From: Entomomonas asaccharolytica
GTDB lineage: Bacteria; Pseudomonadota; Gammaproteobacteria; Pseudomonadales; Pseudomonadaceae
Assembly: GCF_016653615.1 (NCBI RefSeq)
Contig: NZ_CP067393.1
Span: 1,379,673-1,443,672 of the forward strand
Length of the DNA stretch: 64,000 nt
Reading direction: 5' to 3'
The notes below the pieces were generated by a model. That model searched no databases and had not been told where the DNA came from. It saw nothing but the letters and a program-made list of their open reading frames with translations. How positions within the stretch are numbered: position 1 is the first letter of the stretch; every line of letters begins with the position of its first letter. A program made the translations under genes and the position numbers. Positions 1-64,000 of the stretch are shown here, piece by piece.

Positions 1-836
1 ACTCAGAAGTGGCAGCAGCAGTAGGTAACTCCATGTTTGCCGACTTAGTATCAATGGCAGGGTGGATTTACAAACATGGTTTAAATGAAGGCTTACCAGG
101 GCAAGCAACCAATAAAAAAACACCTATTAATATTCATGCAGATGAATTTAACGAATTAATGGGCGATGAATTTATACCCTTAATCAATAAGGGGGGTGGT
201 GCAGGTATTCAAGTGACTGCCTATACACAGACACTAAGTGATATTGAAGCACGTATAGGTAATGCTGCAAAGGCAGGGCAAGTAATAGGTAACTTTAATA
301 ACTTACAAATGCTTAGAGTACGTGAACCTAAAACAGGAGAACTACTCACCAACCAACTGCCTAAAGTTAATATCCTAACCAATACATTAGTATCTGGTGC
401 AACGGATGTGGCTGATCCAACAGCCAACACACAGTTCACATCATCCTCTCAAGATCGGGTAAGTCAAACCAGTGTACCTATGTTAGAACCTGCCATTATG
501 ACCAAACTACCTAAAGGTCAAATGTTCTCTTTACAAGAAGGTGGACAGCTTTGGAAAGTTAGAATGCCATTACCTAAACCAGATCCAGATGACATTCTGC
601 CTGATCGTTTACAAGACCTTGTTAACGACATGCGAAAGAACTACAACGCTAATGCAGGGGAGTGGTGGAAGTCCTCTATCAGTGCACCTTCTAGTATTGA
701 AGGCTTTGAAGATTTACTTAAATCATACAGTACACCACCTTCAGTAATAGATGATGGTATAGATGATGAGCTTATGTTTTTTGGTAGTCAAATGACTGAA
801 CAATCTTATGAAGCAACTGCTGACTTGCAAGACTAA
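1..836 (+). CDS. traD: Conjugative coupling protein TraD, C-terminal part (5' end cut off)
   Basis: The reading frame is open from the first bases (frame starting at base 3), so the true start lies upstream of the window; only about 277 C-terminal residues are visible. TraD is the hexameric VirD4/TraG-family ATPase that brings the relaxosome to the mating pore at the inner membrane. The stretch with NIHADEFNELMGDEFIPLINKG followed by GIQVTAYTQTLSDIEAR matches the region after Walker B in SXT/PFGI-type TraD: an acidic D-E pair, then the conserved glutamine of the T-Q motif. Walker A is outside the window. An acidic tail follows. It is the first gene of the transfer block, about 10 bases before the next start. 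Confidence 0.88.
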   Translation, partial: SEVAAAVGNSMFADLVSMAGWIYKHGLNEGLPGQATNKKTPINIHADEFNELMGDEFIPLINKGGGAGIQVTAYTQTLSDIEARIGNAAKAGQVIGNFNNLQMLRVREPKTGELLTNQLPKVNILTNTLVSGATDVADPTANTQFTSSSQDRVSQTSVPMLEPAIMTKLPKGQMFSLQEGGQLWKVRMPLPKPDPDDILPDRLQDLVNDMRKNYNANAGEWWKSSISAPSSIEGFEDLLKSYSTPPSVIDDGIDDELMFFGSQMTEQSYEATADLQD

Positions 837-846
837 GGACAACATA

Positions 847-1131
847 ATGCAAATGGCCGAATGCAACCACAGCAAAACGATTATTAACTCTATTCAAGTA
901 CATAGTTTAGAAGTTGATAAAATTGCTTCAGATTACCTAAAAACACTGCTCAATAAACTCTTATTTCATTCTGACACAGAAGAAAGCTTAATCAAACAAC
1001 TCATAGAGCTAGGATTAAAGCCAACAGTACTTGAAGAAGTAAGTATTGCAACAAAGGCCCTTATGATAGACGACCCTGATGTAGGTAAAGCAGTTCTCTA
1101 TCTTAATGAAATCACTGTTAGCATACATTAG
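847..1131 (+). CDS. Small conserved ICE protein, unknown function
   Basis: A 94-residue soluble protein starting at an ATG preceded by AAGGA, ten bases after traD stops; a longer reading frame overlapping traD lacks a ribosome site. The sequence is predicted mostly helical (EVDKIASDYLKTLLNKLL), with two Cys in the first 40 residues and no signal peptide or membrane segment. Its place between traD and the TIGR03747-type gene suggests a transfer accessory role, but I do not recognise a family. It is probably translated from the same transcript as traD. Confidence 0.6.
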   Translation: MQMAECNHSKTIINSIQVHSLEVDKIASDYLKTLLNKLLFHSDTEESLIKQLIELGLKPTVLEEVSIATKALMIDDPDVGKAVLYLNEITVSIH

Positions 1132-1139
1132 GAAAAAAT

Positions 1140-1862
1140 ATGAGTAGCACAGTATCTGAAGCACAAAGAATACAAGCTAAACCCAAAGGTTTTATTGGAA
1201 AAACAATCAACTTACCCTTTGCAATATTAGGACTACTGCTAGTCTCATTATTACTCTCCATTGTCTTTGAATGGATCGGTATATTCTTCTTTTGGAGTGA
1301 AGAGGGTTGGCATCATAGTCAAATGATGTTTAATACAGAATTAGGATGGTTGAATGATAACTTTAAGCAATCATTGGTAGTGAGTGAACCAGGCTCTACA
1401 ATTGTTTGGCTATTAGAATTAATTTATGAATGGTTATTTGTTAAAACAGGATTTGTAGATTTTACCTCTAGTGCAAGGGTTAGCAGTCAACAAGGCAATG
1501 ATGTAGCGACAATCTATATTCTGATTGAAGACTACTTAGTTGCCATTATTTATGTCACCTTAACCTTTATTGTAAGGGTAATGGTATTAGTTCTATCAAT
1601 CCCTTTATTTATGATGGCCATGTTAACAGGCTTTACTGAAGGACTAGTAAGGCGTGATTTAAGACGTTTTGGAGCAGGGCGAGAATCAAGTTTTATCTAT
1701 CATAGAGCTAAACGATTGATTACCCCCTTATTGATAGCACCTTGGTTCATTTACTTATCCTGTCCAGTATCTGTCAATCCTGTATGGGTGTTAATACCCT
1801 GTGCCATTGCATTAGGTATTGCAGTTACAGTGACTGCTGCTACCTTTAAAAAATACCTTTAA
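1140..1862 (+). CDS. ICE membrane protein, TIGR03747 family
   Basis: A 240-residue polytopic inner-membrane protein. Hydrophobic segments are visible near residues 23-48, 130-165 and 193-235, and the central basic stretch RRDLRRFGAGRESSFIYHRAKR before the last membrane pair is the signature of the TIGR03747 family. Genes of this family follow traD directly in PFGI-1-type ICEs and are part of the conjugation module; the exact role is not known. The start is 9 bases after the previous stop, so co-transcription with traD is likely. Confidence 0.85.
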   Translation: MSSTVSEAQRIQAKPKGFIGKTINLPFAILGLLLVSLLLSIVFEWIGIFFFWSEEGWHHSQMMFNTELGWLNDNFKQSLVVSEPGSTIVWLLELIYEWLFVKTGFVDFTSSARVSSQQGNDVATIYILIEDYLVAIIYVTLTFIVRVMVLVLSIPLFMMAMLTGFTEGLVRRDLRRFGAGRESSFIYHRAKRLITPLLIAPWFIYLSCPVSVNPVWVLIPCAIALGIAVTVTAATFKKYL

Positions 1863-1885
1863 TTTATCTTACTTCAGGAGTTACT

Positions 1886-2173
1886 ATGCAACGTTACCGA
1901 CATACCACTAGTTATTTTAAGATTCCTCATGTAGTAAATAAAACAGGCCTATTATTTAAAAAGCAAGAACAACCTAAAGAACCTGATGATAAATTAATAT
2001 TATCAGAGCTTGAAGCGCATGTGAATCAATATGAAAAGCAAGGGTATGAACTTATCAATACCCAAGCTGTTTTAAAGGCAGTTGAAATGCAAGTAACAGA
2101 ACAATCTATCACCAGAGGCACAGCCTATAATCTGACTGATGGCATTATATTGTTTTGGAAAAGAGCTATTTAG
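1886..2173 (+). CDS. Hypothetical protein in tra cargo gap
   Basis: A 95-residue basic soluble protein starting behind a good ribosome site (CAGGAG). It contains a helical segment with alternating charges (SELEAHVNQYEKQGYELINTQAVLKAVEMQV). No family is recognised. It closes the rightward traD operon: a 17-base palindrome follows its stop, and the next two genes read the other way. The position between the TIGR03747 and RAQPRD genes is not part of the core order, so it is probably element-specific cargo or a minor accessory gene. Confidence 0.55.
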   Translation: MQRYRHTTSYFKIPHVVNKTGLLFKKQEQPKEPDDKLILSELEAHVNQYEKQGYELINTQAVLKAVEMQVTEQSITRGTAYNLTDGIILFWKRAI

Positions 2174-2175
2174 TC

Positions 2176-2192
2176 TGTTAACACTGTTAACA
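2176..2192. promoter_or_regulatory. 17-bp palindrome TGTTAACA-C-TGTTAACA
   Basis: A perfect inverted repeat of the self-complementary octamer TGTTAACA around one base, 3 bases after the stop at 2173. The same 17-mer with G in the centre occurs at 3766-3782 and 20599-20615. Three copies in one ICE suggest a dimeric regulator or partition-type site; the protein is unknown. Confidence 0.45.
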
Positions 2193-2244
2193 GTAAATAT
2201 ATAAAAAAGGTATTACCAAAATAAGTAATACCCCTTAAAAATAG

Positions 2245-2457
2245 TTATTTTTTCTTTTCAAATTGATTTTTATTCCTGCTAATAGCTGAAGATACTTCAT
2301 CTTGGGTTAATTTTCTTTTGTTAGTATCTTTTCTAGTCTGTTTACCAATTTCTTGAAGCTTCTCACGATTAGCTTCGGTCTGTCTGAGTTCATGTTTTTT
2401 AAGTTGATAATTTAATTCGTGGTCTTCTTGAAAGTTAACAAATTTGTTGTCGGTCAT
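2245..2457 (-). CDS. Small highly charged hypothetical protein
   Basis: A 70-residue leftward gene rich in Lys, Glu and Gln (LKKHELRQTEANREKLQEIGKQ), predicted almost entirely helical or coiled-coil, with no membrane segment. The ribosome site (AGGAGTTGGAAAAATG in mRNA sense) supports the start. Together with the next leftward gene it forms a small inverted cargo block inside the rightward tra module. No family recognised; convergent with the gene ending at 2173. Confidence 0.5.
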   Translation of the reverse strand: MTDNKFVNFQEDHELNYQLKKHELRQTEANREKLQEIGKQTRKDTNKRKLTQDEVSSAISRNKNQFEKKK

Positions 2458-2584
2458 TTTTCCAACTCCTATATTACTTTAAAAAATAAATATAGGGATA
2501 AAAGAATGGCTTTCAAGTATGGTTTTGCTTTATAAAAACTAATTGGTGATCCAAGTCATCAATTGTATTTTTTACAATAACTAC

Positions 2585-3841
2585 TTAGTTCTCTTTGGCA
2601 TTATGTTTTTGATCATCATTAGAAGTTTCTACATAAATAATAGCTATATCTGAGTCTTTAAAGGTAATGCAGTTTTTAAGTCTCGTATTTTTTGTTAATT
2701 TGTGTGGTGGGAAAGGTTTTTTACATAGCACACGATTATTTCCAAGAAAGTATTGAGTGTAAGCAGGGAAGATATTACTTTCTAAGAACTTAGCTTTTAT
2801 TTTAGTTTCATCATTAACTTCATCTTTATCATAATTATCAGTTGTTAATAGCTTTGTTAAAATTGCTTTTTTATAACTGTCATTAATTAATAAAAAATGT
2901 TGTTCTTGATCGTTATAAATGCCTGAATTTTTTAAAATAATAGTTTTATAGGCTAATGGAGAAACGATCAGGCTCAATATGGCTAGTATTACTATAATGA
3001 CAAGAATTTTTGTAATGATACTAGCAGCCTTATGATTAGAGCTTTTAAGTGCAAGATAAACACAGCCAGGGATATATCCTAATATTGAAGTAATAATAAT
3101 AGAAATTCTTACGGGCTTACTTTCTAAGGAGTCTACAAAAAAATTATTTAAACTTGCGAAGTTTGGAATTGGTAGTATGGTGGCAATAAAGATAAAAACG
3201 ATGATGAATAAAAATTCAATTTTATTCTTTTTTGTTAGACTGTGATAAATGGAAAGCCAGATAGTAGTGTATGGTTTAAAATTACTAGGAATAAATAGTA
3301 CACCTATTAAGATTAGAGCTACTATGCAAAGGATTTCCTCGACAGAAAGAGTTTTAGTAAACTCCCAAGATGACCAAAAATAAATAATAAATGCTAAAGG
3401 GGTAAGAAAATAAGCCATTATAAGTGAAGTGGGAATTTTATTTTCGTTATAGTTAGTGGTTACTAGCATTGTAGCTATTATAGTAGGGGTAAAAACAAGA
3501 ACACAGAATGTAAAAGCAAAGATAAATGCAACCAAAACAATACTAAGTAAGCTACTAAATGAAGCCAGAGAAGAGTTATATAGATCAATTGCATCCAATT
3601 TTTGCAATAAATCAAAAATAATTAAAGCAATTATAAAACTAAAAAAACTTGTTAAAAGTGTTAAGGATTGTAGAAAAAAACCTGCCCAATTGTAGAGAGT
3701 TTGACTTAATGAAGAAGGAAAGATTTGTTTCTCATACTTCTTATTAGACACAATATCTATTTTGTTGTTAACAGTGTTAACATGTTGGTTATTTTGTGTT
3801 ACTGGTGGTTCAAGCTTATTGTTGTTATTAACGTCTGTCAT
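2585..3841 (-). CDS. Polytopic membrane protein, unknown cargo
   Basis: A 418-residue protein with a hydrophilic Asn-rich N-terminus (about 45 residues) and roughly eight hydrophobic segments between residues 50 and 310, ending in a soluble tail of about 100 residues containing three Cys. The ATG at 3841 has AAGG eight bases upstream; a TTG six bases earlier is less likely. It is encoded opposite to the tra genes and is locally very AT-rich, which fits acquired cargo. The C-terminal domain could be periplasmic. Function unknown; surface exclusion or phage defence would be guesses. Confidence 0.6.
   Translation of the reverse strand: MTDVNNNNKLEPPVTQNNQHVNTVNNKIDIVSNKKYEKQIFPSSLSQTLYNWAGFFLQSLTLLTSFFSFIIALIIFDLLQKLDAIDLYNSSLASFSSLLSIVLVAFIFAFTFCVLVFTPTIIATMLVTTNYNENKIPTSLIMAYFLTPLAFIIYFWSSWEFTKTLSVEEILCIVALILIGVLFIPSNFKPYTTIWLSIYHSLTKKNKIEFLFIIVFIFIATILPIPNFASLNNFFVDSLESKPVRISIIITSILGYIPGCVYLALKSSNHKAASIITKILVIIVILAILSLIVSPLAYKTIILKNSGIYNDQEQHFLLINDSYKKAILTKLLTTDNYDKDEVNDETKIKAKFLESNIFPAYTQYFLGNNRVLCKKPFPPHKLTKNTRLKNCITFKDSDIAIIYVETSNDDQKHNAKEN
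3766..3782. promoter_or_regulatory. 17-bp palindrome TGTTAACA-G-TGTTAACA, copy 2
   Basis: Same palindrome as at 2176 and 20599 but inside the N-terminal coding region of the leftward membrane-protein gene. It could act as an operator near that gene's start. Confidence 0.35.
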
Positions 3842-3962
3842 TAACAAAATCCTTGTATATAAGTCATGTCTTAAATAATTAACCTATTAATATAGCTGAC
3901 TGTAGCTACTTTGTAAAAAACATAACTGCATAATAAATTCCCTGTTTGAAATCTACCCTCAA

Positions 3963-4000
3963 TTAATAGGTTTTAGCCTATTTCTATTTAACTGCATAAT
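3963..4000 (+). promoter_or_regulatory. Shared tra-unit promoter/operator motif, site 1
   Basis: Contains ATTTCTATTTAA (3980-3991) preceded by a local inverted repeat AATAGG...CCTATT and followed by a possible -10 CATAAT. The same 12-mer, in a similar AT-rich context, lies before the operon at 13463 and before traI. It is about 70 bases upstream of the RAQPRD gene. Confidence 0.55.
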
Positions 4001-4061
4001 TTAAGTCCATTTTTTAGGAAGCTTATTAAACGCTAAAACATCATTGTATGGAGTTTGTTTA

Positions 4062-4379
4062 ATGAGCATTTTTTGTCGTCAATTAGTAGTTATTGTTTTT
4101 AGTTTATTAGCATTTAATGTAATGGCTAGTTCTGCTTATGAGCGTGAGCAATTACGTTTAATTTTAATTCAACTAGATAATGCAGAAGTTTTGGCAAAGC
4201 AAAGTAATGCCAATAAATCTACATCTGTTAATGATCGTTTTAGTTTCGATTACCAACAATTCAACAAAGACATACAAGCTATTCGCCAAGGTATTTTGAA
4301 TTACCTTGATCCTTCTCGTGCACAACCAAGAGAGCTTTACGAATTAAGCACAGATTATCGTGCTGATAGTAAGGAGTAA
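4062..4379 (+). CDS. RAQPRD family ICE protein
   Basis: A 105-residue exported protein. The N-terminus (RQLVVIVFSLLAFNVMASS) is a Sec signal peptide. Near the C-terminus is the diagnostic motif, here RAQPRE instead of the family's usual RAQPRD. The start at 4062 has GGAG eight bases upstream; an earlier in-frame start at 4044 lacks a site. This family opens the second tra block in PFGI-1-type ICEs and is thought to act in the periplasm during mating-pore assembly. It overlaps closely with the following gene (4-base gap), indicating one operon through 11.6 kb. Confidence 0.85.
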   Translation: MSIFCRQLVVIVFSLLAFNVMASSAYEREQLRLILIQLDNAEVLAKQSNANKSTSVNDRFSFDYQQFNKDIQAIRQGILNYLDPSRAQPRELYELSTDYRADSKE

Positions 4380-4382
4380 CTC

Positions 4383-4613
4383 ATGAATGAAGCACAAAAA
4401 GCAGCTTTCACAAGTTCTTCAGGAATGGCCATCGATAAATTAGGACTACTTTGTCTTAGTTTTGTTTGTGCGATGGCTTTTATATGGGCGGCTTGGACCG
4501 TAGTAACGCTTTATCGAGGATGGGCTGCTGGCAATGTACCGCTAGGTAAATTGATGGGTGGAATGGTGCGTATGGCTTTTACGTTGGGAATCTTATTTTA
4601 CGTTGTGCTTTAA
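4383..4613 (+). CDS. TIGR03758 family ICE membrane protein
   Basis: A 76-residue protein with two membrane helices (about residues 18-42 and 56-76) separated by a short basic loop containing YRGWAAGNVPLGKL. The size, topology and position between RAQPRD and TIGR03745 genes identify the TIGR03758 family. It resembles small VirB2/TrbC-like pilin subunits in topology, but the pilin role is inference. Confidence 0.82.
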   Translation: MNEAQKAAFTSSSGMAIDKLGLLCLSFVCAMAFIWAAWTVVTLYRGWAAGNVPLGKLMGGMVRMAFTLGILFYVVL

Positions 4614-4636
4614 AGCTTAAGAAATGGAGATATACG

Positions 4637-4990
4637 ATGCTAAAACGATTAAAAACAACTTGGCGTGAACATATTGCACTATTTATGTGTGCATTAGCCA
4701 CTGCTCAGGCAAAGGCTGCTTTACCCCAAGCGCAAAGTCCAAATGATTCAGGAGGGTTGCTAGATCAAATATTTGAATGGCTAAAAGCCAGTGCCAATAT
4801 TTTAGGGATCGGTATCTGTGTCATTGCTTTTATTGCAGTGGCTTATTGGTCTGTAGTGGTATTTGGTGAAGTTCAAAAAGGCAAGAAAACATGGGGTGAT
4901 TTAGCTATCTGCGTCATTATCGGTGCAATCATTATTGTTATTGCTATTTGGCTACTTAACCAAGCCAATGATGCAGCTTCCAGTCGTTAA
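4637..4990 (+). CDS. TIGR03745 family ICE membrane protein, pilin-like
   Basis: A 117-residue protein with a basic N-terminus, a cleavable signal ending near AQAKA-ALPQ, and two further membrane helices (ANILGIGICVIAFIAVAYW and the C-terminal ICVIIGAIIIVIAIWLL). This is VirB2/TraA-like architecture and the TIGR03745 family occupies exactly this slot. It is a plausible mating-pilus subunit. A ribosome site (GGAGA) precedes the ATG; the gap to the next gene is 9 bases. Confidence 0.82.
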   Translation: MLKRLKTTWREHIALFMCALATAQAKAALPQAQSPNDSGGLLDQIFEWLKASANILGIGICVIAFIAVAYWSVVVFGEVQKGKKTWGDLAICVIIGAIIIVIAIWLLNQANDAASSR

Positions 4991-4999
4991 GGTAAAACA

Positions 5000-5425
5000 A
5001 TGGATGATTTCAGTAACAAAGAAGGTACTGTTACATTCTTACCTGAAAATCTAAATAGGTTCCCCGTAGTAATGCGGGGACTTACTTCAGATGAAGTAAT
5101 AGCCACCTTTGTGATAGGTATTGTGATAGGGCTAGTAGCAGGGATTATTACCTTTTTAATGTTTGGTAAACCTGCATTGATTCCAACTGTTATGTTTGTG
5201 ATCACAGGGTTTATTTTAATGTCTACCTCAAGCTTATTAAGACGATTAAAACGTAATAAACCAGATACATGGTTTTACCGTAAGGTTCAATGGGTAATAC
5301 AGTACAAACTAGGGTTTAAGTTTGGTAAACCATTAATTACTCGTTCGGGTCATTGGACAATTAGACGTAGTGAACCATCACGAACAAAACTTCTTCAAAA
5401 AATAAGTGGGCAAACGAATGAGTAG
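5000..5425 (+). CDS. TIGR03750 family conjugal transfer protein (VirB3/TraL-like)
   Basis: A 141-residue inner-membrane protein: a soluble N-terminus containing TFLPENLNRFPVVMRGLT, two adjacent membrane helices (about residues 33-55 and 60-78), and a basic cytoplasmic C-terminus. This is the topology of the VirB3/TraL subunits that dock VirB4 at the membrane, and TIGR03750 is the type G equivalent by position. It overlaps the next gene by 8 bases, indicating translational coupling. Confidence 0.82.
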   Translation: MDDFSNKEGTVTFLPENLNRFPVVMRGLTSDEVIATFVIGIVIGLVAGIITFLMFGKPALIPTVMFVITGFILMSTSSLLRRLKRNKPDTWFYRKVQWVIQYKLGFKFGKPLITRSGHWTIRRSEPSRTKLLQKISGQTNE

Positions 5426-6056
5426 GTATAAGAATTTTGCTGACGCACAGAAAGCACACATTTTAACACTAAGAATTATAGTCATAGGCTTAATAGCTAT
5501 CTGTCTCTATTTTGGCTATGGATGGAGTAAAGCTCCTGAAAAACTAACTGTACATGTTCCTCCTGACTTAAGGGCAGGGAGTACAAGATTATGGTGGGAT
5601 ATTCCACCAGAAAATATTTATAGCTTTGCCCTGTATCTATTTACCCAAATAAACCGTTGGCCTACTAATGGTGAAACGGATTACAAAAAAAATATCAATG
5701 CTTATCAAGCTTATCTAACAAGTAGCTGTAAAGCGATCTTAGAAGATGACTTTCAAAAAAGAAGCTATGCAGGGGAACTGCGTAATCGTGTTCGTGGTGT
5801 ATATGAAATCTTAGGTCGTAGTTACGCTGAAGATCCTACCTTAAGAGTGAAACAACTGGATAAAAATACGTGGCGAGTCAACCTAGACCTTAATGCTGAT
5901 GAATACTACATGTCAGAACCAGTTAAAAGAGCCGTAGCACGTTATCCATTACGGGTGCTGAGATTTGATGCAGATCCTGAGCATAATCCATTTGGGCTTG
6001 TACTCGATTGTTTTGACTCAACTCCACAGAAACTAGAGATACCAGAGGGGAAATAA
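5418..6056 (+). CDS. TIGR03746 (PFL_4703) family ICE protein, TraE/VirB8-like
   Basis: A 212-residue bitopic inner-membrane protein. One helix near residues 21-38 (LRIIVIGLIAICLYFGYGW) is followed by a periplasmic domain rich in aromatics (TRLWWDIPPENIYSFALYL). The family sits in the slot of TraE/VirB8-type scaffold proteins; that functional assignment is by position and topology. The ATG at 5418 lies within the end of the previous gene, and I prefer it to an upstream GTG. Confidence 0.8.
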   Translation: MSRYKNFADAQKAHILTLRIIVIGLIAICLYFGYGWSKAPEKLTVHVPPDLRAGSTRLWWDIPPENIYSFALYLFTQINRWPTNGETDYKKNINAYQAYLTSSCKAILEDDFQKRSYAGELRNRVRGVYEILGRSYAEDPTLRVKQLDKNTWRVNLDLNADEYYMSEPVKRAVARYPLRVLRFDADPEHNPFGLVLDCFDSTPQKLEIPEGK

Positions 6057-6059
6057 ACC

Positions 6060-6887
6060 ATGATCAACTTTTTTAAACAATGGCTATTAGTCAGTATGCT
6101 CCTGATTGTCTCTTTCTCAGCTTCAGCAGTAGAAATACTAAAATGGCAACGACTACCACTTGCTGTTCCCTTAGTGTTAAATCAAGAGCGTGTGATCTTT
6201 ATTGATAAAAATGTTCGTGTAGGAATGGATGCTTCATTAAGAAGTAAACTACGTGTGCAATCCACTGGGGGTGCATTATACCTACTAGCTACTGAACAAA
6301 TAATGCCTTCACGCCTACAAGTACAAGTAGTGGAAACGGGAGAAATTATTATTATTGATGTGGCTACGATCAATGGTGAAAATGCCTTAGAACCCGTTAA
6401 AATCATCGATGAAAAAGACGCTCAGCTTAATTTAACTACTGAAGAACAGGTAGCACATAATCAACAAGTTACTGAGTCACTTAAAATACCTGCACCTATA
6501 GCATTAACACGCTATGCTGCTCAATCACTGTATACACCCTTACGCACCATAGAACCTTTAGCAGGGGTTAGTCGAGTTCCTGTCAAAGTTACCCATGCTC
6601 AACTAAAGACCCTAATGCCTACCTATCCAATAGAAGCTAAAGCTTTAGTGGCTTGGCGTTTAGGTGATTACTATGTGACAGCGATAAAGCTCACTAATAA
6701 AGGATTTAATCGTATTGATTTAGACCCACGCAAGTTACAGGGTAATTTCTATGCAGCTACTTTTCAACATACCTATTTAGGTGAAATCAAGACCGCAGAA
6801 GATACCACCACACTTTACCTAGTCACTCGTGGTGCTAGCCTTGAGAAATTCCTCTTTACCGCTATTGTGATTGAGGAGAAAGCTTAA
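6060..6887 (+). CDS. TIGR03749 family ICE protein, TraK/VirB9-like
   Basis: A 275-residue exported protein with a signal peptide (LLVSMLLIVSFSASAVE) and a predicted beta-rich periplasmic body. In this family it occupies the place of the secretin-like TraK/VirB9 subunit of the outer-membrane core; this equivalence is inference. It starts 3 bases after the previous stop and its stop overlaps the start of the next gene (TAATG), so the core subunits are translationally linked. Confidence 0.8.
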   Translation: MINFFKQWLLVSMLLIVSFSASAVEILKWQRLPLAVPLVLNQERVIFIDKNVRVGMDASLRSKLRVQSTGGALYLLATEQIMPSRLQVQVVETGEIIIIDVATINGENALEPVKIIDEKDAQLNLTTEEQVAHNQQVTESLKIPAPIALTRYAAQSLYTPLRTIEPLAGVSRVPVKVTHAQLKTLMPTYPIEAKALVAWRLGDYYVTAIKLTNKGFNRIDLDPRKLQGNFYAATFQHTYLGEIKTAEDTTTLYLVTRGASLEKFLFTAIVIEEKA

Positions 6888-8365
6888 TGAAAAGTAATAC
6901 ACTACTGAAAGTCATTGTAGTAGGCGTAGTGGCATTTATTGCTGTATTAATTTTTGGCACTAGCTCCTCTAAAAATACCAATAACAACCATGATCCAAGC
7001 TTAGAACTTACTGCTGAAGAGGCACGTGCCTTGGGTATTGAAGGTGATACAGCAAAAGATACGCTAGCTACCTTATTAGGCCAAATGAAAGCTACTCGTA
7101 GTGAAATCAAAGATGTTAAAGACAAAAATGACAACCTACTGAAGGAAAATGCACGTCTAAAAGAACGTGAGGAAATCTTTGATCAACAAATTCGTAAAGC
7201 AGTCAGTGATGCCACTTTAAATGCTCGTAAAGAAATTGAAAAAGCACAAGAAGCTGCCAATAAAAACTTTGATAATAAAACCAAAGGAATTATGGATAAA
7301 TTCAATTTTTTACAAGGTAAGATTGGTGATCTAAACAACACGCAACAGCAAGCATTACCTATTGGCGGATCTCAAGTAGAAGAAGAAACCATTGGTACTA
7401 TTTGGATAGAACCTAACGATGCACAAATAGTTGATCCAAGAGCTAGCCAAAAAAATACAGGGTTTGCCTTTCCTAATGCGTTTAGTAGTACAGTATCAGA
7501 AAAACAACAAAGCTTTAATGACAGCTTAGATCAAGTGAAAAAGCCACTTGAGCTACGCAAAGTACAGTATACCGATGCTGATCGTTTCAAAGACGAAAAG
7601 CCTATGTACACCATCGCCCAAAACTCCACCTTTATGGGTTCATTAGCAATGACCGCCTTAATTGGTCGAGTACCTGTTGATGGAACAGTTAATGATCCTT
7701 ATCCCTTCAAAGTACTGGTAGGTAAAGATAATTTAGCCGCCAATGGTTTCGACCTGCCTGAAGTAACAGGTGCAGTGATGTCAGGTACTGCTACAGGTGA
7801 TTGGACACTTTCTTGTGTAAGAGGACAAATAGAATCCATTACCTTTATTTTTGAAGATGGCACTATTCGTACAGTACCAGAACCTGAAAAAGTGTCACGT
7901 TCCAATGGTAGCAGTAACAACTCTTCTAACTCCAATACTAGCAAAATTAAAGGTGGATTAGGTTATATCTCAGATCCTATAGGTATCCCTTGTGTATCAG
8001 GTGAACGTAAATCCAACGCTAAAGAATACATAGGTACCCAATCATTAATTACTGCCGCAGGTGCAGGTCTCGCTTCCGTATTAAGTAAAGACGATAAAGG
8101 TAGCAATGGAGGTTATTACAGCAGTGGTAATAACAGCACCTCCAGTGATCGTAATGGCGCATTAAATACCATTCTTTCAGGTGGTGTAGAAGATGTTCGT
8201 AACTGGATAAACAAACTCTATGGTGAGGCCTTCGCAGCTATCTATGTAGCACCTCATGCAGAAATTGCAGTACATATAGACCAAGAAATAATGATTGATT
8301 ATGAACTTAATGGTAGAAAGGTAAGACACAATGAACAAATTATCAAAAATACTCATCTTGATTAG
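6887..8365 (+). CDS. TIGR03752 family ICE protein, TraB/VirB10-like
   Basis: A 492-residue protein with one N-terminal membrane helix (residues 5-24), a long coiled coil about residues 60-145 (KATRSEIKDVKDKNDNLLKEN), then a beta-rich C-terminal domain beginning near residue 235. This is the layout of TraB/VirB10 proteins, which span both membranes and open the outer-membrane pore. A Ser/Asn-rich low-complexity loop near residues 340-355 lies inside the C-terminal domain. The gene overlaps the downstream lipoprotein gene by 35 bases. Confidence 0.84.
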   Translation: MKSNTLLKVIVVGVVAFIAVLIFGTSSSKNTNNNHDPSLELTAEEARALGIEGDTAKDTLATLLGQMKATRSEIKDVKDKNDNLLKENARLKEREEIFDQQIRKAVSDATLNARKEIEKAQEAANKNFDNKTKGIMDKFNFLQGKIGDLNNTQQQALPIGGSQVEEETIGTIWIEPNDAQIVDPRASQKNTGFAFPNAFSSTVSEKQQSFNDSLDQVKKPLELRKVQYTDADRFKDEKPMYTIAQNSTFMGSLAMTALIGRVPVDGTVNDPYPFKVLVGKDNLAANGFDLPEVTGAVMSGTATGDWTLSCVRGQIESITFIFEDGTIRTVPEPEKVSRSNGSSNNSSNSNTSKIKGGLGYISDPIGIPCVSGERKSNAKEYIGTQSLITAAGAGLASVLSKDDKGSNGGYYSSGNNSTSSDRNGALNTILSGGVEDVRNWINKLYGEAFAAIYVAPHAEIAVHIDQEIMIDYELNGRKVRHNEQIIKNTHLD

Positions 8366-8732
8366 TTTAATAACAGCCTTAACAGGCTGTTACACCAGTA
8401 AAGATAAAATGTTTCCGAATGATGGTGTAACCATGCAAGAAATATTTAATAGTTCAGGTACCGCAGGGACTAACCAAAACTTACTAGATGCACGTTCTAC
8501 ATTAAGACGTGCTATGGATGTACCTCATGACTTACAAGAACCCTATAGTCGTACAGCCATTAATGAAATCAATAGCCAGTTTCAACGACTGCCTAACCCT
8601 GATTTAATCATGTATGTTTATCCCCATTTAGCAGGTGCTGAACAAGCTCCTATACCAGGATATTCAACGGTATTCCCCCTGTATACCAAAATACAATATG
8701 CACTACCTGGTGAGCGCACGGAGGACTATTGA
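8331..8732 (+). CDS. TIGR03751 family conjugal transfer lipoprotein
   Basis: A 133-residue lipoprotein. The N-terminus ends in the lipobox LTGC, so Cys20 should be acylated and the protein anchored to the outer membrane like VirB7/TraV. A ribosome site AAAGG supports the start, which lies inside the 3' end of the preceding gene. The stop overlaps the start of the VirB4-like ATPase gene (TGATG). Family identification rests on the lipobox, size and exact slot. Confidence 0.82.
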   Translation: MNKLSKILILISLITALTGCYTSKDKMFPNDGVTMQEIFNSSGTAGTNQNLLDARSTLRRAMDVPHDLQEPYSRTAINEINSQFQRLPNPDLIMYVYPHLAGAEQAPIPGYSTVFPLYTKIQYALPGERTEDY

Positions 8733-11608
8733 TGTTAACTCGTTTAAAGCAACGCTTTAGCAAAAAGCAGACGCCTACGCAAGAGAAGCAACCATCAGAC
8801 GAAATAGTTACTGAAGCCACAACAGGCGAACAGCATTGGCGACATCCTAAACAGCGTAGAGCTACCAAAATGGATGAGCAAACTAAACTCTATAGCCATG
8901 AACCAGGCTTTACTGATTATCTACCCTATGTTGAATACTTAGCTGATTCACAATGCTTTCTATTAGAAGATAATCAATCAATGGGAGCCATCTTTGAACT
9001 AACGCCTATTGGTACTGAAGGAAGAACAGCAGAGTGGCTACAAACAGCTAGAGATACGGTAGAAGATGTACTACAAGATAGTTTTGATGAATTTGATACT
9101 GCGCCTTGGGTAGTACAGTTTTATTGCCAAGATGACAACGACTTTACCCCCTATATTAGAAACCTACAAAACTATATTAAACCGCAAGCCAGAGGTACAG
9201 CACTCACTGAGCACTATATTTCTGTCATGGAACACCATACACGCACTATCGCCAAACAAGGAGGCCTGTTTGAAGATACTCGCATTACCAAATTGCCTTG
9301 GCGTGGTAAAAATCGAAGAGTGAGATTAGTGATCTATCGTTGGTTAATGCCTAACCATAAAGTGAAAGACAGCACCCAAAGACCTGAACACAAACTCAAT
9401 CAAGCGTGTGAACGTGTAGTAGTAGGTTTAAGTGGTGCAGGGGTTAAGAGCCAACGCATGAATGGACATGACTTCTATGATTGGTTAATGCCTTGGTTTA
9501 ATCCTAAACCAAGCTTAACCGATGATGATCCCATTGACTTCTATCGTAAAGTACAGCACTTAGAACCCAAAGCCAATGATCCTGATGATCCACAACTATT
9601 GGATCTACCATTTGACCATGACTTTGCGGAAAGACTGTTTTTTAGTGAACCTACCAGTGACGTAGATAAAGGTATTTGGTACTTTGACAATATACCTCAT
9701 ACCGTCGTGTTAGTAGATCAAATCCGTAATGCCCCTAAAATAGGGCAAATCACAGGTGAAACACATACAGGTGATCAGCTTAATGCGCTTTTTGATCAGT
9801 TTCCTGAAGATACCACCCTAACCATCACCATGCTAGTAACACCACAAGATATACTTGAAGATCGGCTTAATATGCTTGATAAAAAAGCGATTGGTGAAAA
9901 CTTAGCTTCAACTACTACCCGTAGTGATGTAAAAAAAGCACGTCATATAATTGCTTCCAAACACAAACTCTATCGAGGTAGTATAGCTTTTTATCTGAAG
10001 GCAGTTGATGAACGAACCCTGCAACATAAAGTTATCTTACTCAACAATATTTTAACCAGTGCAGGGCTACAACCTGTTAAAGAAGGTGAAGAAGTAGCTG
10101 CTTGTAATAGCTATCTACGTTGGCTACCAATGGTCTTTAATCCTAATGAAGATCCTAAACAATGGTATACCAGACTCTATTTTGCGCAACATATTGCTAA
10201 CTTATCCCCGTTATGGGGAAGAACCACAGGAACAGGTCATCCTTGTATCTCATTTTTTAATCGAGGAGGAGGTACTGTCACCTTTGATCCTCTCTCACAA
10301 CAAGATAGATCAATGAATGCCCATATGCTTATCTTTGGTCCTACTGGATCAGGTAAATCAGCTTCCTTAGTGGCATTAATGATACAAGTAATGGCAGTTT
10401 ATCGACCACGTATCTTTATAGTGGAAGCAGGTAACTCCTTTGGTTTATTGGGACAATTCTTTAAAAAATTAGATTTAACCGTTAACCAAGTATCATTAAA
10501 AATGGGCAGTGGTATCACCCTAGCTCCCTTTGCTGATGCAAGATTATTGGTTGAAAGGCCTGATATAGTAGCTAATCTTGATGTTGATGCTGAAGCACCT
10601 GAAGTTGAAGAAGAGGATGAAGAAGGTGATTCACAACGTGATATTCTAGGTGAAATGGAAATTATTGCACGACTTATGATTACAGGCGGAGAAGCCAAAG
10701 AAGATCACAAACTAAGCCGCGCAGATCGCAGTCTAATCCGTCAATGTATATTAGATGCTGCCACCAAGTGCGTTAAAGAAAATAGACCAATACTTACTGA
10801 GGATGTCTACTTTGCTTTAAAAGAAGCAGCCAAAGACCCCGTTATAAAAGAAAACCGCAGCGAACGTATTAATGAAATGGCAGAATCCATCTTACTCTTT
10901 ACCCAAGGTTTTGATGGTGAAATCTTTAATAGAAAAGGGGCTAGTTGGCCTGAAAGCGATGTTACTATCGTAGACCTAGCTACCTATGCCCGTGAAGGCT
11001 ACGAAGCACAAATGGCTATTAGCTATATCTCCTTAATGAATACCGTTAACAATATAGCTGAACGTGATCAATACGATGGTAGGCCTATTATCATGGTAAC
11101 AGATGAAGGCCATATCATTACCAAAAACCCACTGGTTGCTCCTTATGCAGTAAAAATCACAAAAATGTGGCGAAAACTGGGCGCATGGTTCTGGCTAGCC
11201 ACCCAAAACTTAGCAGACTTTCCTAATGCAGCCGAAACGATGTTGAACATGATCGAATGGTGGACCTGCTTAAATATGCCACCTGATGAAGTAGAAGCGA
11301 TTGCAAGATTTAAAAGCTTAAATACACCACAGAAACAACTACTTCTTTCAGCGACTAAAGAACCCCGTAAATATACGGAAGGTGTAGTGCTTTCAAAAAC
11401 TAAAGAACTGATGTTTAGAGCAGTACCTCCTAGTTTAATCTTAGCATTAGCTGAAACTGAACCTGAAGAGAAACGTGAACGTTTTGAAATCATGAAAGCG
11501 CATAACTGTTCAGAGTTAGAAGCAGTATTTATTAAAGCTGAAATGATGGATAAGAGCAGAGGAGTGGATACTTTACCTTGGCGACATTTTTTTGAAAGTG
11601 AGAAGTGA
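8732..11608 (+). CDS. Conjugative transfer ATPase, VirB4/TraC-like (TIGR03744)
   Basis: A 958-residue motor ATPase that energises pilus assembly and substrate transfer from the inner face of the inner membrane. Walker A (GPTGSGKS) is near residue 535 and the Walker B region (IIMVTDEGH) near residue 790, followed by WLATQNLADFP. A strongly acidic insertion (EAPEVEEEDEEGDSQ) lies between them near residue 625. The size matches the PFL_4706 family. The ATG at 8732 follows GGAGG at 7-base spacing and overlaps the lipoprotein stop. It is the last tra gene of this operon; unrelated cargo follows. Confidence 0.92.
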   Translation: MLTRLKQRFSKKQTPTQEKQPSDEIVTEATTGEQHWRHPKQRRATKMDEQTKLYSHEPGFTDYLPYVEYLADSQCFLLEDNQSMGAIFELTPIGTEGRTAEWLQTARDTVEDVLQDSFDEFDTAPWVVQFYCQDDNDFTPYIRNLQNYIKPQARGTALTEHYISVMEHHTRTIAKQGGLFEDTRITKLPWRGKNRRVRLVIYRWLMPNHKVKDSTQRPEHKLNQACERVVVGLSGAGVKSQRMNGHDFYDWLMPWFNPKPSLTDDDPIDFYRKVQHLEPKANDPDDPQLLDLPFDHDFAERLFFSEPTSDVDKGIWYFDNIPHTVVLVDQIRNAPKIGQITGETHTGDQLNALFDQFPEDTTLTITMLVTPQDILEDRLNMLDKKAIGENLASTTTRSDVKKARHIIASKHKLYRGSIAFYLKAVDERTLQHKVILLNNILTSAGLQPVKEGEEVAACNSYLRWLPMVFNPNEDPKQWYTRLYFAQHIANLSPLWGRTTGTGHPCISFFNRGGGTVTFDPLSQQDRSMNAHMLIFGPTGSGKSASLVALMIQVMAVYRPRIFIVEAGNSFGLLGQFFKKLDLTVNQVSLKMGSGITLAPFADARLLVERPDIVANLDVDAEAPEVEEEDEEGDSQRDILGEMEIIARLMITGGEAKEDHKLSRADRSLIRQCILDAATKCVKENRPILTEDVYFALKEAAKDPVIKENRSERINEMAESILLFTQGFDGEIFNRKGASWPESDVTIVDLATYAREGYEAQMAISYISLMNTVNNIAERDQYDGRPIIMVTDEGHIITKNPLVAPYAVKITKMWRKLGAWFWLATQNLADFPNAAETMLNMIEWWTCLNMPPDEVEAIARFKSLNTPQKQLLLSATKEPRKYTEGVVLSKTKELMFRAVPPSLILALAETEPEEKRERFEIMKAHNCSELEAVFIKAEMMDKSRGVDTLPWRHFFESEK

Positions 11609-11706
11609 AACAGAAATGGCTTAAATTTAAATGATTTTACAATTGATACGCTAAATATTGTTTTTATAAACAATTTACTTTAATAAATAATAGGAAGAAA
11701 TATAGT

Positions 11707-11847
11707 ATGACTGATTTTACACAAAAGTTTTATGACAGGATTGCTCCAGTTATTGATTTAAGAAAAGCACGAGAAAGTTTAGCAACAATAGTAGAAAGTA
11801 CCTGTTTGCAGTATTTGCCTGAATTAAGGATAACAATAATTAGTTAA
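11707..11847 (+). CDS. Small hypothetical protein (46 aa)
   Basis: A 46-codon frame starting at ATG behind AGGAAG, in the gap between the VirB4-like gene and the HU-like gene. The translation begins MTDFTQKFYDRIAPVIDLRK and is amphipathic-helical; no family is recognised. Codon usage looks like its neighbours. It could be a small cargo protein or a remnant of the thioredoxin-like gene often found at this place in related ICEs, though no CXXC is present. Confidence 0.4.
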   Translation: MTDFTQKFYDRIAPVIDLRKARESLATIVESTCLQYLPELRITIIS

Positions 11848-11903
11848 TATAATTCAATGTGATATAATTTTTTTGCAAAGATATATTTTTTTAGGAGTAA
11901 GTA

Positions 11904-12209
11904 ATGAACAAAGCTGAACTTATCAAGGCAATAGGCGAAAAAGCAGATATTCCAAATACTGAAGCAACCAAAGTTCTTAATGCTTTTTTAGAAACAGTGA
12001 CTGAAACCTTGCAAACTGGTCAATCAGTAGTTTTAGTAGGTTTTGGTACTTTCCTAGTAAAAGAAAGAGCAGCACGTATGGCTAGAAACTTACAAACTGG
12101 CAAACCCATTAAAATACCTGCTAAAAAAGCTCCATTATTTAAAGCAGGTAAAACACTAAAAGAAAGTGTAGCAGCAGCTAAAACAAAAGCGAAAACTAAG
12201 AAACAATAG
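11904..12209 (+). CDS. HU-family DNA-binding protein
   Basis: A 101-residue nucleoid protein. It has the HU fold signature: N-terminal MNKAELIKAIGEKADI, the central VVLVGFGTFLVKERAAR, and the beta-arm with RNLQTGKPIKIPAKK before a Lys/Ala-rich tail (KTKAKTKKQ). The tail is longer than in standard 90-residue HU. HU bends DNA and could help integrase or relaxosome assembly, or silence the AT-rich element; that role is inference. It has its own ribosome site (AGGAG) and probably its own promoter, since about 300 bases separate it from the ATPase gene. Confidence 0.9.
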   Translation: MNKAELIKAIGEKADIPNTEATKVLNAFLETVTETLQTGQSVVLVGFGTFLVKERAARMARNLQTGKPIKIPAKKAPLFKAGKTLKESVAAAKTKAKTKKQ

Positions 12210-12397
12210 TTAATATGTATTAGTGTGATTACCAGGCGATTTTGACGTGAATTAGTTAAGATCTAATCTGACAGACTGCTTTGTGCCACAAGCAGCCGTA
12301 GCAATGCCGAGTACAACGATGGTCTTCTGTTGCTGTTTCCGCATATGTTGGTTGAATTATGTTCTTAAACACAGCGTCAAACATTAGGGAGCTTTAA

Positions 12398-13222
12398 TTG
12401 TCTAAAATAAAAAAATATGCACTATGGCTATTAGTGCTGTGCATTATTGTTGTGGTGAGTGCAATTCCTGCAATAGTCTTTTTTATTAACTTCAGTGGCG
12501 ATTTATCCAGTGATTCTTCTAAATGGGCTGATTTTGGATCTTATATGTCAGGAACAACAGGGTCTCTTCTTTCAGCGTTAAGTATCCTAGCCTTAATCTA
12601 TACATTGTTTAAGACATCACAAGATAATAAAGCTTCACATGAATTGACTATGAAGTCAATTGAAAAGGCAGAGTTTCAAACAAAAATCATGGAGAGAGAG
12701 TTTAGAATAAATCTCCTAAGAAGCTATATTTCAAACTTAAATCGATCGCTAGCAGATAAGATCTTTTATGATGTTAATGGGAATAAAATCACCCAATCAT
12801 CATTTGTTTCTGAATGCTATCGTAGATTAGGAATATCTATTTGGGCGAGGATGTCCAACACTATTGTAGAAAACCGATGTGGTTTTGATTTTTACTTGCT
12901 AAGTAGCATATTGTCAGATTGTAAAACAACATTTCAGTCTGAAACAAAGAGTTTATTTTATGTATTGGATTTGATATATCGATGCAATGATGATGAGTTA
13001 AAAACATTACTTATTAAAACTTATCATTCAGACATCGATGAGGATATTGTATTCTGGCTTAATGGGTATGCGTATATTCATAATTCACATATACAGGAGA
13101 TTTTTGAAAAAAATATGGGTTCTCTTCTCTTTATTACAGAAAGGGCTGCTAATGAAATCAATATTGGTACAGAGCATGCTGATAAAAATTTAGGCCCTCC
13201 TCATAATAAGCAAGGAACTTAA
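12398..13222 (+). CDS. Two-helix membrane protein resembling putative abortive-infection (AbiC-like) proteins
   Basis: A 274-residue protein with a TTG start behind AGGGAG. Residues 7-31 form a membrane helix; the segment WADFGSYMSGTTGSLLSALSILALIYTLF makes a second helix, and the rest is a helical cytoplasmic domain. The W-x-x-F-G-x-Y-x-(S/G)-G pattern before the second helix is typical of the putative phage abortive-infection family (PF16872) and similar membrane-anchored defence proteins. It is alone between two tra operons, flanked by noncoding DNA of different, more GC-rich texture, so it looks like inserted defence cargo. Family match is by eye. Confidence 0.5.
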   Translation: MSKIKKYALWLLVLCIIVVVSAIPAIVFFINFSGDLSSDSSKWADFGSYMSGTTGSLLSALSILALIYTLFKTSQDNKASHELTMKSIEKAEFQTKIMEREFRINLLRSYISNLNRSLADKIFYDVNGNKITQSSFVSECYRRLGISIWARMSNTIVENRCGFDFYLLSSILSDCKTTFQSETKSLFYVLDLIYRCNDDELKTLLIKTYHSDIDEDIVFWLNGYAYIHNSHIQEIFEKNMGSLLFITERAANEINIGTEHADKNLGPPHNKQGT

Positions 13223-13462
13223 CAAAAAATCTATGAATGTCTAATCTAAGGCGCATCTTGGTAGGCGTTATGTCAGCTCCTCGCTCGTTGCCGACTGTCG
13301 GGGTTAATCACATCAATACATTTAAATAGCTGACTATCTACAAAATGTCTAATAAATTAACCCCTAATAAATAGAAATTGACCAATTTCTATTTAAACGC
13401 TGTATTTTTTCTATAAGATATTAATCTGGATCTCATCATGATAAACAAGAGGTCCAGATTAC
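13223..13462. promoter_or_regulatory. Intergenic region with tra-unit motif, site 2, and likely sigma70 promoter
   Basis: Contains TTGACC, 17 bases and TGTATT, with the shared ATTTCTATTTAA (13385-13396) in the spacer. An inverted repeat AAATAGAAATT/AATTTCTATTT overlaps the -35 box. It should drive the operon starting at 13463. The first 90 bases, just after the AbiC-like gene, have a more GC-rich texture. Confidence 0.55.
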
Positions 13463-13870
13463 ATGTCTATTCTTACCAAACCCATAGCACTTTTCATGCT
13501 ACTTGTGGTAGGTGTTCTATCTACTGCGACAGGCAATGCTGAAGTACTTATCTTTACTGATCAAAAACACCCTGTTTACAACGTAGGTAATTATAAAGTC
13601 ATCTATTTGGATGAACCATCCAACATTGAACAAATACTTTCAGAGGGATTATCCAATAAGCCAGAAGAAGCAAAACTACAAGCAACAGAACGCATAAGCA
13701 ATCCTACGCTTCAAAAATCATTAATAGAAAGCTACTTACAAGTTGCTAAAGCTTGGCAACTGGGTATTACCAAAGTACCTGCAGTAGTAAGTGAAAACTA
13801 TGTGGTATATGGGCAAGCCGATGTTAGCCAAGCCCTAGTTTTAATCAATGATTATCAAGTGAGGAACTGA
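13463..13870 (+). CDS. TIGR03757 family ICE protein
   Basis: A 135-residue exported protein with a signal peptide (FMLLVVGVLSTATGNA). The mature part EVLIFTDQKHPVY...GITKVPAVV has a thioredoxin-like outline with a VPA cis-proline-type motif but no CXXC, as in TrbC/TraW-like assembly factors. TIGR03757 genes always precede TIGR03756 genes in PFGI-1-type ICEs, as here, with a 2-base gap. It probably helps fold or assemble periplasmic mating-pair proteins; that is inference. Confidence 0.82.
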   Translation: MSILTKPIALFMLLVVGVLSTATGNAEVLIFTDQKHPVYNVGNYKVIYLDEPSNIEQILSEGLSNKPEEAKLQATERISNPTLQKSLIESYLQVAKAWQLGITKVPAVVSENYVVYGQADVSQALVLINDYQVRN

Positions 13871-13872
13871 AA

Positions 13873-14811
13873 ATGAAATGGATATTCAGCTTACTGTCTA
13901 TGCTATTGCTTGTAATAGCGACACCTGTTAATGCTCAAAAATTAGGGGGAGGTGGAACTAATACAGCAGAGATAACCAGTTCAGCGATGTCACCTTCTTG
14001 TATGCAGTGGACACCAGTAGGTGTTTGTTTGTGGATGGAGTGCAATCCAAAATGTAAAGTAAAAACATCAGTGAAAGTCAGGCATTTTGTACCTGAAGCA
14101 GTAGTCTCAACCTATGCTGATACAGGTTCAAACCCTTGGCAAGAGGTAAGTCCTATGTCTTTACCTGTGCCTGGTGCTGAAGGAGGTGGAGGCATGGTTC
14201 AAAGTGATGGAGGACGGAATAATCATGCCAAATTCAAAAATGCTGATGTCATTGGTCACCCTGGTGGCTATGCCTATAGTGCAGTAGATGGTGGTTATAC
14301 CTGCGAATCAGCTACCCAACCCTTTTATCCCTATTTTTTAAGTACCTTAGATACCATTGGATGGCGTTTTGGTATTCCTGAAATGATTTATCCAGAAGCT
14401 TTAGCACCTGGTATGCGAGAAGTAGGGAGCATATTCTCTGGCAATATGTGGGGTAATGTTTATCCAAGAGAAGGTACCATTGTTCAACCTGATGATTATA
14501 AATCAGCAGCAATGGCAGCTCAGAGAGCAGCCGATATTACAACACGATCAGGACAACCACATGTCTATACCCAAATAAAAGGACATGCCCGTGATGGCTA
14601 TTGGCCACCAGAACAACCCGTTATCGAAAATGATGATAGTACCCATACATGGCAACAAATATCACCCTCTACTGAAAAAACTTGCGATGTATTTCCTAAT
14701 ACCGAAATGACAACACGTAGTGCCAATGATGCTTATGTTTTTGCTCTATGGCGACCTTACCGTTGTTGTAAAAAAGTAGGCGATATTTTCTTAGGCTCAA
14801 TAGGTAATTAA
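13873..14811 (+). CDS. TIGR03756 family ICE protein, TraU-like
   Basis: A 312-residue periplasmic protein with a signal peptide (LLSMLLLVIATPVNA-Q). The segment SCMQWTPVGVCLWMECNPKC is Cys-rich and matches the TraU family, and further Cys pairs occur at the C-terminus (PYRCCKK), implying several disulfides. In F-type systems TraU stabilises mating pairs and is needed for DNA transfer; the equivalence to TIGR03756 is established by family similarity. It follows the TIGR03757 gene directly. Confidence 0.86.
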   Translation: MKWIFSLLSMLLLVIATPVNAQKLGGGGTNTAEITSSAMSPSCMQWTPVGVCLWMECNPKCKVKTSVKVRHFVPEAVVSTYADTGSNPWQEVSPMSLPVPGAEGGGGMVQSDGGRNNHAKFKNADVIGHPGGYAYSAVDGGYTCESATQPFYPYFLSTLDTIGWRFGIPEMIYPEALAPGMREVGSIFSGNMWGNVYPREGTIVQPDDYKSAAMAAQRAADITTRSGQPHVYTQIKGHARDGYWPPEQPVIENDDSTHTWQQISPSTEKTCDVFPNTEMTTRSANDAYVFALWRPYRCCKKVGDIFLGSIGN

Positions 14812-14834
14812 ACCTCCCAATATTAAAAGGAATA

Positions 14835-16247
14835 GTGATGAAAAAAACATTATTAGCTTTATTGATTGCTTCAATGGCTAGCACATCCATAGCCAAAGAC
14901 TACAGTGTTACTACTTCAGGAGAGGTAGTAGAAGATTATGTTATGTACAGTATAGGTGGTGGTAATGCTTCAGGTGTACCACTTACTTATACCAAACCAA
15001 ATACTATTGGTCTAGGTTTAGAGTGGAACTCCAATCTTATCTGCGGAAACATGGATATGATGGCCACTGTACAAAACCAACTTAATGGAATAACTAATGG
15101 CTTTCAACAACTAATGGGCGAAGTTGTTGACTCTGCAACAGGGGCAGTACAAAGCCTACCTGCGATGTTAATCCAACGTGCTAATCCTGGTCTTTATGAA
15201 CTACTAAGCAATGGTGTACTGCAAGGCAGATTAGATTTTGATAAATCAAAACTAGCTTGCCAAGCCATGTCTGCCAAACTAGCAGATGTAGTCACTAGTG
15301 CTGCCTTTGGAGCTGTCTCAGATGGTCAAGCTATGCAAGATATGTTAGGTGCAGCAGATGGAGCAGTTACAGGAGCATTGGGTGATGGCTCTGGTGTTGA
15401 CGCAGTATCAGCTATGAAAGGCCTAGAAGAAAATTTAGGACAAAATGGTATGGCATGGTTAGGAGGAATGGCAGCAGGTGGGGTCAACCAAGAACCTATT
15501 AAAATTACTGCGGATAGCGTCAAAGCAGGTTATAACGCTATTAATAACCGTGATGAAGGCGATACCTCCTCTATTAGCACAGGTGATTGCAAAGGAGGTG
15601 CTGCTTGTACGATGTGGAAATCTCCTGAAGAAGCTACAGAATTTGCTCAACGTGTAGTAGGAGAGTCTGAACGACAAACCTGTCGTACTGAAGGATGTAA
15701 AACTTCTGACTCAACAGGTGGGGTAGGATTGACACCACTGGTACAAGAAGAATATGAGAAACGTTTGGAACTTATGCAAGAATTGTTATCAGGTGCTAAA
15801 CCCATTACCCCTGAAAACCTAAAAGAAGTATCCAGTGATATGTTACCAGTGACACGTGGCGTGATAGAGGCCTTAAAAGACGATCCTGATCAAGGTATCC
15901 TTGCACAACGTATAGCTTCAGAAACAGCGTTATCCTCTGTTTTAGAAAAAGCCTTTATGCTATTACGTTTAATGCAAGCAGGGTCAAAAAATCCACGTAT
16001 AGAAGAAATGAAACCTGTTTCCATTGCGGTAGCCAACAATATCAAACACCTCAAAGATGAAATGGAAATCATCAAAATGGAGCTAGATTTAAGACAAACC
16101 CTAGCTAATAACACTGCTCGCATGGTACTAGAGCGTCAAGCTTACAATGCAGCCACCTCAAGATCTATTGAAGCAGCAGATCCAGATAAAGATCGTTTCA
16201 ATAAACTCAATACGACACAACAATCAACAGGTGGTATCGATGAATAA
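14835..16247 (+). CDS. TIGR03755 family ICE protein (PFL_4711-like)
   Basis: A 470-residue exported protein with a signal peptide (LLALLIASMASTSIA-K). A Gly/Ala-rich central part is followed by a Cys cluster (GDCKGGAACTMWKSPEE, then CRTEGCK) and a helical C-terminus. The slot between TraU-like and TraG-like genes is that of TraH in F-type systems; functional equivalence is inference. The end overlaps the start of the next gene. Confidence 0.84.
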   Translation: MMKKTLLALLIASMASTSIAKDYSVTTSGEVVEDYVMYSIGGGNASGVPLTYTKPNTIGLGLEWNSNLICGNMDMMATVQNQLNGITNGFQQLMGEVVDSATGAVQSLPAMLIQRANPGLYELLSNGVLQGRLDFDKSKLACQAMSAKLADVVTSAAFGAVSDGQAMQDMLGAADGAVTGALGDGSGVDAVSAMKGLEENLGQNGMAWLGGMAAGGVNQEPIKITADSVKAGYNAINNRDEGDTSSISTGDCKGGAACTMWKSPEEATEFAQRVVGESERQTCRTEGCKTSDSTGGVGLTPLVQEEYEKRLELMQELLSGAKPITPENLKEVSSDMLPVTRGVIEALKDDPDQGILAQRIASETALSSVLEKAFMLLRLMQAGSKNPRIEEMKPVSIAVANNIKHLKDEMEIIKMELDLRQTLANNTARMVLERQAYNAATSRSIEAADPDKDRFNKLNTTQQSTGGIDE

Positions 16248-16584
16248 ATTCTGGCAATACTCCAAGAAAATACTAACCAGTGTGTCAGGCCTCTGCCTAT
16301 TAATGCTAATAACAGCCCTATTAATCTCATCAATAGGTACCTTATTATCGGGTGGTATTCAACAATGGCAAACAGTACTCAATAATGCTGCTTGGTACTT
16401 TCTTATTTGGCGACTAGTCATCTATATAGTGGTGGGGTATTTCTGGTATGCCACCATAAAAATCTATCATAGAAAAAATAACCAAGAAGGTGTTGAGAAA
16501 ATGCACAAGTTAGGTTGGTTAGCTGTAATCATGATCGTCCTAGTAGAAGGCTCAAAACTATGGGGAATGATCAATGACTACTAA
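16240..16584 (+). CDS. Small inner-membrane protein of the tra operon
   Basis: A 114-residue protein starting at an ATG inside the last codons of the preceding gene and ending 8 bases into the TraG-like gene. Membrane helices are visible at about residues 14-38 and 48-68, with a third near 88-105. A small protein of this kind is regularly found directly before the TraG-N gene in type G ICEs. No specific function known. Confidence 0.75.
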   Translation: MNKFWQYSKKILTSVSGLCLLMLITALLISSIGTLLSGGIQQWQTVLNNAAWYFLIWRLVIYIVVGYFWYATIKIYHRKNNQEGVEKMHKLGWLAVIMIVLVEGSKLWGMINDY

Positions 16585-18145
16585 TAGTTTTTTAGAATAC
16601 TACCTAACCTTATTAGCTTGGATTATCAACAACAGTATTTGGAATACATTAGTAGCAACAGGTTTATTTGCTATTCCACTTATTTCCATTATTATCAACG
16701 AATGGATTACAGCACGAGGTGAAGGGGCAGACGAAGGTAACAAAGGAGCATTAGCTTTAGCAAGGGTTGAAAATAAACTTTTTACTGCCTATGTGGTGAT
16801 CTTATTTTGTTGTATTCCGATGCTTAATATCTCACTAGAACACATGAAATTTGACTCAAGTCGGAGTACTACCTGTGGAGTGAGTGTACCTGAACCTAGT
16901 AAAACAGGCTATGCCACTAGTTTTGAAACAATAGGTGATCAGTCGGCTAGTGTGCCTATATGGTGGTGGCTCATTCATGCAATTAGCAAAGGAATTACTT
17001 CAGCAGCTACAGCGTCTATTCCTTGTGCTCCTGATATTAGGCAAATATCAATGGAAGTTGATACAACACGTATTGAAGATCCAATCTTACTGCAAGAAGT
17101 TTATGACTTTACCAACGATTGTTATGGTCTTGCTAGAGCTAGGCTTTTCAATAACAAACCTTCTTTAACGGATGCACAAGCCTATGATGTGAAATGGATA
17201 GGATCTGACTACCTACTTAATACACCTGGCTATTATGACAATGCTTATTCTAAATTACCGCGTAAGAATTGGCCTTGGAATGAAGCCAGAGATACAGCAC
17301 GTGCACGTACCGCTAATGGGGGAGGTTATCCAACATGCAAACAATGGTGGTCTGACTCATCAATTGGGCTTCGTGATCGTTTAGTAAATGCAGTAGACCC
17401 TACCTTATTAACTCGCTTAAAGGGTTGGATTACATGGTCCAGTAGTAAAGAGGTTGAAGATGCTACATTACGTCAACTGGTGAGTCCAGAACACCAGAAA
17501 AAAGCCTTATCTACAGGTGAAATATTTCAAGGATATGGTGCAAGTGGTAGACCTTCTATTGCTAATAATGTTGGTCATGGCATTAACAATACTGTCAGTA
17601 ATGTGGGATTATTTGCAGAAAAAGCACAATTTTATCCTAAGATGAATGCTATTAGAACTGCATTACCGATGGTACAGGCTTTTTTAATTATGGCTCTTAT
17701 TATTACCTTGCCTATTTTAATGGTAATCAGTACCTATAATTTGAAAACTGTCTTTACAATAACTTTTGGGATGTTTACTTTGCATTTTATGACCTTTTGG
17801 TGGGAATTAGCTCGATGGGCTGATTCATCTTTATTAAGTGCTTTATATAAAAATGAAAGTTGGGGATCAATGGCAAAAGGCTATTTTTTACCTGTCTCAA
17901 TCGTTTCAGATGGTACTGTACAATCTCAAGTAATGGATTATGTAAATGGTGCAATGTTTTTAATATTACCCATGTTTTTTGTTTCTACAATGGCTTGGGC
18001 TGGTTATCATGTTGGAGGAGCAATAAGTGGTTTATTAGAGAAGGGAACAGCAGGATCAGGTGCAGCAGCAGCTACTGGTGCAAACACCACAAAACAAATA
18101 GTAGAAGGAGCAATAAAAGCAGCAGCTAAAGGAAAACCAGGTTAA
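16574..18145 (+). CDS. Conjugal transfer protein, TraG N-terminal domain
   Basis: A 523-residue polytopic inner-membrane protein matching the TraG N-terminal domain (PF07916): an N-terminal membrane pair (residues 8-35 and 70-90), a large periplasmic domain with Cys, and a cluster of helices at about residues 370-420 and 455-490, ending in a Gly/Ala-rich cytoplasmic tail. In F, this part of TraG acts in mating-pair stabilisation and pilus assembly. It is the last gene of the rightward operon; a bidirectional terminator follows. Confidence 0.87.
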   Translation: MTTNSFLEYYLTLLAWIINNSIWNTLVATGLFAIPLISIIINEWITARGEGADEGNKGALALARVENKLFTAYVVILFCCIPMLNISLEHMKFDSSRSTTCGVSVPEPSKTGYATSFETIGDQSASVPIWWWLIHAISKGITSAATASIPCAPDIRQISMEVDTTRIEDPILLQEVYDFTNDCYGLARARLFNNKPSLTDAQAYDVKWIGSDYLLNTPGYYDNAYSKLPRKNWPWNEARDTARARTANGGGYPTCKQWWSDSSIGLRDRLVNAVDPTLLTRLKGWITWSSSKEVEDATLRQLVSPEHQKKALSTGEIFQGYGASGRPSIANNVGHGINNTVSNVGLFAEKAQFYPKMNAIRTALPMVQAFLIMALIITLPILMVISTYNLKTVFTITFGMFTLHFMTFWWELARWADSSLLSALYKNESWGSMAKGYFLPVSIVSDGTVQSQVMDYVNGAMFLILPMFFVSTMAWAGYHVGGAISGLLEKGTAGSGAAAATGANTTKQIVEGAIKAAAKGKPG

Positions 18146-18148
18146 TAA

Positions 18149-18173
18149 AAAAGGCTGAATAATCAGCCTTTTA
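18149..18173. terminator. Bidirectional rho-independent terminator
   Basis: Stem GGCTGA/TCAGCC (18153-58 with 18163-68), flanked by A-tract on the left and T-tract on the right, between the convergent TraG-like and DUF3742 genes. It can serve both strands. Confidence 0.85.
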
Positions 18174-18175
18174 GT

Positions 18176-18532
18176 TTATTTGTAATTACCATCCTCATCA
18201 TATCGCCAAGGATATTTATGGTGATGTTCTGATGAGCCAATAGTTTCTTCTAGTATTTGTTGTGAAGTCTTACTATCAGAAAACCAAAATGCCATGATAG
18301 CTAGAACTCCAAATAATATCCAACTACCTATAAATACTAAAAAAACAATCAGTGCTAGTTTAAATAGTAGACCTAAAATACGAGTTAAAATATAACCACA
18401 AGGTATTTTATTTTGTAAAGCTCTAGCAATTTTCAGTTCTTGAATCGTAATTAGTTCATAACCACGACCAAGCACTCTGCGAGTCCTTTGAAATATTGTT
18501 GGTCTGGTTTGAGTAGTCATTGTTTGTACCAT
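18176..18532 (-). CDS. DUF3742 family protein
   Basis: A 118-residue protein with a basic cytoplasmic N-terminus and one long hydrophobic hairpin (GLLFKLALIVFLVFIGSWILFGVLAIMAFWF), ending in a His/acidic tail with YPWRYDEDGNYK. DUF3742 genes lie convergent to the TraG-like gene at the end of the transfer module in this ICE family, as here. Function unknown. The start is uncertain: an in-frame ATG 12 bases further in (18520) is equally possible because neither has a strong ribosome site. Confidence 0.82.
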   Translation of the reverse strand: MVQTMTTQTRPTIFQRTRRVLGRGYELITIQELKIARALQNKIPCGYILTRILGLLFKLALIVFLVFIGSWILFGVLAIMAFWFSDSKTSQQILEETIGSSEHHHKYPWRYDEDGNYK

Positions 18533-18618
18533 GAATTAAATTACTGTTTGAATTATTTATACCACTATTAAGTAGAATAATAAAGTGTTTTCAGCAAAAA
18601 CTTTTGGCTTGATTTTGT

Positions 18619-18645
18619 AACGAATCTATTAGTAATAGATTCGTT
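18619..18645. promoter_or_regulatory. Perfect 13-bp inverted repeat (operator-like)
   Basis: AACGAATCTATTA and its exact complement separated by one base, between the divergent DUF3742 gene and the RNA-A promoter. There is no T-tract, so an operator is more likely than a terminator. Confidence 0.5.
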
Positions 18646-18727
18646 CATGGTGATAAATGAGAGTATAGAAACTCTGATGTGGAGAAAATATAAATAGCAG
18701 ATTTTAGCAATAGAGATTAGAAAAACA

Positions 18728-18757
18728 TTGACATAACAATATATTTGATTATATTAA
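18728..18757 (+). promoter_or_regulatory. Promoter of RNA element A / accessory operon 1
   Basis: TTGACA (18728-33), an 18-base spacer and TATTAA (18752-57). Transcription would begin a few bases before the first hairpin of RNA element A. Confidence 0.6.
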
Positions 18758-18769
18758 ATAGTTATGGAT

Positions 18770-18911
18770 TACTAGTGTTACTAGTACCTACCCAGTGAGC
18801 TAAAGACCTTTAAAGCTCAGTACAATTTGACTAGATTGTATGGTCTATCCGCAAAGTCGATATAAGCGCACGGTAGCATCGACGGTTACTAAATATTAGT
18901 AATGTGTGCTT
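18770..18911 (+). ncRNA. Structured 5'-UTR RNA element, copy A (pseudoknot)
   Basis: Paired with copy B at 20439. Stems seen: hairpin TACTAGT-gtt-ACTAGTA (18770-86); TGAGCT/AGCTCA (18796-801, 18814-19); TACAAT/ATTGTA (18821-26, 18835-40); GTCGAT/ATCGAC (18856-61, 18878-83); TTACTAA/TTAGTAA (18886-92, 18896-902). AAGCGCAC inside the GTCGAT loop (18864-71) pairs with GTGTGCTT downstream (18904-11), making a pseudoknot. The first two stems differ from copy B by changes on both strands while loops are constant, which is direct evidence for RNA structure. It sits at the 5' end of a transcript leading into leader-controlled genes. I cannot name an Rfam family. Confidence 0.7.
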
Positions 18912-18931
18912 TCTAAATTGTCAATTTATAA

Positions 18932-18990
18932 CCCTATGGGAGCGTTCCCACTAGGGCACCTCCCATGTATTACATAGGAGGCAAATTATG
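18932..18990 (+). promoter_or_regulatory. Leader switch L1, before a four-codon ORF
   Basis: Hairpin CCCTATGGGA/TTCCCACTAGGG (18932-56), then CCTCC (18959-63) paired with the ribosome site GGAGG (18977-81) around an inner ATGTA/TACAT. The full leader architecture is followed only by MSAL-stop (18988-19002): either a leader peptide or a leader whose gene was lost. Confidence 0.55.
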
Positions 18991-19070
18991 TCAGCATTAT
19001 GATGCAGACACACTAACAATTTATTAGATATAAAGCTGTATATTATTATCTAAATTATTCAATCAATTAT

Positions 19071-19142
19071 CCACCCACCTAGACGGGGAAATACTTTCCC
19101 TGTTAAGCGGTGAGTGTTTCTCCGTTTATATCGGAGAAACAA
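19071..19142 (+). promoter_or_regulatory. Leader switch L2
   Basis: The anti-ribosome-site strand TGTTTCTCCG (19115-24) is a perfect 10-bp complement of CGGAGAAACA (19132-41), which holds the ribosome site. The same strand can pair 10 bp (with G-U) with GGGGAAATAC (19085-94) in the upstream hairpin. Confidence 0.65.
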
Positions 19143-19448
19143 ATGGATAACGCTTATACACTGCAATTTAATGATTGTAGGGCAACTGCTAATCAAGTTG
19201 AACCTATAAAGATAAGCATCATTATCTGTAATGTGGTTTGTCATTATATCAATGATAACCAAATAACCATTACTTTTACTGATGCGATTACTTGTCAAAT
19301 GGCAAGGGACATTTTAGGTGACGAAGATTGGCAGTTTAAAAGTGAGAAAATAATTTATGGTACTCATGTCAATGAACTTGGTTACAAGATTCAACGACAT
19401 TATTTTAATTCACTGTCAGTATTAACTGACTTTTCTGAAGTGAAATAA
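19143..19448 (+). CDS. Small accessory protein, ~100-aa paralogous family
   Basis: A 101-residue soluble protein beginning MDNAYTLQFNDC. The start is the ATG directly behind the L2 ribosome site, not the upstream GTG. It has a predicted beta-rich core (ITITFTDAITCQMARDILGD-W) and an end (HYFNSLSVLTDFSE) that resemble the proteins at 25063 and 25765, which share the order beta strand, F-x-(S/D)-x-x-x-x-x-x-A, W, and a terminal aromatic/Leu-rich motif. No known domain recognised. It is the first complete gene of the RNA-A transcript. Confidence 0.6.
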   Translation: MDNAYTLQFNDCRATANQVEPIKISIIICNVVCHYINDNQITITFTDAITCQMARDILGDEDWQFKSEKIIYGTHVNELGYKIQRHYFNSLSVLTDFSEVK

Positions 19449-19464
19449 TGACCATAAATTTTAA

Positions 19465-19530
19465 CCCATAAGGGGAATACTTTTCCTTTATGGGAGTGGT
19501 ATTTCCTTAAGTTTTTAAAGAGGAAATACC
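19465..19530 (+). promoter_or_regulatory. Leader switch L3
   Basis: Hairpin CCCATAA...TTATGGG (19465-94). GGTATTTCC (19498-506) pairs perfectly with GGAAATACC (19522-30), which abuts the start codon and follows AGAGG; GTATTTCC also matches GGGAATAC (19473-80) in the hairpin. Confidence 0.65.
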
Positions 19531-19836
19531 ATGAAAGTAATTAATTCTATTTATCTTTTTATCAAACATTTATTGCTAAGTGTTTTTAGGACTAAAAAAC
19601 GATTATTTAGTGATGAGGAGCGAGAAAGATTAGATGCTTCGTTTAGAAGGATTTGTGCTATCCAGTGTGAAATATTTGCAGATGAACCTAAATCTCAAAT
19701 AAAAGGTAAAAAGTTTCTGGAGTGTTCAGAGGGTATTTTTATATTACCTGATAATTTTACAAAAGATGACTTTTTAGCAATGCAAGGACTAGTACAAGTT
19801 AAACCAGAGACAAAGCATAAAAAAGAAAATTGCTAA
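19531..19836 (+). CDS. Hypothetical leader-controlled protein
   Basis: A 101-residue basic protein with a hydrophobic N-terminal segment (SIYLFIKHLLLSVF), possibly a membrane anchor or amphipathic helix, followed by a charged domain with one Cys pair region (RRICAIQCEIFADEPKSQ). No family recognised. It is second in the RNA-A transcript, with leader L3 occupying the whole gap from the previous gene, so its translation appears to be controlled separately. Confidence 0.55.
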   Translation: MKVINSIYLFIKHLLLSVFRTKKRLFSDEERERLDASFRRICAIQCEIFADEPKSQIKGKKFLECSEGIFILPDNFTKDDFLAMQGLVQVKPETKHKKENC

Positions 19837-19850
19837 TTTGCAATTACTTA

Positions 19851-19918
19851 CCCATAAGGGAAATACTTTCCCTATGGGAGTGGTGTTTCCCTTTTATTTA
19901 ATTAAATGGAGAAACACC
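19851..19918 (+). promoter_or_regulatory. Leader switch L4
   Basis: Hairpin CCCATAAGGG...CCTATGGG (19851-78). GGTGTTTC (19882-89) pairs perfectly with GAAACACC (19911-18) just before the ATG; GTGTTTCCC also pairs over 9 bp (one G-U) with GGGAAATAC (19858-66) in the hairpin. Confidence 0.65.
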
Positions 19919-20287
19919 ATGAGAATTACCAGTAATGATGTACAAACATTAATGTTATTAGTAAAACGTTTCATGTTAGCACTAATGATGGGCGTTAAAT
20001 ATGTAGCAGTAGGAAATAGTGCTGCACTTAATGAAATAACTTTAGGTAGTGACCAGGTAGAGAAAAAGCCAACACCTTCTAAAAGGAGAGTAAGGCAATT
20101 TTCACCAGTGGTTATCAATCAAGATATTTATGATATACCTGCAATGGTAAGGCTTCATAAAGTTAAATTAGATAAGTGGCAAGAAGAAAATCTAAAACCT
20201 ATTGCATTAGATAAAATCTTAAAAGAACATTATGAACAATTGACAGCCAAAGGTTTAAAACCAAGCAATCTATATTTGGATGTTTAA
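19919..20287 (+). CDS. Hypothetical leader-controlled protein
   Basis: A 122-residue protein starting MRITSNDVQTLM at the ATG after leader L4; an upstream in-frame ATG (19838) would translate the leader itself and is rejected. There is an amphipathic N-terminal helix, a basic middle (PTPSKRRVRQF) and a C-terminal part containing DKILKEHYEQLTAKGLKPSNLYLDV, a helix-turn-strand pattern reminiscent of small ICE proteins in which a Gly-Leu-Lys-Pro turn precedes the end. No function assigned. Last gene before a terminator. Confidence 0.55.
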   Translation: MRITSNDVQTLMLLVKRFMLALMMGVKYVAVGNSAALNEITLGSDQVEKKPTPSKRRVRQFSPVVINQDIYDIPAMVRLHKVKLDKWQEENLKPIALDKILKEHYEQLTAKGLKPSNLYLDV

Positions 20288-20325
20288 ATTGTTATTAATT
20301 GTTATTCGATAGTAATCAAACCTAT

Positions 20326-20350
20326 AGCCGATCATTTGATCGGCTTTTTT
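20326..20350 (+). terminator. Rho-independent terminator
   Basis: AGCCGATCA/TGATCGGCT with a 2-base loop followed by a T-run, 38 bases after the preceding stop. It closes the RNA-A transcription unit. Confidence 0.85.
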
Positions 20351-20396
20351 AATATTACTTGATGCAGCTTTAGCTCTTAAAGTTAACTTAAAGCTA

Positions 20397-20425
20397 TTGA
20401 CACAACTAGATATTTAGATAAGAAT
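20397..20425 (+). promoter_or_regulatory. Promoter of RNA element B / accessory operon 2
   Basis: TTGACA (20397-402) followed after 16-17 bases by a weak -10 (TAAGAA/AAGAAT). It is at nearly the same distance from RNA B as the copy-A promoter is from RNA A. Confidence 0.5.
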
Positions 20426-20438
20426 AAAGTTTCACAGC

Positions 20439-20577
20439 GTCATCGTTGATGACACTGCCCAGTGAGTCAAAGACCTTTGAGACTCAGTACAATTTGACTA
20501 GATTGTATGGTCTATCCGCAAAGTCGATAAAAGCGCACGGTAGCATCGACGGTTACTAATTTTAGTAATGTGTGCTT
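20439..20577 (+). ncRNA. Structured 5'-UTR RNA element, copy B (pseudoknot)
   Basis: Second copy of the element at 18770. Hairpin GTCATC-gtt-GATGAC (20439-53) has a completely different stem but the same GTT loop as copy A. TGAGTC/GACTCA (20463-68, 20481-86) is changed on both strands relative to TGAGCT/AGCTCA. The TACAAT/ATTGTA, GTCGAT/ATCGAC and TTACTAA/TTAGTAA stems and the AAGCGCAC (20531-38) with GTGTGCTT (20570-77) pseudoknot are identical. It leads into leader L5 and the DUF3275 gene. Confidence 0.7.
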
Positions 20578-20598
20578 TATACATACAAATTCTATTAC

Positions 20599-20615
20599 TG
20601 TTAACAGTGTTAACA
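20599..20615. promoter_or_regulatory. 17-bp palindrome TGTTAACA-G-TGTTAACA, copy 3
   Basis: Identical to 3766-3782; here it lies between RNA element B and leader L5, inside the predicted 5' UTR. Confidence 0.45.
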
Positions 20616-20628
20616 GAAGATCAATTCA

Positions 20629-20709
20629 CCCAATTGGGGAAATGCATTTCCTCAATACTGGGACTCGTGTTTCTCCAATATCTATTTATTTTATTTATTG
20701 GAGTTAAAT
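20629..20709 (+). promoter_or_regulatory. Leader switch L5
   Basis: Hairpin CCCAATTGGGG... closing at 20662. CTCCAATA (20673-80) pairs perfectly with TATTGGAG (20696-703), the ribosome site; GTGTTTCTCC (20667-76) can instead pair over 10 bp, including G-U pairs, with GGGGAAATGC (20636-45). Confidence 0.6.
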
Positions 20710-21312
20710 ATGATTACTATCCCAGGTACACTTACCATTGTTACATTGGATGGACGTTTTGGTCCATTTAATACAGCAAAATTGACTACATCAATAGGCG
20801 AATTTGTTGTCAAAGACAAAGAACTTGACCAGTACAAAGCAGGCAAGTATCAAGGCCAATTTGTGATAGATAAGATTCAACCTTCACATTACTGTTATGG
20901 TAATCGTTTTGTCGTTGAGTGTCGTGCTTATTTAAATAGCTTCGAACTTAATGAAAATGATGACTTAACACCTGAAGAAGAAGCTGCTTTTTCTACGAAT
21001 GCACAAGATCCGTTAGAAGAAGAAAAGCCATTTACTTCAGATTCCTCTAAAAAATATTCAAAAGCAGCACCTAAACCTGCTAAGAATAAAGCAAATTCTA
21101 AACAAACTAATGACTCTACAGCAGAAGCTGCAACAGATAAATCATCTGATGATGAAAAGCTGTTTGGTTTACTATGGCCACTTGGTAATAGTATAAAACT
21201 AGATTCAACTTGTGATCGTGAAACAATGCGTATGCAGAAGGCACGATTAGAAGAACTTGGTTATGAATTTGATTTTCGTACACAACTTTGGAATTTAATT
21301 ACCGCATTCTAA
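20710..21312 (+). CDS. DUF3275 family protein
   Basis: A 200-residue protein. The N-terminal half (MITIPGTLTIVTLDGRFGPFNTAKLTTSIGEFVVKD) matches DUF3275, common in PFGI-1-type ICEs. A Lys/Ala/Ser-rich linker (residues 100-150) joins it to a C-terminal helical domain (RETMRMQKARLEELGYEFD). The start is ATG 20710 after the L5 ribosome site. Family function is unknown; it is usually near genes for DNA metabolism. It opens the long RNA-B transcript. Confidence 0.8.
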   Translation: MITIPGTLTIVTLDGRFGPFNTAKLTTSIGEFVVKDKELDQYKAGKYQGQFVIDKIQPSHYCYGNRFVVECRAYLNSFELNENDDLTPEEEAAFSTNAQDPLEEEKPFTSDSSKKYSKAAPKPAKNKANSKQTNDSTAEAATDKSSDDEKLFGLLWPLGNSIKLDSTCDRETMRMQKARLEELGYEFDFRTQLWNLITAF

Positions 21313-21333
21313 TTCTAAACCACTTCACACTAT

Positions 21334-21374
21334 TAATCCCGTCAGGGTAACTCCCTGGCACGAGCACGGGATTA
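21334..21374 (+). promoter_or_regulatory. Leader hairpin L6 (divergent type)
   Basis: TAATCCCGT (21334-42) pairs perfectly with ACGGGATTA (21366-74) around an inner CAGGG/CCCTG stem. Unlike the other leaders, no strand complementary to the downstream ribosome site (GAGGAAA) is evident. Confidence 0.5.
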
Positions 21375-21401
21375 CGCTGACCAAACGATGAGGAAACAAG
21401 C

Positions 21402-21839
21402 ATGGGATGGTTATACTGCGAACATTCAAAACAGTCTTTAGTAGAAAGATTAACTAAACCTTGGGAAGATAACGATTGTTCAGTACATACAATTAAACAT
21501 TGTATTCGTAAAGAACGAGGAGAAATCATCTTGTGGACAGTTAATGAGTATACCTTTAAAAAAGATAATGATTTTTATGGAAATCGACAAGTTGGTGATA
21601 AGGCCAAAGTGATTCATTGCATTATTATTTCTCAACATCCAGATTATTCATCTGGTTGGAACAGTTGGGGGTACAATGCGATGAGTGAATCAGCAGGTCC
21701 TTATTATTATCGTTGTCCCATGAGCTATTTAAGACTTGCTGATGCAGGTATTGATAGCAAATGGCGAGAAGAAGTAAAAAATTATCACCAAAGACTACGA
21801 AACAAACAAAAATTTATCATGCAGTTAATTCAAAAGTAG
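21402..21839 (+). CDS. Conserved ICE protein, unknown function
   Basis: A 145-residue soluble protein rich in aromatic residues: DYSSGWNSWGYNAMSESAGPYYYRCPMSYL is a striking Trp/Tyr/Gly segment followed by a basic helical C-terminus (WREEVKNYHQRLRNKQKF). It starts behind GAGGAAA. Similar unnamed proteins occur in ICE accessory regions; I cannot attach a domain name. It lies in the RNA-B operon between the DUF3275 gene and the duplicated MGLD-like genes. Confidence 0.6.
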   Translation: MGWLYCEHSKQSLVERLTKPWEDNDCSVHTIKHCIRKERGEIILWTVNEYTFKKDNDFYGNRQVGDKAKVIHCIIISQHPDYSSGWNSWGYNAMSESAGPYYYRCPMSYLRLADAGIDSKWREEVKNYHQRLRNKQKFIMQLIQK

Positions 21840-21866
21840 ACTGCTATATAAATTAACTTCACCTTA

Positions 21867-21932
21867 CTGAAGGGTAGCTATAAATCCTTCAGGAAATATA
21901 TCTGCCCTTTATATTTCTAAAGGAAATTAATA
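21867..21932 (+). promoter_or_regulatory. Leader switch L7
   Basis: Hairpin CTGAAGG/CCTTCAG (21867-92). CCTTT (21906-10) pairs with AAAGG (21919-23) of the ribosome site, and GAAATATA/TATATTTC can form nearby. Confidence 0.5.
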
Positions 21933-22268
21933 ATGGGCGTAATGTTATTATTTGAAAAAACACCTTATGCTTCAGTTGAAACAGTTGGAGATTTCTATAG
22001 TCGAGCAATGCTACATTGGTTAAACAAAAATGTTTGTTTAGTCGATGCTGCTGTAGATGTAGAGCTTCATAAAGGACATATACATCATTTAGTAAATGAC
22101 CTTAATCGACTGACTACTGAAAATCGTGATCAGATTTTTCCTCTATCTTGGGGAGAAAATGAAGAAGATTATTGGAAGTATGTGGCAGAGGTAAAAACTT
22201 GGGCAGAAAAAATACTAAAAGAGTTTGATTTTAGCAGTAATAAACTCAGTTTTTCTGCCTCTTGGTAA
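21933..22268 (+). CDS. Small phage/ICE protein, paralogue of the gene at 22351
   Basis: A 111-residue acidic protein. The C-terminus (EDYWKYVAEVKTWAEKILKEFDFSSNKLSFSASW) lines up with that of the next gene (DYWNCVAELKRWVTDTLSTFDFEKNDLLLTAWW), so the two are tandem paralogues. Both resemble a widespread small phage protein family with a W-x-x-x-L-x-x-L pattern and a terminal Trp; the function is not established. It has its own leader L7. Confidence 0.6.
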   Translation: MGVMLLFEKTPYASVETVGDFYSRAMLHWLNKNVCLVDAAVDVELHKGHIHHLVNDLNRLTTENRDQIFPLSWGENEEDYWKYVAEVKTWAEKILKEFDFSSNKLSFSASW

Positions 22269-22293
22269 TCTACATTAAAACTTAACTAACCCT

Positions 22294-22350
22294 CTAGGGG
22301 CATTTGCCTCTAGGTAAATGCTTTTAGATTTATTCATAGGAGTATTTACA
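22294..22350 (+). promoter_or_regulatory. Leader switch L8
   Basis: Hairpin CTAGGGGC/GCCTCTAG (22294-313). GTAAATGC (22314-21) pairs with GTATTTAC (22342-49), which lies between AGGA and the ATG; the same strand can pair with GCATTTGC in the hairpin loop. Confidence 0.55.
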
Positions 22351-22710
22351 ATGGGTTTAGATATAACAATGAGCTATAGGCCAAAGTCAGATTATGCAGA
22401 GCTGACAACATTTGGATATAACAACCCGTTATTTGCATGGGTTGAAAAGCACATTATAGAAGAAATAGATATTGATACAGAGGTCTTAATTACTCTAGAA
22501 AATCTCCAAAAGTTAAGAGATACATTGGAACAACTTAATGAGACTAATTGTCAGGAGCTATTTCCTGTCGATGATGACTTATATTATGGTGTTCAAGAGT
22601 ATAACCAAGACTATTGGAATTGTGTAGCTGAATTAAAGCGATGGGTAACAGATACCTTAAGCACATTTGATTTTGAAAAAAATGATCTTTTATTAACTGC
22701 TTGGTGGTAA
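22351..22710 (+). CDS. Small MGLD-type protein, paralogue of the gene at 21933
   Basis: A 119-residue acidic protein beginning MGLDITMSYRPKSDY, similar to small phage proteins that start MGLDMYL and of unknown function. The body has two helices (LITLENLQKLRDTLEQLN; YWNCVAELKRWVTDTLSTF). The start is fixed by leader L8 and AGGA; an upstream ATG within the leader is rejected. Duplication with the preceding gene includes the leader position. Confidence 0.6.
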   Translation: MGLDITMSYRPKSDYAELTTFGYNNPLFAWVEKHIIEEIDIDTEVLITLENLQKLRDTLEQLNETNCQELFPVDDDLYYGVQEYNQDYWNCVAELKRWVTDTLSTFDFEKNDLLLTAWW

Positions 22711-22729
22711 AACACAAAGCTAATACACC

Positions 22730-22798
22730 CCTAGGGGCATTTAATGCCCTAGGCGTTGATGCTCCTTTTATTTAATGAATAATTAATTGGAGCAGATT
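22730..22798 (+). promoter_or_regulatory. Leader switch L9
   Basis: Hairpin CCTAGGGGCA/TGCCCTAGG (22730-53). TGCTCC (22760-65) pairs with ribosome site GGAGCA (22789-94); GATGCTCC can alternatively pair with GGGGCATT in the hairpin (G-U allowed). Confidence 0.6.
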
Positions 22799-23473
22799 AT
22801 GTATACAACAAATGCAGTCAGAAAAGAGGAGAATACTACTTCTCTTGAAAAACACATGCACAGGTTAGAAGAAATACCTGACTTAATGTGTGATGCTTGT
22901 GTGGTAGATAAATACAACAACTTAGTCTTCTTATCAGTATGGGGACGTGATACAGCACTACAAGAGCTCTATTCACGAATTACTCTTGCTAAAAAAGACA
23001 AAGAATTTGGATTGGAATACCTAACCTTTAAAATACAGGGTGTACGTACACGGGTTTATGTTGGCAATGTTAAAGAGCTAACAAAACGATCCACTAGAAC
23101 GTATAAACAAACCAAGTTTGGCACCTTATTACATACATGGATATTTGATAAGAGTTGTATCAAGCCTGACAAAGCTAATCATACTGCAACAGTACTTCTT
23201 GAAGGAGAAATACCAATAGAAGAATTTGCTCAGTATCATTGGTCAGTCATCAAAGATATATGCCCGTTACCTTTGTTAGATCATTGGCGATCAGAAATCA
23301 CACCATTATTGATTGATCATAAAATGTGTGAAGATCTGAAAACCTTTTTTGGACAAGTGGGAGGAGTACGTCTAATACTAGATATACCCAAGCTCGAAGA
23401 ATCAATGGGAGATCTTATCCTACGTGATAGATTAACCACATATCCAACACACCATACTGGCTTACAGCATTAA
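22799..23473 (+). CDS. Conserved ICE protein, unknown function
   Basis: A 224-residue soluble protein of mixed alpha/beta character (DACVVDKYNNLVFLSVWGRDTALQELYSRI; RTRVYVGNVKEL). No catalytic motif stands out. It immediately precedes and is probably co-translated with the methyltransferase gene: 14 bases separate them, and this is one of the few internal gaps with no leader hairpin. That pairing suggests a joint role with the methyltransferase, though I cannot say what. The start at 22799 is set by the L9 ribosome site. Confidence 0.6.
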   Translation: MYTTNAVRKEENTTSLEKHMHRLEEIPDLMCDACVVDKYNNLVFLSVWGRDTALQELYSRITLAKKDKEFGLEYLTFKIQGVRTRVYVGNVKELTKRSTRTYKQTKFGTLLHTWIFDKSCIKPDKANHTATVLLEGEIPIEEFAQYHWSVIKDICPLPLLDHWRSEITPLLIDHKMCEDLKTFFGQVGGVRLILDIPKLEESMGDLILRDRLTTYPTHHTGLQH

Positions 23474-23487
23474 TAAGGAGGCTAGAT

Positions 23488-24966
23488 ATGGCATTAATAT
23501 TTCCAAGAGTCGCAGCAAACTTTGCGAGAAATGGTTATTATCCAACAGATGAACCTACTATTGAGCGTATTCTAAATGCGATAGCTGCCAAAGACCCAAA
23601 CCAACGTATCAGGATCATTGATCCGACAGCAGGTGAGGGGGTAGCAATAGCTGAAGTAGCGCATCATTTAGGACGTGAAAATGTTGAAGCTTATGCTGTG
23701 GAATATAACCGTGAACGTGCTGATCATGCCAGTACCTTAGTAGACCACTGCTTACGCAGTGATCTGATGGATACAGTTATCAGCAACACAAGTTTTGGAT
23801 TCTTATTTTTAAATCCGCCTTATGGTGATATGGCCCCTGGTTACAACGGAGCTATTTATGACCAAAGTAAAGGGCGTAAACGATTAGAAAAACTGTTTTA
23901 TCAAAAAAGCTTTCCGATGCTTCAGTATGGTGGAATATTGACCTTCATTATTCCCTATAACCAACTGGATGACGAACTAAGCACATGGCTTTGTAACCAC
24001 TTCTCACAACTGAGAATTTATGAAGCAGTCGATAAGCAGTTTAAACAAGTAGTGATTCTAGGTGTTCGCACTAAAAAATCCGATCTTGATTTAGCTGATC
24101 GTAAAAAAATGCTAGGTGTATTCAAAGCAATATACCTAGGAGAAATGAAAGCAGAAGAACTACCTCAAGATTGGCCTTATGAACCTTATCTTGTACCTAG
24201 TAGTAAAGCTGAACTACAAAACTTTTATCAAATAACTATGGACCCTGCTGAACTAGCAAGAGAAATAGCTAATTTAAAAGGATTGTGGCCAGAATTTAAT
24301 CTGCACATGAAATACAAACAAAGTGTTCCAAGAGCACCTGTGACCAAACCTAGAGACTGGCATATTGCAATGGCTCTATCCGCAGGTGAGATCTCAGGCC
24401 CGATTCATTCATCTGAAACAGGCCAAACACTGATAGTAAAAGGTGATACCCATAAAGAAAAGGTAGAACACACTGAGTGGAAAACCGAGCAAGATGGCAG
24501 CAAAACATTTATCAGAACATTGATAGATAAGTTTGTACCTGTTATCAAAGCATGGGATATGACCGATGGTTCACCCTATAAGGGCAAAATCATCACTATC
24601 ACTACAGTAAAAGATCCAGAGCCAGAACAAAACGTTAATAACGATGGAGTAGATCTATCTAGTTTTTTATTTCCAATAGGTAGATTGCTAATGACCAGAG
24701 GTATTGATGATCTAGTTCAACAAGGCCTTGATTTATTGCCCTATGTTACAAGGCATGGTCAAGGTGATTGGGGTGATGGTTATGAATCTGATAACAAACA
24801 AAATGATCGAGCAGTTAAGGCGATGGTTGATGGACACCTTTATGAACGTGTCATGTCAGTTTATATCATTGATCCTGAAAATGACTTGAAAATTTGGATT
24901 ATTACCGAATGGCATGGTGATGATGATGGGCATATAACCACAGTGTTATTGCCTTCAGAATACTAG
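23488..24966 (+). CDS. DUF6094-type SAM-dependent DNA methyltransferase
   Basis: A 492-residue class I methyltransferase. Motif I is DPTAGEGVAIAEVAHHLG (about residues 49-66), with an acidic residue at the end of strand 2 (AVEYNRERA), and catalytic motif IV NPPY at residues 109-112, characteristic of N6-adenine or N4-cytosine DNA methylases. A C-terminal domain of about 250 residues may recognise DNA. PFGI-1-type ICEs often carry this gene upstream of a helicase, as here. It may protect the element from host restriction; no cognate nuclease is adjacent. Ribosome site AAGGAGG. Confidence 0.82.
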   Translation: MALIFPRVAANFARNGYYPTDEPTIERILNAIAAKDPNQRIRIIDPTAGEGVAIAEVAHHLGRENVEAYAVEYNRERADHASTLVDHCLRSDLMDTVISNTSFGFLFLNPPYGDMAPGYNGAIYDQSKGRKRLEKLFYQKSFPMLQYGGILTFIIPYNQLDDELSTWLCNHFSQLRIYEAVDKQFKQVVILGVRTKKSDLDLADRKKMLGVFKAIYLGEMKAEELPQDWPYEPYLVPSSKAELQNFYQITMDPAELAREIANLKGLWPEFNLHMKYKQSVPRAPVTKPRDWHIAMALSAGEISGPIHSSETGQTLIVKGDTHKEKVEHTEWKTEQDGSKTFIRTLIDKFVPVIKAWDMTDGSPYKGKIITITTVKDPEPEQNVNNDGVDLSSFLFPIGRLLMTRGIDDLVQQGLDLLPYVTRHGQGDWGDGYESDNKQNDRAVKAMVDGHLYERVMSVYIIDPENDLKIWIITEWHGDDDGHITTVLLPSEY

Positions 24967-24989
24967 CTATTTATAAAACCAACCTGTTA

Positions 24990-25062
24990 GAGGGTATGAA
25001 AATACCCTCAAGGTATTTCATACCTTTTTTTATGAATTTTTAATGAAATGAGAGGTATGAAC
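24990..25062 (+). promoter_or_regulatory. Leader switch L10
   Basis: Hairpin GAGGGTAT/ATACCCTC (24990-25009). TTCATACCT (25017-25) pairs perfectly with AGGTATGAA (25053-61) covering the ribosome site, and also with GGTATGAA inside the hairpin. Confidence 0.65.
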
Positions 25063-25392
25063 ATGACTATTCCAACAGAATGCTGTAACAGCATACATTT
25101 AACTAATGCTATCGAGATTGATGGAAAAGTATCACTTATTGATATATTTCTTAATGGTGTTGTACGTGTCCGTGTTACAAATGAAGCGGGCTACGGAAAG
25201 CAACTAAGGGTGACTTTTAACAGTGAGCAATCAATGAAATTTGCATTAAAGCATACTCATTGGGCACGCAAACCAGCAGAAGTAAATACCATAGCAGCAG
25301 ACATCCATGAGAAAGGTATTCGAGTTAAGAGGACTTTCTATAGAGACTTTGATCTTCTATCCAGTTTATCGGAGGGATCGAAGGATGTCTGA
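25063..25392 (+). CDS. ~100-aa accessory protein, first of a duplicated gene pair
   Basis: A 109-residue protein starting MTIPTECCNSIHL. Predicted beta-rich, with LRVTFNSEQSMKFALKHTHWARK in the middle and FYRDFDLLSSL near the end; the same layout recurs in the genes at 19143 and 25765. No known domain. Its 3' end overlaps the next gene by 8 bases. The pair 25063/25385 is repeated as 25765/26082, each pair behind one leader, so a leader plus two genes was duplicated as a unit. Confidence 0.6.
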   Translation: MTIPTECCNSIHLTNAIEIDGKVSLIDIFLNGVVRVRVTNEAGYGKQLRVTFNSEQSMKFALKHTHWARKPAEVNTIAADIHEKGIRVKRTFYRDFDLLSSLSEGSKDV

Positions 25393-25690
25393 TAGTAGCC
25401 AAGCCACAGCACAGCAATTGCAGTTTACTGGTTGTGATAATGGCTTTTTAAAAAATGAAAAGATCACTATAGAAGGAGTGATCAATTTAACATTCAGTGA
25501 GTTTAGGGGATGCTGTGCAGTTTCAATAATGTTTGAGTCAGCAGAAGCCTGTTTTATGGCAAATGAAAAATTGTCATGGCGATATGCAGATCCAACGTAT
25601 GCTCCTAATACTTTAAATGGCACATATGAAAGACAAAAAGGTTTTGTTATTCAAGGCTGTTATTTTAAAAGTATGAACTATGATGAGTGA
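25385..25690 (+). CDS. ~100-aa accessory protein, second of a duplicated gene pair
   Basis: A 101-residue protein starting MSDSSQATAQ behind GGAGGG inside the end of the preceding gene. The core LQFTGCDNGFLKNEKITIEGVINLTF and the end GTYERQKGFVIQGCYFK align with the gene at 26082 (LRFYGCQDKHDQDKEIIIEGV; GIFDRRKGGYFIKGQYFK). No known domain. Translational coupling to the first gene of the pair suggests that the two products act together. Confidence 0.6.
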   Translation: MSDSSQATAQQLQFTGCDNGFLKNEKITIEGVINLTFSEFRGCCAVSIMFESAEACFMANEKLSWRYADPTYAPNTLNGTYERQKGFVIQGCYFKSMNYDE

Positions 25691-25710
25691 TATAAATTAA
25701 AACTAACCTA

Positions 25711-25764
25711 TAGGGTATGTAATTACCCTTGGGTACATTCATACCCATTTTTTAGGAGTATGTA
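25711..25764 (+). promoter_or_regulatory. Leader switch L11
   Basis: Hairpin AGGGTA/TACCCT (25712-29). ACATTCATACCC (25735-46) pairs over ten bases with one bulge to GTATGTAATGT, covering ribosome site and start codon (25755-68), and over seven with GGGTATG in the hairpin. Confidence 0.6.
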
Positions 25765-26085
25765 ATGTGTACTAATGATAAAAGATTAATTATTGCCTTA
25801 TCCAATGGACATGACCTAGATGGAGAGCTTGTTGTAGACGAATGTGTACTTAAGGGTGTTAAACATATTTCATTTAACTATATGTTTGATACAGACAGTA
25901 CCATAACAGTGCAATTTGATTCTGAAGAATCCTTTCAAGAGGCCTTAAAGCTGACTGATTGGAGGTTGTCTTTGAATCATAATCACAGTCTAGGTATTAA
26001 TTGTGCTGAAGGTGGGGTAAGAATAGCTAATATTGTTTATGAAAAAATAGATGTATTACTTGATACTCAAGGAGCTACATCATGA
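25765..26085 (+). CDS. ~100-aa accessory protein, first gene of the duplicate pair
   Basis: A 106-residue protein paralogous to that at 25063: LVVDECVLKGVKHISFNY, TVQFDSEESFQEALKLTDWR and a terminal VYEKIDVLLD block occupy the same order. It starts at the ATG inside the L11 structure. Its stop overlaps the start of the next gene (ATGA). Function unknown; sequence divergence between the duplicates is large, so the duplication is not recent. Confidence 0.6.
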   Translation: MCTNDKRLIIALSNGHDLDGELVVDECVLKGVKHISFNYMFDTDSTITVQFDSEESFQEALKLTDWRLSLNHNHSLGINCAEGGVRIANIVYEKIDVLLDTQGATS

Positions 26086-26399
26086 TTGTTTTTAAGCAAA
26101 GCAATAAAAAACTAAAACCTTATCGTTTAAGGTTTTATGGTTGTCAGGATAAACATGATCAGGATAAAGAAATTATTATTGAAGGTGTTATAAGACACTT
26201 ATCTTATGTGGATTATAAAAACCACTATATCAATGTTAGTTTCCTTAATCTAGATTGGTATCTATTAGGACTTGAAGTATTAAGTTTTAATCCTTTAAGT
26301 TCTGATGCGCTGCCTAATACATTAGTTGGCATATTTGATCGTAGAAAAGGTGGTTATTTTATTAAAGGCCAATATTTTAAGTATTTGGAGCAAAAATAA
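26082..26399 (+). CDS. ~100-aa accessory protein, second gene of the duplicate pair
   Basis: A 105-residue protein paralogous to that at 25385, with LRFYGCQDKHD, the shared EIIIEGVI strand and the closing GYFIKGQYFKYLEQK. It is translationally coupled to the preceding gene through an ATGA overlap, with no leader of its own. No recognised domain or membrane segment. Confidence 0.6.
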   Translation: MIVFKQSNKKLKPYRLRFYGCQDKHDQDKEIIIEGVIRHLSYVDYKNHYINVSFLNLDWYLLGLEVLSFNPLSSDALPNTLVGIFDRRKGGYFIKGQYFKYLEQK

Positions 26400-26435
26400 C
26401 GACAGCTGATCATTAAGCTACAACTTAAACCTACA

Positions 26436-26487
26436 GGGTATGAAAGTACCCAAGGGTTAATTCATACCCTTTTAACAGGAGTATGAA
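26436..26487 (+). promoter_or_regulatory. Leader switch L12
   Basis: Hairpin GGGTA/TACCC (26436-51). TTCATACCC (26461-69) is complementary to GGGTATGAA in the hairpin (nine perfect pairs) and to GTATGAA (26481-87) next to the start codon. Confidence 0.6.
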
Positions 26488-26784
26488 ATGCAAATAAGTC
26501 TTTTTAGTGGTTATTTTCCTCCAGAGGACGATGACGAAGAACAACTAAAAGAAGGGCCAGTAGTTAAAAATATCGTAAAAATGGATTACATGATTACGGT
26601 AGGTTTAGCAGTTTGGTTTAGTAATTTAACCGATCTTGAAATTGCATCTCAACAAACAGGGTGGCCTAGAGATAGCGAAGAACTTTGTTTAATCGTGCAA
26701 GAATTCTATGATCAAATTGTTATTAAAGACAGAGAAACAGACGAAGTAACTTATTACGAACGTCTTTTTATACACGAAAATTAA
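26488..26784 (+). CDS. Acidic hypothetical protein
   Basis: A 98-residue acidic protein with a Glu/Asp-rich N-terminus (FPPEDDDEEQLKE) and a core ITVGLAVWFSNLTDLEIASQQTGW that loosely recalls the strand-helix-W pattern of the ~100-aa family in the preceding genes. Start fixed by leader L12 (AGGA ribosome site). No domain recognised. Confidence 0.5.
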   Translation: MQISLFSGYFPPEDDDEEQLKEGPVVKNIVKMDYMITVGLAVWFSNLTDLEIASQQTGWPRDSEELCLIVQEFYDQIVIKDRETDEVTYYERLFIHEN

Positions 26785-26791
26785 TTTAAAT

Positions 26792-26867
26792 CCCACAGGG
26801 TATGAACAATACCCTATGGGAGTACTGTGTTCATACCTTGTTTTTCTTATTTTTTGGAGAAACAACA
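26792..26867 (+). promoter_or_regulatory. Leader switch L13
   Basis: Hairpin CCCACAGGGTAT/ATACCCTATGGG (26792-820). TGTTCATACC (26828-37) is a perfect 10-bp match to GGTATGAACA (26799-808) inside the hairpin; pairing with the ribosome-site region (GGAGAAACA) is weak, unlike in the other leaders. Confidence 0.55.
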
Positions 26868-29210
26868 ATGAACACAGCAATACAAAACATACCAGGTAAG
26901 GGACTAGTACAAGATTTAAGCGTATTTATTAATACGTTTAAAGGGCAGTTACTAGACTCACTAGGACAATCTAATCCACCTGTGTACACACCTGAAAAAG
27001 CCAATCCTATTCGTCAAGCGATTATGGATAACCTTATTCGTCAGCCATTCCCTGCCCAAGCAGAGATAGTGCAAGCAGTTTGTGCACTGTTAATAGACAG
27101 CAACGAACCTGCGGCTATTATCAATGCAGAAATGGGGACTGGTAAGACAATGATGGCTATTGCGATTGCAGCGGTATTATTTGCTGAAGGCTATAAACGA
27201 TCACTGGTTATATCACCACCCCATTTAGTTTATAAATGGCGACGTGAAATACTAGAAACAGTACCTCATGCCAAAGTATGGGTATTGAATGGTCCAGATA
27301 CATTAGCAAAGCTTCTACAAGCGAGAGAGGCTTTAAAGGTAAAAAGTGAAGATGTACCAGAATTTTACATTCTAGGTCGTGTCAGAATGCGTATGGGCTA
27401 CCATTGGAAACCTGTATGTAAAAATGGACGATTTGTAGAGCGTTATCTGGATGAAGATTCACAAAAGACCTTTACAAAAATAAGACCAGCAGCCTGTTGC
27501 CCAGACTGTTTTAGTCACATCATTAATCCAAAATCAGAACAACCTTACACACCTGAAGAGTTTTGTGAGATCAAAAATCAACAACAGTGTGAAAGTTGTG
27601 GTAGTAAGCTTTGGACATTAATGAATGGTAAAAAAGTTGAGCATAAGCAAGCTGACTCAGAAGCTGAAGAAATCGAGCAACAAGATTTTCGGAAGCAACT
27701 GGTTAAAGAAATGTGCAAAATCCCTACGATTGGTACTGCAACAGCTAACAAACTTATTAATACGTTTGGAACTGATTTTATTGCAGAAATGCTCGTAGAC
27801 AATGTACATAACTTTATTAACTTAATGGATGAAAAAGGTGACTTAATCTTTAATGATAGCCAAGCAGTCCGTATGGAGCGAGCTTTAGGGAAAATAGAGT
27901 TTAGTTTTGGGCAAGGTGGATACCAAGCTTCAGAATTTATTAAACGCTATCTACCTCAAGACTACTTTCATCTACTGATCGTGGACGAAGGGCATGAGTA
28001 CAAAAATGAAGGATCTGCACAAGGTCAAGCTATGGGAGTACTGGCTAGTAAAGTAAAAAAAATACTGTTACTGACAGGTACACTCATGGGAGGCTATGCA
28101 TCAGATCTCTTTTACTTATTGTTCAGAGTTATTACGAGCAGAATGATTGAAGATGGGTACAAACCCAATGAGCGAGGTAGTTTAGCTACTGCCTCAACAG
28201 CATTCCAACGTGATCATGGCATATTAAAAGACATCTTTACTGAAAAACAAGGGGAAAGCCACAAGACAGCTAAGGGCAATAAAATGGTCCATAGAACGTC
28301 AAAGGCTCCTGGTTTTGGTCCTAAAGGTATTTTACGGTATGTACTACCTTTCACCGTTTTCTTGAAATTAAAGGAAATAGGGGGAGATATACTGCCAGAA
28401 TATACCGAGGAGTTTGTTGAAGTAGATATGACAGACGAACAACAAGACGCTTATAGCTACCTTGTTGGTACCTTAACTACCTTACTAAAAAAAGCATTAG
28501 CACGTGGGGATACCTCACTGCTAGGCGTAGTACTTAATACCTTACTAGCATGGCCTGATTGTTGTTTTAGAGAAGAAACAGTAACGCATCCTAGGGATAC
28601 AAACGATGATGGTACACCTAAAGTATTGGCAAAAGTAGAAAGCCTATTTACGCCAGTGAACATCATGCCCAAAGAAGCAGAACTGATTCGAATTTGCCGA
28701 GAGGAAAAAGCGAATAATCGAAGAGTCCTTGTGTACTCAACCTACACACAGACTAGAGATACAACGCATAGACTCAAGACTATTCTAGAACGAGAAGGTT
28801 TTAAGGTAGGTGTCTTAAAATGTAAGCCAGAGGAACGTGAAGACTGGATTTTGGCACGTGTAGAGGAGGGCATTGATGTACTTATCTGCAATCCAGAACA
28901 AGTTAAGACAGGCCTCGATTTACTGGACTTTCCTACTATTGTTTACATGCAAACAGGATTTAATGTTTACACCATGATGCAAGCAAGCAGAAGATCTTGG
29001 CGGATCGGGCAAACACAAGTTGTTAGAGTAATATTTTTAGGTTATAGGGATACGACACAGATAAACTGTTTAGAACTTATGGCCAAAAAAATAGCGGTTA
29101 CCCAAAGTACATCGGGCGACATACCAGACAGCGGTTTAGATTGCTTAAATCCAGATAGTGAGTCAGTAGAAATGGCATTAGCTAAACAGCTACTGGCAAA
29201 AGCTGCTTAA
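26868..29210 (+). CDS. SNF2/DEAD-like helicase
   Basis: A 780-residue superfamily 2 ATPase. Motif I AEMGTGKT lies near residue 87, the motif II box DEGH near residue 372, LLTGTLMGG (motif III) near 402, and the C-terminal lobe has QASRRSWRIGQ, the motif VI signature of SNF2-type enzymes. An insertion near residues 200-255 carries CPDC...CESC, a probable zinc-binding element. The start is the ATG at 26868 behind GGAGA; an upstream start within the leader is rejected. In related ICEs this helicase accompanies the DUF6094 methyltransferase; DNA remodelling or anti-restriction is plausible. Confidence 0.86.
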   Translation: MNTAIQNIPGKGLVQDLSVFINTFKGQLLDSLGQSNPPVYTPEKANPIRQAIMDNLIRQPFPAQAEIVQAVCALLIDSNEPAAIINAEMGTGKTMMAIAIAAVLFAEGYKRSLVISPPHLVYKWRREILETVPHAKVWVLNGPDTLAKLLQAREALKVKSEDVPEFYILGRVRMRMGYHWKPVCKNGRFVERYLDEDSQKTFTKIRPAACCPDCFSHIINPKSEQPYTPEEFCEIKNQQQCESCGSKLWTLMNGKKVEHKQADSEAEEIEQQDFRKQLVKEMCKIPTIGTATANKLINTFGTDFIAEMLVDNVHNFINLMDEKGDLIFNDSQAVRMERALGKIEFSFGQGGYQASEFIKRYLPQDYFHLLIVDEGHEYKNEGSAQGQAMGVLASKVKKILLLTGTLMGGYASDLFYLLFRVITSRMIEDGYKPNERGSLATASTAFQRDHGILKDIFTEKQGESHKTAKGNKMVHRTSKAPGFGPKGILRYVLPFTVFLKLKEIGGDILPEYTEEFVEVDMTDEQQDAYSYLVGTLTTLLKKALARGDTSLLGVVLNTLLAWPDCCFREETVTHPRDTNDDGTPKVLAKVESLFTPVNIMPKEAELIRICREEKANNRRVLVYSTYTQTRDTTHRLKTILEREGFKVGVLKCKPEEREDWILARVEEGIDVLICNPEQVKTGLDLLDFPTIVYMQTGFNVYTMMQASRRSWRIGQTQVVRVIFLGYRDTTQINCLELMAKKIAVTQSTSGDIPDSGLDCLNPDSESVEMALAKQLLAKAA

Positions 29211-29222
29211 TAAAACAACTTA

Positions 29223-29279
29223 CCCACTAGGGAGAAACTTCCCTGGTGGAAGTTTCTCCTTATTACTAGGAGAAAATAC
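29223..29279 (+). promoter_or_regulatory. Leader switch L14
   Basis: Hairpin CCCACTAGGGA/TCCCTGGTGG (29223-49). AAGTTTCTCC (29250-59) pairs ten perfect bases with GGAGAAACTT (29231-40) in the hairpin and seven with the ribosome site GGAGAAA (29269-75). Confidence 0.7.
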
Positions 29280-29978
29280 ATGTTAGATCTACCAAACACT
29301 GTGTATAACAGTGATTATACTAAGTTAGCCTATTTAATTGCACAAAGCTTAGCTGATCTGCGTTATTCATTGCCCAATGATGATCAACTTCTCAGTGTAA
29401 TTAAAAATTGTGATAGCTCAGTTGAAGTAGCACATGCTATTAACAAATACTACGTGTCACTACTAAATGAAGCATTGCTTAAAAGTGCAGGAACAGGTAA
29501 AGCTGCTGTTGCAACGCTATTAAATGTTCAATACTGGAAGCATGACGGAGATCCAAGTGGAGATCGTTGTAGTATCCATTTTTTACAGTACATGTTTGAA
29601 AATCCAACGAGAGAAGATATAAAAACATTCTGTAAATACATGGATTATTACATTTTAAACCTTCACTTAGGTGGTTTTAATGGTCATACAACCTTTTCAG
29701 TGACATTACCTCAAAAAGCTCTTAATCAGCTAACAGAGGAAAAACTGGATAGGTATATGTGTCCATTAATGTTTCGTAGTGGTGAAATAAATAGTCAGCC
29801 TACCATTACAGGCTATCTATTAGATGTTGGCCTTATGCGGCAACATGATACTGAAACTAAAAATCACTTTGGCTTTGTTCAAAGAACATTCGATGTGATT
29901 AAGGACTACAACCGATTTATTCTACATGCAGAAGATTTTTTACCTGATTATTTGATAATTAATCTAGCTGAAGAATAA
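29280..29978 (+). CDS. ~230-aa tandem accessory family, member 1
   Basis: A 232-residue soluble protein, the first of six consecutive paralogues. The shared layout is: an N-terminal helix with YxxLAxLIxxSLADL, a linker, a helix NKYYVSLLNEALL, a central block ending in a strand (CSIHFLQYMF), a helix region, the strand TTFSVTLPQKAL, then a C-terminal DFLPDYLIINL. It is the most divergent of the set, with an insertion of Gly/Asp around DGDPSGDRCS. No known domain; Gln/Asn/aromatic-rich and without membrane segments. Each gene of the array has its own leader. Confidence 0.6.
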   Translation: MLDLPNTVYNSDYTKLAYLIAQSLADLRYSLPNDDQLLSVIKNCDSSVEVAHAINKYYVSLLNEALLKSAGTGKAAVATLLNVQYWKHDGDPSGDRCSIHFLQYMFENPTREDIKTFCKYMDYYILNLHLGGFNGHTTFSVTLPQKALNQLTEEKLDRYMCPLMFRSGEINSQPTITGYLLDVGLMRQHDTETKNHFGFVQRTFDVIKDYNRFILHAEDFLPDYLIINLAEE

Positions 29979-29994
29979 AAAACTTTAACCAACA

Positions 29995-30063
29995 CCCATT
30001 GGGGATATTCCCCAGTGGAGTATCTCCAAGTTTATTACTAATTAACTAATGGAGATTATAAAA
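29995..30063 (+). promoter_or_regulatory. Leader switch L15
   Basis: Hairpin CCCATTGGGGA/TCCCCAGTGG (29995-30018). TATCTCC (30021-27) pairs with GGAGAT of the ribosome site (30051-56) or with GGGGATA (30001-07) in the hairpin. Confidence 0.65.
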
Positions 30064-30774
30064 ATGGCAATTTTTAATAGTGGTCAAATACTTGTAAGGT
30101 ATGGTGGTACGAGCCTAGCTAGTTACTTATATGAGTTTGTTTGTAAGATTGAGCGTAAATGTAAGGCCTATAGAGTTCCTACAATGACGGATCTTTTGAA
30201 TGAAGTAGTTGAGCATTCAAGGGATGAAATATCTTTAGCCCATAACATCAATCAATACATGATGGAACAAGCGGTTAAAGTTATTTACAGAAGTATTAAT
30301 CGTGATTGTAGAGATATTATAGAGCAACAGTTACAGGTTAATAAAAAATTTGATGCAACAAATCCTGAATTTGATAATTGTGAGTTTGTTTTTTTACATC
30401 ATCGGGTTCTAGGAACAAATGTAGAGTTATTAATAGAGCTTCAGAAGTATATTGAAGAATATGCAAAGAATCTTGTTAGTAACGGTATTCAAGCAAATGT
30501 GACTTTTTCACTCACCGTTCCACAACTGGTATTAGATAAGTTAAATAAGGGAGCTGTAAGTAAATATTTAGATCAGGTAACTAATCCGAATATTGAAAAC
30601 AAAACTATTCCTAATACCTATTTATTACGGTTGGGAGAGATGAGGCGAAAAAAAACACGAGAGCAGGGTGTTTATTGTTACCTTAAAGCAGCAGATATAC
30701 TTTGGGCACATAATGATAGTTATTGTGATGTCCCAGATGAAAATCCTGATTTTATAGTGTTAACAGTAAAGTAA
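30064..30774 (+). CDS. ~230-aa tandem accessory family, member 2
   Basis: A 236-residue paralogue of its neighbours: FVCKIERKCK in the first helix, INQYMMEQAVKVIYRSI, the strand CEFVFLHHRVL, NVTFSLTVPQLVLDKL and a final DENPDFIVLTVK. The start is ATG 30064 after L15; an ATG 15 bases upstream overlaps the ribosome site. More basic than the other members. Function unknown. Confidence 0.6.
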   Translation: MAIFNSGQILVRYGGTSLASYLYEFVCKIERKCKAYRVPTMTDLLNEVVEHSRDEISLAHNINQYMMEQAVKVIYRSINRDCRDIIEQQLQVNKKFDATNPEFDNCEFVFLHHRVLGTNVELLIELQKYIEEYAKNLVSNGIQANVTFSLTVPQLVLDKLNKGAVSKYLDQVTNPNIENKTIPNTYLLRLGEMRRKKTREQGVYCYLKAADILWAHNDSYCDVPDENPDFIVLTVK

Positions 30775-30797
30775 TGTTGTTCAATTAATTTTATACA

Positions 30798-30859
30798 CCC
30801 ATTGGGGAGATATTCCCCAATGGGGAGTATCTCCATTTTTTATTATTTTGGAGATTAAT
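30798..30859 (+). promoter_or_regulatory. Leader switch L16
   Basis: Hairpin CCCATTGGGGA/TTCCCCAATGGG (30798-824). TATCTCC (30828-34) pairs with GGAGATA (30806-12) in the hairpin (seven perfect) or ribosome site GGAGAT (30850-55). Confidence 0.65.
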
Positions 30860-31555
30860 ATGTCAAAAACAATAGCAAGAATTGTTGCTTTAGGTTATTC
30901 AGAACTAGCTAATGATCTATATGATTTTGTAAAAAGTCGGGGGCAATTACCTGATGAAGAAACAGTCCTACAGATACTTAAGGGTAGTACTGATTTTAAT
31001 GAAATAGGTAATCAGCTAAATCACGTATTCTTAGAATGTACCAGAGAAGCCTTATTAAATGCGGTGTCTCAGGAAAACAGAGAAAAAGTACGTGCCATGC
31101 TACTAATACGGGAAGATCTACACGAAGATTCTACTCAAGATCAGTTTGAAATTAGATTTTTAGATAGAACTTTAGGCTATGTAGATACTGCTGTATTAGA
31201 TGATTTCTATTTTTCATTACAAAGGTATGAGCGAGATTATCTAGCTAATAACCTTACAAGAAAAGTAACGTTTTCATTGGAGGCTCCTAATCAGTTGATT
31301 GATTCATTGTTAGCAATAGAGGGATTAAATACCTTTCTATATCAAACAGCAGTTGAACCAACGGATAACAGAGAACATGAAACTTACATTTTGCACCAAG
31401 GACTTATCAGGCAGTTATGGAGGTCACAGGAAGTTAGCTTTGAAAAGCTGTCACAGCTTCATAGCTTAATACGTCCCTATATGGGGAGATTAAGAGAGAA
31501 TTCTGTTACACATCCTTTTAATGCTGAATTTATTGTGATCAATGTAAAGGCTTAA
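30860..31555 (+). CDS. ~230-aa tandem accessory family, member 3
   Basis: A 231-residue protein very similar to member 4 (SKTIARIVALGYSELANDLYDFVKSRGQLPDEE versus AMETIVATGYSKLAEELYYFVKSLGKLPD). Also conserved are EALLNAVSQENREKV, QFEIRFLDRTLGY, KVTFSLEAPNQLIDSLLAIEGL and EFIVINVKA at the end. This pair is the most recent duplication of the array. Unknown function; the Gly-Tyr-Ser N-terminal motif and the terminal FIVINV strand are the best family signatures. Confidence 0.6.
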   Translation: MSKTIARIVALGYSELANDLYDFVKSRGQLPDEETVLQILKGSTDFNEIGNQLNHVFLECTREALLNAVSQENREKVRAMLLIREDLHEDSTQDQFEIRFLDRTLGYVDTAVLDDFYFSLQRYERDYLANNLTRKVTFSLEAPNQLIDSLLAIEGLNTFLYQTAVEPTDNREHETYILHQGLIRQLWRSQEVSFEKLSQLHSLIRPYMGRLRENSVTHPFNAEFIVINVKA

Positions 31556-31569
31556 TAAACCTTAAATAA

Positions 31570-31626
31570 CCCATTGGGGATACGTCCCCAATGGGGAGTA
31601 TCTCTAAATTTATTTTGGAGATAAAA
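31570..31626 (+). promoter_or_regulatory. Leader switch L17
   Basis: Hairpin CCCATTGGGGA/TCCCCAATGGGG (31570-96). GTATCTC (31598-604) pairs with GGGGATAC (31576-83) in the hairpin or with GGAGATA at the ribosome site (31617-23). Confidence 0.65.
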
Positions 31627-32319
31627 ATGTTAAAAGCAATGGAAACTATAGTGGCAACTGGCTATTCGAAATTAGCTGAAGAACTATATTACTTTGTGAA
31701 AAGTCTAGGGAAACTCCCTGATGGAAATGTAGTACTACGTATTTTAAACAGTGGTACTAGCATGAGTGATATAGGTAATAAGCTTAATTATCTTTTTTTG
31801 GAGGCTACAAAAGAGGCACTACTCAGTGGTGTATCTGATGAAAATCGAGAGAAGATAACTAAATTGCTAACATTAACCATTAATTTACAGGAAAACTCTA
31901 GGAAAGATAGCTTTCAAATTGGTTTTATGGGAACAATCGTAAGCCATGCAGATAGTGAAAGACTAGTAGAACTATATTACGCAATTAATAGATATGAAAA
32001 AGAGTTTTTAATTGCTGATTTAGAACCACAAGTATCATTCTCATTAGAGGCTTCTCAACAATTGATAGAGAAGTTGTTGGCAATAGATGGACTAGATAGT
32101 TATCTATTACAAACAACAGCAAAGCCTTGCGATAAGCAGGAGTTTGCTACTTATATTTTACAAACAGGACTTATTTATAAACTTTATCGTCAACGCAAGA
32201 ATACTTACCTAATACGCCAAGTTAAAGCTGTCTTTAACAAGTATTATCGTAAGAGCCATTGGAGATTAGCTCACTTTAGTAAAGCTAATTTCTATGTGAT
32301 TAACGTAAAAGAGAACTAA
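31627..32319 (+). CDS. ~230-aa tandem accessory family, member 4
   Basis: A 230-residue protein, closest to member 3 (EALLSGVSDENREKI, SFQIGFMGTIVSHADSE, VSFSLEASQQLIEKLLAIDGL, NFYVINVKEN). The C-terminal third is basic (YRQRKNTYLIRQVKAVFNKYYRK), unlike member 3, which could alter a binding surface. The start is set by the L17 ribosome site. No domain recognised. Confidence 0.6.
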   Translation: MLKAMETIVATGYSKLAEELYYFVKSLGKLPDGNVVLRILNSGTSMSDIGNKLNYLFLEATKEALLSGVSDENREKITKLLTLTINLQENSRKDSFQIGFMGTIVSHADSERLVELYYAINRYEKEFLIADLEPQVSFSLEASQQLIEKLLAIDGLDSYLLQTTAKPCDKQEFATYILQTGLIYKLYRQRKNTYLIRQVKAVFNKYYRKSHWRLAHFSKANFYVINVKEN

Positions 32320-32333
32320 GTTCTTAAACACAA

Positions 32334-32409
32334 CCCACTGGGGAAGCATTATTCCCTAGTGGGAATAGTGTTTCTCCAAATTAACTATTATTTATTTGGA
32401 GATTTTACT
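32334..32409 (+). promoter_or_regulatory. Leader switch L18
   Basis: Hairpin CCCACTGGGGAA/TTCCCTAGTGGG (32334-63). AGTGTTTCTCC (32367-77) can pair all eleven bases (with G-U) with GGGGAAGCATT (32340-50); TCTCCAAAT (32373-81) pairs perfectly with ATTTGGAGA (32394-402), the ribosome site. Confidence 0.7.
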
Positions 32410-33105
32410 ATGAGTCGTGTCATCGTGGCATTAACAGAAACTGGCTATTCACCTATTGCAGATAGTCTTTATGAGTATATTCAACTTCATGTAGATATGT
32501 TACCTGAAGAAGATGAAGTTATAGCGTTATTTAAAGAAAATGCAGGTAATTTATCAGAATATGGTCACAAGCTAAATAGATTGTTTATAGAGCGTGTACA
32601 ACATATTTTATTAAGTGGGGTATTTTCACCTAATAAAGAACAGGCTAAAAAATTACTAAGAGTTGAGGAAATTTTCTGTGAGGAAGATTCCAGTAAAGAT
32701 AGTTTTAAAATTAGCTTTGCTGGAATAACTTATCAAGATCCGACTACTGAAGAATTAGAAGCTCTTGATAAAATCATTGTAAATTATAGCCATACTTACT
32801 TACAGGGCAATGTAGAAGTAGCTAATACTTATACCTTATCAGTTCCTGCGGAAGTAGTGACTAAAATAAAAGAAATTGATACCGATGGTATTTGTGAGCA
32901 GATAGTTGATTACAGCTGTGGCGTATCCAGTACTCATATTATTGAGACAGGGTATCTACGAGAAAGTGGTGAAACATTAGGTCATCAGGCCCTTGAGTAC
33001 TATGACGCTATTTGGAAAATAATCAGTGATTATATTCCAAACTTTATGGAGATTAAGGGGCATAAGCCTGATTTTTTAGTTCTTTATGTATCCTATGCAG
33101 ATTAG
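32410..33105 (+). CDS. ~230-aa tandem accessory family, member 5
   Basis: A 231-residue acidic paralogue (SRVIVALTETGYSPIADSLYEYIQ; KLNRLFIERVQHILLSGV; SFKISFAGITYQD; NTYTLSVPAEVVTKIKEI; PDFLVLYVSYAD). It keeps every block of the family. Start ATG 32410 after L18. The next family member follows only 9 bases after its stop without a leader. Confidence 0.6.
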   Translation: MSRVIVALTETGYSPIADSLYEYIQLHVDMLPEEDEVIALFKENAGNLSEYGHKLNRLFIERVQHILLSGVFSPNKEQAKKLLRVEEIFCEEDSSKDSFKISFAGITYQDPTTEELEALDKIIVNYSHTYLQGNVEVANTYTLSVPAEVVTKIKEIDTDGICEQIVDYSCGVSSTHIIETGYLRESGETLGHQALEYYDAIWKIISDYIPNFMEIKGHKPDFLVLYVSYAD

Positions 33106-33114
33106 GGGGTATTT

Positions 33115-33525
33115 ATGAAAAATAAACTCTACTTTACACTGTGTCAACTAGAGGGTGCTCATATTGCACAAAATATCTATCCATTTTTGGTAGATTCAGG
33201 TCTTATTCCTGATGTTGAAGATACATTAGAGTTAATGTTTGATGCTTATTCAAGTGTTGAAGGTAAAATGACTACTGATGAAATGGCAGCATTTATGAAT
33301 GTAGACCTAAGAGAAAGACTAAAAACATACATTGAATGTCATTTAGTCCAAGTGGAGAACAGAGAAAAATTGAGGGAGGCATTAGTTTATGATGAATACA
33401 CTAATGTTAAAAATCCTAGTCAAGATCTGTTTTGTATATTTTTTCAAGGTAAAGGTTATAGTCCAACGGTTGAAAACATTGAAGCATTATGTAGAGCAAT
33501 CAATGAGTTTGAACAAGCAATATAA
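33115..33525 (+). pseudogene. ~230-aa tandem accessory family, truncated member 6
   Basis: A 136-residue protein with only the N-terminal half of the family (HIAQNIYPFLVDSGLIPDVED; ENREKLREALVYDEY; DLFCIFFQGKGYSPTVE). It stops at the helix INEFEQAI, where paralogues continue for about 95 residues to the TFSL and FIVINV blocks. The gap from the previous gene is 9 bases with no leader. It could be a functional short version, but a decayed copy is more likely; AT-rich unconserved DNA follows. Confidence 0.55.
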
Positions 33526-33703
33526 CTATTAACCATCTTTAAACATTTAACTTCTCCTATATACATAGAGATTTTATGATGAATGTCAGGAATTTTGATT
33601 TACTTATATCATATTTAAGAGAATACCATACTTTATCCAGTATCATATTCTATAGAGTATGATGCTTTTAAATTACTCTATTAAGGTGAAAATAAACTAA
33701 ACT
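33526..33703 (+). other. Decayed leader and short ORF after the tandem array
   Basis: CTTCTCC (33551-57) followed by AGAGA before an ATG (33576) looks like a degenerate copy of the leader's anti-ribosome-site/ribosome-site pair. The frame behind it codes for only 28 residues (33576-33662). An imperfect hairpin ATCATATTC/GAGTATGAT follows. It probably marks the eroded end of the array. Confidence 0.35.
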
Positions 33704-34393
33704 ATGAGGTTAATTACTTTAATACTTGTACCTTTAGCCGCTCAAGCACAGCCAAGTACTTTCTTTGAAGCAAAGCAACTAACTAATCAAATCTACTTTG
33801 ATAACAATACCGAACTTTACTGTGGATGTACCTACAATAAACATAAACAAATCGATTTAAATAGTTGTGGCTACAAAATTCGTAAGAATACCCAACGTAA
33901 TCGTGCTGAAAGAGTAGAGTGGGAGCATGTAGTACCTGCGGCAGTGATAGGAAAACAACGTCAATGTTGGCAGAAAGGCAAACGTAAATATTGCCAAAAT
34001 AATGATCCTGAGTTTGCTAAAATCGAAGCAGATCTGCACAACCTTATTCCTGTGATCGGAGAAGTGAATGCTGATCGTCAAGACTTCATGTTTGGATGGC
34101 TACCTGGTCAACCTTCTAAATATGGTCAATGTCAAACCATCATAGACTTTAAAAAACGTAAAATAATGCCTAGACAAGAAGTAAGGGGTATTGTGGCCAG
34201 AATTAGTCTCTATATGTATGATCGTTATCATTTACGATTATCAACACAAGATAAACAACTTTTTCAAGCATGGAACAAAGCTTATCCTGTTACTCACTGG
34301 GAAAAAACTAGAAATCAACGTACTGCTTGTATTATGGGATGGGGCAATAACTATATTTCAACAGTTGATTTAACTAAATGCCAAACAAAATAA
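33704..34393 (+). CDS. Endonuclease I family secreted nuclease
   Basis: A 229-residue EndA/Vvn-type nuclease (PF04231). A short signal peptide (LITLILVPLAAQAQP) sends it to the periplasm. The catalytic His-metal core is visible as RVEWEHVVPAAVIG, with the metal-ligand Asn in DLHNLIPVIGEVNADRQD. Paired Cys (CGCTYN, NSCGYK) fit family disulfides. It degrades DNA non-specifically in the periplasm; on an ICE it could limit uptake of competing DNA or supply nutrients. It is a single-gene unit before the T6SS cassette. Confidence 0.88.
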   Translation: MRLITLILVPLAAQAQPSTFFEAKQLTNQIYFDNNTELYCGCTYNKHKQIDLNSCGYKIRKNTQRNRAERVEWEHVVPAAVIGKQRQCWQKGKRKYCQNNDPEFAKIEADLHNLIPVIGEVNADRQDFMFGWLPGQPSKYGQCQTIIDFKKRKIMPRQEVRGIVARISLYMYDRYHLRLSTQDKQLFQAWNKAYPVTHWEKTRNQRTACIMGWGNNYISTVDLTKCQTK

Positions 34394-34583
34394 ATTAAAA
34401 AAATAATATGAGTTTTATGACGTACTAGAATAATTAAAAGTCGTTATGTAATTTAAATAAATTCTATAAAATGTATGGTTAATTATCATTAATGGTGCTG
34501 TTAATGCAGTAGGGGGATGATAATTATATGAGGAATTACATACCTATGTACAAGTGATAACATAGGTTCGAAGGAGTAACGAA

Positions 34584-37244
34584 TTGTTTTATAATGCTAG
34601 TGAAACTCATTTTCAATTATTTTGGGACGACTCTTCTGCACAAAATAATCAACTATCAATAGCTGAAGAACAACCTAAAACAGCAATAGATAAATTACAA
34701 ATATTATCTTTTCAAGGAGTCGAAGGTATATCAACACCTTATGCTTTTGAAATAACCTTAATTAACAAACATATCCGTTTTGATATTACTCAACTCCTAA
34801 GTAAATCAGTCTTTATAAGTTTTACTCCTGAAGGCACATCTGGTAATGGTACGCATGGAATTGTACAGAGTGTTAAAAGAGGGCCTATAAGCCAACACTA
34901 TACAACCTTCTCTATTATCATTACACCACGTTTTACTAACCTAATGCGTAGAGTTAATCAACGCAAATTTGTTCAAAAAACTACCCCTGATATTATAAAA
35001 ACCATCTTAGAAGAACATGGTCTGATGGAAGGAGCTAACACTGGCTTTGAATACAAATTCAAAGAAAGCTATCCAGTCAGAGATTTTTGTGTTCAATACG
35101 ATGAATCTGACTACCATTTTGTGTCGCGCCTTTGCCAAGAAGAAGGTATTGCATATTACTTTCAACATGAAAGTAATGGTCATAAAATGATTTTTACTGA
35201 TGCCATGCCATTCTTTCCAAGCATAGCAGAAGCAGTTAAATACATGAGTGATACAGGCATGGTTGCAGACCAACAAGCCTTAAAATACTTTGATGTATCA
35301 CTTGCTTCAAAAACTCAAACAGCAGCATGGCGTGACTACAACTTTACCAACATGAAAATCCCTGAAGGGGCTAGTCAAGGTAAACAAAGCCAAAAAGGTA
35401 ACGAAGCCACAGAACCAAACTTAGAACACTACGACTATCCAAGTTCAGGTATGGACAAAGCCAGAAATGAACAACTGGCTAAAATACAAATTGAACGTCT
35501 CAGAGCTAACCACCTAACAGGTGATGGATATTCAGACATTCCAGATCTACACAGTGGTTATTACATCACTATCGAGGGACATCCTAGCCTAGATACAATG
35601 GATGCTGACAAACCTTGGCTAATTACCCAAATAAAACATAAAGGCTATCAACCACAAGTTTTAGAAGCCTTTGCAGGAACAGCTAGTGCAGCCAGTACCA
35701 CTATACCTAGTCAACTGCATAAATATCTTGATATAGATACCCAGTTAGAATTTTCAGTAAATGACCAACAACAAGGTTATTTCAACGTATTCAACGCCAT
35801 TCCACAAGATGTGCCCTACAGACCTGCTTTAAGACATCCAAAACCCAAAGTACTAGGTTCGCAAACAGCCATTGTAACAGGCGCAGCAGGTGAAGAAATC
35901 TACTGTGATGAGTATGGACGAATCAAAGTTCAATTTCACTGGGACAGAGAAGGTACATACGATGAAAATAGCTCCTACTGGATCAGAGTAGCAAGTAACT
36001 GGGCGCATGATGGCTATGGTACAGTTGTTATACCTAGAGTAGGTATGGAAGTGATGGTAGATTTTCTGGAAGGAGATCCTGATCACCCCATAATTTCTGG
36101 AGCAATCCATAATGGCGTTAACAAAGTCCCTTATGACCTACCTGCTAATAAAACTCGATCAGTATTTAAAACAAGCTCATCCAAAGGTGGTGTAGGCTCT
36201 AATGAACTAAGAATAGAAGACAAAGCAGGGCAAGAACAAATCTTTGTACAAGCACAGAAAGATTATGATCAACTCACTAAAAATAATCATACCGTACAAG
36301 TTAACAACAACAGCCACCTACAAGTACAAAACGAACACTCAGAAACCATAGTAAAAAACAGATACACCAAAAATAAAGCTGAAGAACATCATTTAACAGA
36401 GCTAGATCGAAAGACTCAAATAATGATGAACGACTACAAAGATGTAGCTATAGCAGAACATACCACAGTAGGTACAGTAAAAACTACAGAAGCAGGGATG
36501 GAAATTAATCTAAAAGCTGGAATGCAATGTATTATTGATGGTGGCTTATCCCTAACCTTAAAAGCAGGTGGTCAACATATCGTACTAAACCCCGCAGGGA
36601 TATGGATGACAATGCCAGTATGGACTGGTGGTGTACCAATGGAAGGAACACCTGCTATACCAGTTCCACCATTAGCCAAAGAAAATGCAGTGGCACCGAC
36701 AGTAGCTCCACCCATTATCTATAAAAATGGTTTTAAGCAAATAGCAGAAAAACAACAAGGAATCTATAGAGGAACGCTTACGCTTATCGACAACAAGCAA
36801 ACCCCCATAACTGACAAATACTACAAAATAGTCACTGACCAAGGTACTGTTTTAGCTGAAGGTTTTACTGATCAGCAAGGTAAAAGTATAGAAGTAGCAA
36901 CTAATGAAGGACCAGGGGCTAAAGTATATATAGGTCAAGGTGGTTGGACATTCTCAGAACAAGTGCTGCTAGCTGACAGAAATGAATGTTCAGGGTGTAG
37001 TAGTGAAGACACTCAATACAGAGGGCAACTAAACCTCGTAGACAAAAATCAAAATCCTATAGCAGATGCTTATTACAAGATAGTAGGTAGTAATGGCGAA
37101 GTATTAGCTGAAGGAATAACAAACGAACAAGGTCAAAGTGAAGAAGTTGTATCCTATACTGACTCTGAAGCAAAACTTTATTTAGGTCAAGGTGGTTGGG
37201 TACTAACAGAACAAGTAACTATTGAAGAAGAGTGCTGTTGCTAA
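34584..37244 (+). CDS. vgrG: Type VI secretion tip protein VgrG with duplicated C-terminal domain
   Basis: An 886-residue VgrG starting at TTG behind AAGGAG. The gp27-like domain (residues 25-400) includes FQGVEGISTPYAFEI; the gp5-like OB domain has QTAIVTGAAGEEIYCDEYGRIKVQFHWDREG and SYWIRVASNWAHDGYG; then the DUF2345/needle region follows. After residue 725 two ~70-residue repeats (from residues 728 and 812: YRGTLTLIDNKQ and YRGQLNLVDKNQ) each end in GQGGW and a Cys cluster, the last being ECCC at the terminus. VgrG trimers form the T6SS spike; the extra repeats probably dock the downstream effector. No other T6SS structural gene is present, so it relies on a chromosomal apparatus. Confidence 0.93.
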   Translation: MFYNASETHFQLFWDDSSAQNNQLSIAEEQPKTAIDKLQILSFQGVEGISTPYAFEITLINKHIRFDITQLLSKSVFISFTPEGTSGNGTHGIVQSVKRGPISQHYTTFSIIITPRFTNLMRRVNQRKFVQKTTPDIIKTILEEHGLMEGANTGFEYKFKESYPVRDFCVQYDESDYHFVSRLCQEEGIAYYFQHESNGHKMIFTDAMPFFPSIAEAVKYMSDTGMVADQQALKYFDVSLASKTQTAAWRDYNFTNMKIPEGASQGKQSQKGNEATEPNLEHYDYPSSGMDKARNEQLAKIQIERLRANHLTGDGYSDIPDLHSGYYITIEGHPSLDTMDADKPWLITQIKHKGYQPQVLEAFAGTASAASTTIPSQLHKYLDIDTQLEFSVNDQQQGYFNVFNAIPQDVPYRPALRHPKPKVLGSQTAIVTGAAGEEIYCDEYGRIKVQFHWDREGTYDENSSYWIRVASNWAHDGYGTVVIPRVGMEVMVDFLEGDPDHPIISGAIHNGVNKVPYDLPANKTRSVFKTSSSKGGVGSNELRIEDKAGQEQIFVQAQKDYDQLTKNNHTVQVNNNSHLQVQNEHSETIVKNRYTKNKAEEHHLTELDRKTQIMMNDYKDVAIAEHTTVGTVKTTEAGMEINLKAGMQCIIDGGLSLTLKAGGQHIVLNPAGIWMTMPVWTGGVPMEGTPAIPVPPLAKENAVAPTVAPPIIYKNGFKQIAEKQQGIYRGTLTLIDNKQTPITDKYYKIVTDQGTVLAEGFTDQQGKSIEVATNEGPGAKVYIGQGGWTFSEQVLLADRNECSGCSSEDTQYRGQLNLVDKNQNPIADAYYKIVGSNGEVLAEGITNEQGQSEEVVSYTDSEAKLYLGQGGWVLTEQVTIEEECCC

Positions 37245-37254
37245 GGAGTAAAAA

Positions 37255-37629
37255 ATGACAGATCACAGCCAACATAACCACAGAGCGACTGCACGAATAC
37301 AATTTATGGGACAGTTCGAACCGATAGTAGGAATAGGTTATCGCTTTAAATATTCTTCTGAAGAGCCTATAGAGGGTAAAACAGATGATGCAGGATATAC
37401 CAAAACCTTAATAGCTGATAACAACATAATAAATGCGAATGACGAATCAATGAGCTATATCAAAATGGATTCAGACACTATGCCTATCACACTTGAAGTA
37501 CAACGTGATGATGGATCTTGGAAAGAAATAGGTGATTTTCAACTAGAAGCTGATAAAGAAAAAACCATTACAGCACAAATAGAAACCATTGTTTTACCTT
37601 TTAAACTAGAACTTGTAAAAGGTCTATAA
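37255..37629 (+). CDS. Small VgrG-associated protein (candidate adaptor)
   Basis: A 124-residue soluble protein starting 10 bases after vgrG. MTDHSQHNHRATARIQFMGQ is followed by a beta-rich body (VGIGYRFKYSSEEPIEGKTDDAGYTKTLIADNN) that recalls the K-x-x-x-(D/E)-x-x-G-x-(T/S) rhythm of the VgrG C-terminal repeats. Placement between spike and effector is typical of adaptors or chaperones that load T6SS effectors. It lacks the known DUF4123 or DUF1795 signature, so its adaptor role is only inferred. Confidence 0.6.
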   Translation: MTDHSQHNHRATARIQFMGQFEPIVGIGYRFKYSSEEPIEGKTDDAGYTKTLIADNNIINANDESMSYIKMDSDTMPITLEVQRDDGSWKEIGDFQLEADKEKTITAQIETIVLPFKLELVKGL

Positions 37630-37655
37630 GGCTAATGGAAAAGGAATTGTAGAGC

Positions 37656-39026
37656 ATGACAACTACCGTAGCAGAAGCACCTCAAAAAACAACAGTTGGA
37701 GCGAAAGTAATAAGCAATACCAAAGGCGATAATTTGGTACAGTTTGATGTGACTTATTATATTAAATTCAATGTATATCTGGGAGGAATGATCCTTTCAG
37801 CGGGGAACTCATTACCCTATATTTGGGTATGTTCAGATAGCCCTAATAGTGGAACATGGACTGTAGCTAAAACAGGAACGACCAATGGAGGGGTGACTTT
37901 ACCAGTAAGTAATACAGGGCAATATCGTCTATATATAAGAGAACCCCAAACATCCGATAAAGTGGGGGGCAAATTTACAATTCCTTTTCATGCATCTAGG
38001 TACGTTAGTTTACCTGCTAGAGCAGTACAGCCTCTATATGCAATTGATGTAACTGATGCAGCTGACGGTCTGGAAATTAAACCATTATTTCCTATTGAAT
38101 ATCCTTCTAGGCCGACAACAGGGGCAACTCAGAAAGTCTATCCAAAATTAGGTGCAAAAAAAGCACTAAATAATAAACATACATTAAAAGCTCCATTGAA
38201 TATGGGGGATTACAAAATAACTTATCAACTATGGGCTGATGCAAGTCAAGCTTATGGAATACTTAACTCTTATATTGCAAAAGCTAAATATAGTGATGCT
38301 TTAAAAATTTTATACAATGGTATTTTCTTGCCTGAAGTAGTGAATAAGCAAGAAACAAAAAATGGTTGTGTTTTATTATTTAAAGATGGAAATATAGAGC
38401 GAAAATTGATCTTTCAAGACAATTCTACACAAAATGCTAGAGGATATAAATCATTTGCTAGTGATAAAACAATGGCAGCAGAAGAGGCTATTAGAAGAAC
38501 TCACCCATCCGTATTTGATTACTGGCTTAAAGTGATGAGTGATTTTAATATGGTATCAGCAACAGTTAGTAGTGCTTGGCGACCTGCTATTGGATCTATA
38601 TATCATCGTTACTCATTGGGGTTAGATATTAATAAATTTACTGCTAAAGTACTAAACCCTACTACTAAAAAAACTGAAGAAGTTAATGTATCCTTAACAC
38701 GAGAAACTGGAAATAATGGTGCCACATGGTCACCCGTAAAAGTTAGTGAATTAACATCAAAAACTAGCATGGCTAAAACACTAACTACAAAATTATATGT
38801 TTATCTAGCTCAAGATAGAATATCTTCTACTAGAGAAATAAAGATTGAAGCTTTAGAAATGAATTTTAGTTTTTTAGGTATGCCTAAATTAGGATGGCTA
38901 GGTGCTCCTTGGGCAATGACATATACAGACCTTGGAATCAACTACAAAAGTGCAAAACCTGCAATAGCAACTAATTATGACCATCGTCATCATCTTCATC
39001 TAACCATTAAAGATGATTTGGAATAA
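37656..39026 (+). CDS. Candidate T6SS effector, M15-like zinc peptidase
   Basis: A 456-residue protein. The C-terminal half has the zinc ligands of M15/LAS peptidases: H317-x6-D324 in YHRYSLGLDINKF, and the H446-x-H448 pair in DHRHHLHLTI near the end. Such enzymes cut peptidoglycan cross-links or stem peptides in the periplasm. The first ~120 residues are beta-rich and may bind VgrG. No signal peptide, as expected for a T6SS cargo. The next gene encodes an exported protein, the usual arrangement for a periplasm-acting effector and its immunity protein. Confidence 0.72.
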   Translation: MTTTVAEAPQKTTVGAKVISNTKGDNLVQFDVTYYIKFNVYLGGMILSAGNSLPYIWVCSDSPNSGTWTVAKTGTTNGGVTLPVSNTGQYRLYIREPQTSDKVGGKFTIPFHASRYVSLPARAVQPLYAIDVTDAADGLEIKPLFPIEYPSRPTTGATQKVYPKLGAKKALNNKHTLKAPLNMGDYKITYQLWADASQAYGILNSYIAKAKYSDALKILYNGIFLPEVVNKQETKNGCVLLFKDGNIERKLIFQDNSTQNARGYKSFASDKTMAAEEAIRRTHPSVFDYWLKVMSDFNMVSATVSSAWRPAIGSIYHRYSLGLDINKFTAKVLNPTTKKTEEVNVSLTRETGNNGATWSPVKVSELTSKTSMAKTLTTKLYVYLAQDRISSTREIKIEALEMNFSFLGMPKLGWLGAPWAMTYTDLGINYKSAKPAIATNYDHRHHLHLTIKDDLE

Positions 39027-39031
39027 CTATT

Positions 39032-39724
39032 ATGAAATTTATAAAATGGCCTGTTTTTATATTAATATTACTATTGAATAATGTTATACATGCTAATGCC
39101 TATAACCCTGAGTGTGAAACCTCTAGGGTTAATTGTGATACACCATTGCCTTCTCCACCAAAATCTTCTTTAAAAATGACAAAAGAAGATATCAACAGGC
39201 CTCTTAAAATATCACGTGTAACGAAATGGGATATAAGAGCCATAGTTGCTATCGGAGCAGGGGTATTTGAATTTGATCAACAAGCAAATGTAATTAATAG
39301 CAACGGAGAGCCTATGACAGGTTATCTTGTTGAATTCTTAAATGAAGATAATAAACCTTTATGGAAAGGGAATGATAAAGTTTATTATTGGTATCGACCA
39401 GAAAGAGATACTGGTGACAATTTTAATGATCAAAGTTTATTAACAGCAGGAGATGGTATTTTTATTGATGCAGGTAATAGAATATGTCCTGCCAAATGGA
39501 TAGCTGAAGAATATACAGCTTTTGAAATTGATTACGCAGAGTATTATTTAGATGGTAACTGTACAAAGGCTACAAGAAAGAAAATTGGAAAAAACACATT
39601 CTGGATATACCCAATAAATGAAGAGCAAGACTCTTTTTATTGGTCCATTCAACAGATTAAAGATCCTATAAAACCAATGTATGATGCAGATGGAGATTGT
39701 TTACTGTATTGTGATAAATTGTGA
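39032..39724 (+). CDS. Candidate periplasmic immunity protein
   Basis: A 230-residue exported protein, 5 bases after the effector stop. The signal peptide is MKFIKWPVFILILLLNNVIHANA; the mature part has several Cys (NPECETSRVNCDT, CPAKW, GDCLLYCDKL) suited to disulfides in the periplasm. No known family. Immunity to the M15-like enzyme is inferred from order, spacing and cellular location. Confidence 0.6.
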   Translation: MKFIKWPVFILILLLNNVIHANAYNPECETSRVNCDTPLPSPPKSSLKMTKEDINRPLKISRVTKWDIRAIVAIGAGVFEFDQQANVINSNGEPMTGYLVEFLNEDNKPLWKGNDKVYYWYRPERDTGDNFNDQSLLTAGDGIFIDAGNRICPAKWIAEEYTAFEIDYAEYYLDGNCTKATRKKIGKNTFWIYPINEEQDSFYWSIQQIKDPIKPMYDADGDCLLYCDKL

Positions 39725-39812
39725 AGTATAAAATCTTACTAAGACCATTACAGAGTATTTTGCATATAAGAGCATAAGCAGTTTTTGTTAAGTCATAAAA
39801 GGAACAAAGAAG

Positions 39813-40058
39813 GTGCAATTATTAAGTTTCATACTGCTTACTCTAATGGATAAGTTTAAGCCAACTCCAAAACTAAATGTCAGCATGCGGCCTAAAATAA
39901 AGCCAAAACCTCGTAGAAGAACCAATAAATTAGGTATTTTTCTGGTTCTAACAATCTTCTTGTCAGTGCTTGGAGTGCTAGCATTAGGAGTTAAATTCGT
40001 TGTTAAAAAAATTAAAAACAGAAATAAAAAACGAATAGAGCAACAGACAACAGAGTAA
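39813..40058 (+). CDS. Small basic membrane protein
   Basis: An 81-residue protein with a GTG start behind AAAGGA. A hydrophobic N-terminus (LLSFILLTLM), a basic Pro/Lys/Arg segment (MRPKIKPKPRRRTNK), one membrane helix (LGIFLVLTIFLSVLGVLALGV) and a basic tail are seen. It might belong to the T6SS cassette as an extra accessory or immunity factor, but the gap of about 90 bases and lack of homology leave this open. An internal ATG at 39846 is an alternative start. Confidence 0.45.
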   Translation: MQLLSFILLTLMDKFKPTPKLNVSMRPKIKPKPRRRTNKLGIFLVLTIFLSVLGVLALGVKFVVKKIKNRNKKRIEQQTTE

Positions 40059-40089
40059 GGAAAAGATAATACTACCTATTTTTTAAGAG

Positions 40090-41352
40090 TTAAACTTTAA
40101 CAACGGGTAGTTCATTCCATCTGGTTGTAAAACGCTTACTGAGAAAGTTTCGTTTTATACTTGTGTTAGCACTAGCTTTAGTACAACCCACTTGTATAGT
40201 ACCTCTTCCCATCTTACTATTAATCTTATCAATGGTACCCATCAGTTTATCACGACTTTGTTTCTCAACTGGTTGTGAAGAATTAAATAAGTCTAATTGC
40301 ATACGATCTTTATCTATGAGATCCAGTAACATAATACCTGTTTTCATAAATAAATAGTTCTTACGATAAATAGCTTTTAATCCTTCTTTAGCGGTATTAG
40401 CAATTACACTGGTATCATCAGTAGGAAAGGGTAAAGGAATAACAATAGAAGGATTGTATTGTGGGTGACTTTCTTGAAAGCGATTTGTTTTCAGAAAAAC
40501 CATTACAGCTTGTGCAACAGAGTTTTGTTTTCTTAACTTTTCAGCACCTCTATTAACATGTAATCTAATGGCTTGACTCAAATAATAAAGATTACTTGTA
40601 GTATGTGACAAACTTCTTGAAGTCATTATATTCTTTTTGGGAGTCTCAAAATCATCTAACTCAATACAAGAAACTCCACGTAACTCAAGAATAGTACGTT
40701 CCAAAAGTACTGAAAAATGCTTTCTAATATACTTTAAATCGGCCTCTCGCAACTGCCAAGCAGTTTCTATTCCCAATGATAATAATTTAGTAGCGATTCT
40801 ACTGCCAACACCCCATATCTCTGAAGTAGGTAATTCCTTTAATAGATCATCTAATAATGTATCATCGGCATTTAAAAGACAGACTCCCTCATATTCAGGA
40901 TTCTTTTTTGCTACATGATTGGCTAGCTTCGCGAGGGTTTTACTGGATGATAGACCAATACTAACGGGTATACCTGTATTACGTTTAATGATCTTTCTTA
41001 AATGCTTACAATAATCAACAGGATTGGCATAAGCTAATAAATGAATAAAAGCTTCATCTATTGAATAAATTTCCAAATCTGAAACTTCCTCATTAATCGT
41101 GTTAAATACCCTTCGGCTCATATCTCCATAAAGCTCATAATTAGAACTAAGTAAAGTGATATGTTTACGAATATCAGGAGATATTTTAAAAGCAGGCATT
41201 CCCATAGGCACAAGAGGCTTAATCTCATTAGAACGAGCTATGACACAGCCATCATTGTTGGAAAGAATACCTATGGGTTTACCTTCAAGTTTTGGGTTAA
41301 ATACACGTTCACAAGAAGCATAAAAGTTATTGCAATCAATAAGACCAATCAC
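40090..41352 (-). CDS. umuC: DNA polymerase V catalytic subunit UmuC
   Basis: A 420-residue Y-family polymerase. The N-terminus IGLIDCNNFYASCERVFNP and the pair SIDEAFIHL carry the catalytic acidic residues; the helix-hairpin-helix region (ELPTSEIWGVGSRIATKL) and the DUF4113-like C-terminus complete the family length. With UmuD' it performs error-prone translesion synthesis under SOS. It is co-directional with umuD, and the stop/start overlap by one base. On a conjugative element it can raise recipient mutability. Confidence 0.95.
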   Translation of the reverse strand: MIGLIDCNNFYASCERVFNPKLEGKPIGILSNNDGCVIARSNEIKPLVPMGMPAFKISPDIRKHITLLSSNYELYGDMSRRVFNTINEEVSDLEIYSIDEAFIHLLAYANPVDYCKHLRKIIKRNTGIPVSIGLSSSKTLAKLANHVAKKNPEYEGVCLLNADDTLLDDLLKELPTSEIWGVGSRIATKLLSLGIETAWQLREADLKYIRKHFSVLLERTILELRGVSCIELDDFETPKKNIMTSRSLSHTTSNLYYLSQAIRLHVNRGAEKLRKQNSVAQAVMVFLKTNRFQESHPQYNPSIVIPLPFPTDDTSVIANTAKEGLKAIYRKNYLFMKTGIMLLDLIDKDRMQLDLFNSSQPVEKQSRDKLMGTIDKINSKMGRGTIQVGCTKASANTSIKRNFLSKRFTTRWNELPVVKV

Positions 41353-41798
41353 TAACTTCTACCTCTTAAAGAATGAATAGTATGTATGACGACACCCCAT
41401 ACATGAACATCTTTATCCTCTAAAGGAATAGTAGGGTATTCAGGATTGCCAGAAACCAAACAAAGTGAATTAGGCATATAAGCTAAACGTTTACAGGTTA
41501 ACTCACCATCAATAGCTACAATTAAAATATCACCAACTTTGGCTTCAAGAGAACGATCAACGACTAGTAAATCACCATCAAATATTCCATACTCAATCAT
41601 AGAATCACCTGCTGCTCGAATGTAGTAGGTAGCACTAGGATGTGGAATTAAATGTTCTGTAAGATCAAGTTTAGTTTCTAAGTAGTCATCAGCAGGTGAG
41701 GGAAAACCAGCTCTAACGGGGTTATTAACAAGCGGTAGGTAACGTTCAACGACCTCACGGACACCGCCAAGTACAACAGCACGGGTTATTCTGTCCAA
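41352..41798 (-). CDS. umuD: UmuD-type SOS mutagenesis protease
   Basis: A 148-residue S24 peptidase if the TTG at 41798 (with GGAG eight bases upstream) is used, which fits the family length (about 140). An in-frame ATG at 41867 would add 23 unconserved residues. The self-cleavage site lies in VRAGFPSPADDY (Ala-Gly, where the E. coli protein has Cys-Gly). The catalytic Ser is in GDSMIEYGIFDGD and the Lys in GELTCKRL. RecA-stimulated cleavage yields UmuD', the partner of UmuC. I did not find a classical CTGT-N8-ACAG LexA box upstream. Confidence 0.9.
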   Translation of the reverse strand: MDRITRAVVLGGVREVVERYLPLVNNPVRAGFPSPADDYLETKLDLTEHLIPHPSATYYIRAAGDSMIEYGIFDGDLLVVDRSLEAKVGDILIVAIDGELTCKRLAYMPNSLCLVSGNPEYPTIPLEDKDVHVWGVVIHTIHSLRGRS

Positions 41799-42083
41799 GA
41801 GAAAATCTCCAAAAAAATTAATACAATACAAAGTCCGTAGGCCAAAATCCCTAGGCATCATGCTCATTATTTTTGGAAATGAATGCGATAAATAGAGTTA
41901 TCAAAGAGGATAAAACAAAAATCATAACTGAATGATATAGCTATAAATTTATGTTAGTCAATAAGAATTATACGACTTTGGTCTAATATCAGCATTTTAT
42001 GCACTGAAAAATAAAATATAATGTAATTATTGCGAATATGTATTTAGGTAAGGTTTTTAGATAGATTACATTAAGGAAAAGAA

Positions 42084-42614
42084 ATGACAATACAACAGAC
42101 TGTTACTAAAGAGACATATGATTTTCTAAAAAAGTTTGAAAGCAATTTCTGTTCTCTTCCTAATGAAGAACTGCTATCTATTAATAGTTTTAGTCTTTTA
42201 TGGATGCTCTTTGAAAATAGACTACTAAATAAATCTGCTTCAGCCCAAAAAATTATTGATAAAGTTAATGAATTGAAAAAAGATAATAAGTTATCTAGTA
42301 TATTTTGGATGCCACATCTTAATTATTTTCAAAATAGATACATTTCAAATGATGGTACAAATTATTTATTTGATGATCTGTATTTTCGTAAACCTGATAA
42401 AAAAGAACTAGTTAAAGCTGTTTTGTTGGGGGAAACAAATGAACCTGAAGAAACGCTTGCTGCAATATTGATAATTGTTTTACGTTTACGAAATAACCTG
42501 TTTCATGGAGAGAAATGGTCATATGGAATTAGAGATCAACAAGATAATTTTAAACAAAGTATTGATCTATTAATATCCTGTTTAACAAGGTTTATTTATG
42601 AGAAAGATTTGTGA
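42084..42614 (+). CDS. HEPN-like protein, candidate defence or toxin cargo
   Basis: A 176-residue helical protein. Near the C-terminus LRLRNNLFHGEKWSYG holds R-N-N-L-F-H, the R-x4-6-H signature of HEPN domains, many of which are RNases in toxin-antitoxin and abortive-infection systems. The N-terminal part (NSFSLLWMLFENRLL; LSSIFWMPHLNYFQNRY) is typical of ApeA-like HEPN proteins. It stands alone between umuDC and the oriT region, with its own ribosome site (AAGGAAAAG). No partner antitoxin or nucleotidyltransferase gene is adjacent. Confidence 0.5.
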   Translation: MTIQQTVTKETYDFLKKFESNFCSLPNEELLSINSFSLLWMLFENRLLNKSASAQKIIDKVNELKKDNKLSSIFWMPHLNYFQNRYISNDGTNYLFDDLYFRKPDKKELVKAVLLGETNEPEETLAAILIIVLRLRNNLFHGEKWSYGIRDQQDNFKQSIDLLISCLTRFIYEKDL

Positions 42615-42814
42615 GATAAATCCTTTTCTTAATTCAACTAAAGACATGCGCTCCAAGTATTCTTAATACATTATCTGCGTCATTAATATGTTTTTTCCTA
42701 TAATTATGCTTTAAAAAAATAACACATCTTTCAATAAGCATTTATTGGTAATAATAAATCTCAAGATTATAAAATTAGTATTACATTAGTTGAAAAAAAG
42801 AACACAGTTAAATG

Positions 42815-42850
42815 GAAATGAGTAATTTCTATTTAACTATATTCCTACGA
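42815..42850 (+). promoter_or_regulatory. Shared tra-unit promoter/operator motif, site 3
   Basis: Third ATTTCTATTTAA (42825-42836), again next to an imperfect inverted repeat (AAATGGAAAT...ATTTCTATTT) and a -10-like TATATT. It would drive traI. Confidence 0.5.
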
Positions 42851-42994
42851 GGGTAAAAGGCGTAAAAAGGTCAAAAGGCTTCTAAAAGGCTAAAGGGAAG
42901 GGTAATTAAGGGGTAAGGGGCTTACCCTAAAAAGGCTTAAGGACTAATTAAAAGGCCAAAGGGAATATCCTCCACCTCGCTGCGCTCGTCGGAG
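42851..42994. repeat. Candidate oriT: AAAAGGC repeats and hairpins before traI
   Basis: At least six AAAAGG(C) units and AAAGGG variants occur in 110 bases. A perfect GGGTAAG/CTTACCC hairpin (42911-27) is embedded among them. CTCC (42970-73) faces the traI ribosome site GGAG (42991-94) around a GC-rich loop. No genes. Iterons plus a hairpin directly upstream of a relaxase gene are the usual look of an origin of transfer; the nic site is not identified. Confidence 0.45.
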
Positions 42995-43000
42995 AAATAC

Positions 43001-44986
43001 ATGCTCATTAAACTACGAACACTACTTGGGTTGGTGGATAAAAAGACCATACCCAGTGAAGTTAAACATAACTTGCAACAGGGTTATTTACAGCCATTAT
43101 CGGCAAAAGAACTACTGCAAACAGACCTAAGACAAGCGATATTAAGTCATATATGGCAGCATACCTCCTTATCTAAAGAAAACTTCTACACCATCTATCT
43201 ACTGCCTATAGAACGCTATGCTCAACTGGTACAACAATTCCCTGCCTCTGAAAGCCACCACCATGCCTATTTAGGTGGAATGCTAGATCATGGTTTAGAA
43301 CTGATCGCCAATGCCCTAAGATTGCGTCAAAGCTACTTATTACCACCTGGAGCACCACCAGAAGACCAAGCTGTCCAAGCCGATGCTTGGACAGCAGCTA
43401 TCGCCTATGGAGGACTACTCCACGATATAGGTAAAATTGCTGTCGATATACATGTACAGCTACAAGATGGAACACACTGGCATCCTTGGATGGAACCAAT
43501 CAAACAACCCTATCGCTTTAAATACATCAAAGGACGCGACTACCATCTACATGATGCAGCAGCAGGGCTACTCTACAACAAAATCATTGCACCAGAAATA
43601 ATGAACTGGTTATCCAACTATCCAGAACTGTGGAGCAACCTACTTAACTTACTAGCAGGGCGTTATGAACAGGCAGGTGTGTTGGGTGAAATTGTTAACA
43701 AAGCGGACAAAATCTCTACTGCTAAAAATATTGGAGCTAATCCTGACAAAGCTATCCAAGCTCCTAACAACTCACTTCAGAAAAAACTGATTACAGCCTT
43801 ACAACACTTGATTAAAAATGAATTGATCATCAACAAAACACCAGGTGATGCATGGTTAACCAACACAGGCTTGTGGTTAATGAGCAAAACAGTAGCTGAC
43901 AAAGTAAGAGCCTACCTACTAAGCAATGGATTTGAAGGCATTCCTAGCAACAACACCAAACTATTTGACGAACTACAATCCTTTGGCATTATCCAAGCCA
44001 CAGAAGAGGAAAAAGCTATATGGAAAGCCACTGTGAGCGATCAATCAAACAACTGGCAACAAGAATTCTCTCTGATCAGAATATTGCCTACCTTAATCTG
44101 GAACAATACAGAACAAACACCTTCAGTATTTGATGGAACTATTGCTTTTAGTGAAGATAAACCAACCAAAACAACCAATGAACCAGAAATAAACCTATTG
44201 GCTGAACCAACTGTTAAGCAAACAAATTTAGACACGGGTCAAGAACATAATCTAATCAATAATACTGATAACACAGTCAACCTATTAGAAGATACGCCAA
44301 GCAATATACTTACTCAGTCACCTGTCAAAGAAACCAAAAACTTTGAACTTAATACTGAAGATGATACAGATAACATACTTGCGCTATTTAATGATGATAT
44401 AACCCCAGAAAGATCAGAAATAAATGATGAAATCAATAATACAGAATGTAAAGAAGTAGTAAATAAAAATAAACAATCGTTTGAAATAACAGAAAAAATA
44501 GACAACCCAGAAAAATCACAACCAGCCTTTATTATCAATGCACAGCAAGAACTTTCACCCAAAGAAATAGGTAAACACTTTGTAAATTGGCTTCAATTTA
44601 AAATTGAACATCATAAACTACCTATCAATGACAGCAACGCCAAACTACACATAATCGAACAACAGCTCCTCATAGTTTCACCAGGTATCTTTCAGCGATT
44701 TACTCACGAACACCCTGAAATAGAACAACTTAAAGCAAAATCGATCAAACTGGAAACATGGCGTTGGGTACAAAGAGGGTTTGAACAACAAAAACTCCAT
44801 AAAAAACGACCCGATGAACTCAATATATGGCAATGCGAAGTCAAAGGGCCACGTAAAAAGGGCAAAATCATTCAAGGCTATTTATTAAATTCAGAATCGT
44901 TTTACAAAGAATTTATACCTCATGACAACCCCTTTTTAACCTTAAAAACTGAAACAGAGACACAGCAAGATAACTTAAGCAATTAA
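43001..44986 (+). CDS. traI: MobH-family relaxase TraI
   Basis: A 661-residue relaxase of PFGI-1/SXT type. The N-terminal TraI_2 domain has HHHAYLGGMLDHGLE and the HD motif LLHDIGK (His141-Asp142), metal ligands of the HD-hydrolase fold used by MobH relaxases to nick oriT. A low-complexity acidic/Asn-rich linker spans about residues 385-510. The C-terminal TraI_2_C domain follows (PKEIGKHFVNWLQFKIEHHKL; VSPGIFQRF; WQCEVKGPRKKGKIIQGYLL). It acts in the cytoplasm, pilots the transferred strand and interacts with TraD. Next to the integrase genes as usual. Confidence 0.93.
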   Translation: MLIKLRTLLGLVDKKTIPSEVKHNLQQGYLQPLSAKELLQTDLRQAILSHIWQHTSLSKENFYTIYLLPIERYAQLVQQFPASESHHHAYLGGMLDHGLELIANALRLRQSYLLPPGAPPEDQAVQADAWTAAIAYGGLLHDIGKIAVDIHVQLQDGTHWHPWMEPIKQPYRFKYIKGRDYHLHDAAAGLLYNKIIAPEIMNWLSNYPELWSNLLNLLAGRYEQAGVLGEIVNKADKISTAKNIGANPDKAIQAPNNSLQKKLITALQHLIKNELIINKTPGDAWLTNTGLWLMSKTVADKVRAYLLSNGFEGIPSNNTKLFDELQSFGIIQATEEEKAIWKATVSDQSNNWQQEFSLIRILPTLIWNNTEQTPSVFDGTIAFSEDKPTKTTNEPEINLLAEPTVKQTNLDTGQEHNLINNTDNTVNLLEDTPSNILTQSPVKETKNFELNTEDDTDNILALFNDDITPERSEINDEINNTECKEVVNKNKQSFEITEKIDNPEKSQPAFIINAQQELSPKEIGKHFVNWLQFKIEHHKLPINDSNAKLHIIEQQLLIVSPGIFQRFTHEHPEIEQLKAKSIKLETWRWVQRGFEQQKLHKKRPDELNIWQCEVKGPRKKGKIIQGYLLNSESFYKEFIPHDNPFLTLKTETETQQDNLSN

Positions 44987-45020
44987 TGTGCTATATGATT
45001 AAACATCAGGAAATTAGATA

Positions 45021-46004
45021 ATGGTACCCGTTATATATACCTGCCAAGAACTACTTGAAGAATTTTTATTCTCCCGAATTATTCGAAAAGATACAGTCAG
45101 CAGCTATCGTAAAGCTATCAACAAACTACAAACACTCCTTAATGAACACCAAGGAATGGATATCCATAGCATTGAGCCTAAACTACTACTTACATGGCGA
45201 AGAAAAGAACTTAACCGAGGATTAGCCTATGTGAGTTGGAACACCTATATTAGGCACCTAAAAGCCATCTTCAACTACGGTATAGAACACAACCTACTCC
45301 ATTATCCTAAAAACCCCTTCTTAGAACTCACTGTTCCAGTACCTAAAAAAAAGAAAAAAACCATTACTGAATTTTCAATCGTACTGGCTAGAGAATATTT
45401 AGAAGAGACTCAAGCAAAGGATCAACAAGGGCAACCTGTTGGCAAACTACATCCTGTATGGTTTTGGCGAACAGTCTTTGAAACTTTCTATTATACAGGT
45501 ATTAGACGTAACCAACTCATTCATTTGAGACTCAGAGACGTAGACCTAAGAAACCAATTAATTAACATACGATTCGAAGGCTCAAAGACTCATCGAGAAT
45601 ACCAAGTACCTATCTGCGATAGCTTATTGCCTTGGCTAGAAAATATTATCCAAATAGCTGTTCGCAAAGGGTTTAACAAAGATGACCAACTCTTTAATGT
45701 TAACCGCTATACCTTAAAAGCTAGAAAAAACCTAACCAAAGAAATGACCTTAGACAGAGTATCTAATGTCTTTCAATCCCTTTCCATAGAACTCAGCAGC
45801 AGAATCACCCCACATCGTTTCAGACATACACTAGGAACAGACCTGATGAAAGACCCTGATCGTAATCTGCATTTAGTCAAAGATTTGATGGGGCATACTA
45901 ACCTAAAAACCACCTTAGAATATATAGAAACGGATATTAGCTCCATCAAGCAAATATTAGATACTCGTAACACATTGAAAGGACGAAAATTTAGTCAGGT
46001 TTAA
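45021..46004 (+). CDS. Tyrosine recombinase / ICE integrase 1
   Basis: A 327-residue phage-type integrase. The SAM-like N-terminal domain covers residues 1-95; the catalytic domain has Arg in YTGIRRNQLIHL, H-x-x-R in TPHRFRHTLGTDLM, His in LMGHTNLKTTLEY and the nucleophile Tyr in LEYIE. It begins 34 bases after traI. Probably catalyses excision and integration of the ICE at tRNA-Lys. It is strongly similar to, and exactly as long as, integrase 2. Confidence 0.9.
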   Translation: MVPVIYTCQELLEEFLFSRIIRKDTVSSYRKAINKLQTLLNEHQGMDIHSIEPKLLLTWRRKELNRGLAYVSWNTYIRHLKAIFNYGIEHNLLHYPKNPFLELTVPVPKKKKKTITEFSIVLAREYLEETQAKDQQGQPVGKLHPVWFWRTVFETFYYTGIRRNQLIHLRLRDVDLRNQLINIRFEGSKTHREYQVPICDSLLPWLENIIQIAVRKGFNKDDQLFNVNRYTLKARKNLTKEMTLDRVSNVFQSLSIELSSRITPHRFRHTLGTDLMKDPDRNLHLVKDLMGHTNLKTTLEYIETDISSIKQILDTRNTLKGRKFSQV

Positions 46005-46465
46005 TTGCTTGTAATACTAATAGCTAATATATTTTAGATAAATATTCTTATATTTTAAAAAGTTTTTTAAATTAATGCGGAAATAACTCATACTATCATG
46101 AGTCTAACTCATTATAGTACTCTATTCAAAATTTAATAAAACTCTATAAAACACAATATGTAGTAATATTTATTTATATTTCCTCAATATGGTGTGTTTA
46201 AAATAAATAATTAATAAATGGTTATTAGTCTCATACCTCATCTGAGATTATTTGACGCACATGAATATTTTTGGATACATTATTTACAGAAACAAAAAGT
46301 CACATTTTGTTACGTTTTGTTTCTAGTCATAAGGGAGGAATGGACTAAATAACTGTTATTAAAACCATTCCAATTGTGATGTTATAAAAAACGAAATCAC
46401 TTTAGGTGATGAAAAAAATAAATATATTCTGTTATTACAGAATTTACAGATAAGAGTGTGAAATT
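46005..46465. promoter_or_regulatory. Gap between integrases with several inverted repeats
   Basis: No gene. Inverted repeats: GAAACAAAA/TTTTGTTTC (46289-97 with 46315-23), GGAATGG/CCATTCC (near 46336-71), ATTCTGT/ACAGAAT just before integrase 2. They could be integrase arm sites or operators controlling integrase 2. Confidence 0.4.
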
Positions 46466-47449
46466 ATGTCGTTTTCATCCAAAATATCATCATTCACTTG
46501 TCAGTCGCTTGTTGAGTATTTTTTATTTAATAACATATTAAGACCAGAAACCAAAAGGACTTATCGTAAAATGATGAGTAAGCTACAAAGTTTACTTATA
46601 AAACATCAAACATTTAGTATTTATAACCTTGAAAAAACACTGCTTATCAATTGGAGAAGAGAAGAGCTAGACAGAGGACTAAAAGCTTCCAGTTGGAATA
46701 GCTATGTTAGACATTTAAAAGCCATCTTTAATTATGCCATCAAGGAGGGCATATTAGAGTATGAGAAAAATCCTTTTTTAGAACTCTCTGTTCCAGTACC
46801 TAAGAAAAAGAAAAAAACATTGACTGCATTCTCTATAGTCAATACAAGACAATATTTTGAAGAAATCCAAGCAAAGGATGAACAAGGACAACCTGTTGGT
46901 AAACTGCACCCTGTATGGTTTTGGCGAACAGTTTTTGAAACCTTTTACTACACAGGTATTAGAAGAAACCAACTGATCCATTTAAGACTAAGCGATGTTG
47001 ACCTAAGAAGTCAACTGCTTCATATTCGCTTAGAAGGCTCCAAGACTCATCGAGAATACCAAGTACCTATCTGTGATAGCTTATTGCCTTGGCTAGAAAA
47101 CATTATCCAAAGAGCTACTATAAAAGGTTTTAATCAAAGTGACCAACTCTTTAATGTTAATCGCTATACATTAAAAGCAAGAAAAAATCTAACAGAAGAA
47201 ATGACCTTAGACAGAGTATCCAATGTGTTTGAATTTATCTCTAAAAAAGTTGGTAGTAGGATTACCCCTCATCGATTTAGACATACATTAGGCACAGACC
47301 TAATGAAAGATCCTGATCGTAATTTACATTTAGTCAAAGAACTGATGGGACATACTAATATAAAAACCACTTTAGAATATGTTGAACCCGATATAAAAAT
47401 GATCAAACAGGCTTTAGATAACAGACGAGTAGTGGGGTATTGTAAATAA
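46466..47449 (+). CDS. Tyrosine recombinase / ICE integrase 2
   Basis: A 327-residue paralogue of integrase 1. All catalytic blocks are intact (YTGIRRNQLIHL, TPHRFRHTLGT, LMGHTNIKTTLEYVE), and long central stretches around HPVWFWRTVFETFYYTGIRR are identical in both. The ends differ most, suggesting different DNA-arm specificity. It is the last ICE gene before the tRNA-Lys fragment. Whether both are needed, or one came from a second element, is not resolved. Confidence 0.9.
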   Translation: MSFSSKISSFTCQSLVEYFLFNNILRPETKRTYRKMMSKLQSLLIKHQTFSIYNLEKTLLINWRREELDRGLKASSWNSYVRHLKAIFNYAIKEGILEYEKNPFLELSVPVPKKKKKTLTAFSIVNTRQYFEEIQAKDEQGQPVGKLHPVWFWRTVFETFYYTGIRRNQLIHLRLSDVDLRSQLLHIRLEGSKTHREYQVPICDSLLPWLENIIQRATIKGFNQSDQLFNVNRYTLKARKNLTEEMTLDRVSNVFEFISKKVGSRITPHRFRHTLGTDLMKDPDRNLHLVKELMGHTNIKTTLEYVEPDIKMIKQALDNRRVVGYCK

Positions 47450-47481
47450 TCATTTAGATATAAAAGAGGAGAAAAGAACAA

Positions 47482-47530
47482 CGCCTACAAAAAAAATTAC
47501 AAGAAATATCTTGCAAAATTTCTGTAGGCG
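47482..47530. terminator. Nested hairpin between convergent integrase genes
   Basis: CGCCTACA (47482-89) pairs perfectly with TGTAGGCG (47523-30), with an inner CAAG/CTTG stem in the A-rich loop. It could terminate transcription or act as an integrase arm site. Confidence 0.45.
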
Positions 47531-47624
47531 GTATATTCTGAAAGAGTACGTGAATTGTGAGCGCACGTATATCTTTCATTTAACTTCACAGGACGGCAAT
47601 CCCGTGAAAGTCAAGAGTAGCAGT

Positions 47625-47672
47625 TGGTGGGTCGTACAGGGTTCGAACCTGTGACCAATTGATTAAGAGTCA
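47625..47672 (-). other. Attachment site: 3' part of tRNA-Lys(CUU)
   Basis: Read on the minus strand, 48 bases form the anticodon loop with CTT (loop CTCTTAA), the variable region, a complete T-arm (ACAGG/CCTGT around TTCGAAC), the 3' acceptor strand and an encoded CCA. The sequence to the right does not supply the D-arm or 5' acceptor strand, so this is a duplicated att core, not a functional tRNA. The full gene should lie at the prophage's right end. Confidence 0.85.
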
Positions 47673-47799
47673 CTAGCTCGAATCTTTAAAAACATTGCAA
47701 CACAAAGCATTAATATACATACAAAATCCCACACTATATAAAAATATACTGAAATTGATTACTATTTTGCAATGGTTACAGCTTTCTTGTGGGACAAAT

Positions 47800-48828
47800 T
47801 TAATCAGCTATTTCTGCCTTTCTATCATATACTTTTTTAGTTAAAGAGGTAGAAGAGTGACCTAATCTTTTTCTAGCTTGTTCAATATCATCTGAATCGG
47901 TAGCTACTTTAGCTCTTAAATCATGCTCTGTAAAACGTTCTTTTAAATTAGTAGTATTTAATGCCTTCTTCATATATCGCTGCCATATAGAAGCAAAACC
48001 GCTTGCTTGGCTGCCATCTGAATATGAGTTACCATCACGAGTACAAAATATATACTTTGATTCACAAGGACGAACCTTTAAACACGCAATAATAGCTTCT
48101 CTTCGTTCTTCATTCCATGTATAGATAGTTTTCTTTCCTGTTTTTTGATGTACTGAATAGATACCATCATCTTGTAAATTATCTATAGTAAGTCTTAACA
48201 GGTCGCCTTGTCTTAAACCTGTTGCTAGTTTTAATTTTACATAAGCATTAATAAAGGGAGAGCATACACTTAAAAATTCTTCTAATTCCCAATGCTCAAC
48301 ATAGCGAGTACGTGACTTCATAGAAAACTTAATATTTAAGCCTCTCATTGGGTGCTGCTCATTCTTGATAATTCCCCACTCAATAGCTTTACTAAATAGG
48401 TGACTCAATACTGCCAAGTCATTATTAGTAGCTTTCTTTCTATCCTTATTTTTATCTTTATATTTAAATACCCACGGTGTTTCAAACTCAATTACTGGTA
48501 TCTCACCAAATACAGTACGCAGTCTTTTAATTGAAATAATATCTAATTTTTGTGTATTAATAGCTTTAGTTGGTGTTACTTCTGATAAGTACCTAATCAT
48601 TAGGTCATTCATTGTTATAATTGGTTGATCTTCTTCAGAGAGTGATTTTATTATTTCTGAATACTTTATTAAAGCGTCAGCTTGGTTCTTTGCTAATGTT
48701 ATTTCTTGTTTGCCATTAAAGAGTTGTTTTCTTTGCGCTTCTGATACCCATCTAGGAACTCTATATCTCCATGCACCATTTTTCCAGCGCACAGATTGAG
48801 CAAATGTCTTTATCCGTTGTCGTTCCAT
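47800..48828 (-). CDS. Prophage tyrosine integrase
   Basis: A 342-residue integrase unrelated in detail to the ICE pair. Catalytic residues: Arg in TGLRQGDLLRL, H-x-x-R in EHDLRAKVAT, His in RLGHSSTSLT and Tyr in KKVYDRKAEIAD near the end. It reads toward the att fragment 128 bases away, the standard int-att arrangement. It integrates the prophage at the 3' end of tRNA-Lys. The start overlaps the end of the excisionase-like gene. Confidence 0.93.
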   Translation of the reverse strand: MERQRIKTFAQSVRWKNGAWRYRVPRWVSEAQRKQLFNGKQEITLAKNQADALIKYSEIIKSLSEEDQPIITMNDLMIRYLSEVTPTKAINTQKLDIISIKRLRTVFGEIPVIEFETPWVFKYKDKNKDRKKATNNDLAVLSHLFSKAIEWGIIKNEQHPMRGLNIKFSMKSRTRYVEHWELEEFLSVCSPFINAYVKLKLATGLRQGDLLRLTIDNLQDDGIYSVHQKTGKKTIYTWNEERREAIIACLKVRPCESKYIFCTRDGNSYSDGSQASGFASIWQRYMKKALNTTNLKERFTEHDLRAKVATDSDDIEQARKRLGHSSTSLTKKVYDRKAEIAD

Positions 48829-49013
48829 TTTGGCTGTCTCTTAACTTTTGTTTTATCTTCAATTTGAATAGAGGATTTAGGGATAATAATTACATTGTCT
48901 ACAGGGTGGACAAAATACCTAATTCCCATAGCGTCTAATACTTCTCGTTGTGGTTTTGTATGTTTACGTCTAGTTAATCGAAATACATCATCTTCATCTA
49001 ATACTTCACTCAT
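48810..49013 (-). CDS. DUF4224 (excisionase-like) protein
   Basis: A 67-residue protein with DEDDVFRLTRRKHTKPQREVLDAMGIRYFV, the DUF4224 signature found beside phage integrases. It overlaps int by 19 bases and is probably the recombination directionality factor or a small int regulator. ATG 49013 with GGTGG upstream is preferred to a GTG nine bases earlier. Confidence 0.75.
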   Translation of the reverse strand: MSEVLDEDDVFRLTRRKHTKPQREVLDAMGIRYFVHPVDNVIIIPKSSIQIEDKTKVKRQPKWNDNG

Positions 49014-49221
49014 CTTGACCACCTTTATTAAGAAACTTGGCTATTTTTATGGCTGTTTCTAATTTAAAAATAATTCCTATCATTTCTTTAGGGTTATCTG
49101 GTTCTGCTTTATGAATAATGAATCCACTATCAAAAGTACCAATAATGAAATGTTCATTATTAGGAACTGATATTGCTGCTTCTGAAGTAGTTAATATCTT
49201 TACACCTTGCTCAACTCTCAT
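49006..49221 (-). CDS. Small hypothetical phage protein
   Basis: A 71-residue protein: EQGVKILTTSEAAISVPNNEHFIIGTFDSGFIIHKAE suggests a small beta-sandwich, followed by a helix (KEMIGIIFKLETAIKIAKFL). Its end overlaps the DUF4224 start and its own start overlaps the gene to the right, so it belongs to the leftward int operon. No family recognised. Confidence 0.6.
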   Translation of the reverse strand: MRVEQGVKILTTSEAAISVPNNEHFIIGTFDSGFIIHKAEPDNPKEMIGIIFKLETAIKIAKFLNKGGQDE

Positions 49222-49457
49222 TCAATAAGCTCCTCTTTAACTTCTAATTCATTGCCTAAAATCTTTTTTAGTAGAGAAATAACTTCTTTAAATGCTTCAT
49301 CATCCATACCCTTGTCAATCATTGAGTAAAGGCTTAATAAAGCATAGCGATCAATAGGATCATCTATATAGTTTGGAAGCTTCTCGTCAATAACTCTTAG
49401 CAGGTACTTGCTACCAAGTGTTGCTAGATAATCTATACTTACTTTAATCATAATCAC
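49218..49457 (-). CDS. Small helical phage protein
   Basis: A 79-residue acidic helical protein (DPIDRYALLSLYSMIDKGMDDEAFKEVISLLKKIL), starting behind GAGGAG and overlapping the next gene by four bases. No family recognised; part of the leftward early operon. Confidence 0.6.
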   Translation of the reverse strand: MIMIKVSIDYLATLGSKYLLRVIDEKLPNYIDDPIDRYALLSLYSMIDKGMDDEAFKEVISLLKKILGNELEVKEELIE

Positions 49458-49465
49458 TCCTCGCC

Positions 49466-49759
49466 CTAAGTAGGCTCTACCTGTAAACTACTCAAAAATT
49501 GATTGGCTGCATCAACTGGATTATCAAAAGAGTTATTAGCAATATTCTTAATAAAATCTGTGAATACAAAGCTGACTAACTGTGTTTTATTGTTAATACC
49601 TAACTTATTAAATATGTTTGTCGTAAGACGTTTTACGGTTGGTTCTGCAATTCCCAACTCAAAACCAACTTGTTTTGCTGGATAACCATTGATTAACAAA
49701 ATACAAATTTCTCTTTCTCTTTTAGTTAGCTTGTTCAATAAGTCATTAATCTGTTTCAT
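49466..49759 (-). CDS. LuxR/GerE-type helix-turn-helix regulator
   Basis: A 97-residue protein that is essentially a single GerE DNA-binding domain: LTKREREICILLINGYPAKQVGFELGIAEPTVKRLTTNIFNKLGI. No receiver or ligand-binding domain, so it is a solo HTH. It may regulate int or a prophage promoter. It starts the int-proximal gene group. Confidence 0.82.
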   Translation of the reverse strand: MKQINDLLNKLTKREREICILLINGYPAKQVGFELGIAEPTVKRLTTNIFNKLGINNKTQLVSFVFTDFIKNIANNSFDNPVDAANQFLSSLQVEPT

Positions 49760-49840
49760 TTACTTAACCTGTTAATAAATTAATCTGTTCATTAATCTTA
49801 TGGAAAGGAGTAAGCTTTCTACCTTGCTTAATCATTACCT

Positions 49841-49969
49841 TTAAGTTATTACCCCCCCTGTACGTTTTGCTAGGTCGATATAATCAAAACAAAATTCAGG
49901 AGAAGAAAATTCACCAGATACAGTTTTATATTTACCTTTATCTGTTTTTTCACAGACGATAAAAGACAT
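49841..49969 (-). CDS. Small phage protein (42 aa)
   Basis: A 42-codon leftward frame behind AGGTG. The translation starts MSFIVCEKTDKGKYKTVSG and ends with DYIDLAKRTGGVIT. Codon use is consistent with its neighbours and it fills an otherwise empty 340-base gap. No family recognised. Confidence 0.45.
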   Translation of the reverse strand: MSFIVCEKTDKGKYKTVSGEFSSPEFCFDYIDLAKRTGGVIT

Positions 49970-50102
49970 AAGTACACCTCATTAGTGAAAATGATAGTTA
50001 GTAGGAGTAGGGTATTTATCCACAAATACTGTGAATAAGAATGTTAGTAAGTGTTGAGTAAGAGTTTTTACTGTGTGCTATGACTAGCTAAGTGTTAGAT
50101 AG

Positions 50103-50474
50103 TTAGGAATTAGGCGGTGTTAGTTCTAAAAAGTGGGTATATATTTTTTTAATAGTACCAAAATTAGATACGCCACCTTCAGTAGCTATAAGACAAATTC
50201 CTTCACCATTTGCCTCTAATATTTGGGCTGGTAAATATTTAGGCCTGCCTTGTCCATGCAGTAAAATAGGCATTGGCTCTCTAGGTAATTCCTCTATAGG
50301 CTGCCAGTTAATAGCTGGTTGGCGAGTGTTCCATATTCTGATTACTTCAGATTTAGAAGATAATCGCGGTGTAGTTATTCCGCATTTAGTACATTCAACA
50401 TAATGAAAAACATCGTTAAAGTAACTGTTTAGCAAAGATTCGCCACCACAAGCACATGGTTTAAGTTCTGTCAT
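50103..50474 (-). CDS. Lar-like restriction alleviation protein
   Basis: A 123-residue protein whose N-terminus (LKPCACGGESLLN...YVECTKCGITTPRLSSKSEVIRIWNTR) has the paired CxCGG and CxxCG zinc knuckles and the W-N-x-R of the Lar family. Rac prophage Lar modulates type I restriction in favour of unmodified phage DNA. The C-terminal half (LPREPMPILLHGQGRPKYLP) is an added small domain seen in other phage proteins. Ribosome site GGAG. Confidence 0.75.
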   Translation of the reverse strand: MTELKPCACGGESLLNSYFNDVFHYVECTKCGITTPRLSSKSEVIRIWNTRQPAINWQPIEELPREPMPILLHGQGRPKYLPAQILEANGEGICLIATEGGVSNFGTIKKIYTHFLELTPPNS

Positions 50475-50512
50475 TGGCTTGCTCCATATCCTTAATATCT
50501 TGTTCAGTTAAT

Positions 50513-52108
50513 TTATTCAATCTTAACTATTACTACTGAAATGCTTGTACTTGAAAACTCATTGTCATACACGGGTGAATAGGTATGTTTAAAGCCTTTC
50601 AATAGTTCTTTATCTTTTGCACTTGCTGGTAATACTGCAACAAGCTTCCCATTTTCATTAAGTAGCTTGCTAGCTGCTTCAATATGAGCTTTCCAACGTC
50701 CTTCACTGTATGGCGGATTCATTACAATACGATCAAAGCGTTTATTAGTTTTTTCAGCCAGTTCGATAAAATCACCATTAACAACTGTAAATCCTTTTTC
50801 TTTAAGGATTTTACTGTGTAGCTCGCTTATTTCTACACATAATGTTCTATCTTTAGGCATGAAATCGGCAAGTCCGCCTATACCAGCACTAGGCTCTAAA
50901 CATTGATCTGTTTCGCCTATTTCAGCTATTTCTATAGCCTCTTTAGCAATATTTTCAGGCGTAGGATAAAACTGATAGCTTTTATAATGTGGTATTTCAC
51001 CCGTTTGGACTATTTCATCAATTATGCTGTCAACTGGATAGTCAAATGAGTATGTTACCCAATGGCTACCCCTAACAGTTTCTTCGGTAGTTTTAACACC
51101 GCCTATTTGTTTTAATACTTCAGCAGCTTCATCAATAATATATTGATTAACGCCATAAGTTTTAAACTCTATAGAGTTGTAACTTATTCTTGTGCATTGC
51201 GTTAGAAATACAATAACTTCACTAGGTAATGGCTTTTCCATTAGCTTAAATTCTTTAGCCTGTTTTTTTGGTTTTTCTCTGAATCTAGGCGGAATAGCAG
51301 TAGGATATAAATACGCTAATACATTATTTAATTTCCAAGCCATTTCAGGATTAATTTCAACGTGAGCAGTACCTTTTTTATAAACTCTTAATCTAATGTG
51401 GCCACCATCAATTGACATCCATTGACCTGTAACTCTATTTGCTGTGCGTATTAGATCATTAGTAGTATTATAACTAGAGTCATTAGGAAGCCCTGCGAAT
51501 TTCCTTACTATTACCCTTAGATCATGTAAATATCCTTTCTTTGTATAATTTCCATAATAAATATGTCCATCATTAACATACTCAAGAATCATCCTTTTAC
51601 TAAAGCCTTCAGGCTGATTAGTAACATGATTGCCTGATAATGCTCTAAAAACGCCATCCACACGTTCAGCAAAAAACTTTTCCCTATCAGTTAAAAGACT
51701 TATTACAGTAGCCTGTATATTGTCTCTATTAAACTCTATGGTTTCATATTCGCTAATTTGCTTATTTAATTCAGCTCTACGTTTTTCTGGCATAATGTCT
51801 AATACGCCAGTAAGGTTAATAATTTTTTGCCAATATTCAGCTTCTAAAGACTTAATAGCACCTTCTTTATTTGTTAAATACTCAAGACGAGGCGGATAAT
51901 TACCATTATTCTTTTTAGCATAGTAATTTCCAAAATAACCTGATACTTCATCCATTTCTTTAATAAGATTTTCAGAAAAACTATTAATCTTATTTTTCTT
52001 AAAAGTAAATTCAGAAAGTAAATCATCAACTCTGTTGTAAGCAACAGGAGCAAAGAAAGGATTGCTATCTACTAATTCGCCAGCAATAGGAGAGCATTGA
52101 GCGTTCAT
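50513..52108 (-). CDS. DUF4942 phage DNA adenine methyltransferase
   Basis: A 531-residue two-domain protein. The N-terminal ~350 residues match the DUF4942 type (FAPVAYNRVDDLLSEFTFKKNKI). The C-terminal class I methyltransferase has CLEPSAGIGGLADFMP (motif I) and DRIVMNPPYSEGRW (motif IV, NPPY near residue 464), typical of N6-adenine enzymes. Probably modifies phage DNA against host restriction. Start at ATG 52108 (TGAGG upstream); an ATG 12 bases earlier lacks a ribosome site. Confidence 0.85.
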   Translation of the reverse strand: MNAQCSPIAGELVDSNPFFAPVAYNRVDDLLSEFTFKKNKINSFSENLIKEMDEVSGYFGNYYAKKNNGNYPPRLEYLTNKEGAIKSLEAEYWQKIINLTGVLDIMPEKRRAELNKQISEYETIEFNRDNIQATVISLLTDREKFFAERVDGVFRALSGNHVTNQPEGFSKRMILEYVNDGHIYYGNYTKKGYLHDLRVIVRKFAGLPNDSSYNTTNDLIRTANRVTGQWMSIDGGHIRLRVYKKGTAHVEINPEMAWKLNNVLAYLYPTAIPPRFREKPKKQAKEFKLMEKPLPSEVIVFLTQCTRISYNSIEFKTYGVNQYIIDEAAEVLKQIGGVKTTEETVRGSHWVTYSFDYPVDSIIDEIVQTGEIPHYKSYQFYPTPENIAKEAIEIAEIGETDQCLEPSAGIGGLADFMPKDRTLCVEISELHSKILKEKGFTVVNGDFIELAEKTNKRFDRIVMNPPYSEGRWKAHIEAASKLLNENGKLVAVLPASAKDKELLKGFKHTYSPVYDNEFSSTSISVVIVKIE

Positions 52109-52148
52109 GGTAAGCCTCATTAAATAATAGCTTGGTATTGGAATTTAA

Positions 52149-52703
52149 TTAATGTACAGTTTCTTTAGTTGGTAAAGATTTAAAGAAATCTAATAAGTCT
52201 TCTGGCTTAACAAGATAGTCATCCCATTTACTGCCATTTTCAGACATGCTAATTGATTGGTAATACCGTACCAACTCACATGGAATCAAATAGATTTTAT
52301 GAAGCTTATTATCTTTGATGGCTATACATACAAAGAAATCTGCAAAGTATTCTTGTTTTTTAAGGCTAAAAGCCCATCTTTTAGATTCTGATCTACAATT
52401 ACTTTTCTTGAGAGTAGAGGTTTTAACGTCTACGCTATAACCTAATACATCAAAATCAATCTTGCTTTGAAATTGCTCTGCATTTAAATCTTTAGCTATA
52501 GGAACTAACTCTTTAAAAATACGCTCACCTTCAGCTGCTAATTTGTCACTATCAGAGCCATAACGCGCCTTGTCACCAGTTACTTTTACACCTTCTTTAA
52601 TAAGAATTGTGTAAAGCTGTTGCCACTTAATACCTACTTCATCAGCAGCTAACTTAAGGTTTTTATGTTTATCATAAGCTTCTATACATGCTTGATTGCT
52701 CAT
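52149..52703 (-). CDS. PD-(D/E)XK-like nuclease with N-terminal HTH
   Basis: A 184-residue protein. The N-terminus (YDKHKNLKLAADEVGIKWQQLYTILIKEG) looks like a helix-turn-helix. The second part has GERIFKELVP, then DFDVLGYSVDVKTSTLKK, i.e. D-x7-D-V-K, the core of PD-(D/E)XK nucleases with Asp in the second acidic position. Similar proteins are annotated as hypothetical in phage recombination operons. A role in DNA processing with SSB, YqaJ and ERF is inferred from the operon. Confidence 0.6.
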   Translation of the reverse strand: MSNQACIEAYDKHKNLKLAADEVGIKWQQLYTILIKEGVKVTGDKARYGSDSDKLAAEGERIFKELVPIAKDLNAEQFQSKIDFDVLGYSVDVKTSTLKKSNCRSESKRWAFSLKKQEYFADFFVCIAIKDNKLHKIYLIPCELVRYYQSISMSENGSKWDDYLVKPEDLLDFFKSLPTKETVH

Positions 52704-52711
52704 ATAGCCTC

Positions 52712-53224
52712 CTAGAAGGGGATTGAATCATCAAAATCATCAAAATTAGGTGCTGGCTGTTGTGGTCTTTGTTGATCTTGAGGTTGTTGAAATTGCTGTG
52801 AATTATTGTATTGTTGTCTTTGTTGCTGTGGTTGCTGGTTAGGGTACTGTTGACCATAACCATTATTTGCATCTTGACGACTGTCTAGCAGTTGCATTGT
52901 ACCGCCCATATCAACCATTATTTCAGTTGTGTACCGTTCTATACCTTGTTGATCTTCCCATTTCCTAGTTTGTAAACGACCCTCAACATACAGTTTAGAA
53001 CCTTTGTGTACATACTGGCCTACAATCTCAGCAATCTTGCCAAAGAAAGTTACTCTATGCCATTCAGTACGCTCTTTTTGTTCTCCTGTATTTTTGTCTT
53101 TCCATGTGTCAGAAGTAGCTAATGAAACAGTAGTCACTGCATTGCCATTAGGCATATAACGCATTTCTGGTTCATTGCCTATGTTACCTACTAATATAAC
53201 TTTATTAATGCCCCTTTGAGCCAT
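52712..53224 (-). CDS. ssb: Single-stranded DNA-binding protein
   Basis: A 170-residue SSB: OB-fold N-terminal domain ([35 protein letters not shown], then [32 protein letters not shown]), a Gln/Asn/Pro-rich linker and the conserved acidic tip DFDDSIPF that binds partner proteins. Phage-encoded copy serving recombination/replication with YqaJ and ERF. The linker DNA is repetitive (CAA/CAG). Confidence 0.95.
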
Positions 53225-53229
53225 AGTAT

Positions 53230-53988
53230 TTAACCTCTTAATCTTTTTTCATATTCATCAACTAGCAGCTTAAACTCTAATAAGTCAGCTTCTAGTTGCT
53301 CTATATAATCATCATCACGTTTAAACTCTTTGTACCAAAGCTGTTTGCCTACCGATTCAAGAGCAGGGCAGTACAAGCACACATGCCACCATTTACGACC
53401 AGTAATCCACATACAGCCTTGAACCTGATCTATTACGTCAGAAATATCTTCATCAAGATAAATAGCTCTTAACTTGTCAGGGGCTAGAAAACATTTATAT
53501 TCAGAGCCACCGTCATCATTAATAAAGCCATCAGCACTAGCACCAAAAACACCGTCATCAGTTTTTACAATGCCTACTTCCTTAACTAGAAATCCTGTTT
53601 GCGCTTCGTGTTCCATACGCGCTAAAGGTTCTAACTCATTGCCTCTTCTGGCTTGCCAAGTTTGATAACCTTCATCTAATGGCTGTCCTGATATACGTTC
53701 AATGGCTACTTTTAAAGCATAGTTTTTGGCTTGCTCTGAAAACTCACCTACTTTTTCACCTCTAAGAGCTTTAGCTATAGAATCAGCTTTAGGTCTAGCC
53801 TTATAACTGGCTTTCTCTAAAGCTTCTTTTTCTGGTAAACCTTGTTTGATAGCATTAACGTAAATGCTTTGTTGAACTGTTAAAGTATTTATCTTGCTCC
53901 TTGCTACTTTAAACATGCTTGCAGTAATACAGCCTGCACGCGCTTTAAACCATTCATCACTTCCTTGTGAACAGTTATACATAATCAT
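53230..53988 (-). CDS. YqaJ-family phage exonuclease (lambda Exo type)
   Basis: A 252-residue YqaJ viral recombinase. [19 protein letters not shown] is the family entry motif; the metal site is seen in [18 protein letters not shown] (D...E-x-K). It resects double-stranded ends to give 3' tails for ERF-mediated annealing. Its start overlaps the stop of the ERF gene, so the pair is translationally coupled. Confidence 0.9.
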
Positions 53989-54650
53989 TAGTTAGCCTGT
54001 TCTTGTTCGCTTATTGATTTTTGCTTATCAGAAATTAATACTTTTAATCTGTTCCAAGTTGTAGAGTCACCTATATTTTTCAAGGTGTTATTTGTATCAG
54101 TCCATAGCTCCCTAAGATTTTCAGCAGTATTTGCTTTTTCTAACTTGGAATTAAATTCATCCTCATTAAATAAAGGAGTTATATCACCATAAGTATCAGC
54201 TTCTTGATCTATCAATTCAGCAGTTGGAATACTAAACGTTTGAAGTAGGGCGTATTTGTGAGCTATTGACATGGCTTTAGCTGTAGCCTTGTCTCCACTA
54301 TCCATACCTTCACCAGCAACAACACAATCAAGATGTGAGCCATCTTTACACCAAAAAGTATATTTAACCTTTATATTAACAAAGGCTAATACACTAACTT
54401 TGCCATTCTTATTAGTGGTTCTTTCAGTTCTTGATTGCTCTAAAACTTCTGGAGCAGTGAATATTCCATACTTTGATAAAATAGGATGAATAACATTGTA
54501 AATATCATCAATGCCACGATAATTAAAATTTTGTTGTTCGTTTCTTTTATCTTTGCCTATAGCTTCAATATCAGCCATAACACAGGCCATTGCTTGATAA
54601 ATATTCTTTGCTTCTGGCAACTGTTCAGGTTGGTTATTTTGTTCTGACAT
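53988..54650 (-). CDS. ERF-family single-strand annealing protein
   Basis: A 220-residue ERF protein with NIYQAMACVMADIEAIGKDKRNEQQNFNYRGIDDIYNVIHPIL and GEGMDSGDKATAKAMSIAHKYALLQTF, both diagnostic. It anneals complementary single strands in phage recombination. A C-terminal variable region probably contacts SSB. First gene of the recombination cluster on the leftward transcript; a hairpin and terminator-like site lie upstream. Confidence 0.92.
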   Translation of the reverse strand: MSEQNNQPEQLPEAKNIYQAMACVMADIEAIGKDKRNEQQNFNYRGIDDIYNVIHPILSKYGIFTAPEVLEQSRTERTTNKNGKVSVLAFVNIKVKYTFWCKDGSHLDCVVAGEGMDSGDKATAKAMSIAHKYALLQTFSIPTAELIDQEADTYGDITPLFNEDEFNSKLEKANTAENLRELWTDTNNTLKNIGDSTTWNRLKVLISDKQKSISEQEQAN

Positions 54651-54679
54651 TTTAATACCTCTGATTAATGTTCATTTAC

Positions 54680-54797
54680 ACATAAGAGAGCAATCTAGCC
54701 ATTGTTTAAATTGGCTTAGCATAGGTAACTAGGGGTATAGCTAAATTGCTCTCTTATAGATAAAAAGAAAGGCCGAATTAACAGCCTTTCTTGATTC
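54680..54797 (-). terminator. Long inverted repeat and leftward terminator
   Basis: A perfect 13-bp inverted repeat (ATAAGAGAGCAAT and complement, about 40 bases apart) is followed on its right by AGAAAGGC/GCCTTTCT, which, read on the minus strand, has a T-run. It would stop transcripts arriving from the right before erf, so read-through may depend on antitermination or a further promoter. Confidence 0.55.
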
Positions 54798-55168
54798 TCT
54801 TAAATTAAATATTATTAAATGTTAATTAAATTCATAGCATGAATAGTCTCCTCTGTTGTTCGCTAGCGAATCGCCTAGCACTTTTAATCTATATAGGAAA
54901 TATGCTTAGTTATGAGGTGCTGGTTACTCTCGTCCAGCGACACGAACCTAATATCAAAATAATTAATATGACAGGGATATTAAGTTGTGACAGGTGATTG
55001 CCTTCTAGCTACTGATTAAATAGGCAATTACATTAATCAGATTGCAGTAATACATTCCTGCGCGCCTTCCGTTGTATTCTTATGTAACATCTGGGGTGAG
55101 AGAGGGAACTACAACACTCATAGCTTACCGACTGAAATAAATCGACATCCTTGTCATGGCTTAAGTAA
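54798..55168. other. Noncoding stretch upstream of erf
   Basis: No convincing gene in either strand. The texture is less AT-rich than that of the flanking genes. It may contain the erf promoter or an RNA, but no paired copy exists in the window for comparison. Confidence 0.4.
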
Positions 55169-55294
55169 TTAATATCTTGAAGAAACTACATAAAAATAGT
55201 TTTCTGTTTTAATTGCTTTGCTGCGTTCATCAGGATCACCTGTTTTCTCTCTTAGTTTTTCCTCTGCTTTCTTATTACAATCACAATTTCTCAT
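55169..55294 (-). CDS. Small phage protein (41 aa)
   Basis: A 41-codon frame starting at an ATG with GAGG upstream. The N-terminus MRNCDCNKKAEEKLREKTGD has a Cys-x-Cys pair and a charged helix; it ends YFYVVSSRY. The periodicity and amino acid composition look genuine. Unknown function; member of the leftward operon. Confidence 0.5.
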   Translation of the reverse strand: MRNCDCNKKAEEKLREKTGDPDERSKAIKTENYFYVVSSRY

Positions 55295-55408
55295 TAGTAA
55301 GACCTCAACTAGTTCATTAATAAAATCAGCCTCTAAAAGCTAATTTTGTTAGTGAACTAAATCGAAAGCAGAATATACAAGGATTCTTCTGCTTTCTTTT
55401 GTAATTAA

Positions 55409-55828
55409 TTAAAATTTAAAACTATCAACAACGGCTTTAAACAGAAAATCTTTAGTGCGCTGTTCCTGTGGTAACTCGCTGTAAGGTCTAAAACAAGGAT
55501 GCTCTTTCTTTTCGGGATCTTTTACTTCCCCGTACTTCCAGCCTTCATCCTGCTTTTGTTTTAACCAGCTTTCATGGCTTTGTTCAGGTGTAACGTTATC
55601 ATTACTTAAATGATATTTGACACCATTGATAGCACTATCTTTTTGCCATTGCGGTGCTTCATGCCAATTAGGTTGACTATCATCACCAATAGAATGACAA
55701 TAAGCCTTATTCACATTGTGGGCTATCATCGCTACAAAAGAATGATCTATACAATCAGCTGATGGTGACTCACAATATTTTTTTTCATAATCATCTAATG
55801 CAAAACAATCTGAATCATTTTTACTCAT
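55409..55828 (-). CDS. RyR-domain protein
   Basis: A 139-residue protein. From about residue 30 it matches the RyR domain (PF02026): HNVNKAYCHSIGD, then SHESWLKQKQDEGWKYGEVKDPEKKEHPCFRPYSELPQEQRTKDFLF. RyR domains occur in many phages and in defence-linked proteins, where nucleotide binding has been proposed; the phage role is unknown. A single gene between two noncoding gaps, with ribosome site AGG. Confidence 0.82.
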   Translation of the reverse strand: MSKNDSDCFALDDYEKKYCESPSADCIDHSFVAMIAHNVNKAYCHSIGDDSQPNWHEAPQWQKDSAINGVKYHLSNDNVTPEQSHESWLKQKQDEGWKYGEVKDPEKKEHPCFRPYSELPQEQRTKDFLFKAVVDSFKF

Positions 55829-55849
55829 CTTAATTTACCTGCTTGATTA

Positions 55850-56130
55850 AAAATTGATTTTTATAAAGCTTTTCGAGCTGTCTATCTTTCCTTGTGCGGT
55901 ACAAACCTTTACCTGTATCTCGCTACTGGCGACAGATCAGGCCACTTATAAACAGCTAGCATATAGAGCATGGGTCTATATGGCTGATATATGTCGTATC
56001 AGCTCGCCTTGATTATTTATCCACATCAAACATAACGTTCTATCAAGCGTGGGATTCTAACTATGTTAAAGAGCAGGGCATTAAAGCCAGTTGTAACCAT
56101 TTTTAGTTGCTAACCTCGTAAAGTTAGCAA
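55850..56130 (-). other. Noncoding spacer with adjacent hairpins
   Basis: Two back-to-back perfect hairpins: CATATAGA/TCTATATG (55960-67, 55975-82) and GCTGATA/TATCAGC (55983-89, 55997-56003). No gene. Could be a small RNA or a 5' UTR of the RyR gene. Confidence 0.4.
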
Positions 56131-56140
56131 GTGAAAAGGG

Positions 56141-56338
56141 CTATTTAGTTAAATCAATGTCACAATGTCGCTTTGCGCTATCCAGTGTTTTTTCATCAAG
56201 TTCTTCTGTACGATAATCCATAACTTCAAAATCACCTTTAGTTGCTGACCATTCAGCTTCACTAATTGCTTGTTCTTCATTATCTGCTTCAACAATCACA
56301 GTACATCTTGCTAATAAATCTATTTCGTAATAAGCCAT
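56141..56338 (-). CDS. Small acidic phage protein
   Basis: A 65-residue protein (MAYYEIDLLARCTVIVEADNEEQAISEAEWSATKGDFEV): a strand-helix-strand unit resembling small beta-alpha-beta phage proteins. No named family. The ribosome site AGGAG lies within the end of the neighbouring gene; the genes are separated by two bases. Confidence 0.6.
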   Translation of the reverse strand: MAYYEIDLLARCTVIVEADNEEQAISEAEWSATKGDFEVMDYRTEELDEKTLDSAKRHCDIDLTK

Positions 56339-56340
56339 GA

Positions 56341-56601
56341 CTAACTCCTATGGTCTTCAAAATATTTTTTATCCATTTCTAGCTTAAATTCTTTAGCTAA
56401 GTCCTCTACGTAATATCTACCTATTTCACCATTAGCTATTTTTTCTACAAATTCTTCATAGCTACTTAAAATTTCTAAACAGTGTCCTACTGACATAGCT
56501 GAAATTTCTCCTAGATTTTCGTTATCTTCAAATAATTTGAATGTTTTAACTCTGTCTTCTGAAGGGTTTTTAATAACTAAAGTAATGTATTTATCGGACA
56601 T
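56341..56601 (-). CDS. Small phage protein
   Basis: An 86-residue acidic protein (YITLVIKNPSEDRVKTFKLFEDNENLGEISAMSVGHCLEIL) of mixed beta/alpha content, starting with a good ribosome site (GAGAGG). No family recognised. It is tightly linked to the neighbour on the left. Confidence 0.6.
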   Translation of the reverse strand: MSDKYITLVIKNPSEDRVKTFKLFEDNENLGEISAMSVGHCLEILSSYEEFVEKIANGEIGRYYVEDLAKEFKLEMDKKYFEDHRS

Positions 56602-56612
56602 GATTAACCTCT

Positions 56613-57212
56613 CTACTCAGCAGGGAACTTATTAATAGTTTCAAACAACCAGTCTTTAACTTCTTTCCACCAGTCGAGCGCACCAATATCCATGCGTTCA
56701 ATTTCATCATCAGAGAAATTACGCCATTGTTCTATTGAGTAGTTTTTACAGCCTATTTGAATACGGTCTTTTGTATAAGTAATCGTATACTTGCCACAGT
56801 TTCTTAATGTTTTTATAAATCTGTTATCACCGCAAGTATCCCATAGCCTATTATTTTCTAGGTTAGCACCACACAGGTTAGCACCACACAGGTTAGCACC
56901 ACGCAGGTTAGCACCACACAGGTTAGCACCACGCAGGTTAGCACCACACAGGTTAGCACCACGCAGGTTAGCACCACGCAGGTTAGCACCACACAGGTTA
57001 GCACCACACAGGTTAGCACCACACAGGTTAGCACCACACAGGTTAGCACCACACAGGTTAGCACCACGCAGGTTAGCACCACGCAGGTTAGCACCAAACA
57101 GGTTAGCACCAAACAGGTTAGCACCACACAGGTTAGCACATTCTCCGCCTTCCTCGTCTTCTAACCACATGCCATGTTTTTTTAATACTTCTTGAAGTTC
57201 ATCTAAGTTCAT
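56613..57212 (-). CDS. Pentapeptide-repeat protein
   Basis: A 199-residue protein starting [16 protein letters not shown] (ATG behind AGGAG). Residues 27-120 consist of 19 pentapeptide units ANL(C/R/F)G, a right-handed quadrilateral beta-helix; the rest is a non-repeat domain ([33 protein letters not shown]) found in other phage pentapeptide proteins. Some pentapeptide proteins mimic DNA and inhibit gyrase, but this assignment is not implied here. Short length variation by whole repeats would keep the frame. Confidence 0.88.
56861..57145. repeat. 15-bp tandem repeat inside the pentapeptide gene
   Basis: Nineteen 15-base units of the form GGTTAGCACCACRCA, nearly identical at DNA level; only one or two positions vary (CAC/CGC/AAC). 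The repeat is open in more than one frame on both strands, creating shadow reading frames. Confidence 0.95.
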
Positions 57213-57222
57213 TGTTTTTCTC

Positions 57223-57303
57223 CTATAAAGCCCATACAATTACTGAATAAATAACCATTGCGGTGAAAATAAAACCGCACATGATGTTTAATACTGTTTC
57301 CAT
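57223..57303 (-). CDS. Tiny membrane protein (26 aa)
   Basis: A 26-codon frame [21 protein letters not shown]-, almost one membrane helix. Its ATG overlaps the stop of the gene to the right (TAAATG) and GAGG precedes it, so it is likely translated by coupling. Its stop lies a few bases before the pentapeptide gene's ribosome site. Unknown function. Confidence 0.45.
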
Positions 57304-57507
57304 TTATGCAACCTCAATCTTTGAAGCTTGTGTAATATCCATAGCAGCATTAGTAAGAAAATAACCATAAGAGCCTATTCCGCTTTGTAGTGTTACTGAT
57401 TCTGGATACTTAACTGATAGATCAAGAGCATCTTCCATTTTTTGAATAAGACTTTTACTTTCTTCAATACCTTTTCTGATGGCTTCTATTTGGGGTTGAG
57501 AGAACAT
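57304..57507 (-). CDS. Small phage protein
   Basis: A 67-residue protein (MFSQPQIEAIRKGIEESKSLIQKMEDALDLSVKYPES...AMDITQASKIEVA) with an amphipathic N-terminal helix. Ribosome site AGGAGA. Not recognised. Second gene of the leftward early transcript. Confidence 0.6.
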   Translation of the reverse strand: MFSQPQIEAIRKGIEESKSLIQKMEDALDLSVKYPESVTLQSGIGSYGYFLTNAAMDITQASKIEVA

Positions 57508-57517
57508 GATCTTTCTC

Positions 57518-57751
57518 CTATGCAGCGTCTAGCGTCATAATTTCGATAACTAACTTATAAGCTTCTTCATAATTCATTGGTGCTCCTGTTGCGTCACCGC
57601 ATAATTCAGGGCATGAACCAGTAGTCATAAGTTGGTTAATGTAGTTATTTACTTCTGATTGAACGAAAAATTGAGGTTCTGGACGATTCCAAGCAGGATC
57701 ATTAGCTAAGTCATGACTAGCTTGTCCTTTTATATAAACTTGGTTTGCCAT
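57518..57751 (-). CDS. Small phage protein, first gene of the leftward early operon
   Basis: A 77-residue protein (MANQVYIKGQASHDLANDPAWNRPEPQFFVQSEVNNYINQLM) with one Cys pair region (SCPELCGD). It is the first gene after the left operator region, corresponding in position to lambda's N-proximal genes. No basic RNA-binding segment of an N-like antiterminator is evident. Confidence 0.6.
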   Translation of the reverse strand: MANQVYIKGQASHDLANDPAWNRPEPQFFVQSEVNNYINQLMTTGSCPELCGDATGAPMNYEEAYKLVIEIMTLDAA

Positions 57752-57788
57752 TTTGATTACCTCAACTGTTCGTTGTTTGTTGGGATAA

Positions 57789-57849
57789 TATTACAATGTG
57801 TAATCATATTAGTCAATACGAAATGTAATTATTTTTGTAATCAGTGTAA
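57789..57849. promoter_or_regulatory. Left operator region of the CI-like repressor
   Basis: ATTACA-atg-TGTAAT (57789-803) is a perfect copy of the right-operator consensus; a second weaker site AATACG-aaa-TGTAAT (57814-28) and two direct TGTAAT half-sites (57835-49) follow. They lie just upstream of the leftward operon starting at 57751. Confidence 0.65.
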
Positions 57850-57910
57850 TAATTTCAATTATTGTATTTTTTAGGTTAAGATATTGCTTACAGACTGAAC
57901 CTCTGTAATT

Positions 57911-58055
57911 AACTAGTTGGAACAATGCTATTATGGTGGCATTGTGTTTGCTGTTGTCTTATATCCAACTAGGTAAGTTAACAGGGTTCACTTGCACAAT
58001 GTCGCCTCCAGCCATGAACCAGCTAGGCGATATTTTAACTAGTTGGAGAATCATC
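57911..58055 (+). ncRNA. Three-strand leader with pseudoknot before the gene at 58056
   Basis: CTAGTTGG (57913-20), CCAACTAG (57965-72) and CTAGTTGG (58039-46) can form two exclusive 8-bp stems; the third strand overlaps the ribosome site TTGGAG. The first domain contains ACAATG/CATTGT. Between strands 2 and 3, GGTTCA (57985-90) pairs with TGAACC (58015-20) and TCGCCT (58002-07) with AGGCGA (58025-30), interleaved as a pseudoknot. This is riboswitch-like architecture. Confidence 0.55.
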
Positions 58056-58241
58056 ATGTCACAATCAAAACAAGCTCAATTCAATATAGAACTATTGAAG
58101 TTACAGCAGAAGTATCAAACAGAACCACAGTTACTAAACACATCTAAGCATCTAGTAAGCAGATCATTAAACTTAGCTATAGAAAATCCATCTTTTAGAG
58201 AAGCTTTTTCAGCTTTAATTGTTAAGAATATGAAAGGGTAG
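58056..58241 (+). CDS. Small phage protein behind structured leader
   Basis: A 61-residue helical basic protein (MSQSKQAQFNIELLKLQQKYQTEPQLLNTSKHLVSRSLNLA) with ribosome site TTGGAG. It is an isolated rightward gene inside the leftward block and ends at its own terminator, so it is an autonomous unit, perhaps expressed in the lysogen. Not recognised. Confidence 0.6.
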   Translation: MSQSKQAQFNIELLKLQQKYQTEPQLLNTSKHLVSRSLNLAIENPSFREAFSALIVKNMKG

Positions 58242-58247
58242 GCAATA

Positions 58248-58270
58248 AAAAAGCCCTTGTTAGGGCTTTA
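58248..58270 (+). terminator. Rho-independent terminator
   Basis: AAAGCCCT/AGGGCTTT with a TTGT loop, flanked by A-tract and T-rich DNA; works for the small gene at 58056 and possibly for the leftward Clp-fold gene. Confidence 0.75.
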
Positions 58271-58331
58271 AATATAATCAATTAATAATTCTTTAATTTC
58301 TTTTTCTGTTTCTATTTTATTTATCTCTATT

Positions 58332-59282
58332 TCAAGATTTGTTTTTTGTGGAATCAGTTTTGTCCACTTTTCTAGGGCTTTTTCTCTTGTCTGCGATACT
58401 TCCTTCGGAAGTTGATACTCCATCATTTTCTCCTTCTTTAGAAACATCTTTATTTTCCTCTACTTTTATCCTATTTAAATTAAAACATATTGGATCAGGA
58501 TTATCTATAGCTAAACTCAAATCATCTAATAACTTTAGTATTAATTTTGTTTCAATATCTGTTGGAGCGCGTACCTTTTTGAACAAAGTAGCCGCTTCTT
58601 TTCTATCAATAACAAAACCATGATCTGGATATTGTGCAACAATTTTGGGAAGAGCATTAGATTTAAGATTTTTTGCGTCTTTATTAAGTCTTTCACCGTA
58701 TTCATAACCAATAGCATTAGCTCTATTCATTTCTCCTAGTCTATAAGGATCTATTTGAGCATAAATAGGAGTCAATAAGTCAGTGGCTAATTTTGTTGCT
58801 ATTTCAGCAACAAGCTTTGTAGATAGTCTACTTCGTAATTTTATCTCAAGAATTGAATCAGCAATAATCGCTTTTGCTTGGTTCCTAAGCATTGAAAGCG
58901 CTTGAGGAATAACCATACCAGAACTACGCTCAATCAGTTCATCAGGTTTCATCATTTGAACATCAAGCGGCCCTAATTCTCCTTTATCTGCAATAATTAG
59001 CTCACTGCCCCCCATTACAACTAAAGTGCCTGCTGATTTACATATATATGGAATTACTACTTTAAAGTTTCCATAATAATGTCTAAAGCATCTGGCCATT
59101 CTAAATCCTGCATGAGGATCTCCTCCGCAAGTATTTAATACCAGATAGGCAGAATCGCTAATTTTCTCATTAATACATATATCTGTTAATTTTTCATATC
59201 CATCCCTATTTATATCTCCACAGTAAACAATGATGTCATCATCTATTTCTTCGAATCGTTTTATATATTTATTATCACTCAT
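58332..59282 (-). CDS. Clp-fold serine protease (SDH/SppA-like, PF01972 type)
   Basis: A 316-residue protein. The crotonase/Clp-fold core has DSAYLVLNTCGGDPHAGFRMARCF, the nucleophile-type motif CKSAGTLVVMGGSEL and the following ADKGELGPLDVQM, as in serine-dehydrogenase proteinases. A long C-terminal helical and charged tail (VSTSEGSIADKRKSPRKVDKT) is extra. Start at ATG 59282 with AAGGAA. It lies just after the repressor gene in the same direction, so it is probably expressed with it in the lysogen. Substrate unknown. Confidence 0.8.
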   Translation of the reverse strand: MSDNKYIKRFEEIDDDIIVYCGDINRDGYEKLTDICINEKISDSAYLVLNTCGGDPHAGFRMARCFRHYYGNFKVVIPYICKSAGTLVVMGGSELIIADKGELGPLDVQMMKPDELIERSSGMVIPQALSMLRNQAKAIIADSILEIKLRSRLSTKLVAEIATKLATDLLTPIYAQIDPYRLGEMNRANAIGYEYGERLNKDAKNLKSNALPKIVAQYPDHGFVIDRKEAATLFKKVRAPTDIETKLILKLLDDLSLAIDNPDPICFNLNRIKVEENKDVSKEGENDGVSTSEGSIADKRKSPRKVDKTDSTKNKS

Positions 59283-59321
59283 TTTAATTTCCTTTGAGTA
59301 TGTAATCAGAACTAAATTTCT

Positions 59322-59339
59322 AAGCCCCATAAGGGGCTG
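59322..59339 (-). terminator. Hairpin between repressor and protease genes
   Basis: AGCCCC/GGGGCT with ATAA loop directly after the repressor stop. It lacks a strong T-run on the minus strand, so it may reduce rather than stop read-through into the protease gene. Confidence 0.4.
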
Positions 59340-59342
59340 TTG

Positions 59343-60023
59343 TTAATCTATATCACCCAAATTTCTATCTATTACTTTTCCAAGAAATTTGCACTCAGCT
59401 TCATCAATAGGTATTGGCTTAAAGTTATCATTTAATGAATTAAGATAACTTTGCCCTGCATCTCGTAGTAGTTGCTTAAAAGTCTTAGAGCCATCTGGCA
59501 TTTCTACTATGTAAAACTTACCGTGTTCTAGTTTATTAAAGTTAGGATCTATCAAAATCATGGTACCACTAGGAAATGTTATTTTATTCATAGGATTTGA
59601 TGACCACATTGAATTTCCAATAACTTCAAGCCAAAAACCTTTTTTTATATTTTTTGAAGACATTAGTGCGCCTCTAATCAGATTAGAAGATAAGCGCTTA
59701 TCTAGGTATTTTTCAACATCATCCCAGTTAATCACTGGGTAGGAGAAAGGTTTGATCACGTGAGGTTGTGATTGTACACTTTTCACGTTGTTAATTTCAT
59801 TATACGAAAGATTATTAGACGAAAGTTTTGTGCCACCAATAGAAAGAGGTGGAAGGCTTAGTGCTTCTAATATGTTGTTAATTGTGTCAATATCAGCAGT
59901 ACGCCTACCACTCAACCAGTGAGCAACAGCGCCCTGACTACAATCTAATTTTTCAGCTAAAGCATATTGAGAAATTTTTAGCTGTTTCATTTGCTCTTTA
60001 GCAAGTTTTTTCCAATCATTCAT
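59343..60023 (-). CDS. CI-like prophage repressor (HTH + S24 peptidase)
   Basis: A 226-residue repressor. The XRE helix-turn-helix occupies residues 12-65 (ISQYALAEKLDCSQGAVAHWLSGRRTADIDTINNI). The S24 domain has the Ser of GNSMWSSNPM and Lys of SKTFKQLL for RecA-stimulated self-cleavage. It maintains lysogeny by binding the ATTACA-N3-TGTAAT operators between it and the divergent cro-like gene, and on the left. Damage-induced autocleavage links induction to SOS. Confidence 0.93.
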   Translation of the reverse strand: MNDWKKLAKEQMKQLKISQYALAEKLDCSQGAVAHWLSGRRTADIDTINNILEALSLPPLSIGGTKLSSNNLSYNEINNVKSVQSQPHVIKPFSYPVINWDDVEKYLDKRLSSNLIRGALMSSKNIKKGFWLEVIGNSMWSSNPMNKITFPSGTMILIDPNFNKLEHGKFYIVEMPDGSKTFKQLLRDAGQSYLNSLNDNFKPIPIDEAECKFLGKVIDRNLGDID

Positions 60024-60032
60024 ATTTCAAAT

Positions 60033-60106
60033 ATTACACTCTGTACTAAATAGAACAATACACAATATGTAATCATTGTTTGACTTTAATGATTACAATA
60101 TGTAAT
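60033..60106. promoter_or_regulatory. Right operator region: three ATTACA-N3-TGTAAT sites
   Basis: Sites at 60033-47 (ATTACA-ctc-TGTACT), 60059-73 (TACACA-ata-TGTAAT) and 60092-106 (ATTACA-ata-TGTAAT, perfect), between the divergent cI- and cro-like genes. A further inverted repeat TGTAATCATT/AATGATTACA joins sites two and three. This is an OR-like triple operator. Confidence 0.75.
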
Positions 60107-60133
60107 CTATATTTAAGATAAATGGAGGTAAGA

Positions 60134-60349
60134 ATGTCACCCCTAACCAAATATAGAAAAAAATTAAATATCTCGCAGAGAGAATTCGGAGATAAGGCTG
60201 GCTTTAGTCAGTCAGCAATTAATCATTATGAAACTGGCAGAAGAACTCCTTGTATTTCTGATGCAAGAAAAATAGTAGAAGCGCTTAACCAATTAGGAGC
60301 GGTTTGTACTTTTGATGATGTTTTTCCACCAAAAGATAAAGCAGCATAA
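60134..60349 (+). CDS. Cro-like XRE regulator
   Basis: A 71-residue single-domain HTH protein: SPLTKYRKKLNISQREFGDKAGFSQSAINHYETGRRTPCISDARKIVEAL. Starts at ATG 60134 behind GGAGG. First gene of the rightward early operon, divergent from the repressor, so it is the Cro equivalent that favours lytic growth. Confidence 0.88.
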   Translation: MSPLTKYRKKLNISQREFGDKAGFSQSAINHYETGRRTPCISDARKIVEALNQLGAVCTFDDVFPPKDKAA

Positions 60350-60385
60350 AAGATGAACATGATGTTTGTCATTATAGGTAATTAG

Positions 60386-60691
60386 ATGAGCAAATTATCA
60401 GACGAACAAAAGGAAAGAGCACGCAAGAATTATTCAATTATCGTGCAGAGACTTGCATCAGTAGGAAATAAATCTGTTGCTCTTGCGATAGGTTGCGATG
60501 AATCAACTATAAGCAGAATGAAGCCAGAAAAGCTTCAGGAATTTGCAGAAATACTTTCTTTTATGGAGTTAAAGATAGTTCCTGAAAATGTGAAATGTTT
60601 TAAAAAGGAAGATGTTGATTTTCTTATGTATGGTTCTAAGAAATGGCATGAACATATCAACTCATCTGATGATCTTTGTGATGAGTTTTAA
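60386..60691 (+). CDS. CII-like transcription activator
   Basis: A 101-residue protein. NYSIIVQRLASVGNKSVALAIGCDESTISRMKPEKLQEFAEIL matches the phage CII family (PF05269), including the SVALAIGCDESTISR recognition helix-turn-helix. By analogy it would activate repressor and int transcription when infection favours lysogeny. It sits between cro- and O-like genes as in lambda. Confidence 0.82.
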   Translation: MSKLSDEQKERARKNYSIIVQRLASVGNKSVALAIGCDESTISRMKPEKLQEFAEILSFMELKIVPENVKCFKKEDVDFLMYGSKKWHEHINSSDDLCDEF

Positions 60692-60707
60692 ATATATTAG
60701 GTGAATT

Positions 60708-61553
60708 ATGGCTAGAGCTAGAAATATAAAACCAGCTTTTTTTATGAATGAAGATCTAGTAACTCTACCATTTGAGTATAGATTACTATTTATTGGATTA
60801 TGGACATTATCAGATAGGGAAGGGCTTATTGAAGATCGTCCTGTAAAAATTAAAATGGAATTATTTCCTGCTGATAATATAGATGTTAATGAAGGTTTAA
60901 TTAAACTTGAAACATTAGGTTTTATTGAAAGATATACTGAAAATGATATTAAAGTTATATCAATAACTAATTTCAAAAAACATCAGTCACCACACCATAC
61001 TGAAAAAGCTAGCAATCTTCCAAAGAAAAAAGAAAAACAACCTATTGAAAATATGGAAGAAAATAAACAACCGTTAATTAACGGTGAATTAACGGTGAAC
61101 TCACAAAACAACTTTGGTGAAAATCCCCCTGATTCTCTGAATCCTGATTCATTGAATCATGAATCCCTATGTATAGGTTCTAGCGAACATGAGCAAATCG
61201 AAAACGATTCGCATAAACCTAAAAAATCTAATCGTGGAAGTAGATTGCCCGATGATTTTGTCATGCCTAATGACTGGTTAACCATTGGTAAAGATTTAAG
61301 ATCTGAACTATCTGAGCATGAAATTAGATTATCTGCTGATAAATTCATTGATTACTGGCATTCGGCAACAGGCGCAAGGGCAACAAAGCGAGATTGGTTG
61401 GCAACATGGCGTAATTGGATTAGAGATCATAGGCCAAATTCTAATAACGTTCATAAGTTTCCTGATAAAAAACCATCAATGCAAGCAAACACAAGCAATA
61501 TTAACTATCGAGAAGGGCTTAGAATAGGGTCTGATGGGGAGTATATATTTTGA
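60708..61553 (+). CDS. Phage replication initiator, O/DnaT-like
   Basis: A 281-residue protein. The N-terminus (ARARNIKPAFFMNEDLVTLPFEYRLLFIGLWTLSDREGLIEDRP) is a winged-helix domain of phage replisome organisers. The C-terminus (SRLPDDFVMPNDWLTIGKDLRSEL, then FIDYWHSATGARATKRDWLATWRNWI) matches DnaT-like domains that load the helicase loader. Between them is a Ser/Asn-rich linker. It is followed with a four-base overlap by the DnaC-like gene, forming a lambda O-P style pair. Confidence 0.87.
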   Translation: MARARNIKPAFFMNEDLVTLPFEYRLLFIGLWTLSDREGLIEDRPVKIKMELFPADNIDVNEGLIKLETLGFIERYTENDIKVISITNFKKHQSPHHTEKASNLPKKKEKQPIENMEENKQPLINGELTVNSQNNFGENPPDSLNPDSLNHESLCIGSSEHEQIENDSHKPKKSNRGSRLPDDFVMPNDWLTIGKDLRSELSEHEIRLSADKFIDYWHSATGARATKRDWLATWRNWIRDHRPNSNNVHKFPDKKPSMQANTSNINYREGLRIGSDGEYIF

Positions 61554-62326
61554 ATACTGTTAAAAATCTATTTGAAGTATTGGCTACTGAGATTAGGACC
61601 TGTGAAAAGCATGGTGAATATGAATCTCAATTAATCAAAATTGCAAGTCGTGAGTCTTGGTCGCCTTGCTCTAAGTGCATGGATGAGGCTCGTGAAGCTG
61701 AAAATATTGAACGCCAAAAGAAAGACCAAGAGGACATGCTTAGAAGGTCCATTGAGCGTAGATTGGGAAGCGCATGTATACCACCTCGCTTTCAATCCAA
61801 AGGATTTGATAGCTATGTTGCAAATACTAAGGATCAGCAAAAGGCCCTAGCTAAATGCAAACGTTATGCAGATCAATTCAAAGATAATTTTGAAAATGGT
61901 AGGTCCTTGTTACTTTTAGGAAGTGTGGGTACCGGTAAAACCCATCTAGCCAATGCAATAGCAAATCAAATTATCACAGAGCTTGGATATACAGCGTTAT
62001 ATGCAACAGTAGGTTCCATGCTTAGATTTATTAGGTCATCATTTAACAATAATGATCTTAGTGAATCAGAAGCATACAAAACGTTTATTGATCCTCATTT
62101 ACTAATCATAGACGAGATAGGCGTGCAGAAGGCTAGTGAGTTTGAGCTAACAGCCTTATTCGACATCATCAATGAACGTTACGAACAAATGTATCCAACG
62201 GTCATAGTATCTAATCATGGCCCTAAAGAATTAGCTAATTATCTAGGTGACAGGGTAGTTGATCGTTTGAGAGAAGGTGGTTCTGTAATCCTATTTGAAT
62301 GGGAATCTGCGAGGGTTAAGGTATGA
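61550..62326 (+). CDS. DnaC-like helicase loader ATPase
   Basis: A 258-residue AAA+ protein with TTG start behind GGGGAG. Walker A is LLGSVGTGKTHLANAIA (near residues 124-131) and Walker B LLIIDEIG; the N-terminus has C-x-x-C pairs (CEKHGEYE; CSKCMDEA) as in phage DnaC-like proteins. It would load the host DnaB helicase at the phage origin. Confidence 0.92.
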   Translation: MNTVKNLFEVLATEIRTCEKHGEYESQLIKIASRESWSPCSKCMDEAREAENIERQKKDQEDMLRRSIERRLGSACIPPRFQSKGFDSYVANTKDQQKALAKCKRYADQFKDNFENGRSLLLLGSVGTGKTHLANAIANQIITELGYTALYATVGSMLRFIRSSFNNNDLSESEAYKTFIDPHLLIIDEIGVQKASEFELTALFDIINERYEQMYPTVIVSNHGPKELANYLGDRVVDRLREGGSVILFEWESARVKV

Positions 62327-62547
62327 GTGACAGCTTAGCTTATTTTACTCCAATGGTGGTGCTTACATTTTTATCTATAGCTTTAGTTATATTCAGTATT
62401 GGCGATGCTGTAGATATTAAATATTTGAAACGTGAAGTCGCAGAGATCAAGCAGCAGTTAAAACAAATTGAGCTTAAAAGAGAAGTAGCTGAACTAAAAG
62501 CAGAAAATCATAAGCTAAAGGAATTAGCTAAGGATGGCGATAAATGA
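62323..62547 (+). CDS. Small membrane-anchored coiled-coil protein
   Basis: A 74-residue protein: one membrane helix (TPMVVLTFLSIALVIFSIGDAV) then a Lys/Glu-rich coiled coil (EVAEIKQQLKQIELKREVAELKAENHKLK). It overlaps the DnaC-like gene by four bases. Unknown function; three consecutive small membrane genes begin here. Confidence 0.7.
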   Translation: MSDSLAYFTPMVVLTFLSIALVIFSIGDAVDIKYLKREVAEIKQQLKQIELKREVAELKAENHKLKELAKDGDK

Positions 62548-62699
62548 AATTTGCTATTGCTTTCACATTCTTCATATCAATGTGCTTAGTTGGCATAAAT
62601 TTACATTCTTTTTTAGTTGGTGCTCCCGATATTGATCTAATAATCATTAGTTCATATTGGATAGCTTTATATTTTTCTTTACTAATTATGGATGTTTAG
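62544..62699 (+). CDS. Small membrane protein (51 aa)
   Basis: A 51-codon frame overlapping the preceding stop (ATGA type). Translation MKFAIAFTFFISMCLVGINL- and a second helix ISSYWIALYFSLLIM give two membrane segments. Translational coupling and the tiling of neighbours support it. Confidence 0.6.
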   Translation: MKFAIAFTFFISMCLVGINLHSFLVGAPDIDLIIISSYWIALYFSLLIMDV

Positions 62700-62701
62700 T
62701 G

Positions 62702-62893
62702 ATGTTAAGACTAAGGTCATTTATTGGGTTAATAGTTTTTTTAATAGGTTTTCCTTTTTTATTATTTATCCCTTTAGTAAAAGCAATTAAACACTTCATT
62801 AAAGAGTATAAGTGGTGGCTTAGGCATTATTTTTATGAATATTTATATATTGTGAAGCAGCTATATAAAAATCTAATAAAAGTTGGTGAGTAA
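62702..62893 (+). CDS. Small membrane protein (63 aa)
   Basis: A 63-residue protein starting MLRLRSFIGLIVFLIG: one strong membrane helix followed by an aromatic basic segment (HFIKEYKWWLRHYFYEYLYIVKQLY). ATG 62702 lies two bases after the previous stop. Its stop overlaps the next start. Unknown. Confidence 0.6.
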   Translation: MLRLRSFIGLIVFLIGFPFLLFIPLVKAIKHFIKEYKWWLRHYFYEYLYIVKQLYKNLIKVGE

Positions 62894-63129
62894 TGGATAA
62901 GAAAATACAAGAAACCTTAAAAGAATTGATTACAGCTAAACAGAAAACTTATGAATTAGAAAATAAGCTAAGAGAATTATGCCTTCCATATTATGAATTT
63001 GAAACATTAGATGATTGGGGAGGTTGGGATAGTCTGATTGATGATATTTGGATAGAAGGCAATGAAAATCCTTTTTTAGAATTTGACAAAGCCATCAAAT
63101 TTGCAATAAAGAAATATTATGAGGAATAG
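62893..63129 (+). CDS. Acidic helical phage protein
   Basis: A 78-residue acidic protein (MDKKIQETLKELITAKQKTYELENKLRELCLPYYEFETLDDWGGWD) with an N-terminal coiled coil. Ribosome site GGTGAG. Overlap with the preceding gene shows co-translation. Not recognised. Confidence 0.65.
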   Translation: MDKKIQETLKELITAKQKTYELENKLRELCLPYYEFETLDDWGGWDSLIDDIWIEGNENPFLEFDKAIKFAIKKYYEE

Positions 63130-63130
63130 T

Positions 63131-63556
63131 ATGAGATCAGAGAGAAAATTCCGCATACAATCTCAAGCGGGTATTGAGTTAGCATTGAAGAACGTAGGTA
63201 ATGTGTTAGCTAATCTAGTCGATTCAGATAATTCAAAAGATGGCTATGAACTAGTGATACGTAATTATAAGAGTAAGCGTTCATTAGAGCAGAATAAACG
63301 TTACTGGGCAATGTTGCGACTAATATCAACTAACGTATGGATTGATTACAGAACTTTCAACGATGAAGTGTGGCATGAACAATTTCGTCGCTGGTTCATA
63401 GGTTGTGAGGACATTGTATTGCCGACAGGAACAGAAACTAGGGGGATTAGTACAACTACTTTATCAGTAGACGAGTTCGGTAATTATATGGCTCAAATAG
63501 AACAATGGTGTGCTGAACAAGGTTATCCAATCATGCAAGAGGAGTTAGTGGCATGA
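63131..63556 (+). CDS. ninB: NinB-family recombination protein
   Basis: A 141-residue NinB (lambda Orf family) protein: YELVIRNYKSKRSLEQNKRYWAMLRLISTNVWIDYRTFNDEVWHEQFRRWFIGCEDIVLPTG is diagnostic. NinB binds SSB and single-stranded DNA and can substitute for RecFOR in phage recombination. The ATG at 63131 follows AGGA; an earlier ATG at 63119 overlaps the preceding gene more deeply. The stop overlaps the next start. Confidence 0.9.
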   Translation: MRSERKFRIQSQAGIELALKNVGNVLANLVDSDNSKDGYELVIRNYKSKRSLEQNKRYWAMLRLISTNVWIDYRTFNDEVWHEQFRRWFIGCEDIVLPTGTETRGISTTTLSVDEFGNYMAQIEQWCAEQGYPIMQEELVA

Positions 63557-64000
63557 GCAAAATTACAAAAGACTCATTAAATTGGAGATGCGGCAGACCT
63601 TACGATCAAATCAGAGCAGATAGAGAAAAAGCCCTAAAGGAAGATATTAATAAAATTATTATTAATTTTAATGCTGAAATACTAACAGGATACAGTTCTT
63701 ATTACATTACTCCTTGTGGAAAAGTTTATTCAACCAATGGCACAAAATTAAAGTTATTAAAACCAGGAACCAAGAAAGCAGGATATAAATTTGTTGGTTT
63801 AACAAATGATTTGAATGAAAGAAAGTATGAAATGATACATAGATTAGTTGCTAATCAATTTATACCTAATCCTGATAATAAGCCAACAGTTAATCACATC
63901 AATGGTAATAAATCAGATAATCATGTTGAAAATTTAGAGTGGTGTACTTTTTCTGAAAACTCTGTTCATGCAATAGAAACTGGATTAGCACATTCAGGAC
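63553..64000 (+). CDS. NUMOD4/HNH homing-type endonuclease (3' end beyond window)
   Basis: At least 149 residues, open to the window edge. The middle has YYITPCGKVYSTNGTKLKLLKPGTKKAGYKFVGLTN, a NUMOD4-like motif, followed by HRLVANQFIPNPDNKPTVNHINGNKSDNHVENLEW, the HNH nuclease core. Such endonucleases are common free-standing insertions in phage genomes. It starts at the ATGA overlapping ninB, so it is in the operon and not inside an intron. Confidence 0.88.
   Translation, partial: MSKITKDSLNWRCGRPYDQIRADREKALKEDINKIIINFNAEILTGYSSYYITPCGKVYSTNGTKLKLLKPGTKKAGYKFVGLTNDLNERKYEMIHRLVANQFIPNPDNKPTVNHINGNKSDNHVENLEWCTFSENSVHAIETGLAHSG

Follow-up and report, generated by a model that had tools for sequence, protein, structure and literature searches.

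Gene leaders with two competing pairings on integrative elements and plasmids: a candidate bistable translational switch

Sixteen of the 20 genes in a block at 19.1-33.1 kb of the window (the whole stretch of 64,000 nucleotides analysed, from Entomomonas asaccharolytica) carry a leader, as read directly and measured, in which a hairpin (P1), a strand B, a ribosome site C and the gene follow one another from 5' to 3'. Strand B is complementary to a strand A inside P1 and also to C. Both in the window and in homologues there is strong support for A and C competing for B, so that the leader able to switch put forward in the original prediction stands. In the best reading, these leaders would be a bistable, mainly translational switch. 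The same family turns up on many mobile elements in other bacteria and thus looks like a widespread, apparently uncatalogued control of genes on mobile DNA.

Leaders of the block

The original prediction counted about 17 leaders, which is correct if the leader ahead of a 4-codon ORF (18926-18990, detected by covariance model R1 with E 0.001) is added to those of the 16 genes. R1, whose training set includes the leaders of genes 19531, 19919 and 30860, detected 14 of the 16 (E<=0.15); those of genes 25063 and 26488 were missed by R1 and detected only by a strict scan for P1, A:B and B:C. Over the whole window (85 called genes), the strict scan gave 14 matches inside the block versus 1 elsewhere. 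The features are as follows (window positions; energies in kcal/mol).

18727..18930, + strand, second radC-like copy, upstream of the leader at 18926; 170/193 aligned bases identical to 20396-20594; unreported by Rfam
18926..18990, + strand, leader before the 4-codon ORF (MSAL); P1 18932-18956, A 18935-18945, B 18958-18967, C 18977-18981; R1 E 0.0011
19072..19145, + strand, leader of gene 19143; P1 19072-19112, A 19080-19095, B 19113-19128, C 19132-19141; R1 E 6.9e-6; A:B -21.4, B:C -15.6
19459..19533, + strand, leader of gene 19531; P1 19465-19494, A 19471-19481, B 19498-19508, C 19520-19530; R1 (training sequence), strict scan
19845..19921, + strand, leader of gene 19919; P1 19851-19878, A 19856-19867, B 19882-19893, C 19908-19918; R1 (training sequence), strict scan
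20424..20573, + strand, radC RNA (RF01754), 51 nt upstream of the leader at 20624; Rfam 40.3 bits, gathering score 40
20624..20712, + strand, leader of DUF3275 gene 20710, behind radC RNA; P1 20629-20662, A 20633-20645, B 20667-20679, C 20698-20703; R1 E 0.0089, strict scan
21879..21935, + strand, weak leader of gene 21933; R1 E 0.13; missed by the pairing measurement of strands
22284..22353, + strand, leader of gene 22351; R1 E 0.026, also scan without the CC/GG rule
22722..22801, + strand, leader of gene 22799; P1 22730-22753, A 22733-22746, B 22754-22766, C 22789-22794; R1 E 0.005, strict scan
24976..25065, + strand, leader of gene 25063; P1 24982-25014, A 24989-25001, B 25016-25028, C 25050-25061; strict scan, no R1 match
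25700..25767, + strand, leader of gene 25765; P1 25706-25734, A 25713-25719, B 25740-25746, C 25755-25762; R1 25701-25762, E 0.0018, strict scan
26424..26490, + strand, leader of gene 26488; P1 26430-26455, A 26435-26444, B 26461-26470, C 26477-26487; strict scan, no R1 match
26785..26870, + strand, leader of SNF2/DEAD helicase gene 26868; P1 26791-26821, A 26795-26812, B facing A 26822-26841, B facing C 26838-26847, C 26856-26865; R1 E 8.1e-6
29217..29282, + strand, leader of gene 29280; P1 29225-29248, A 29228-29241, B 29249-29262, C 29268-29275; R1 E 9.5e-6
29987..30066, + strand, leader of gene 30064; P1 29996-30018, A 29999-30008, B 30020-30029, C 30050-30056; R1 E 0.0053; A:B 10 bp, B:C 7 bp, re-measured as originally described (L14)
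30792..30862, + strand, leader of gene 30860; P1 30799-30823, A 30806-30816, B 30824-30834, C 30849-30855; R1 (training sequence)
31564..31629, + strand, leader of gene 31627; P1 31570-31595, A 31574-31586, B 31596-31607, C 31615-31623; R1 E 4e-8
32328..32412, + strand, leader of gene 32410; P1 32335-32362, A 32339-32354, B 32363-32378, C 32396-32409; R1 E 8.5e-9; facing changes relative to the G002 copy

Gene 21402 has a doubtful leader, detected by neither R1 nor the strict scan; in its G002 ortholog P1 and A:B are present and B:C is weak. No leader was found at gene 23488, nor at genes ~25307-25690 and 26082, the latter two of which overlap or abut the preceding gene. Genes 29280-33525 are related to one another, and their leaders are therefore non-independent cases. 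In the helicase leader (gene 26868), the A-facing and C-facing parts of B overlap by only 4 nt, and, judged by eye, these parts may hardly overlap in the helicase leaders of several Pseudomonas.

Competition for strand B and the two predicted folds

As shown by sequence statistics, the A:D, A:B and B:C pairings exist and persist while sequences change. Among 129 leaders from 31 loci, A:B has -15.2 kcal/mol with its own partner versus -9.3 with partners swapped within the locus (z -12.9), and B:C -10.7 versus -7.8 (z -10.0), neither difference being reached in any of 2000 permutations. The 12 window leaders picked up by a P1-only finder behave in the same way (A:B -15.2 versus -8.7 and B:C -10.45 versus -7.2 kcal/mol; 0/2000 permutations for each). 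The control pairings A:C, D:C and D:B were not significant in the swap test (207, 213 and 1767 of 2000 permutations), and neither C:D nor A:C pairing was retained, since an own-specific signal was lacking for both. These own-partner swaps, in the window and in homologues, bear out the original observation that complementarity is kept while sequences differ between genes; that B is complementary to both A and C, as seen in the window, is supported in homologues by the swap tests and by the model alignment. In the latter, no helix other than P1 and B:C is stronger than A:B, which is absent from R1 (Z 4.2 against independence, a statistic that ignores kinship, over 95 nonredundant rows taken from the 150 best R1 matches). 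A column test on MAFFT alignment A1 gave no clear helix; this alignment was too misaligned and was replaced by the swaps and the model alignment. At least three bases of B are common to both partners in 170/179 leaders (fewer than three in 9/179), and both helices are strong and overlapping in 142. The gene 32410 leader and its G002 counterpart have different bases in the loop portion of A and in the stretch of B opposite it, and A:B pairs in each (-22.4 and -20.8).

Six strands can be distinguished in order: 1 (CCC, after an unpaired YYAA), A (GGG-rich), D (CCC), E (GGG), B and C (the SD region). Fold 1 would consist of 1:E and A:D, forming hairpin P1, plus B:C, with the ribosome site closed, and fold 2 of A:B with D:E as its tip, C being left without a partner. 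By predicted energies, which leave out tertiary contacts, ribosomes and polymerase, fold 1 is lower in 153/179 leaders and fold 2 in 17; in 139/179, the D:E tip of fold 2 would reach 3 bp or more. A mean of 4.2 of the 5 SD bases are paired in fold 1, that is, the SD is predicted to be enclosed in the second stem-loop of the favoured fold. For RNA truncated immediately upstream of the SD, A:B has the lower energy in 116/179 leaders, versus 24/179 with another B swapped in, and 91/179 flip their preferred fold between this RNA and the full one. Blocking three bases of strand 1 raises the expected A:B pairs from 1.9 to 6.1 and lowers those of B:C from 7.7 to 5.5; in the control with P1 swapped, the same block changes them from 0.1 to 1.0 and from 8.5 to 7.8.

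The original prediction equated A:B with a free ribosome site. The A:B fold would then be the ON state, but release of the SD appears partial: in fold 2, 37% of the 179 leaders keep at least 4 of the 5 SD bases paired. With strand 1 blocked, mean SD openness rises from 0.19 to 0.30 only, and exceeds 0.5 in 36/179 leaders versus 11 unblocked.

Distribution, 5' tag and radC RNA

The original prediction treated the leaders as a feature of one ICE accessory region and proposed a covariance model and a search of ICE genomes. The family proved to extend well beyond the E. asaccharolytica ICE: the model detected it in ICE loci of gamma- and betaproteobacteria and in pKLC102, and it is also present in two kinds of plasmid, otherwise little related, and in a gonococcal-island-type element. 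R1 matches end at an annotated start codon in 10/11 cases in pKLC102 and 10/15 in pSTJ2. A permissive locus scan matched 542/1211 called plus-strand genes, and also 146/665 minus-strand genes and 337/3036 ORFs of the reversed sequence, and was for this reason dropped as evidence of frequency. Rfam 15 at gathering thresholds had 0 matches at the leaders over the whole window; at E<=5, the 18500-34700 region gave radC and three matches below threshold only, with no known family at the leaders, and in six related sources six radC RNAs and one tRNA were reported, the leaders going unrecognised. A literature search (titles and abstract openings, among the matches listed) turned up no publication on the family, of which an earlier mention is possible.

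The unpaired tag YYAA sits before the CCC foot, with A at -1 in 130/179 leaders, A at -2 in 105 and Y at -4 in 151. In a scan without the CC/GG rule, ACC stands at the 5' foot of 164/253 leaders versus 64 with GGT in the mirror place. Conservation (0.68 bits per position) resides in the CCC/GGG foot, the inner GG/CC, the SD, the start and the tag. This distribution shows no conserved aptamer core outside the expression platform, as would be expected of a metabolite riboswitch. The YYAA tag, the D:E mini-hairpin and radC RNA did not figure in the original prediction.

Of the radC RNA copies found (RF01754), 56/57 lie directly upstream of a leader. This RNA occurs in only 26/112 sources, and leaders are also found without it. 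The copy at 20424..20573 was called, just over threshold, in an E-value search of the region; it was unreported by the whole-window gathering search and by the search of its own genome, and the radC RNA profile fails to recover the two copies of the window. This radC RNA (Weinberg et al. 2010; PMC2864571) resembles the leaders in occurring on some of the same elements and differs from them as a separate 149-nt structure.

Candidate modes of action

In the reading that we prefer, and to which we give about an even chance, fold 1 would be the resting, closed state of the finished mRNA and fold 2 the open state, populated during RNA synthesis or while the 5' strand YYAACCC is held. The likeliest trigger would be a trans-acting factor, protein or RNA, of the host or of the element, that captures YYAACCC and could in this way act simultaneously on all the leaders of an element despite the gene-to-gene differences in A, B and C. 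With fold 1 at rest and a common handle, the element would keep its DNA-processing and establishment genes translationally quiet and then release them jointly. No element-encoded common factor was found when 119 ICE ORFs were compared with pSTJ2 for proteins of at least 80 aa, only TraD-, TraI_2- and TraC-type proteins matching (4 matches). Only tentatively can one go further, to an uncatalogued proteobacterial RNA control in which bistable leaders share the YYAACCC handle around gene-specific inner strands, radC RNA heads the transcription unit in a subset of elements (mostly Pseudomonas here), and the whole set is released simultaneously, for instance upon entry into a new cell or upon excision, by a single factor or a radC-modified polymerase that targets the handle or the A:B hairpins; the small share of sources with radC RNA lowers its likelihood. 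If true, many ICE and plasmid genes (helicases, methyltransferases, SSB, RecT, ArdC-like and many of unknown function) would be under one hardly recognised RNA-level control, the orphan radC RNA would gain a context, gonococcal traH/parA-type control would widen to many genes, and hundreds of variants of a compact natural bistable switch would become available for study.

A U-rich tract comes after half of the A:B helices, which could be terminators or pauses. This suggests another reading, possible and in our estimate rather unlikely, in which A:B together with the tract would terminate transcription intrinsically, or make polymerase pause, just ahead of the ribosome site, P1 would act as antiterminator, and B:C would add a translational lock on the read-through RNA; in its bold form, radC RNA, where present, would render RNA polymerase insensitive to the successive terminators of the operon. 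A hairpin of -10 kcal/mol or lower with at least 5 T of 8 within 0-2 nt is formed by A:B in 84/164 leaders, 50 of them strong (15 of the 179, with weak A:B, being set aside), as in the leader of gene 30860, where ATTTTTTATT follows it in the terminator-like scan. The same T-tract is found after P1 in only 26/179 leaders and after B:C in 1/179, and A:B is favoured at the moment when polymerase would reach it. Terminator-like sites, many of them outside leaders, number 20 versus 7.1 expected in window positions 18500-33600 and 58 versus 20.2 in the GGI stretch, counted on both strands. Yet 80/164 leaders do not reach 5 T of 8; among the 15 whose B-to-SD spacer is at least 18 nt, T beside B is not significantly above that in the eight bases that follow (p 0.18) or in the final eight (p 0.06); and a pure attenuator leaves the conservation of B:C unexplained.

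Factor-free kinetic switches are exemplified by the MS2 maturation gene and hok mRNA. Here, the nascent RNA would be open through A:B and the finished RNA closed through P1 and B:C, so that only fresh or tightly coupled mRNA is translated. The energies before and after the SD agree with such a scheme, which we nevertheless consider improbable: the flip is predicted in only about half of the leaders and the conserved YYAA tag is left unexplained.

Still less credence goes to plain SD hairpins that set the level of expression or couple it to the upstream gene, P1 being only a stability hairpin or a block to scanning. P1 does lie 10-19 nt past the upstream stop codon in 41/171 cases, and 2/3 of the leaderless window genes overlap or abut the preceding gene, but the leaders behind radC RNA have, by position, no called gene 10-19 nt ahead, and the own-specific A:B pairing would be without a role. 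Upstream translation was likewise rejected as a general trigger, since P1 starts at least 11 nt past the upstream stop in 95% of the 171 cases and more than 36 nt past it in half, and since those same leaders behind radC RNA lack a called gene at that distance. That the leaders are recombination sites, or single-stranded DNA hairpins active in transfer, is very improbable: they are mostly on mobile elements and repeated, with a shape kept as sequence varies, but R1 matches stop at annotated start codons, C is the SD, and orientation follows the gene (3 minus-strand matches among the 300 listed of 600, loci being oriented to the helicase).

The preferred switch has its closest parallels on the gonococcal genetic island. 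At traH (Ramsey et al. 2015), in the passages of PMC8716806 on this switch, two stem-loops close the SD and start codon, and if the 5' part of the first is not available, a single stem-loop forms in their place and leaves the start free; the logic is similar to that of our leaders, and the element likewise carries a T4SS, but a single gene is concerned rather than a series. At parA, two stem-loops are also described, the second covering the SD and start as in our leaders, with mutants that raise or abolish expression; unlike the leader family, parA has no favourable alternative fold according to the authors, one sRNA was without effect, and a screen of more than 700 metabolites confirmed only copper, modestly (PMC8716806, in part). 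Transcripts of both genes are reported there as detected, and the proteins hardly so. The predicted passage to A:B with strand 1 blocked corresponds to an alternative fold of traH/parA type adopted when the 5' leg is unavailable, with partial opening of the SD. R1 matches give no sign of common descent: the best for traH (6.0 bits) lies upstream of its leader, near which no AACCC foot was seen by eye, and that for parA (9.2 bits, E 0.93) is not significant, its alignment ending at the parA start codon. Fourteen other places on the same island match R1 at E<=5, 12 of them at E<=0.025.

Translational attenuators of the erm/cat type have anti-SD and anti-anti-SD strands, and resemble the leaders in that two strands compete for the anti-SD strand. 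They differ in the leader peptide, none having been noticed in passing in the family; the one 4-codon ORF that was noticed is downstream of the leader at 18926 rather than inside it.

Leaders in the accessory block of the ICE

Each leader consists of a hairpin (P1), a strand B and a ribosome site C, and B can pair either with strand A, inside P1, or with C. The leaders lie in the accessory block of an ICE, in the 3.24-Mb genome of Entomomonas asaccharolytica.

Features of the window (window positions)
8729: TraC protein
~18727-18930: near copy of the radC RNA
20424-20573: radC RNA (RF01754), found with Rfam
20710: DUF3275 gene, in the block
23488: DUF6094 methyltransferase gene, in the block
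26868: SNF2/DEAD helicase gene, in the block
43001: TraI_2 relaxase/helicase

From 19.1 to 33.1 kb, 16 of the 20 genes are preceded by a leader (14 recognized by R1, the covariance model of the family, and two by a strict scan), and an additional one, at 18926, stands ahead of a 4-codon ORF, which agrees with the original prediction of about 17 leaders; that of gene 21402 is doubtful. Over 85 called genes, the strict scan returned 14 leaders inside the region and one outside. Searched against the whole genome, R1 gave 22 matches at E≤5. One of them lies apart; the rest, 19 on the plus strand with 2 echoes on the opposite strand, fall at 1,367-1,412 kb, where six leaders precede the window.

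Six related genes stand in tandem at 29280-33525, each with its own leader except the last; Pfam gave no match for them at E≤0.001 (five scanned full length, plus the sixth). The block is closed by an Endonuclease I family gene (PF04231, 33704-34393), at which there is no R1 match. Another genome of the same genus (L002, G002:C1:2715491-2717830; L026) encodes one helicase protein-identical to that of the window and a second at 94%, which suggests recent transfer.

Competition for strand B

Leaders were collected from the window, from loci of relatives and from 80 loci found via the helicase, by a CC..GG hairpin, a start codon and a ribosome-binding sequence (SD); neither A nor B was used. Before counting, a candidate was excluded if its P1 was weaker than -9 kcal/mol or exceeded 44 nt, if its start codon was TTG, if its spacer lay outside 24-62 nt, if the hairpin fell within a called gene, or if GGAG, GAGG and AGGA were all absent. 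This left 270 leaders from 76 loci, 208 of them nonredundant, and the 179 of these with P1 of at most 34 nt (66 loci) form the working set.

When strands were exchanged among leaders of one locus (129 leaders in 31 loci with at least three leaders, partly from related species and so not fully independent), A:B weakened from -15.17 with its own partner to -9.34 when swapped, and B:C from -10.70 to -7.75; for each, none of 2000 permutations was as good. A:C, D:C and D:B (D being the CCC strand that pairs with A inside P1) were not significant in the same test. At least three bases of B are common to both partners in 170 of the 179 leaders, and in 142 both pairings are strong and overlap. R1, built from 71 leaders, contains only P1 and B:C. 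After its 150 best hits had been realigned with it, A:B was nevertheless recovered from the 95 nonredundant rows analysed as the strongest helix outside these two (Z 4.2, with 7.1 for B:C and 4.3 for P1), which supports this part of the original prediction. Gene 32410 allows a comparison with the second copy, in the relative G002: its leader there has other bases in the loop part of A and also in the section of B opposite, and A:B pairs in both. The comparisons of pairing establish that A and C compete for B, in a manner that is own-specific and conserved.

The two predicted folds and their possible working

The strands follow the order YYAA-1(CCC)-A-D-E(GGG)-B-C, strands 1 and E being the feet of P1. 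Just 5' of P1, the consensus YYAA reflects, among the 179 leaders, A at -1 in 130 and at -2 in 105, and Y at -3 in 135 and at -4 in 151. Because CC had been required at the foot, the search was repeated without this rule. In the resulting 253 nonredundant leaders, ACC occurs 164 times at the 5' foot against 64 GGT in the mirror place, and AACC 92 times against 6 GGTT (the AACC window being one base longer); the foot is therefore conserved as a one-sided sequence, beyond a mere stem. Conservation of the tag YYAA, like the genome context of the leaders, is established at the level of sequence.

Fold 1 pairs 1:E, A:D and B:C; fold 2 pairs A:B and is capped by D:E, which reaches 3 bp or more in 139/179. 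Fold 1 has the lower predicted energy in 153 of the 179 leaders and fold 2 in 17 (median gap 6.3 kcal/mol). In an RNA truncated immediately ahead of the SD, A:B is favoured over P1 in 116 leaders and P1 over A:B in 41; exchanging B reduces the number that favour A:B to 24. Blocking three bases of strand 1 is predicted to send the pairing to A:B, and swapped constructs respond little. The original prediction held that A:B frees the ribosome site and B:C closes it. On such blocking, the mean predicted openness of the SD rises only from 0.19 to 0.30, and that of the 11 window leaders from 0.10 to 0.40, a partial opening that counts against a clean on/off reading.

The main rival is that the A:B hairpin may be a terminator or a pause in part of the family. 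The RNA is U-rich after B: the T fraction is 0.46-0.66 over eight positions, then 0.31-0.47 over seven (upstream control 0.31). A:B is followed by at least five T in eight in 84 of 164 leaders; the same holds for P1 in 26 of 179 and for B:C in 1 of 179. However, in the 15 long-spacer leaders the first eight bases after B are not significantly T-richer than the next eight (p 0.18).

In the proposed translational switch, closed fold 1 would be the resting state, the A:B fold the open state, and capture of YYAACCC the trigger. In its logic the family resembles a switch of a known kind; what is new is that the device recurs from gene to gene, the strands being particular to each gene and the handle shared. 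The experiments found on a device of such logic are all gonococcal, on the traH and parA switches. According to PMC8716806, the traH switch opens once the upstream part of stem-loop 1 is no longer available, and parA leader mutants raise or abolish expression; disruption of parA stem-loop 1 abolished, not raised, expression, so the direction of the leader switch is not to be assumed. Neither published switch gives a significant R1 match. In G648, a genome taken for Neisseria because it contains exact matches to the published gonococcal-island parA and traH primers, the parA-traH stretch of a gonococcal-genetic-island-type element (L203, G648:C3:94001-113000) has 14 R1 matches, all on the plus strand; three weak ones lie outside this interval. 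Twelve of the 14 have E≤0.025, and no mention of them was found in the passages of PMC8716806 consulted.

Distribution and association with the radC RNA

The leaders are a real RNA family, apparently uncatalogued. R1 has 600 matches at E≤1 in 78 related loci, training sequences counted in. Under strict filters, leaders occur in 14 of 299 genomes of a phylum sample (that of the window included) and in 51 of 300 of an order sample around G319 (G319 and G075 included). The pKLC102 stretch of 42 kb, which matches 17 of the 119 ORFs of the window and its flanks, has 11 plus-strand R1 matches at E≤0.2, all within 12.0-19.95 kb and none at its pil or T4SS genes; an annotated start codon stands at the end of 10.

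Sulfuricystis plasmid pSTJ2 has 15 matches, 10 of them on annotated starts, including those of RecT, SSB, a PD-(D/E)XK nuclease, an ArdC-like protein and a helicase; a further one ends 48 bases into the annotated radC. With 97% of it compared, pSTJ2, listed as non-mobilizable in PLSDB, matches 4 of the 119 ICE ORFs (TraD, so named after the pKLC102 annotation, in two pieces, TraI_2 and TraC). A second Sulfuricystis plasmid matches nine, and a Hydrogenophaga plasmid three, two of them pieces of TraD and the third a methyltransferase; of three Hydrogenophaga records in PLSDB, two are typed as conjugative.

With Rfam, the radC RNA turned up in the window region and, of six other sources, in pKLC102, L033 and L040; the remaining three, the plasmid stretches L147, L151 and L159, gave none. 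A profile built from six of the Rfam-found copies detected 57 copies, these six included, in 26 of 112 sources, among which there are near-duplicates. An R1 match (E≤0.05) starts at most 60 nt downstream of 56 of them (median 11; chance rate about 1.8% per position). By eye, the 57th has a leader as well. A radC RNA without a leader is therefore rare there, and leaders without a radC RNA are common. A radC RNA at 415.8 kb of the window's own genome has no R1 match nearby.

L151:13070-13216 is a non-coding segment of about 146 nt, in which Rfam found no radC RNA; it is shared, at 83-88% identity, with 10 other plasmids, from Pseudomonas, Cupriavidus, Halomonas, Burkholderia and Pantoea. In one genus, eight genomes (L188; G357, G399, G441, G479, G514, G543, G571, G600) have one R1 match each, that of G399 standing before an 87-aa ORF; this genus may use the leader outside conjugative elements.
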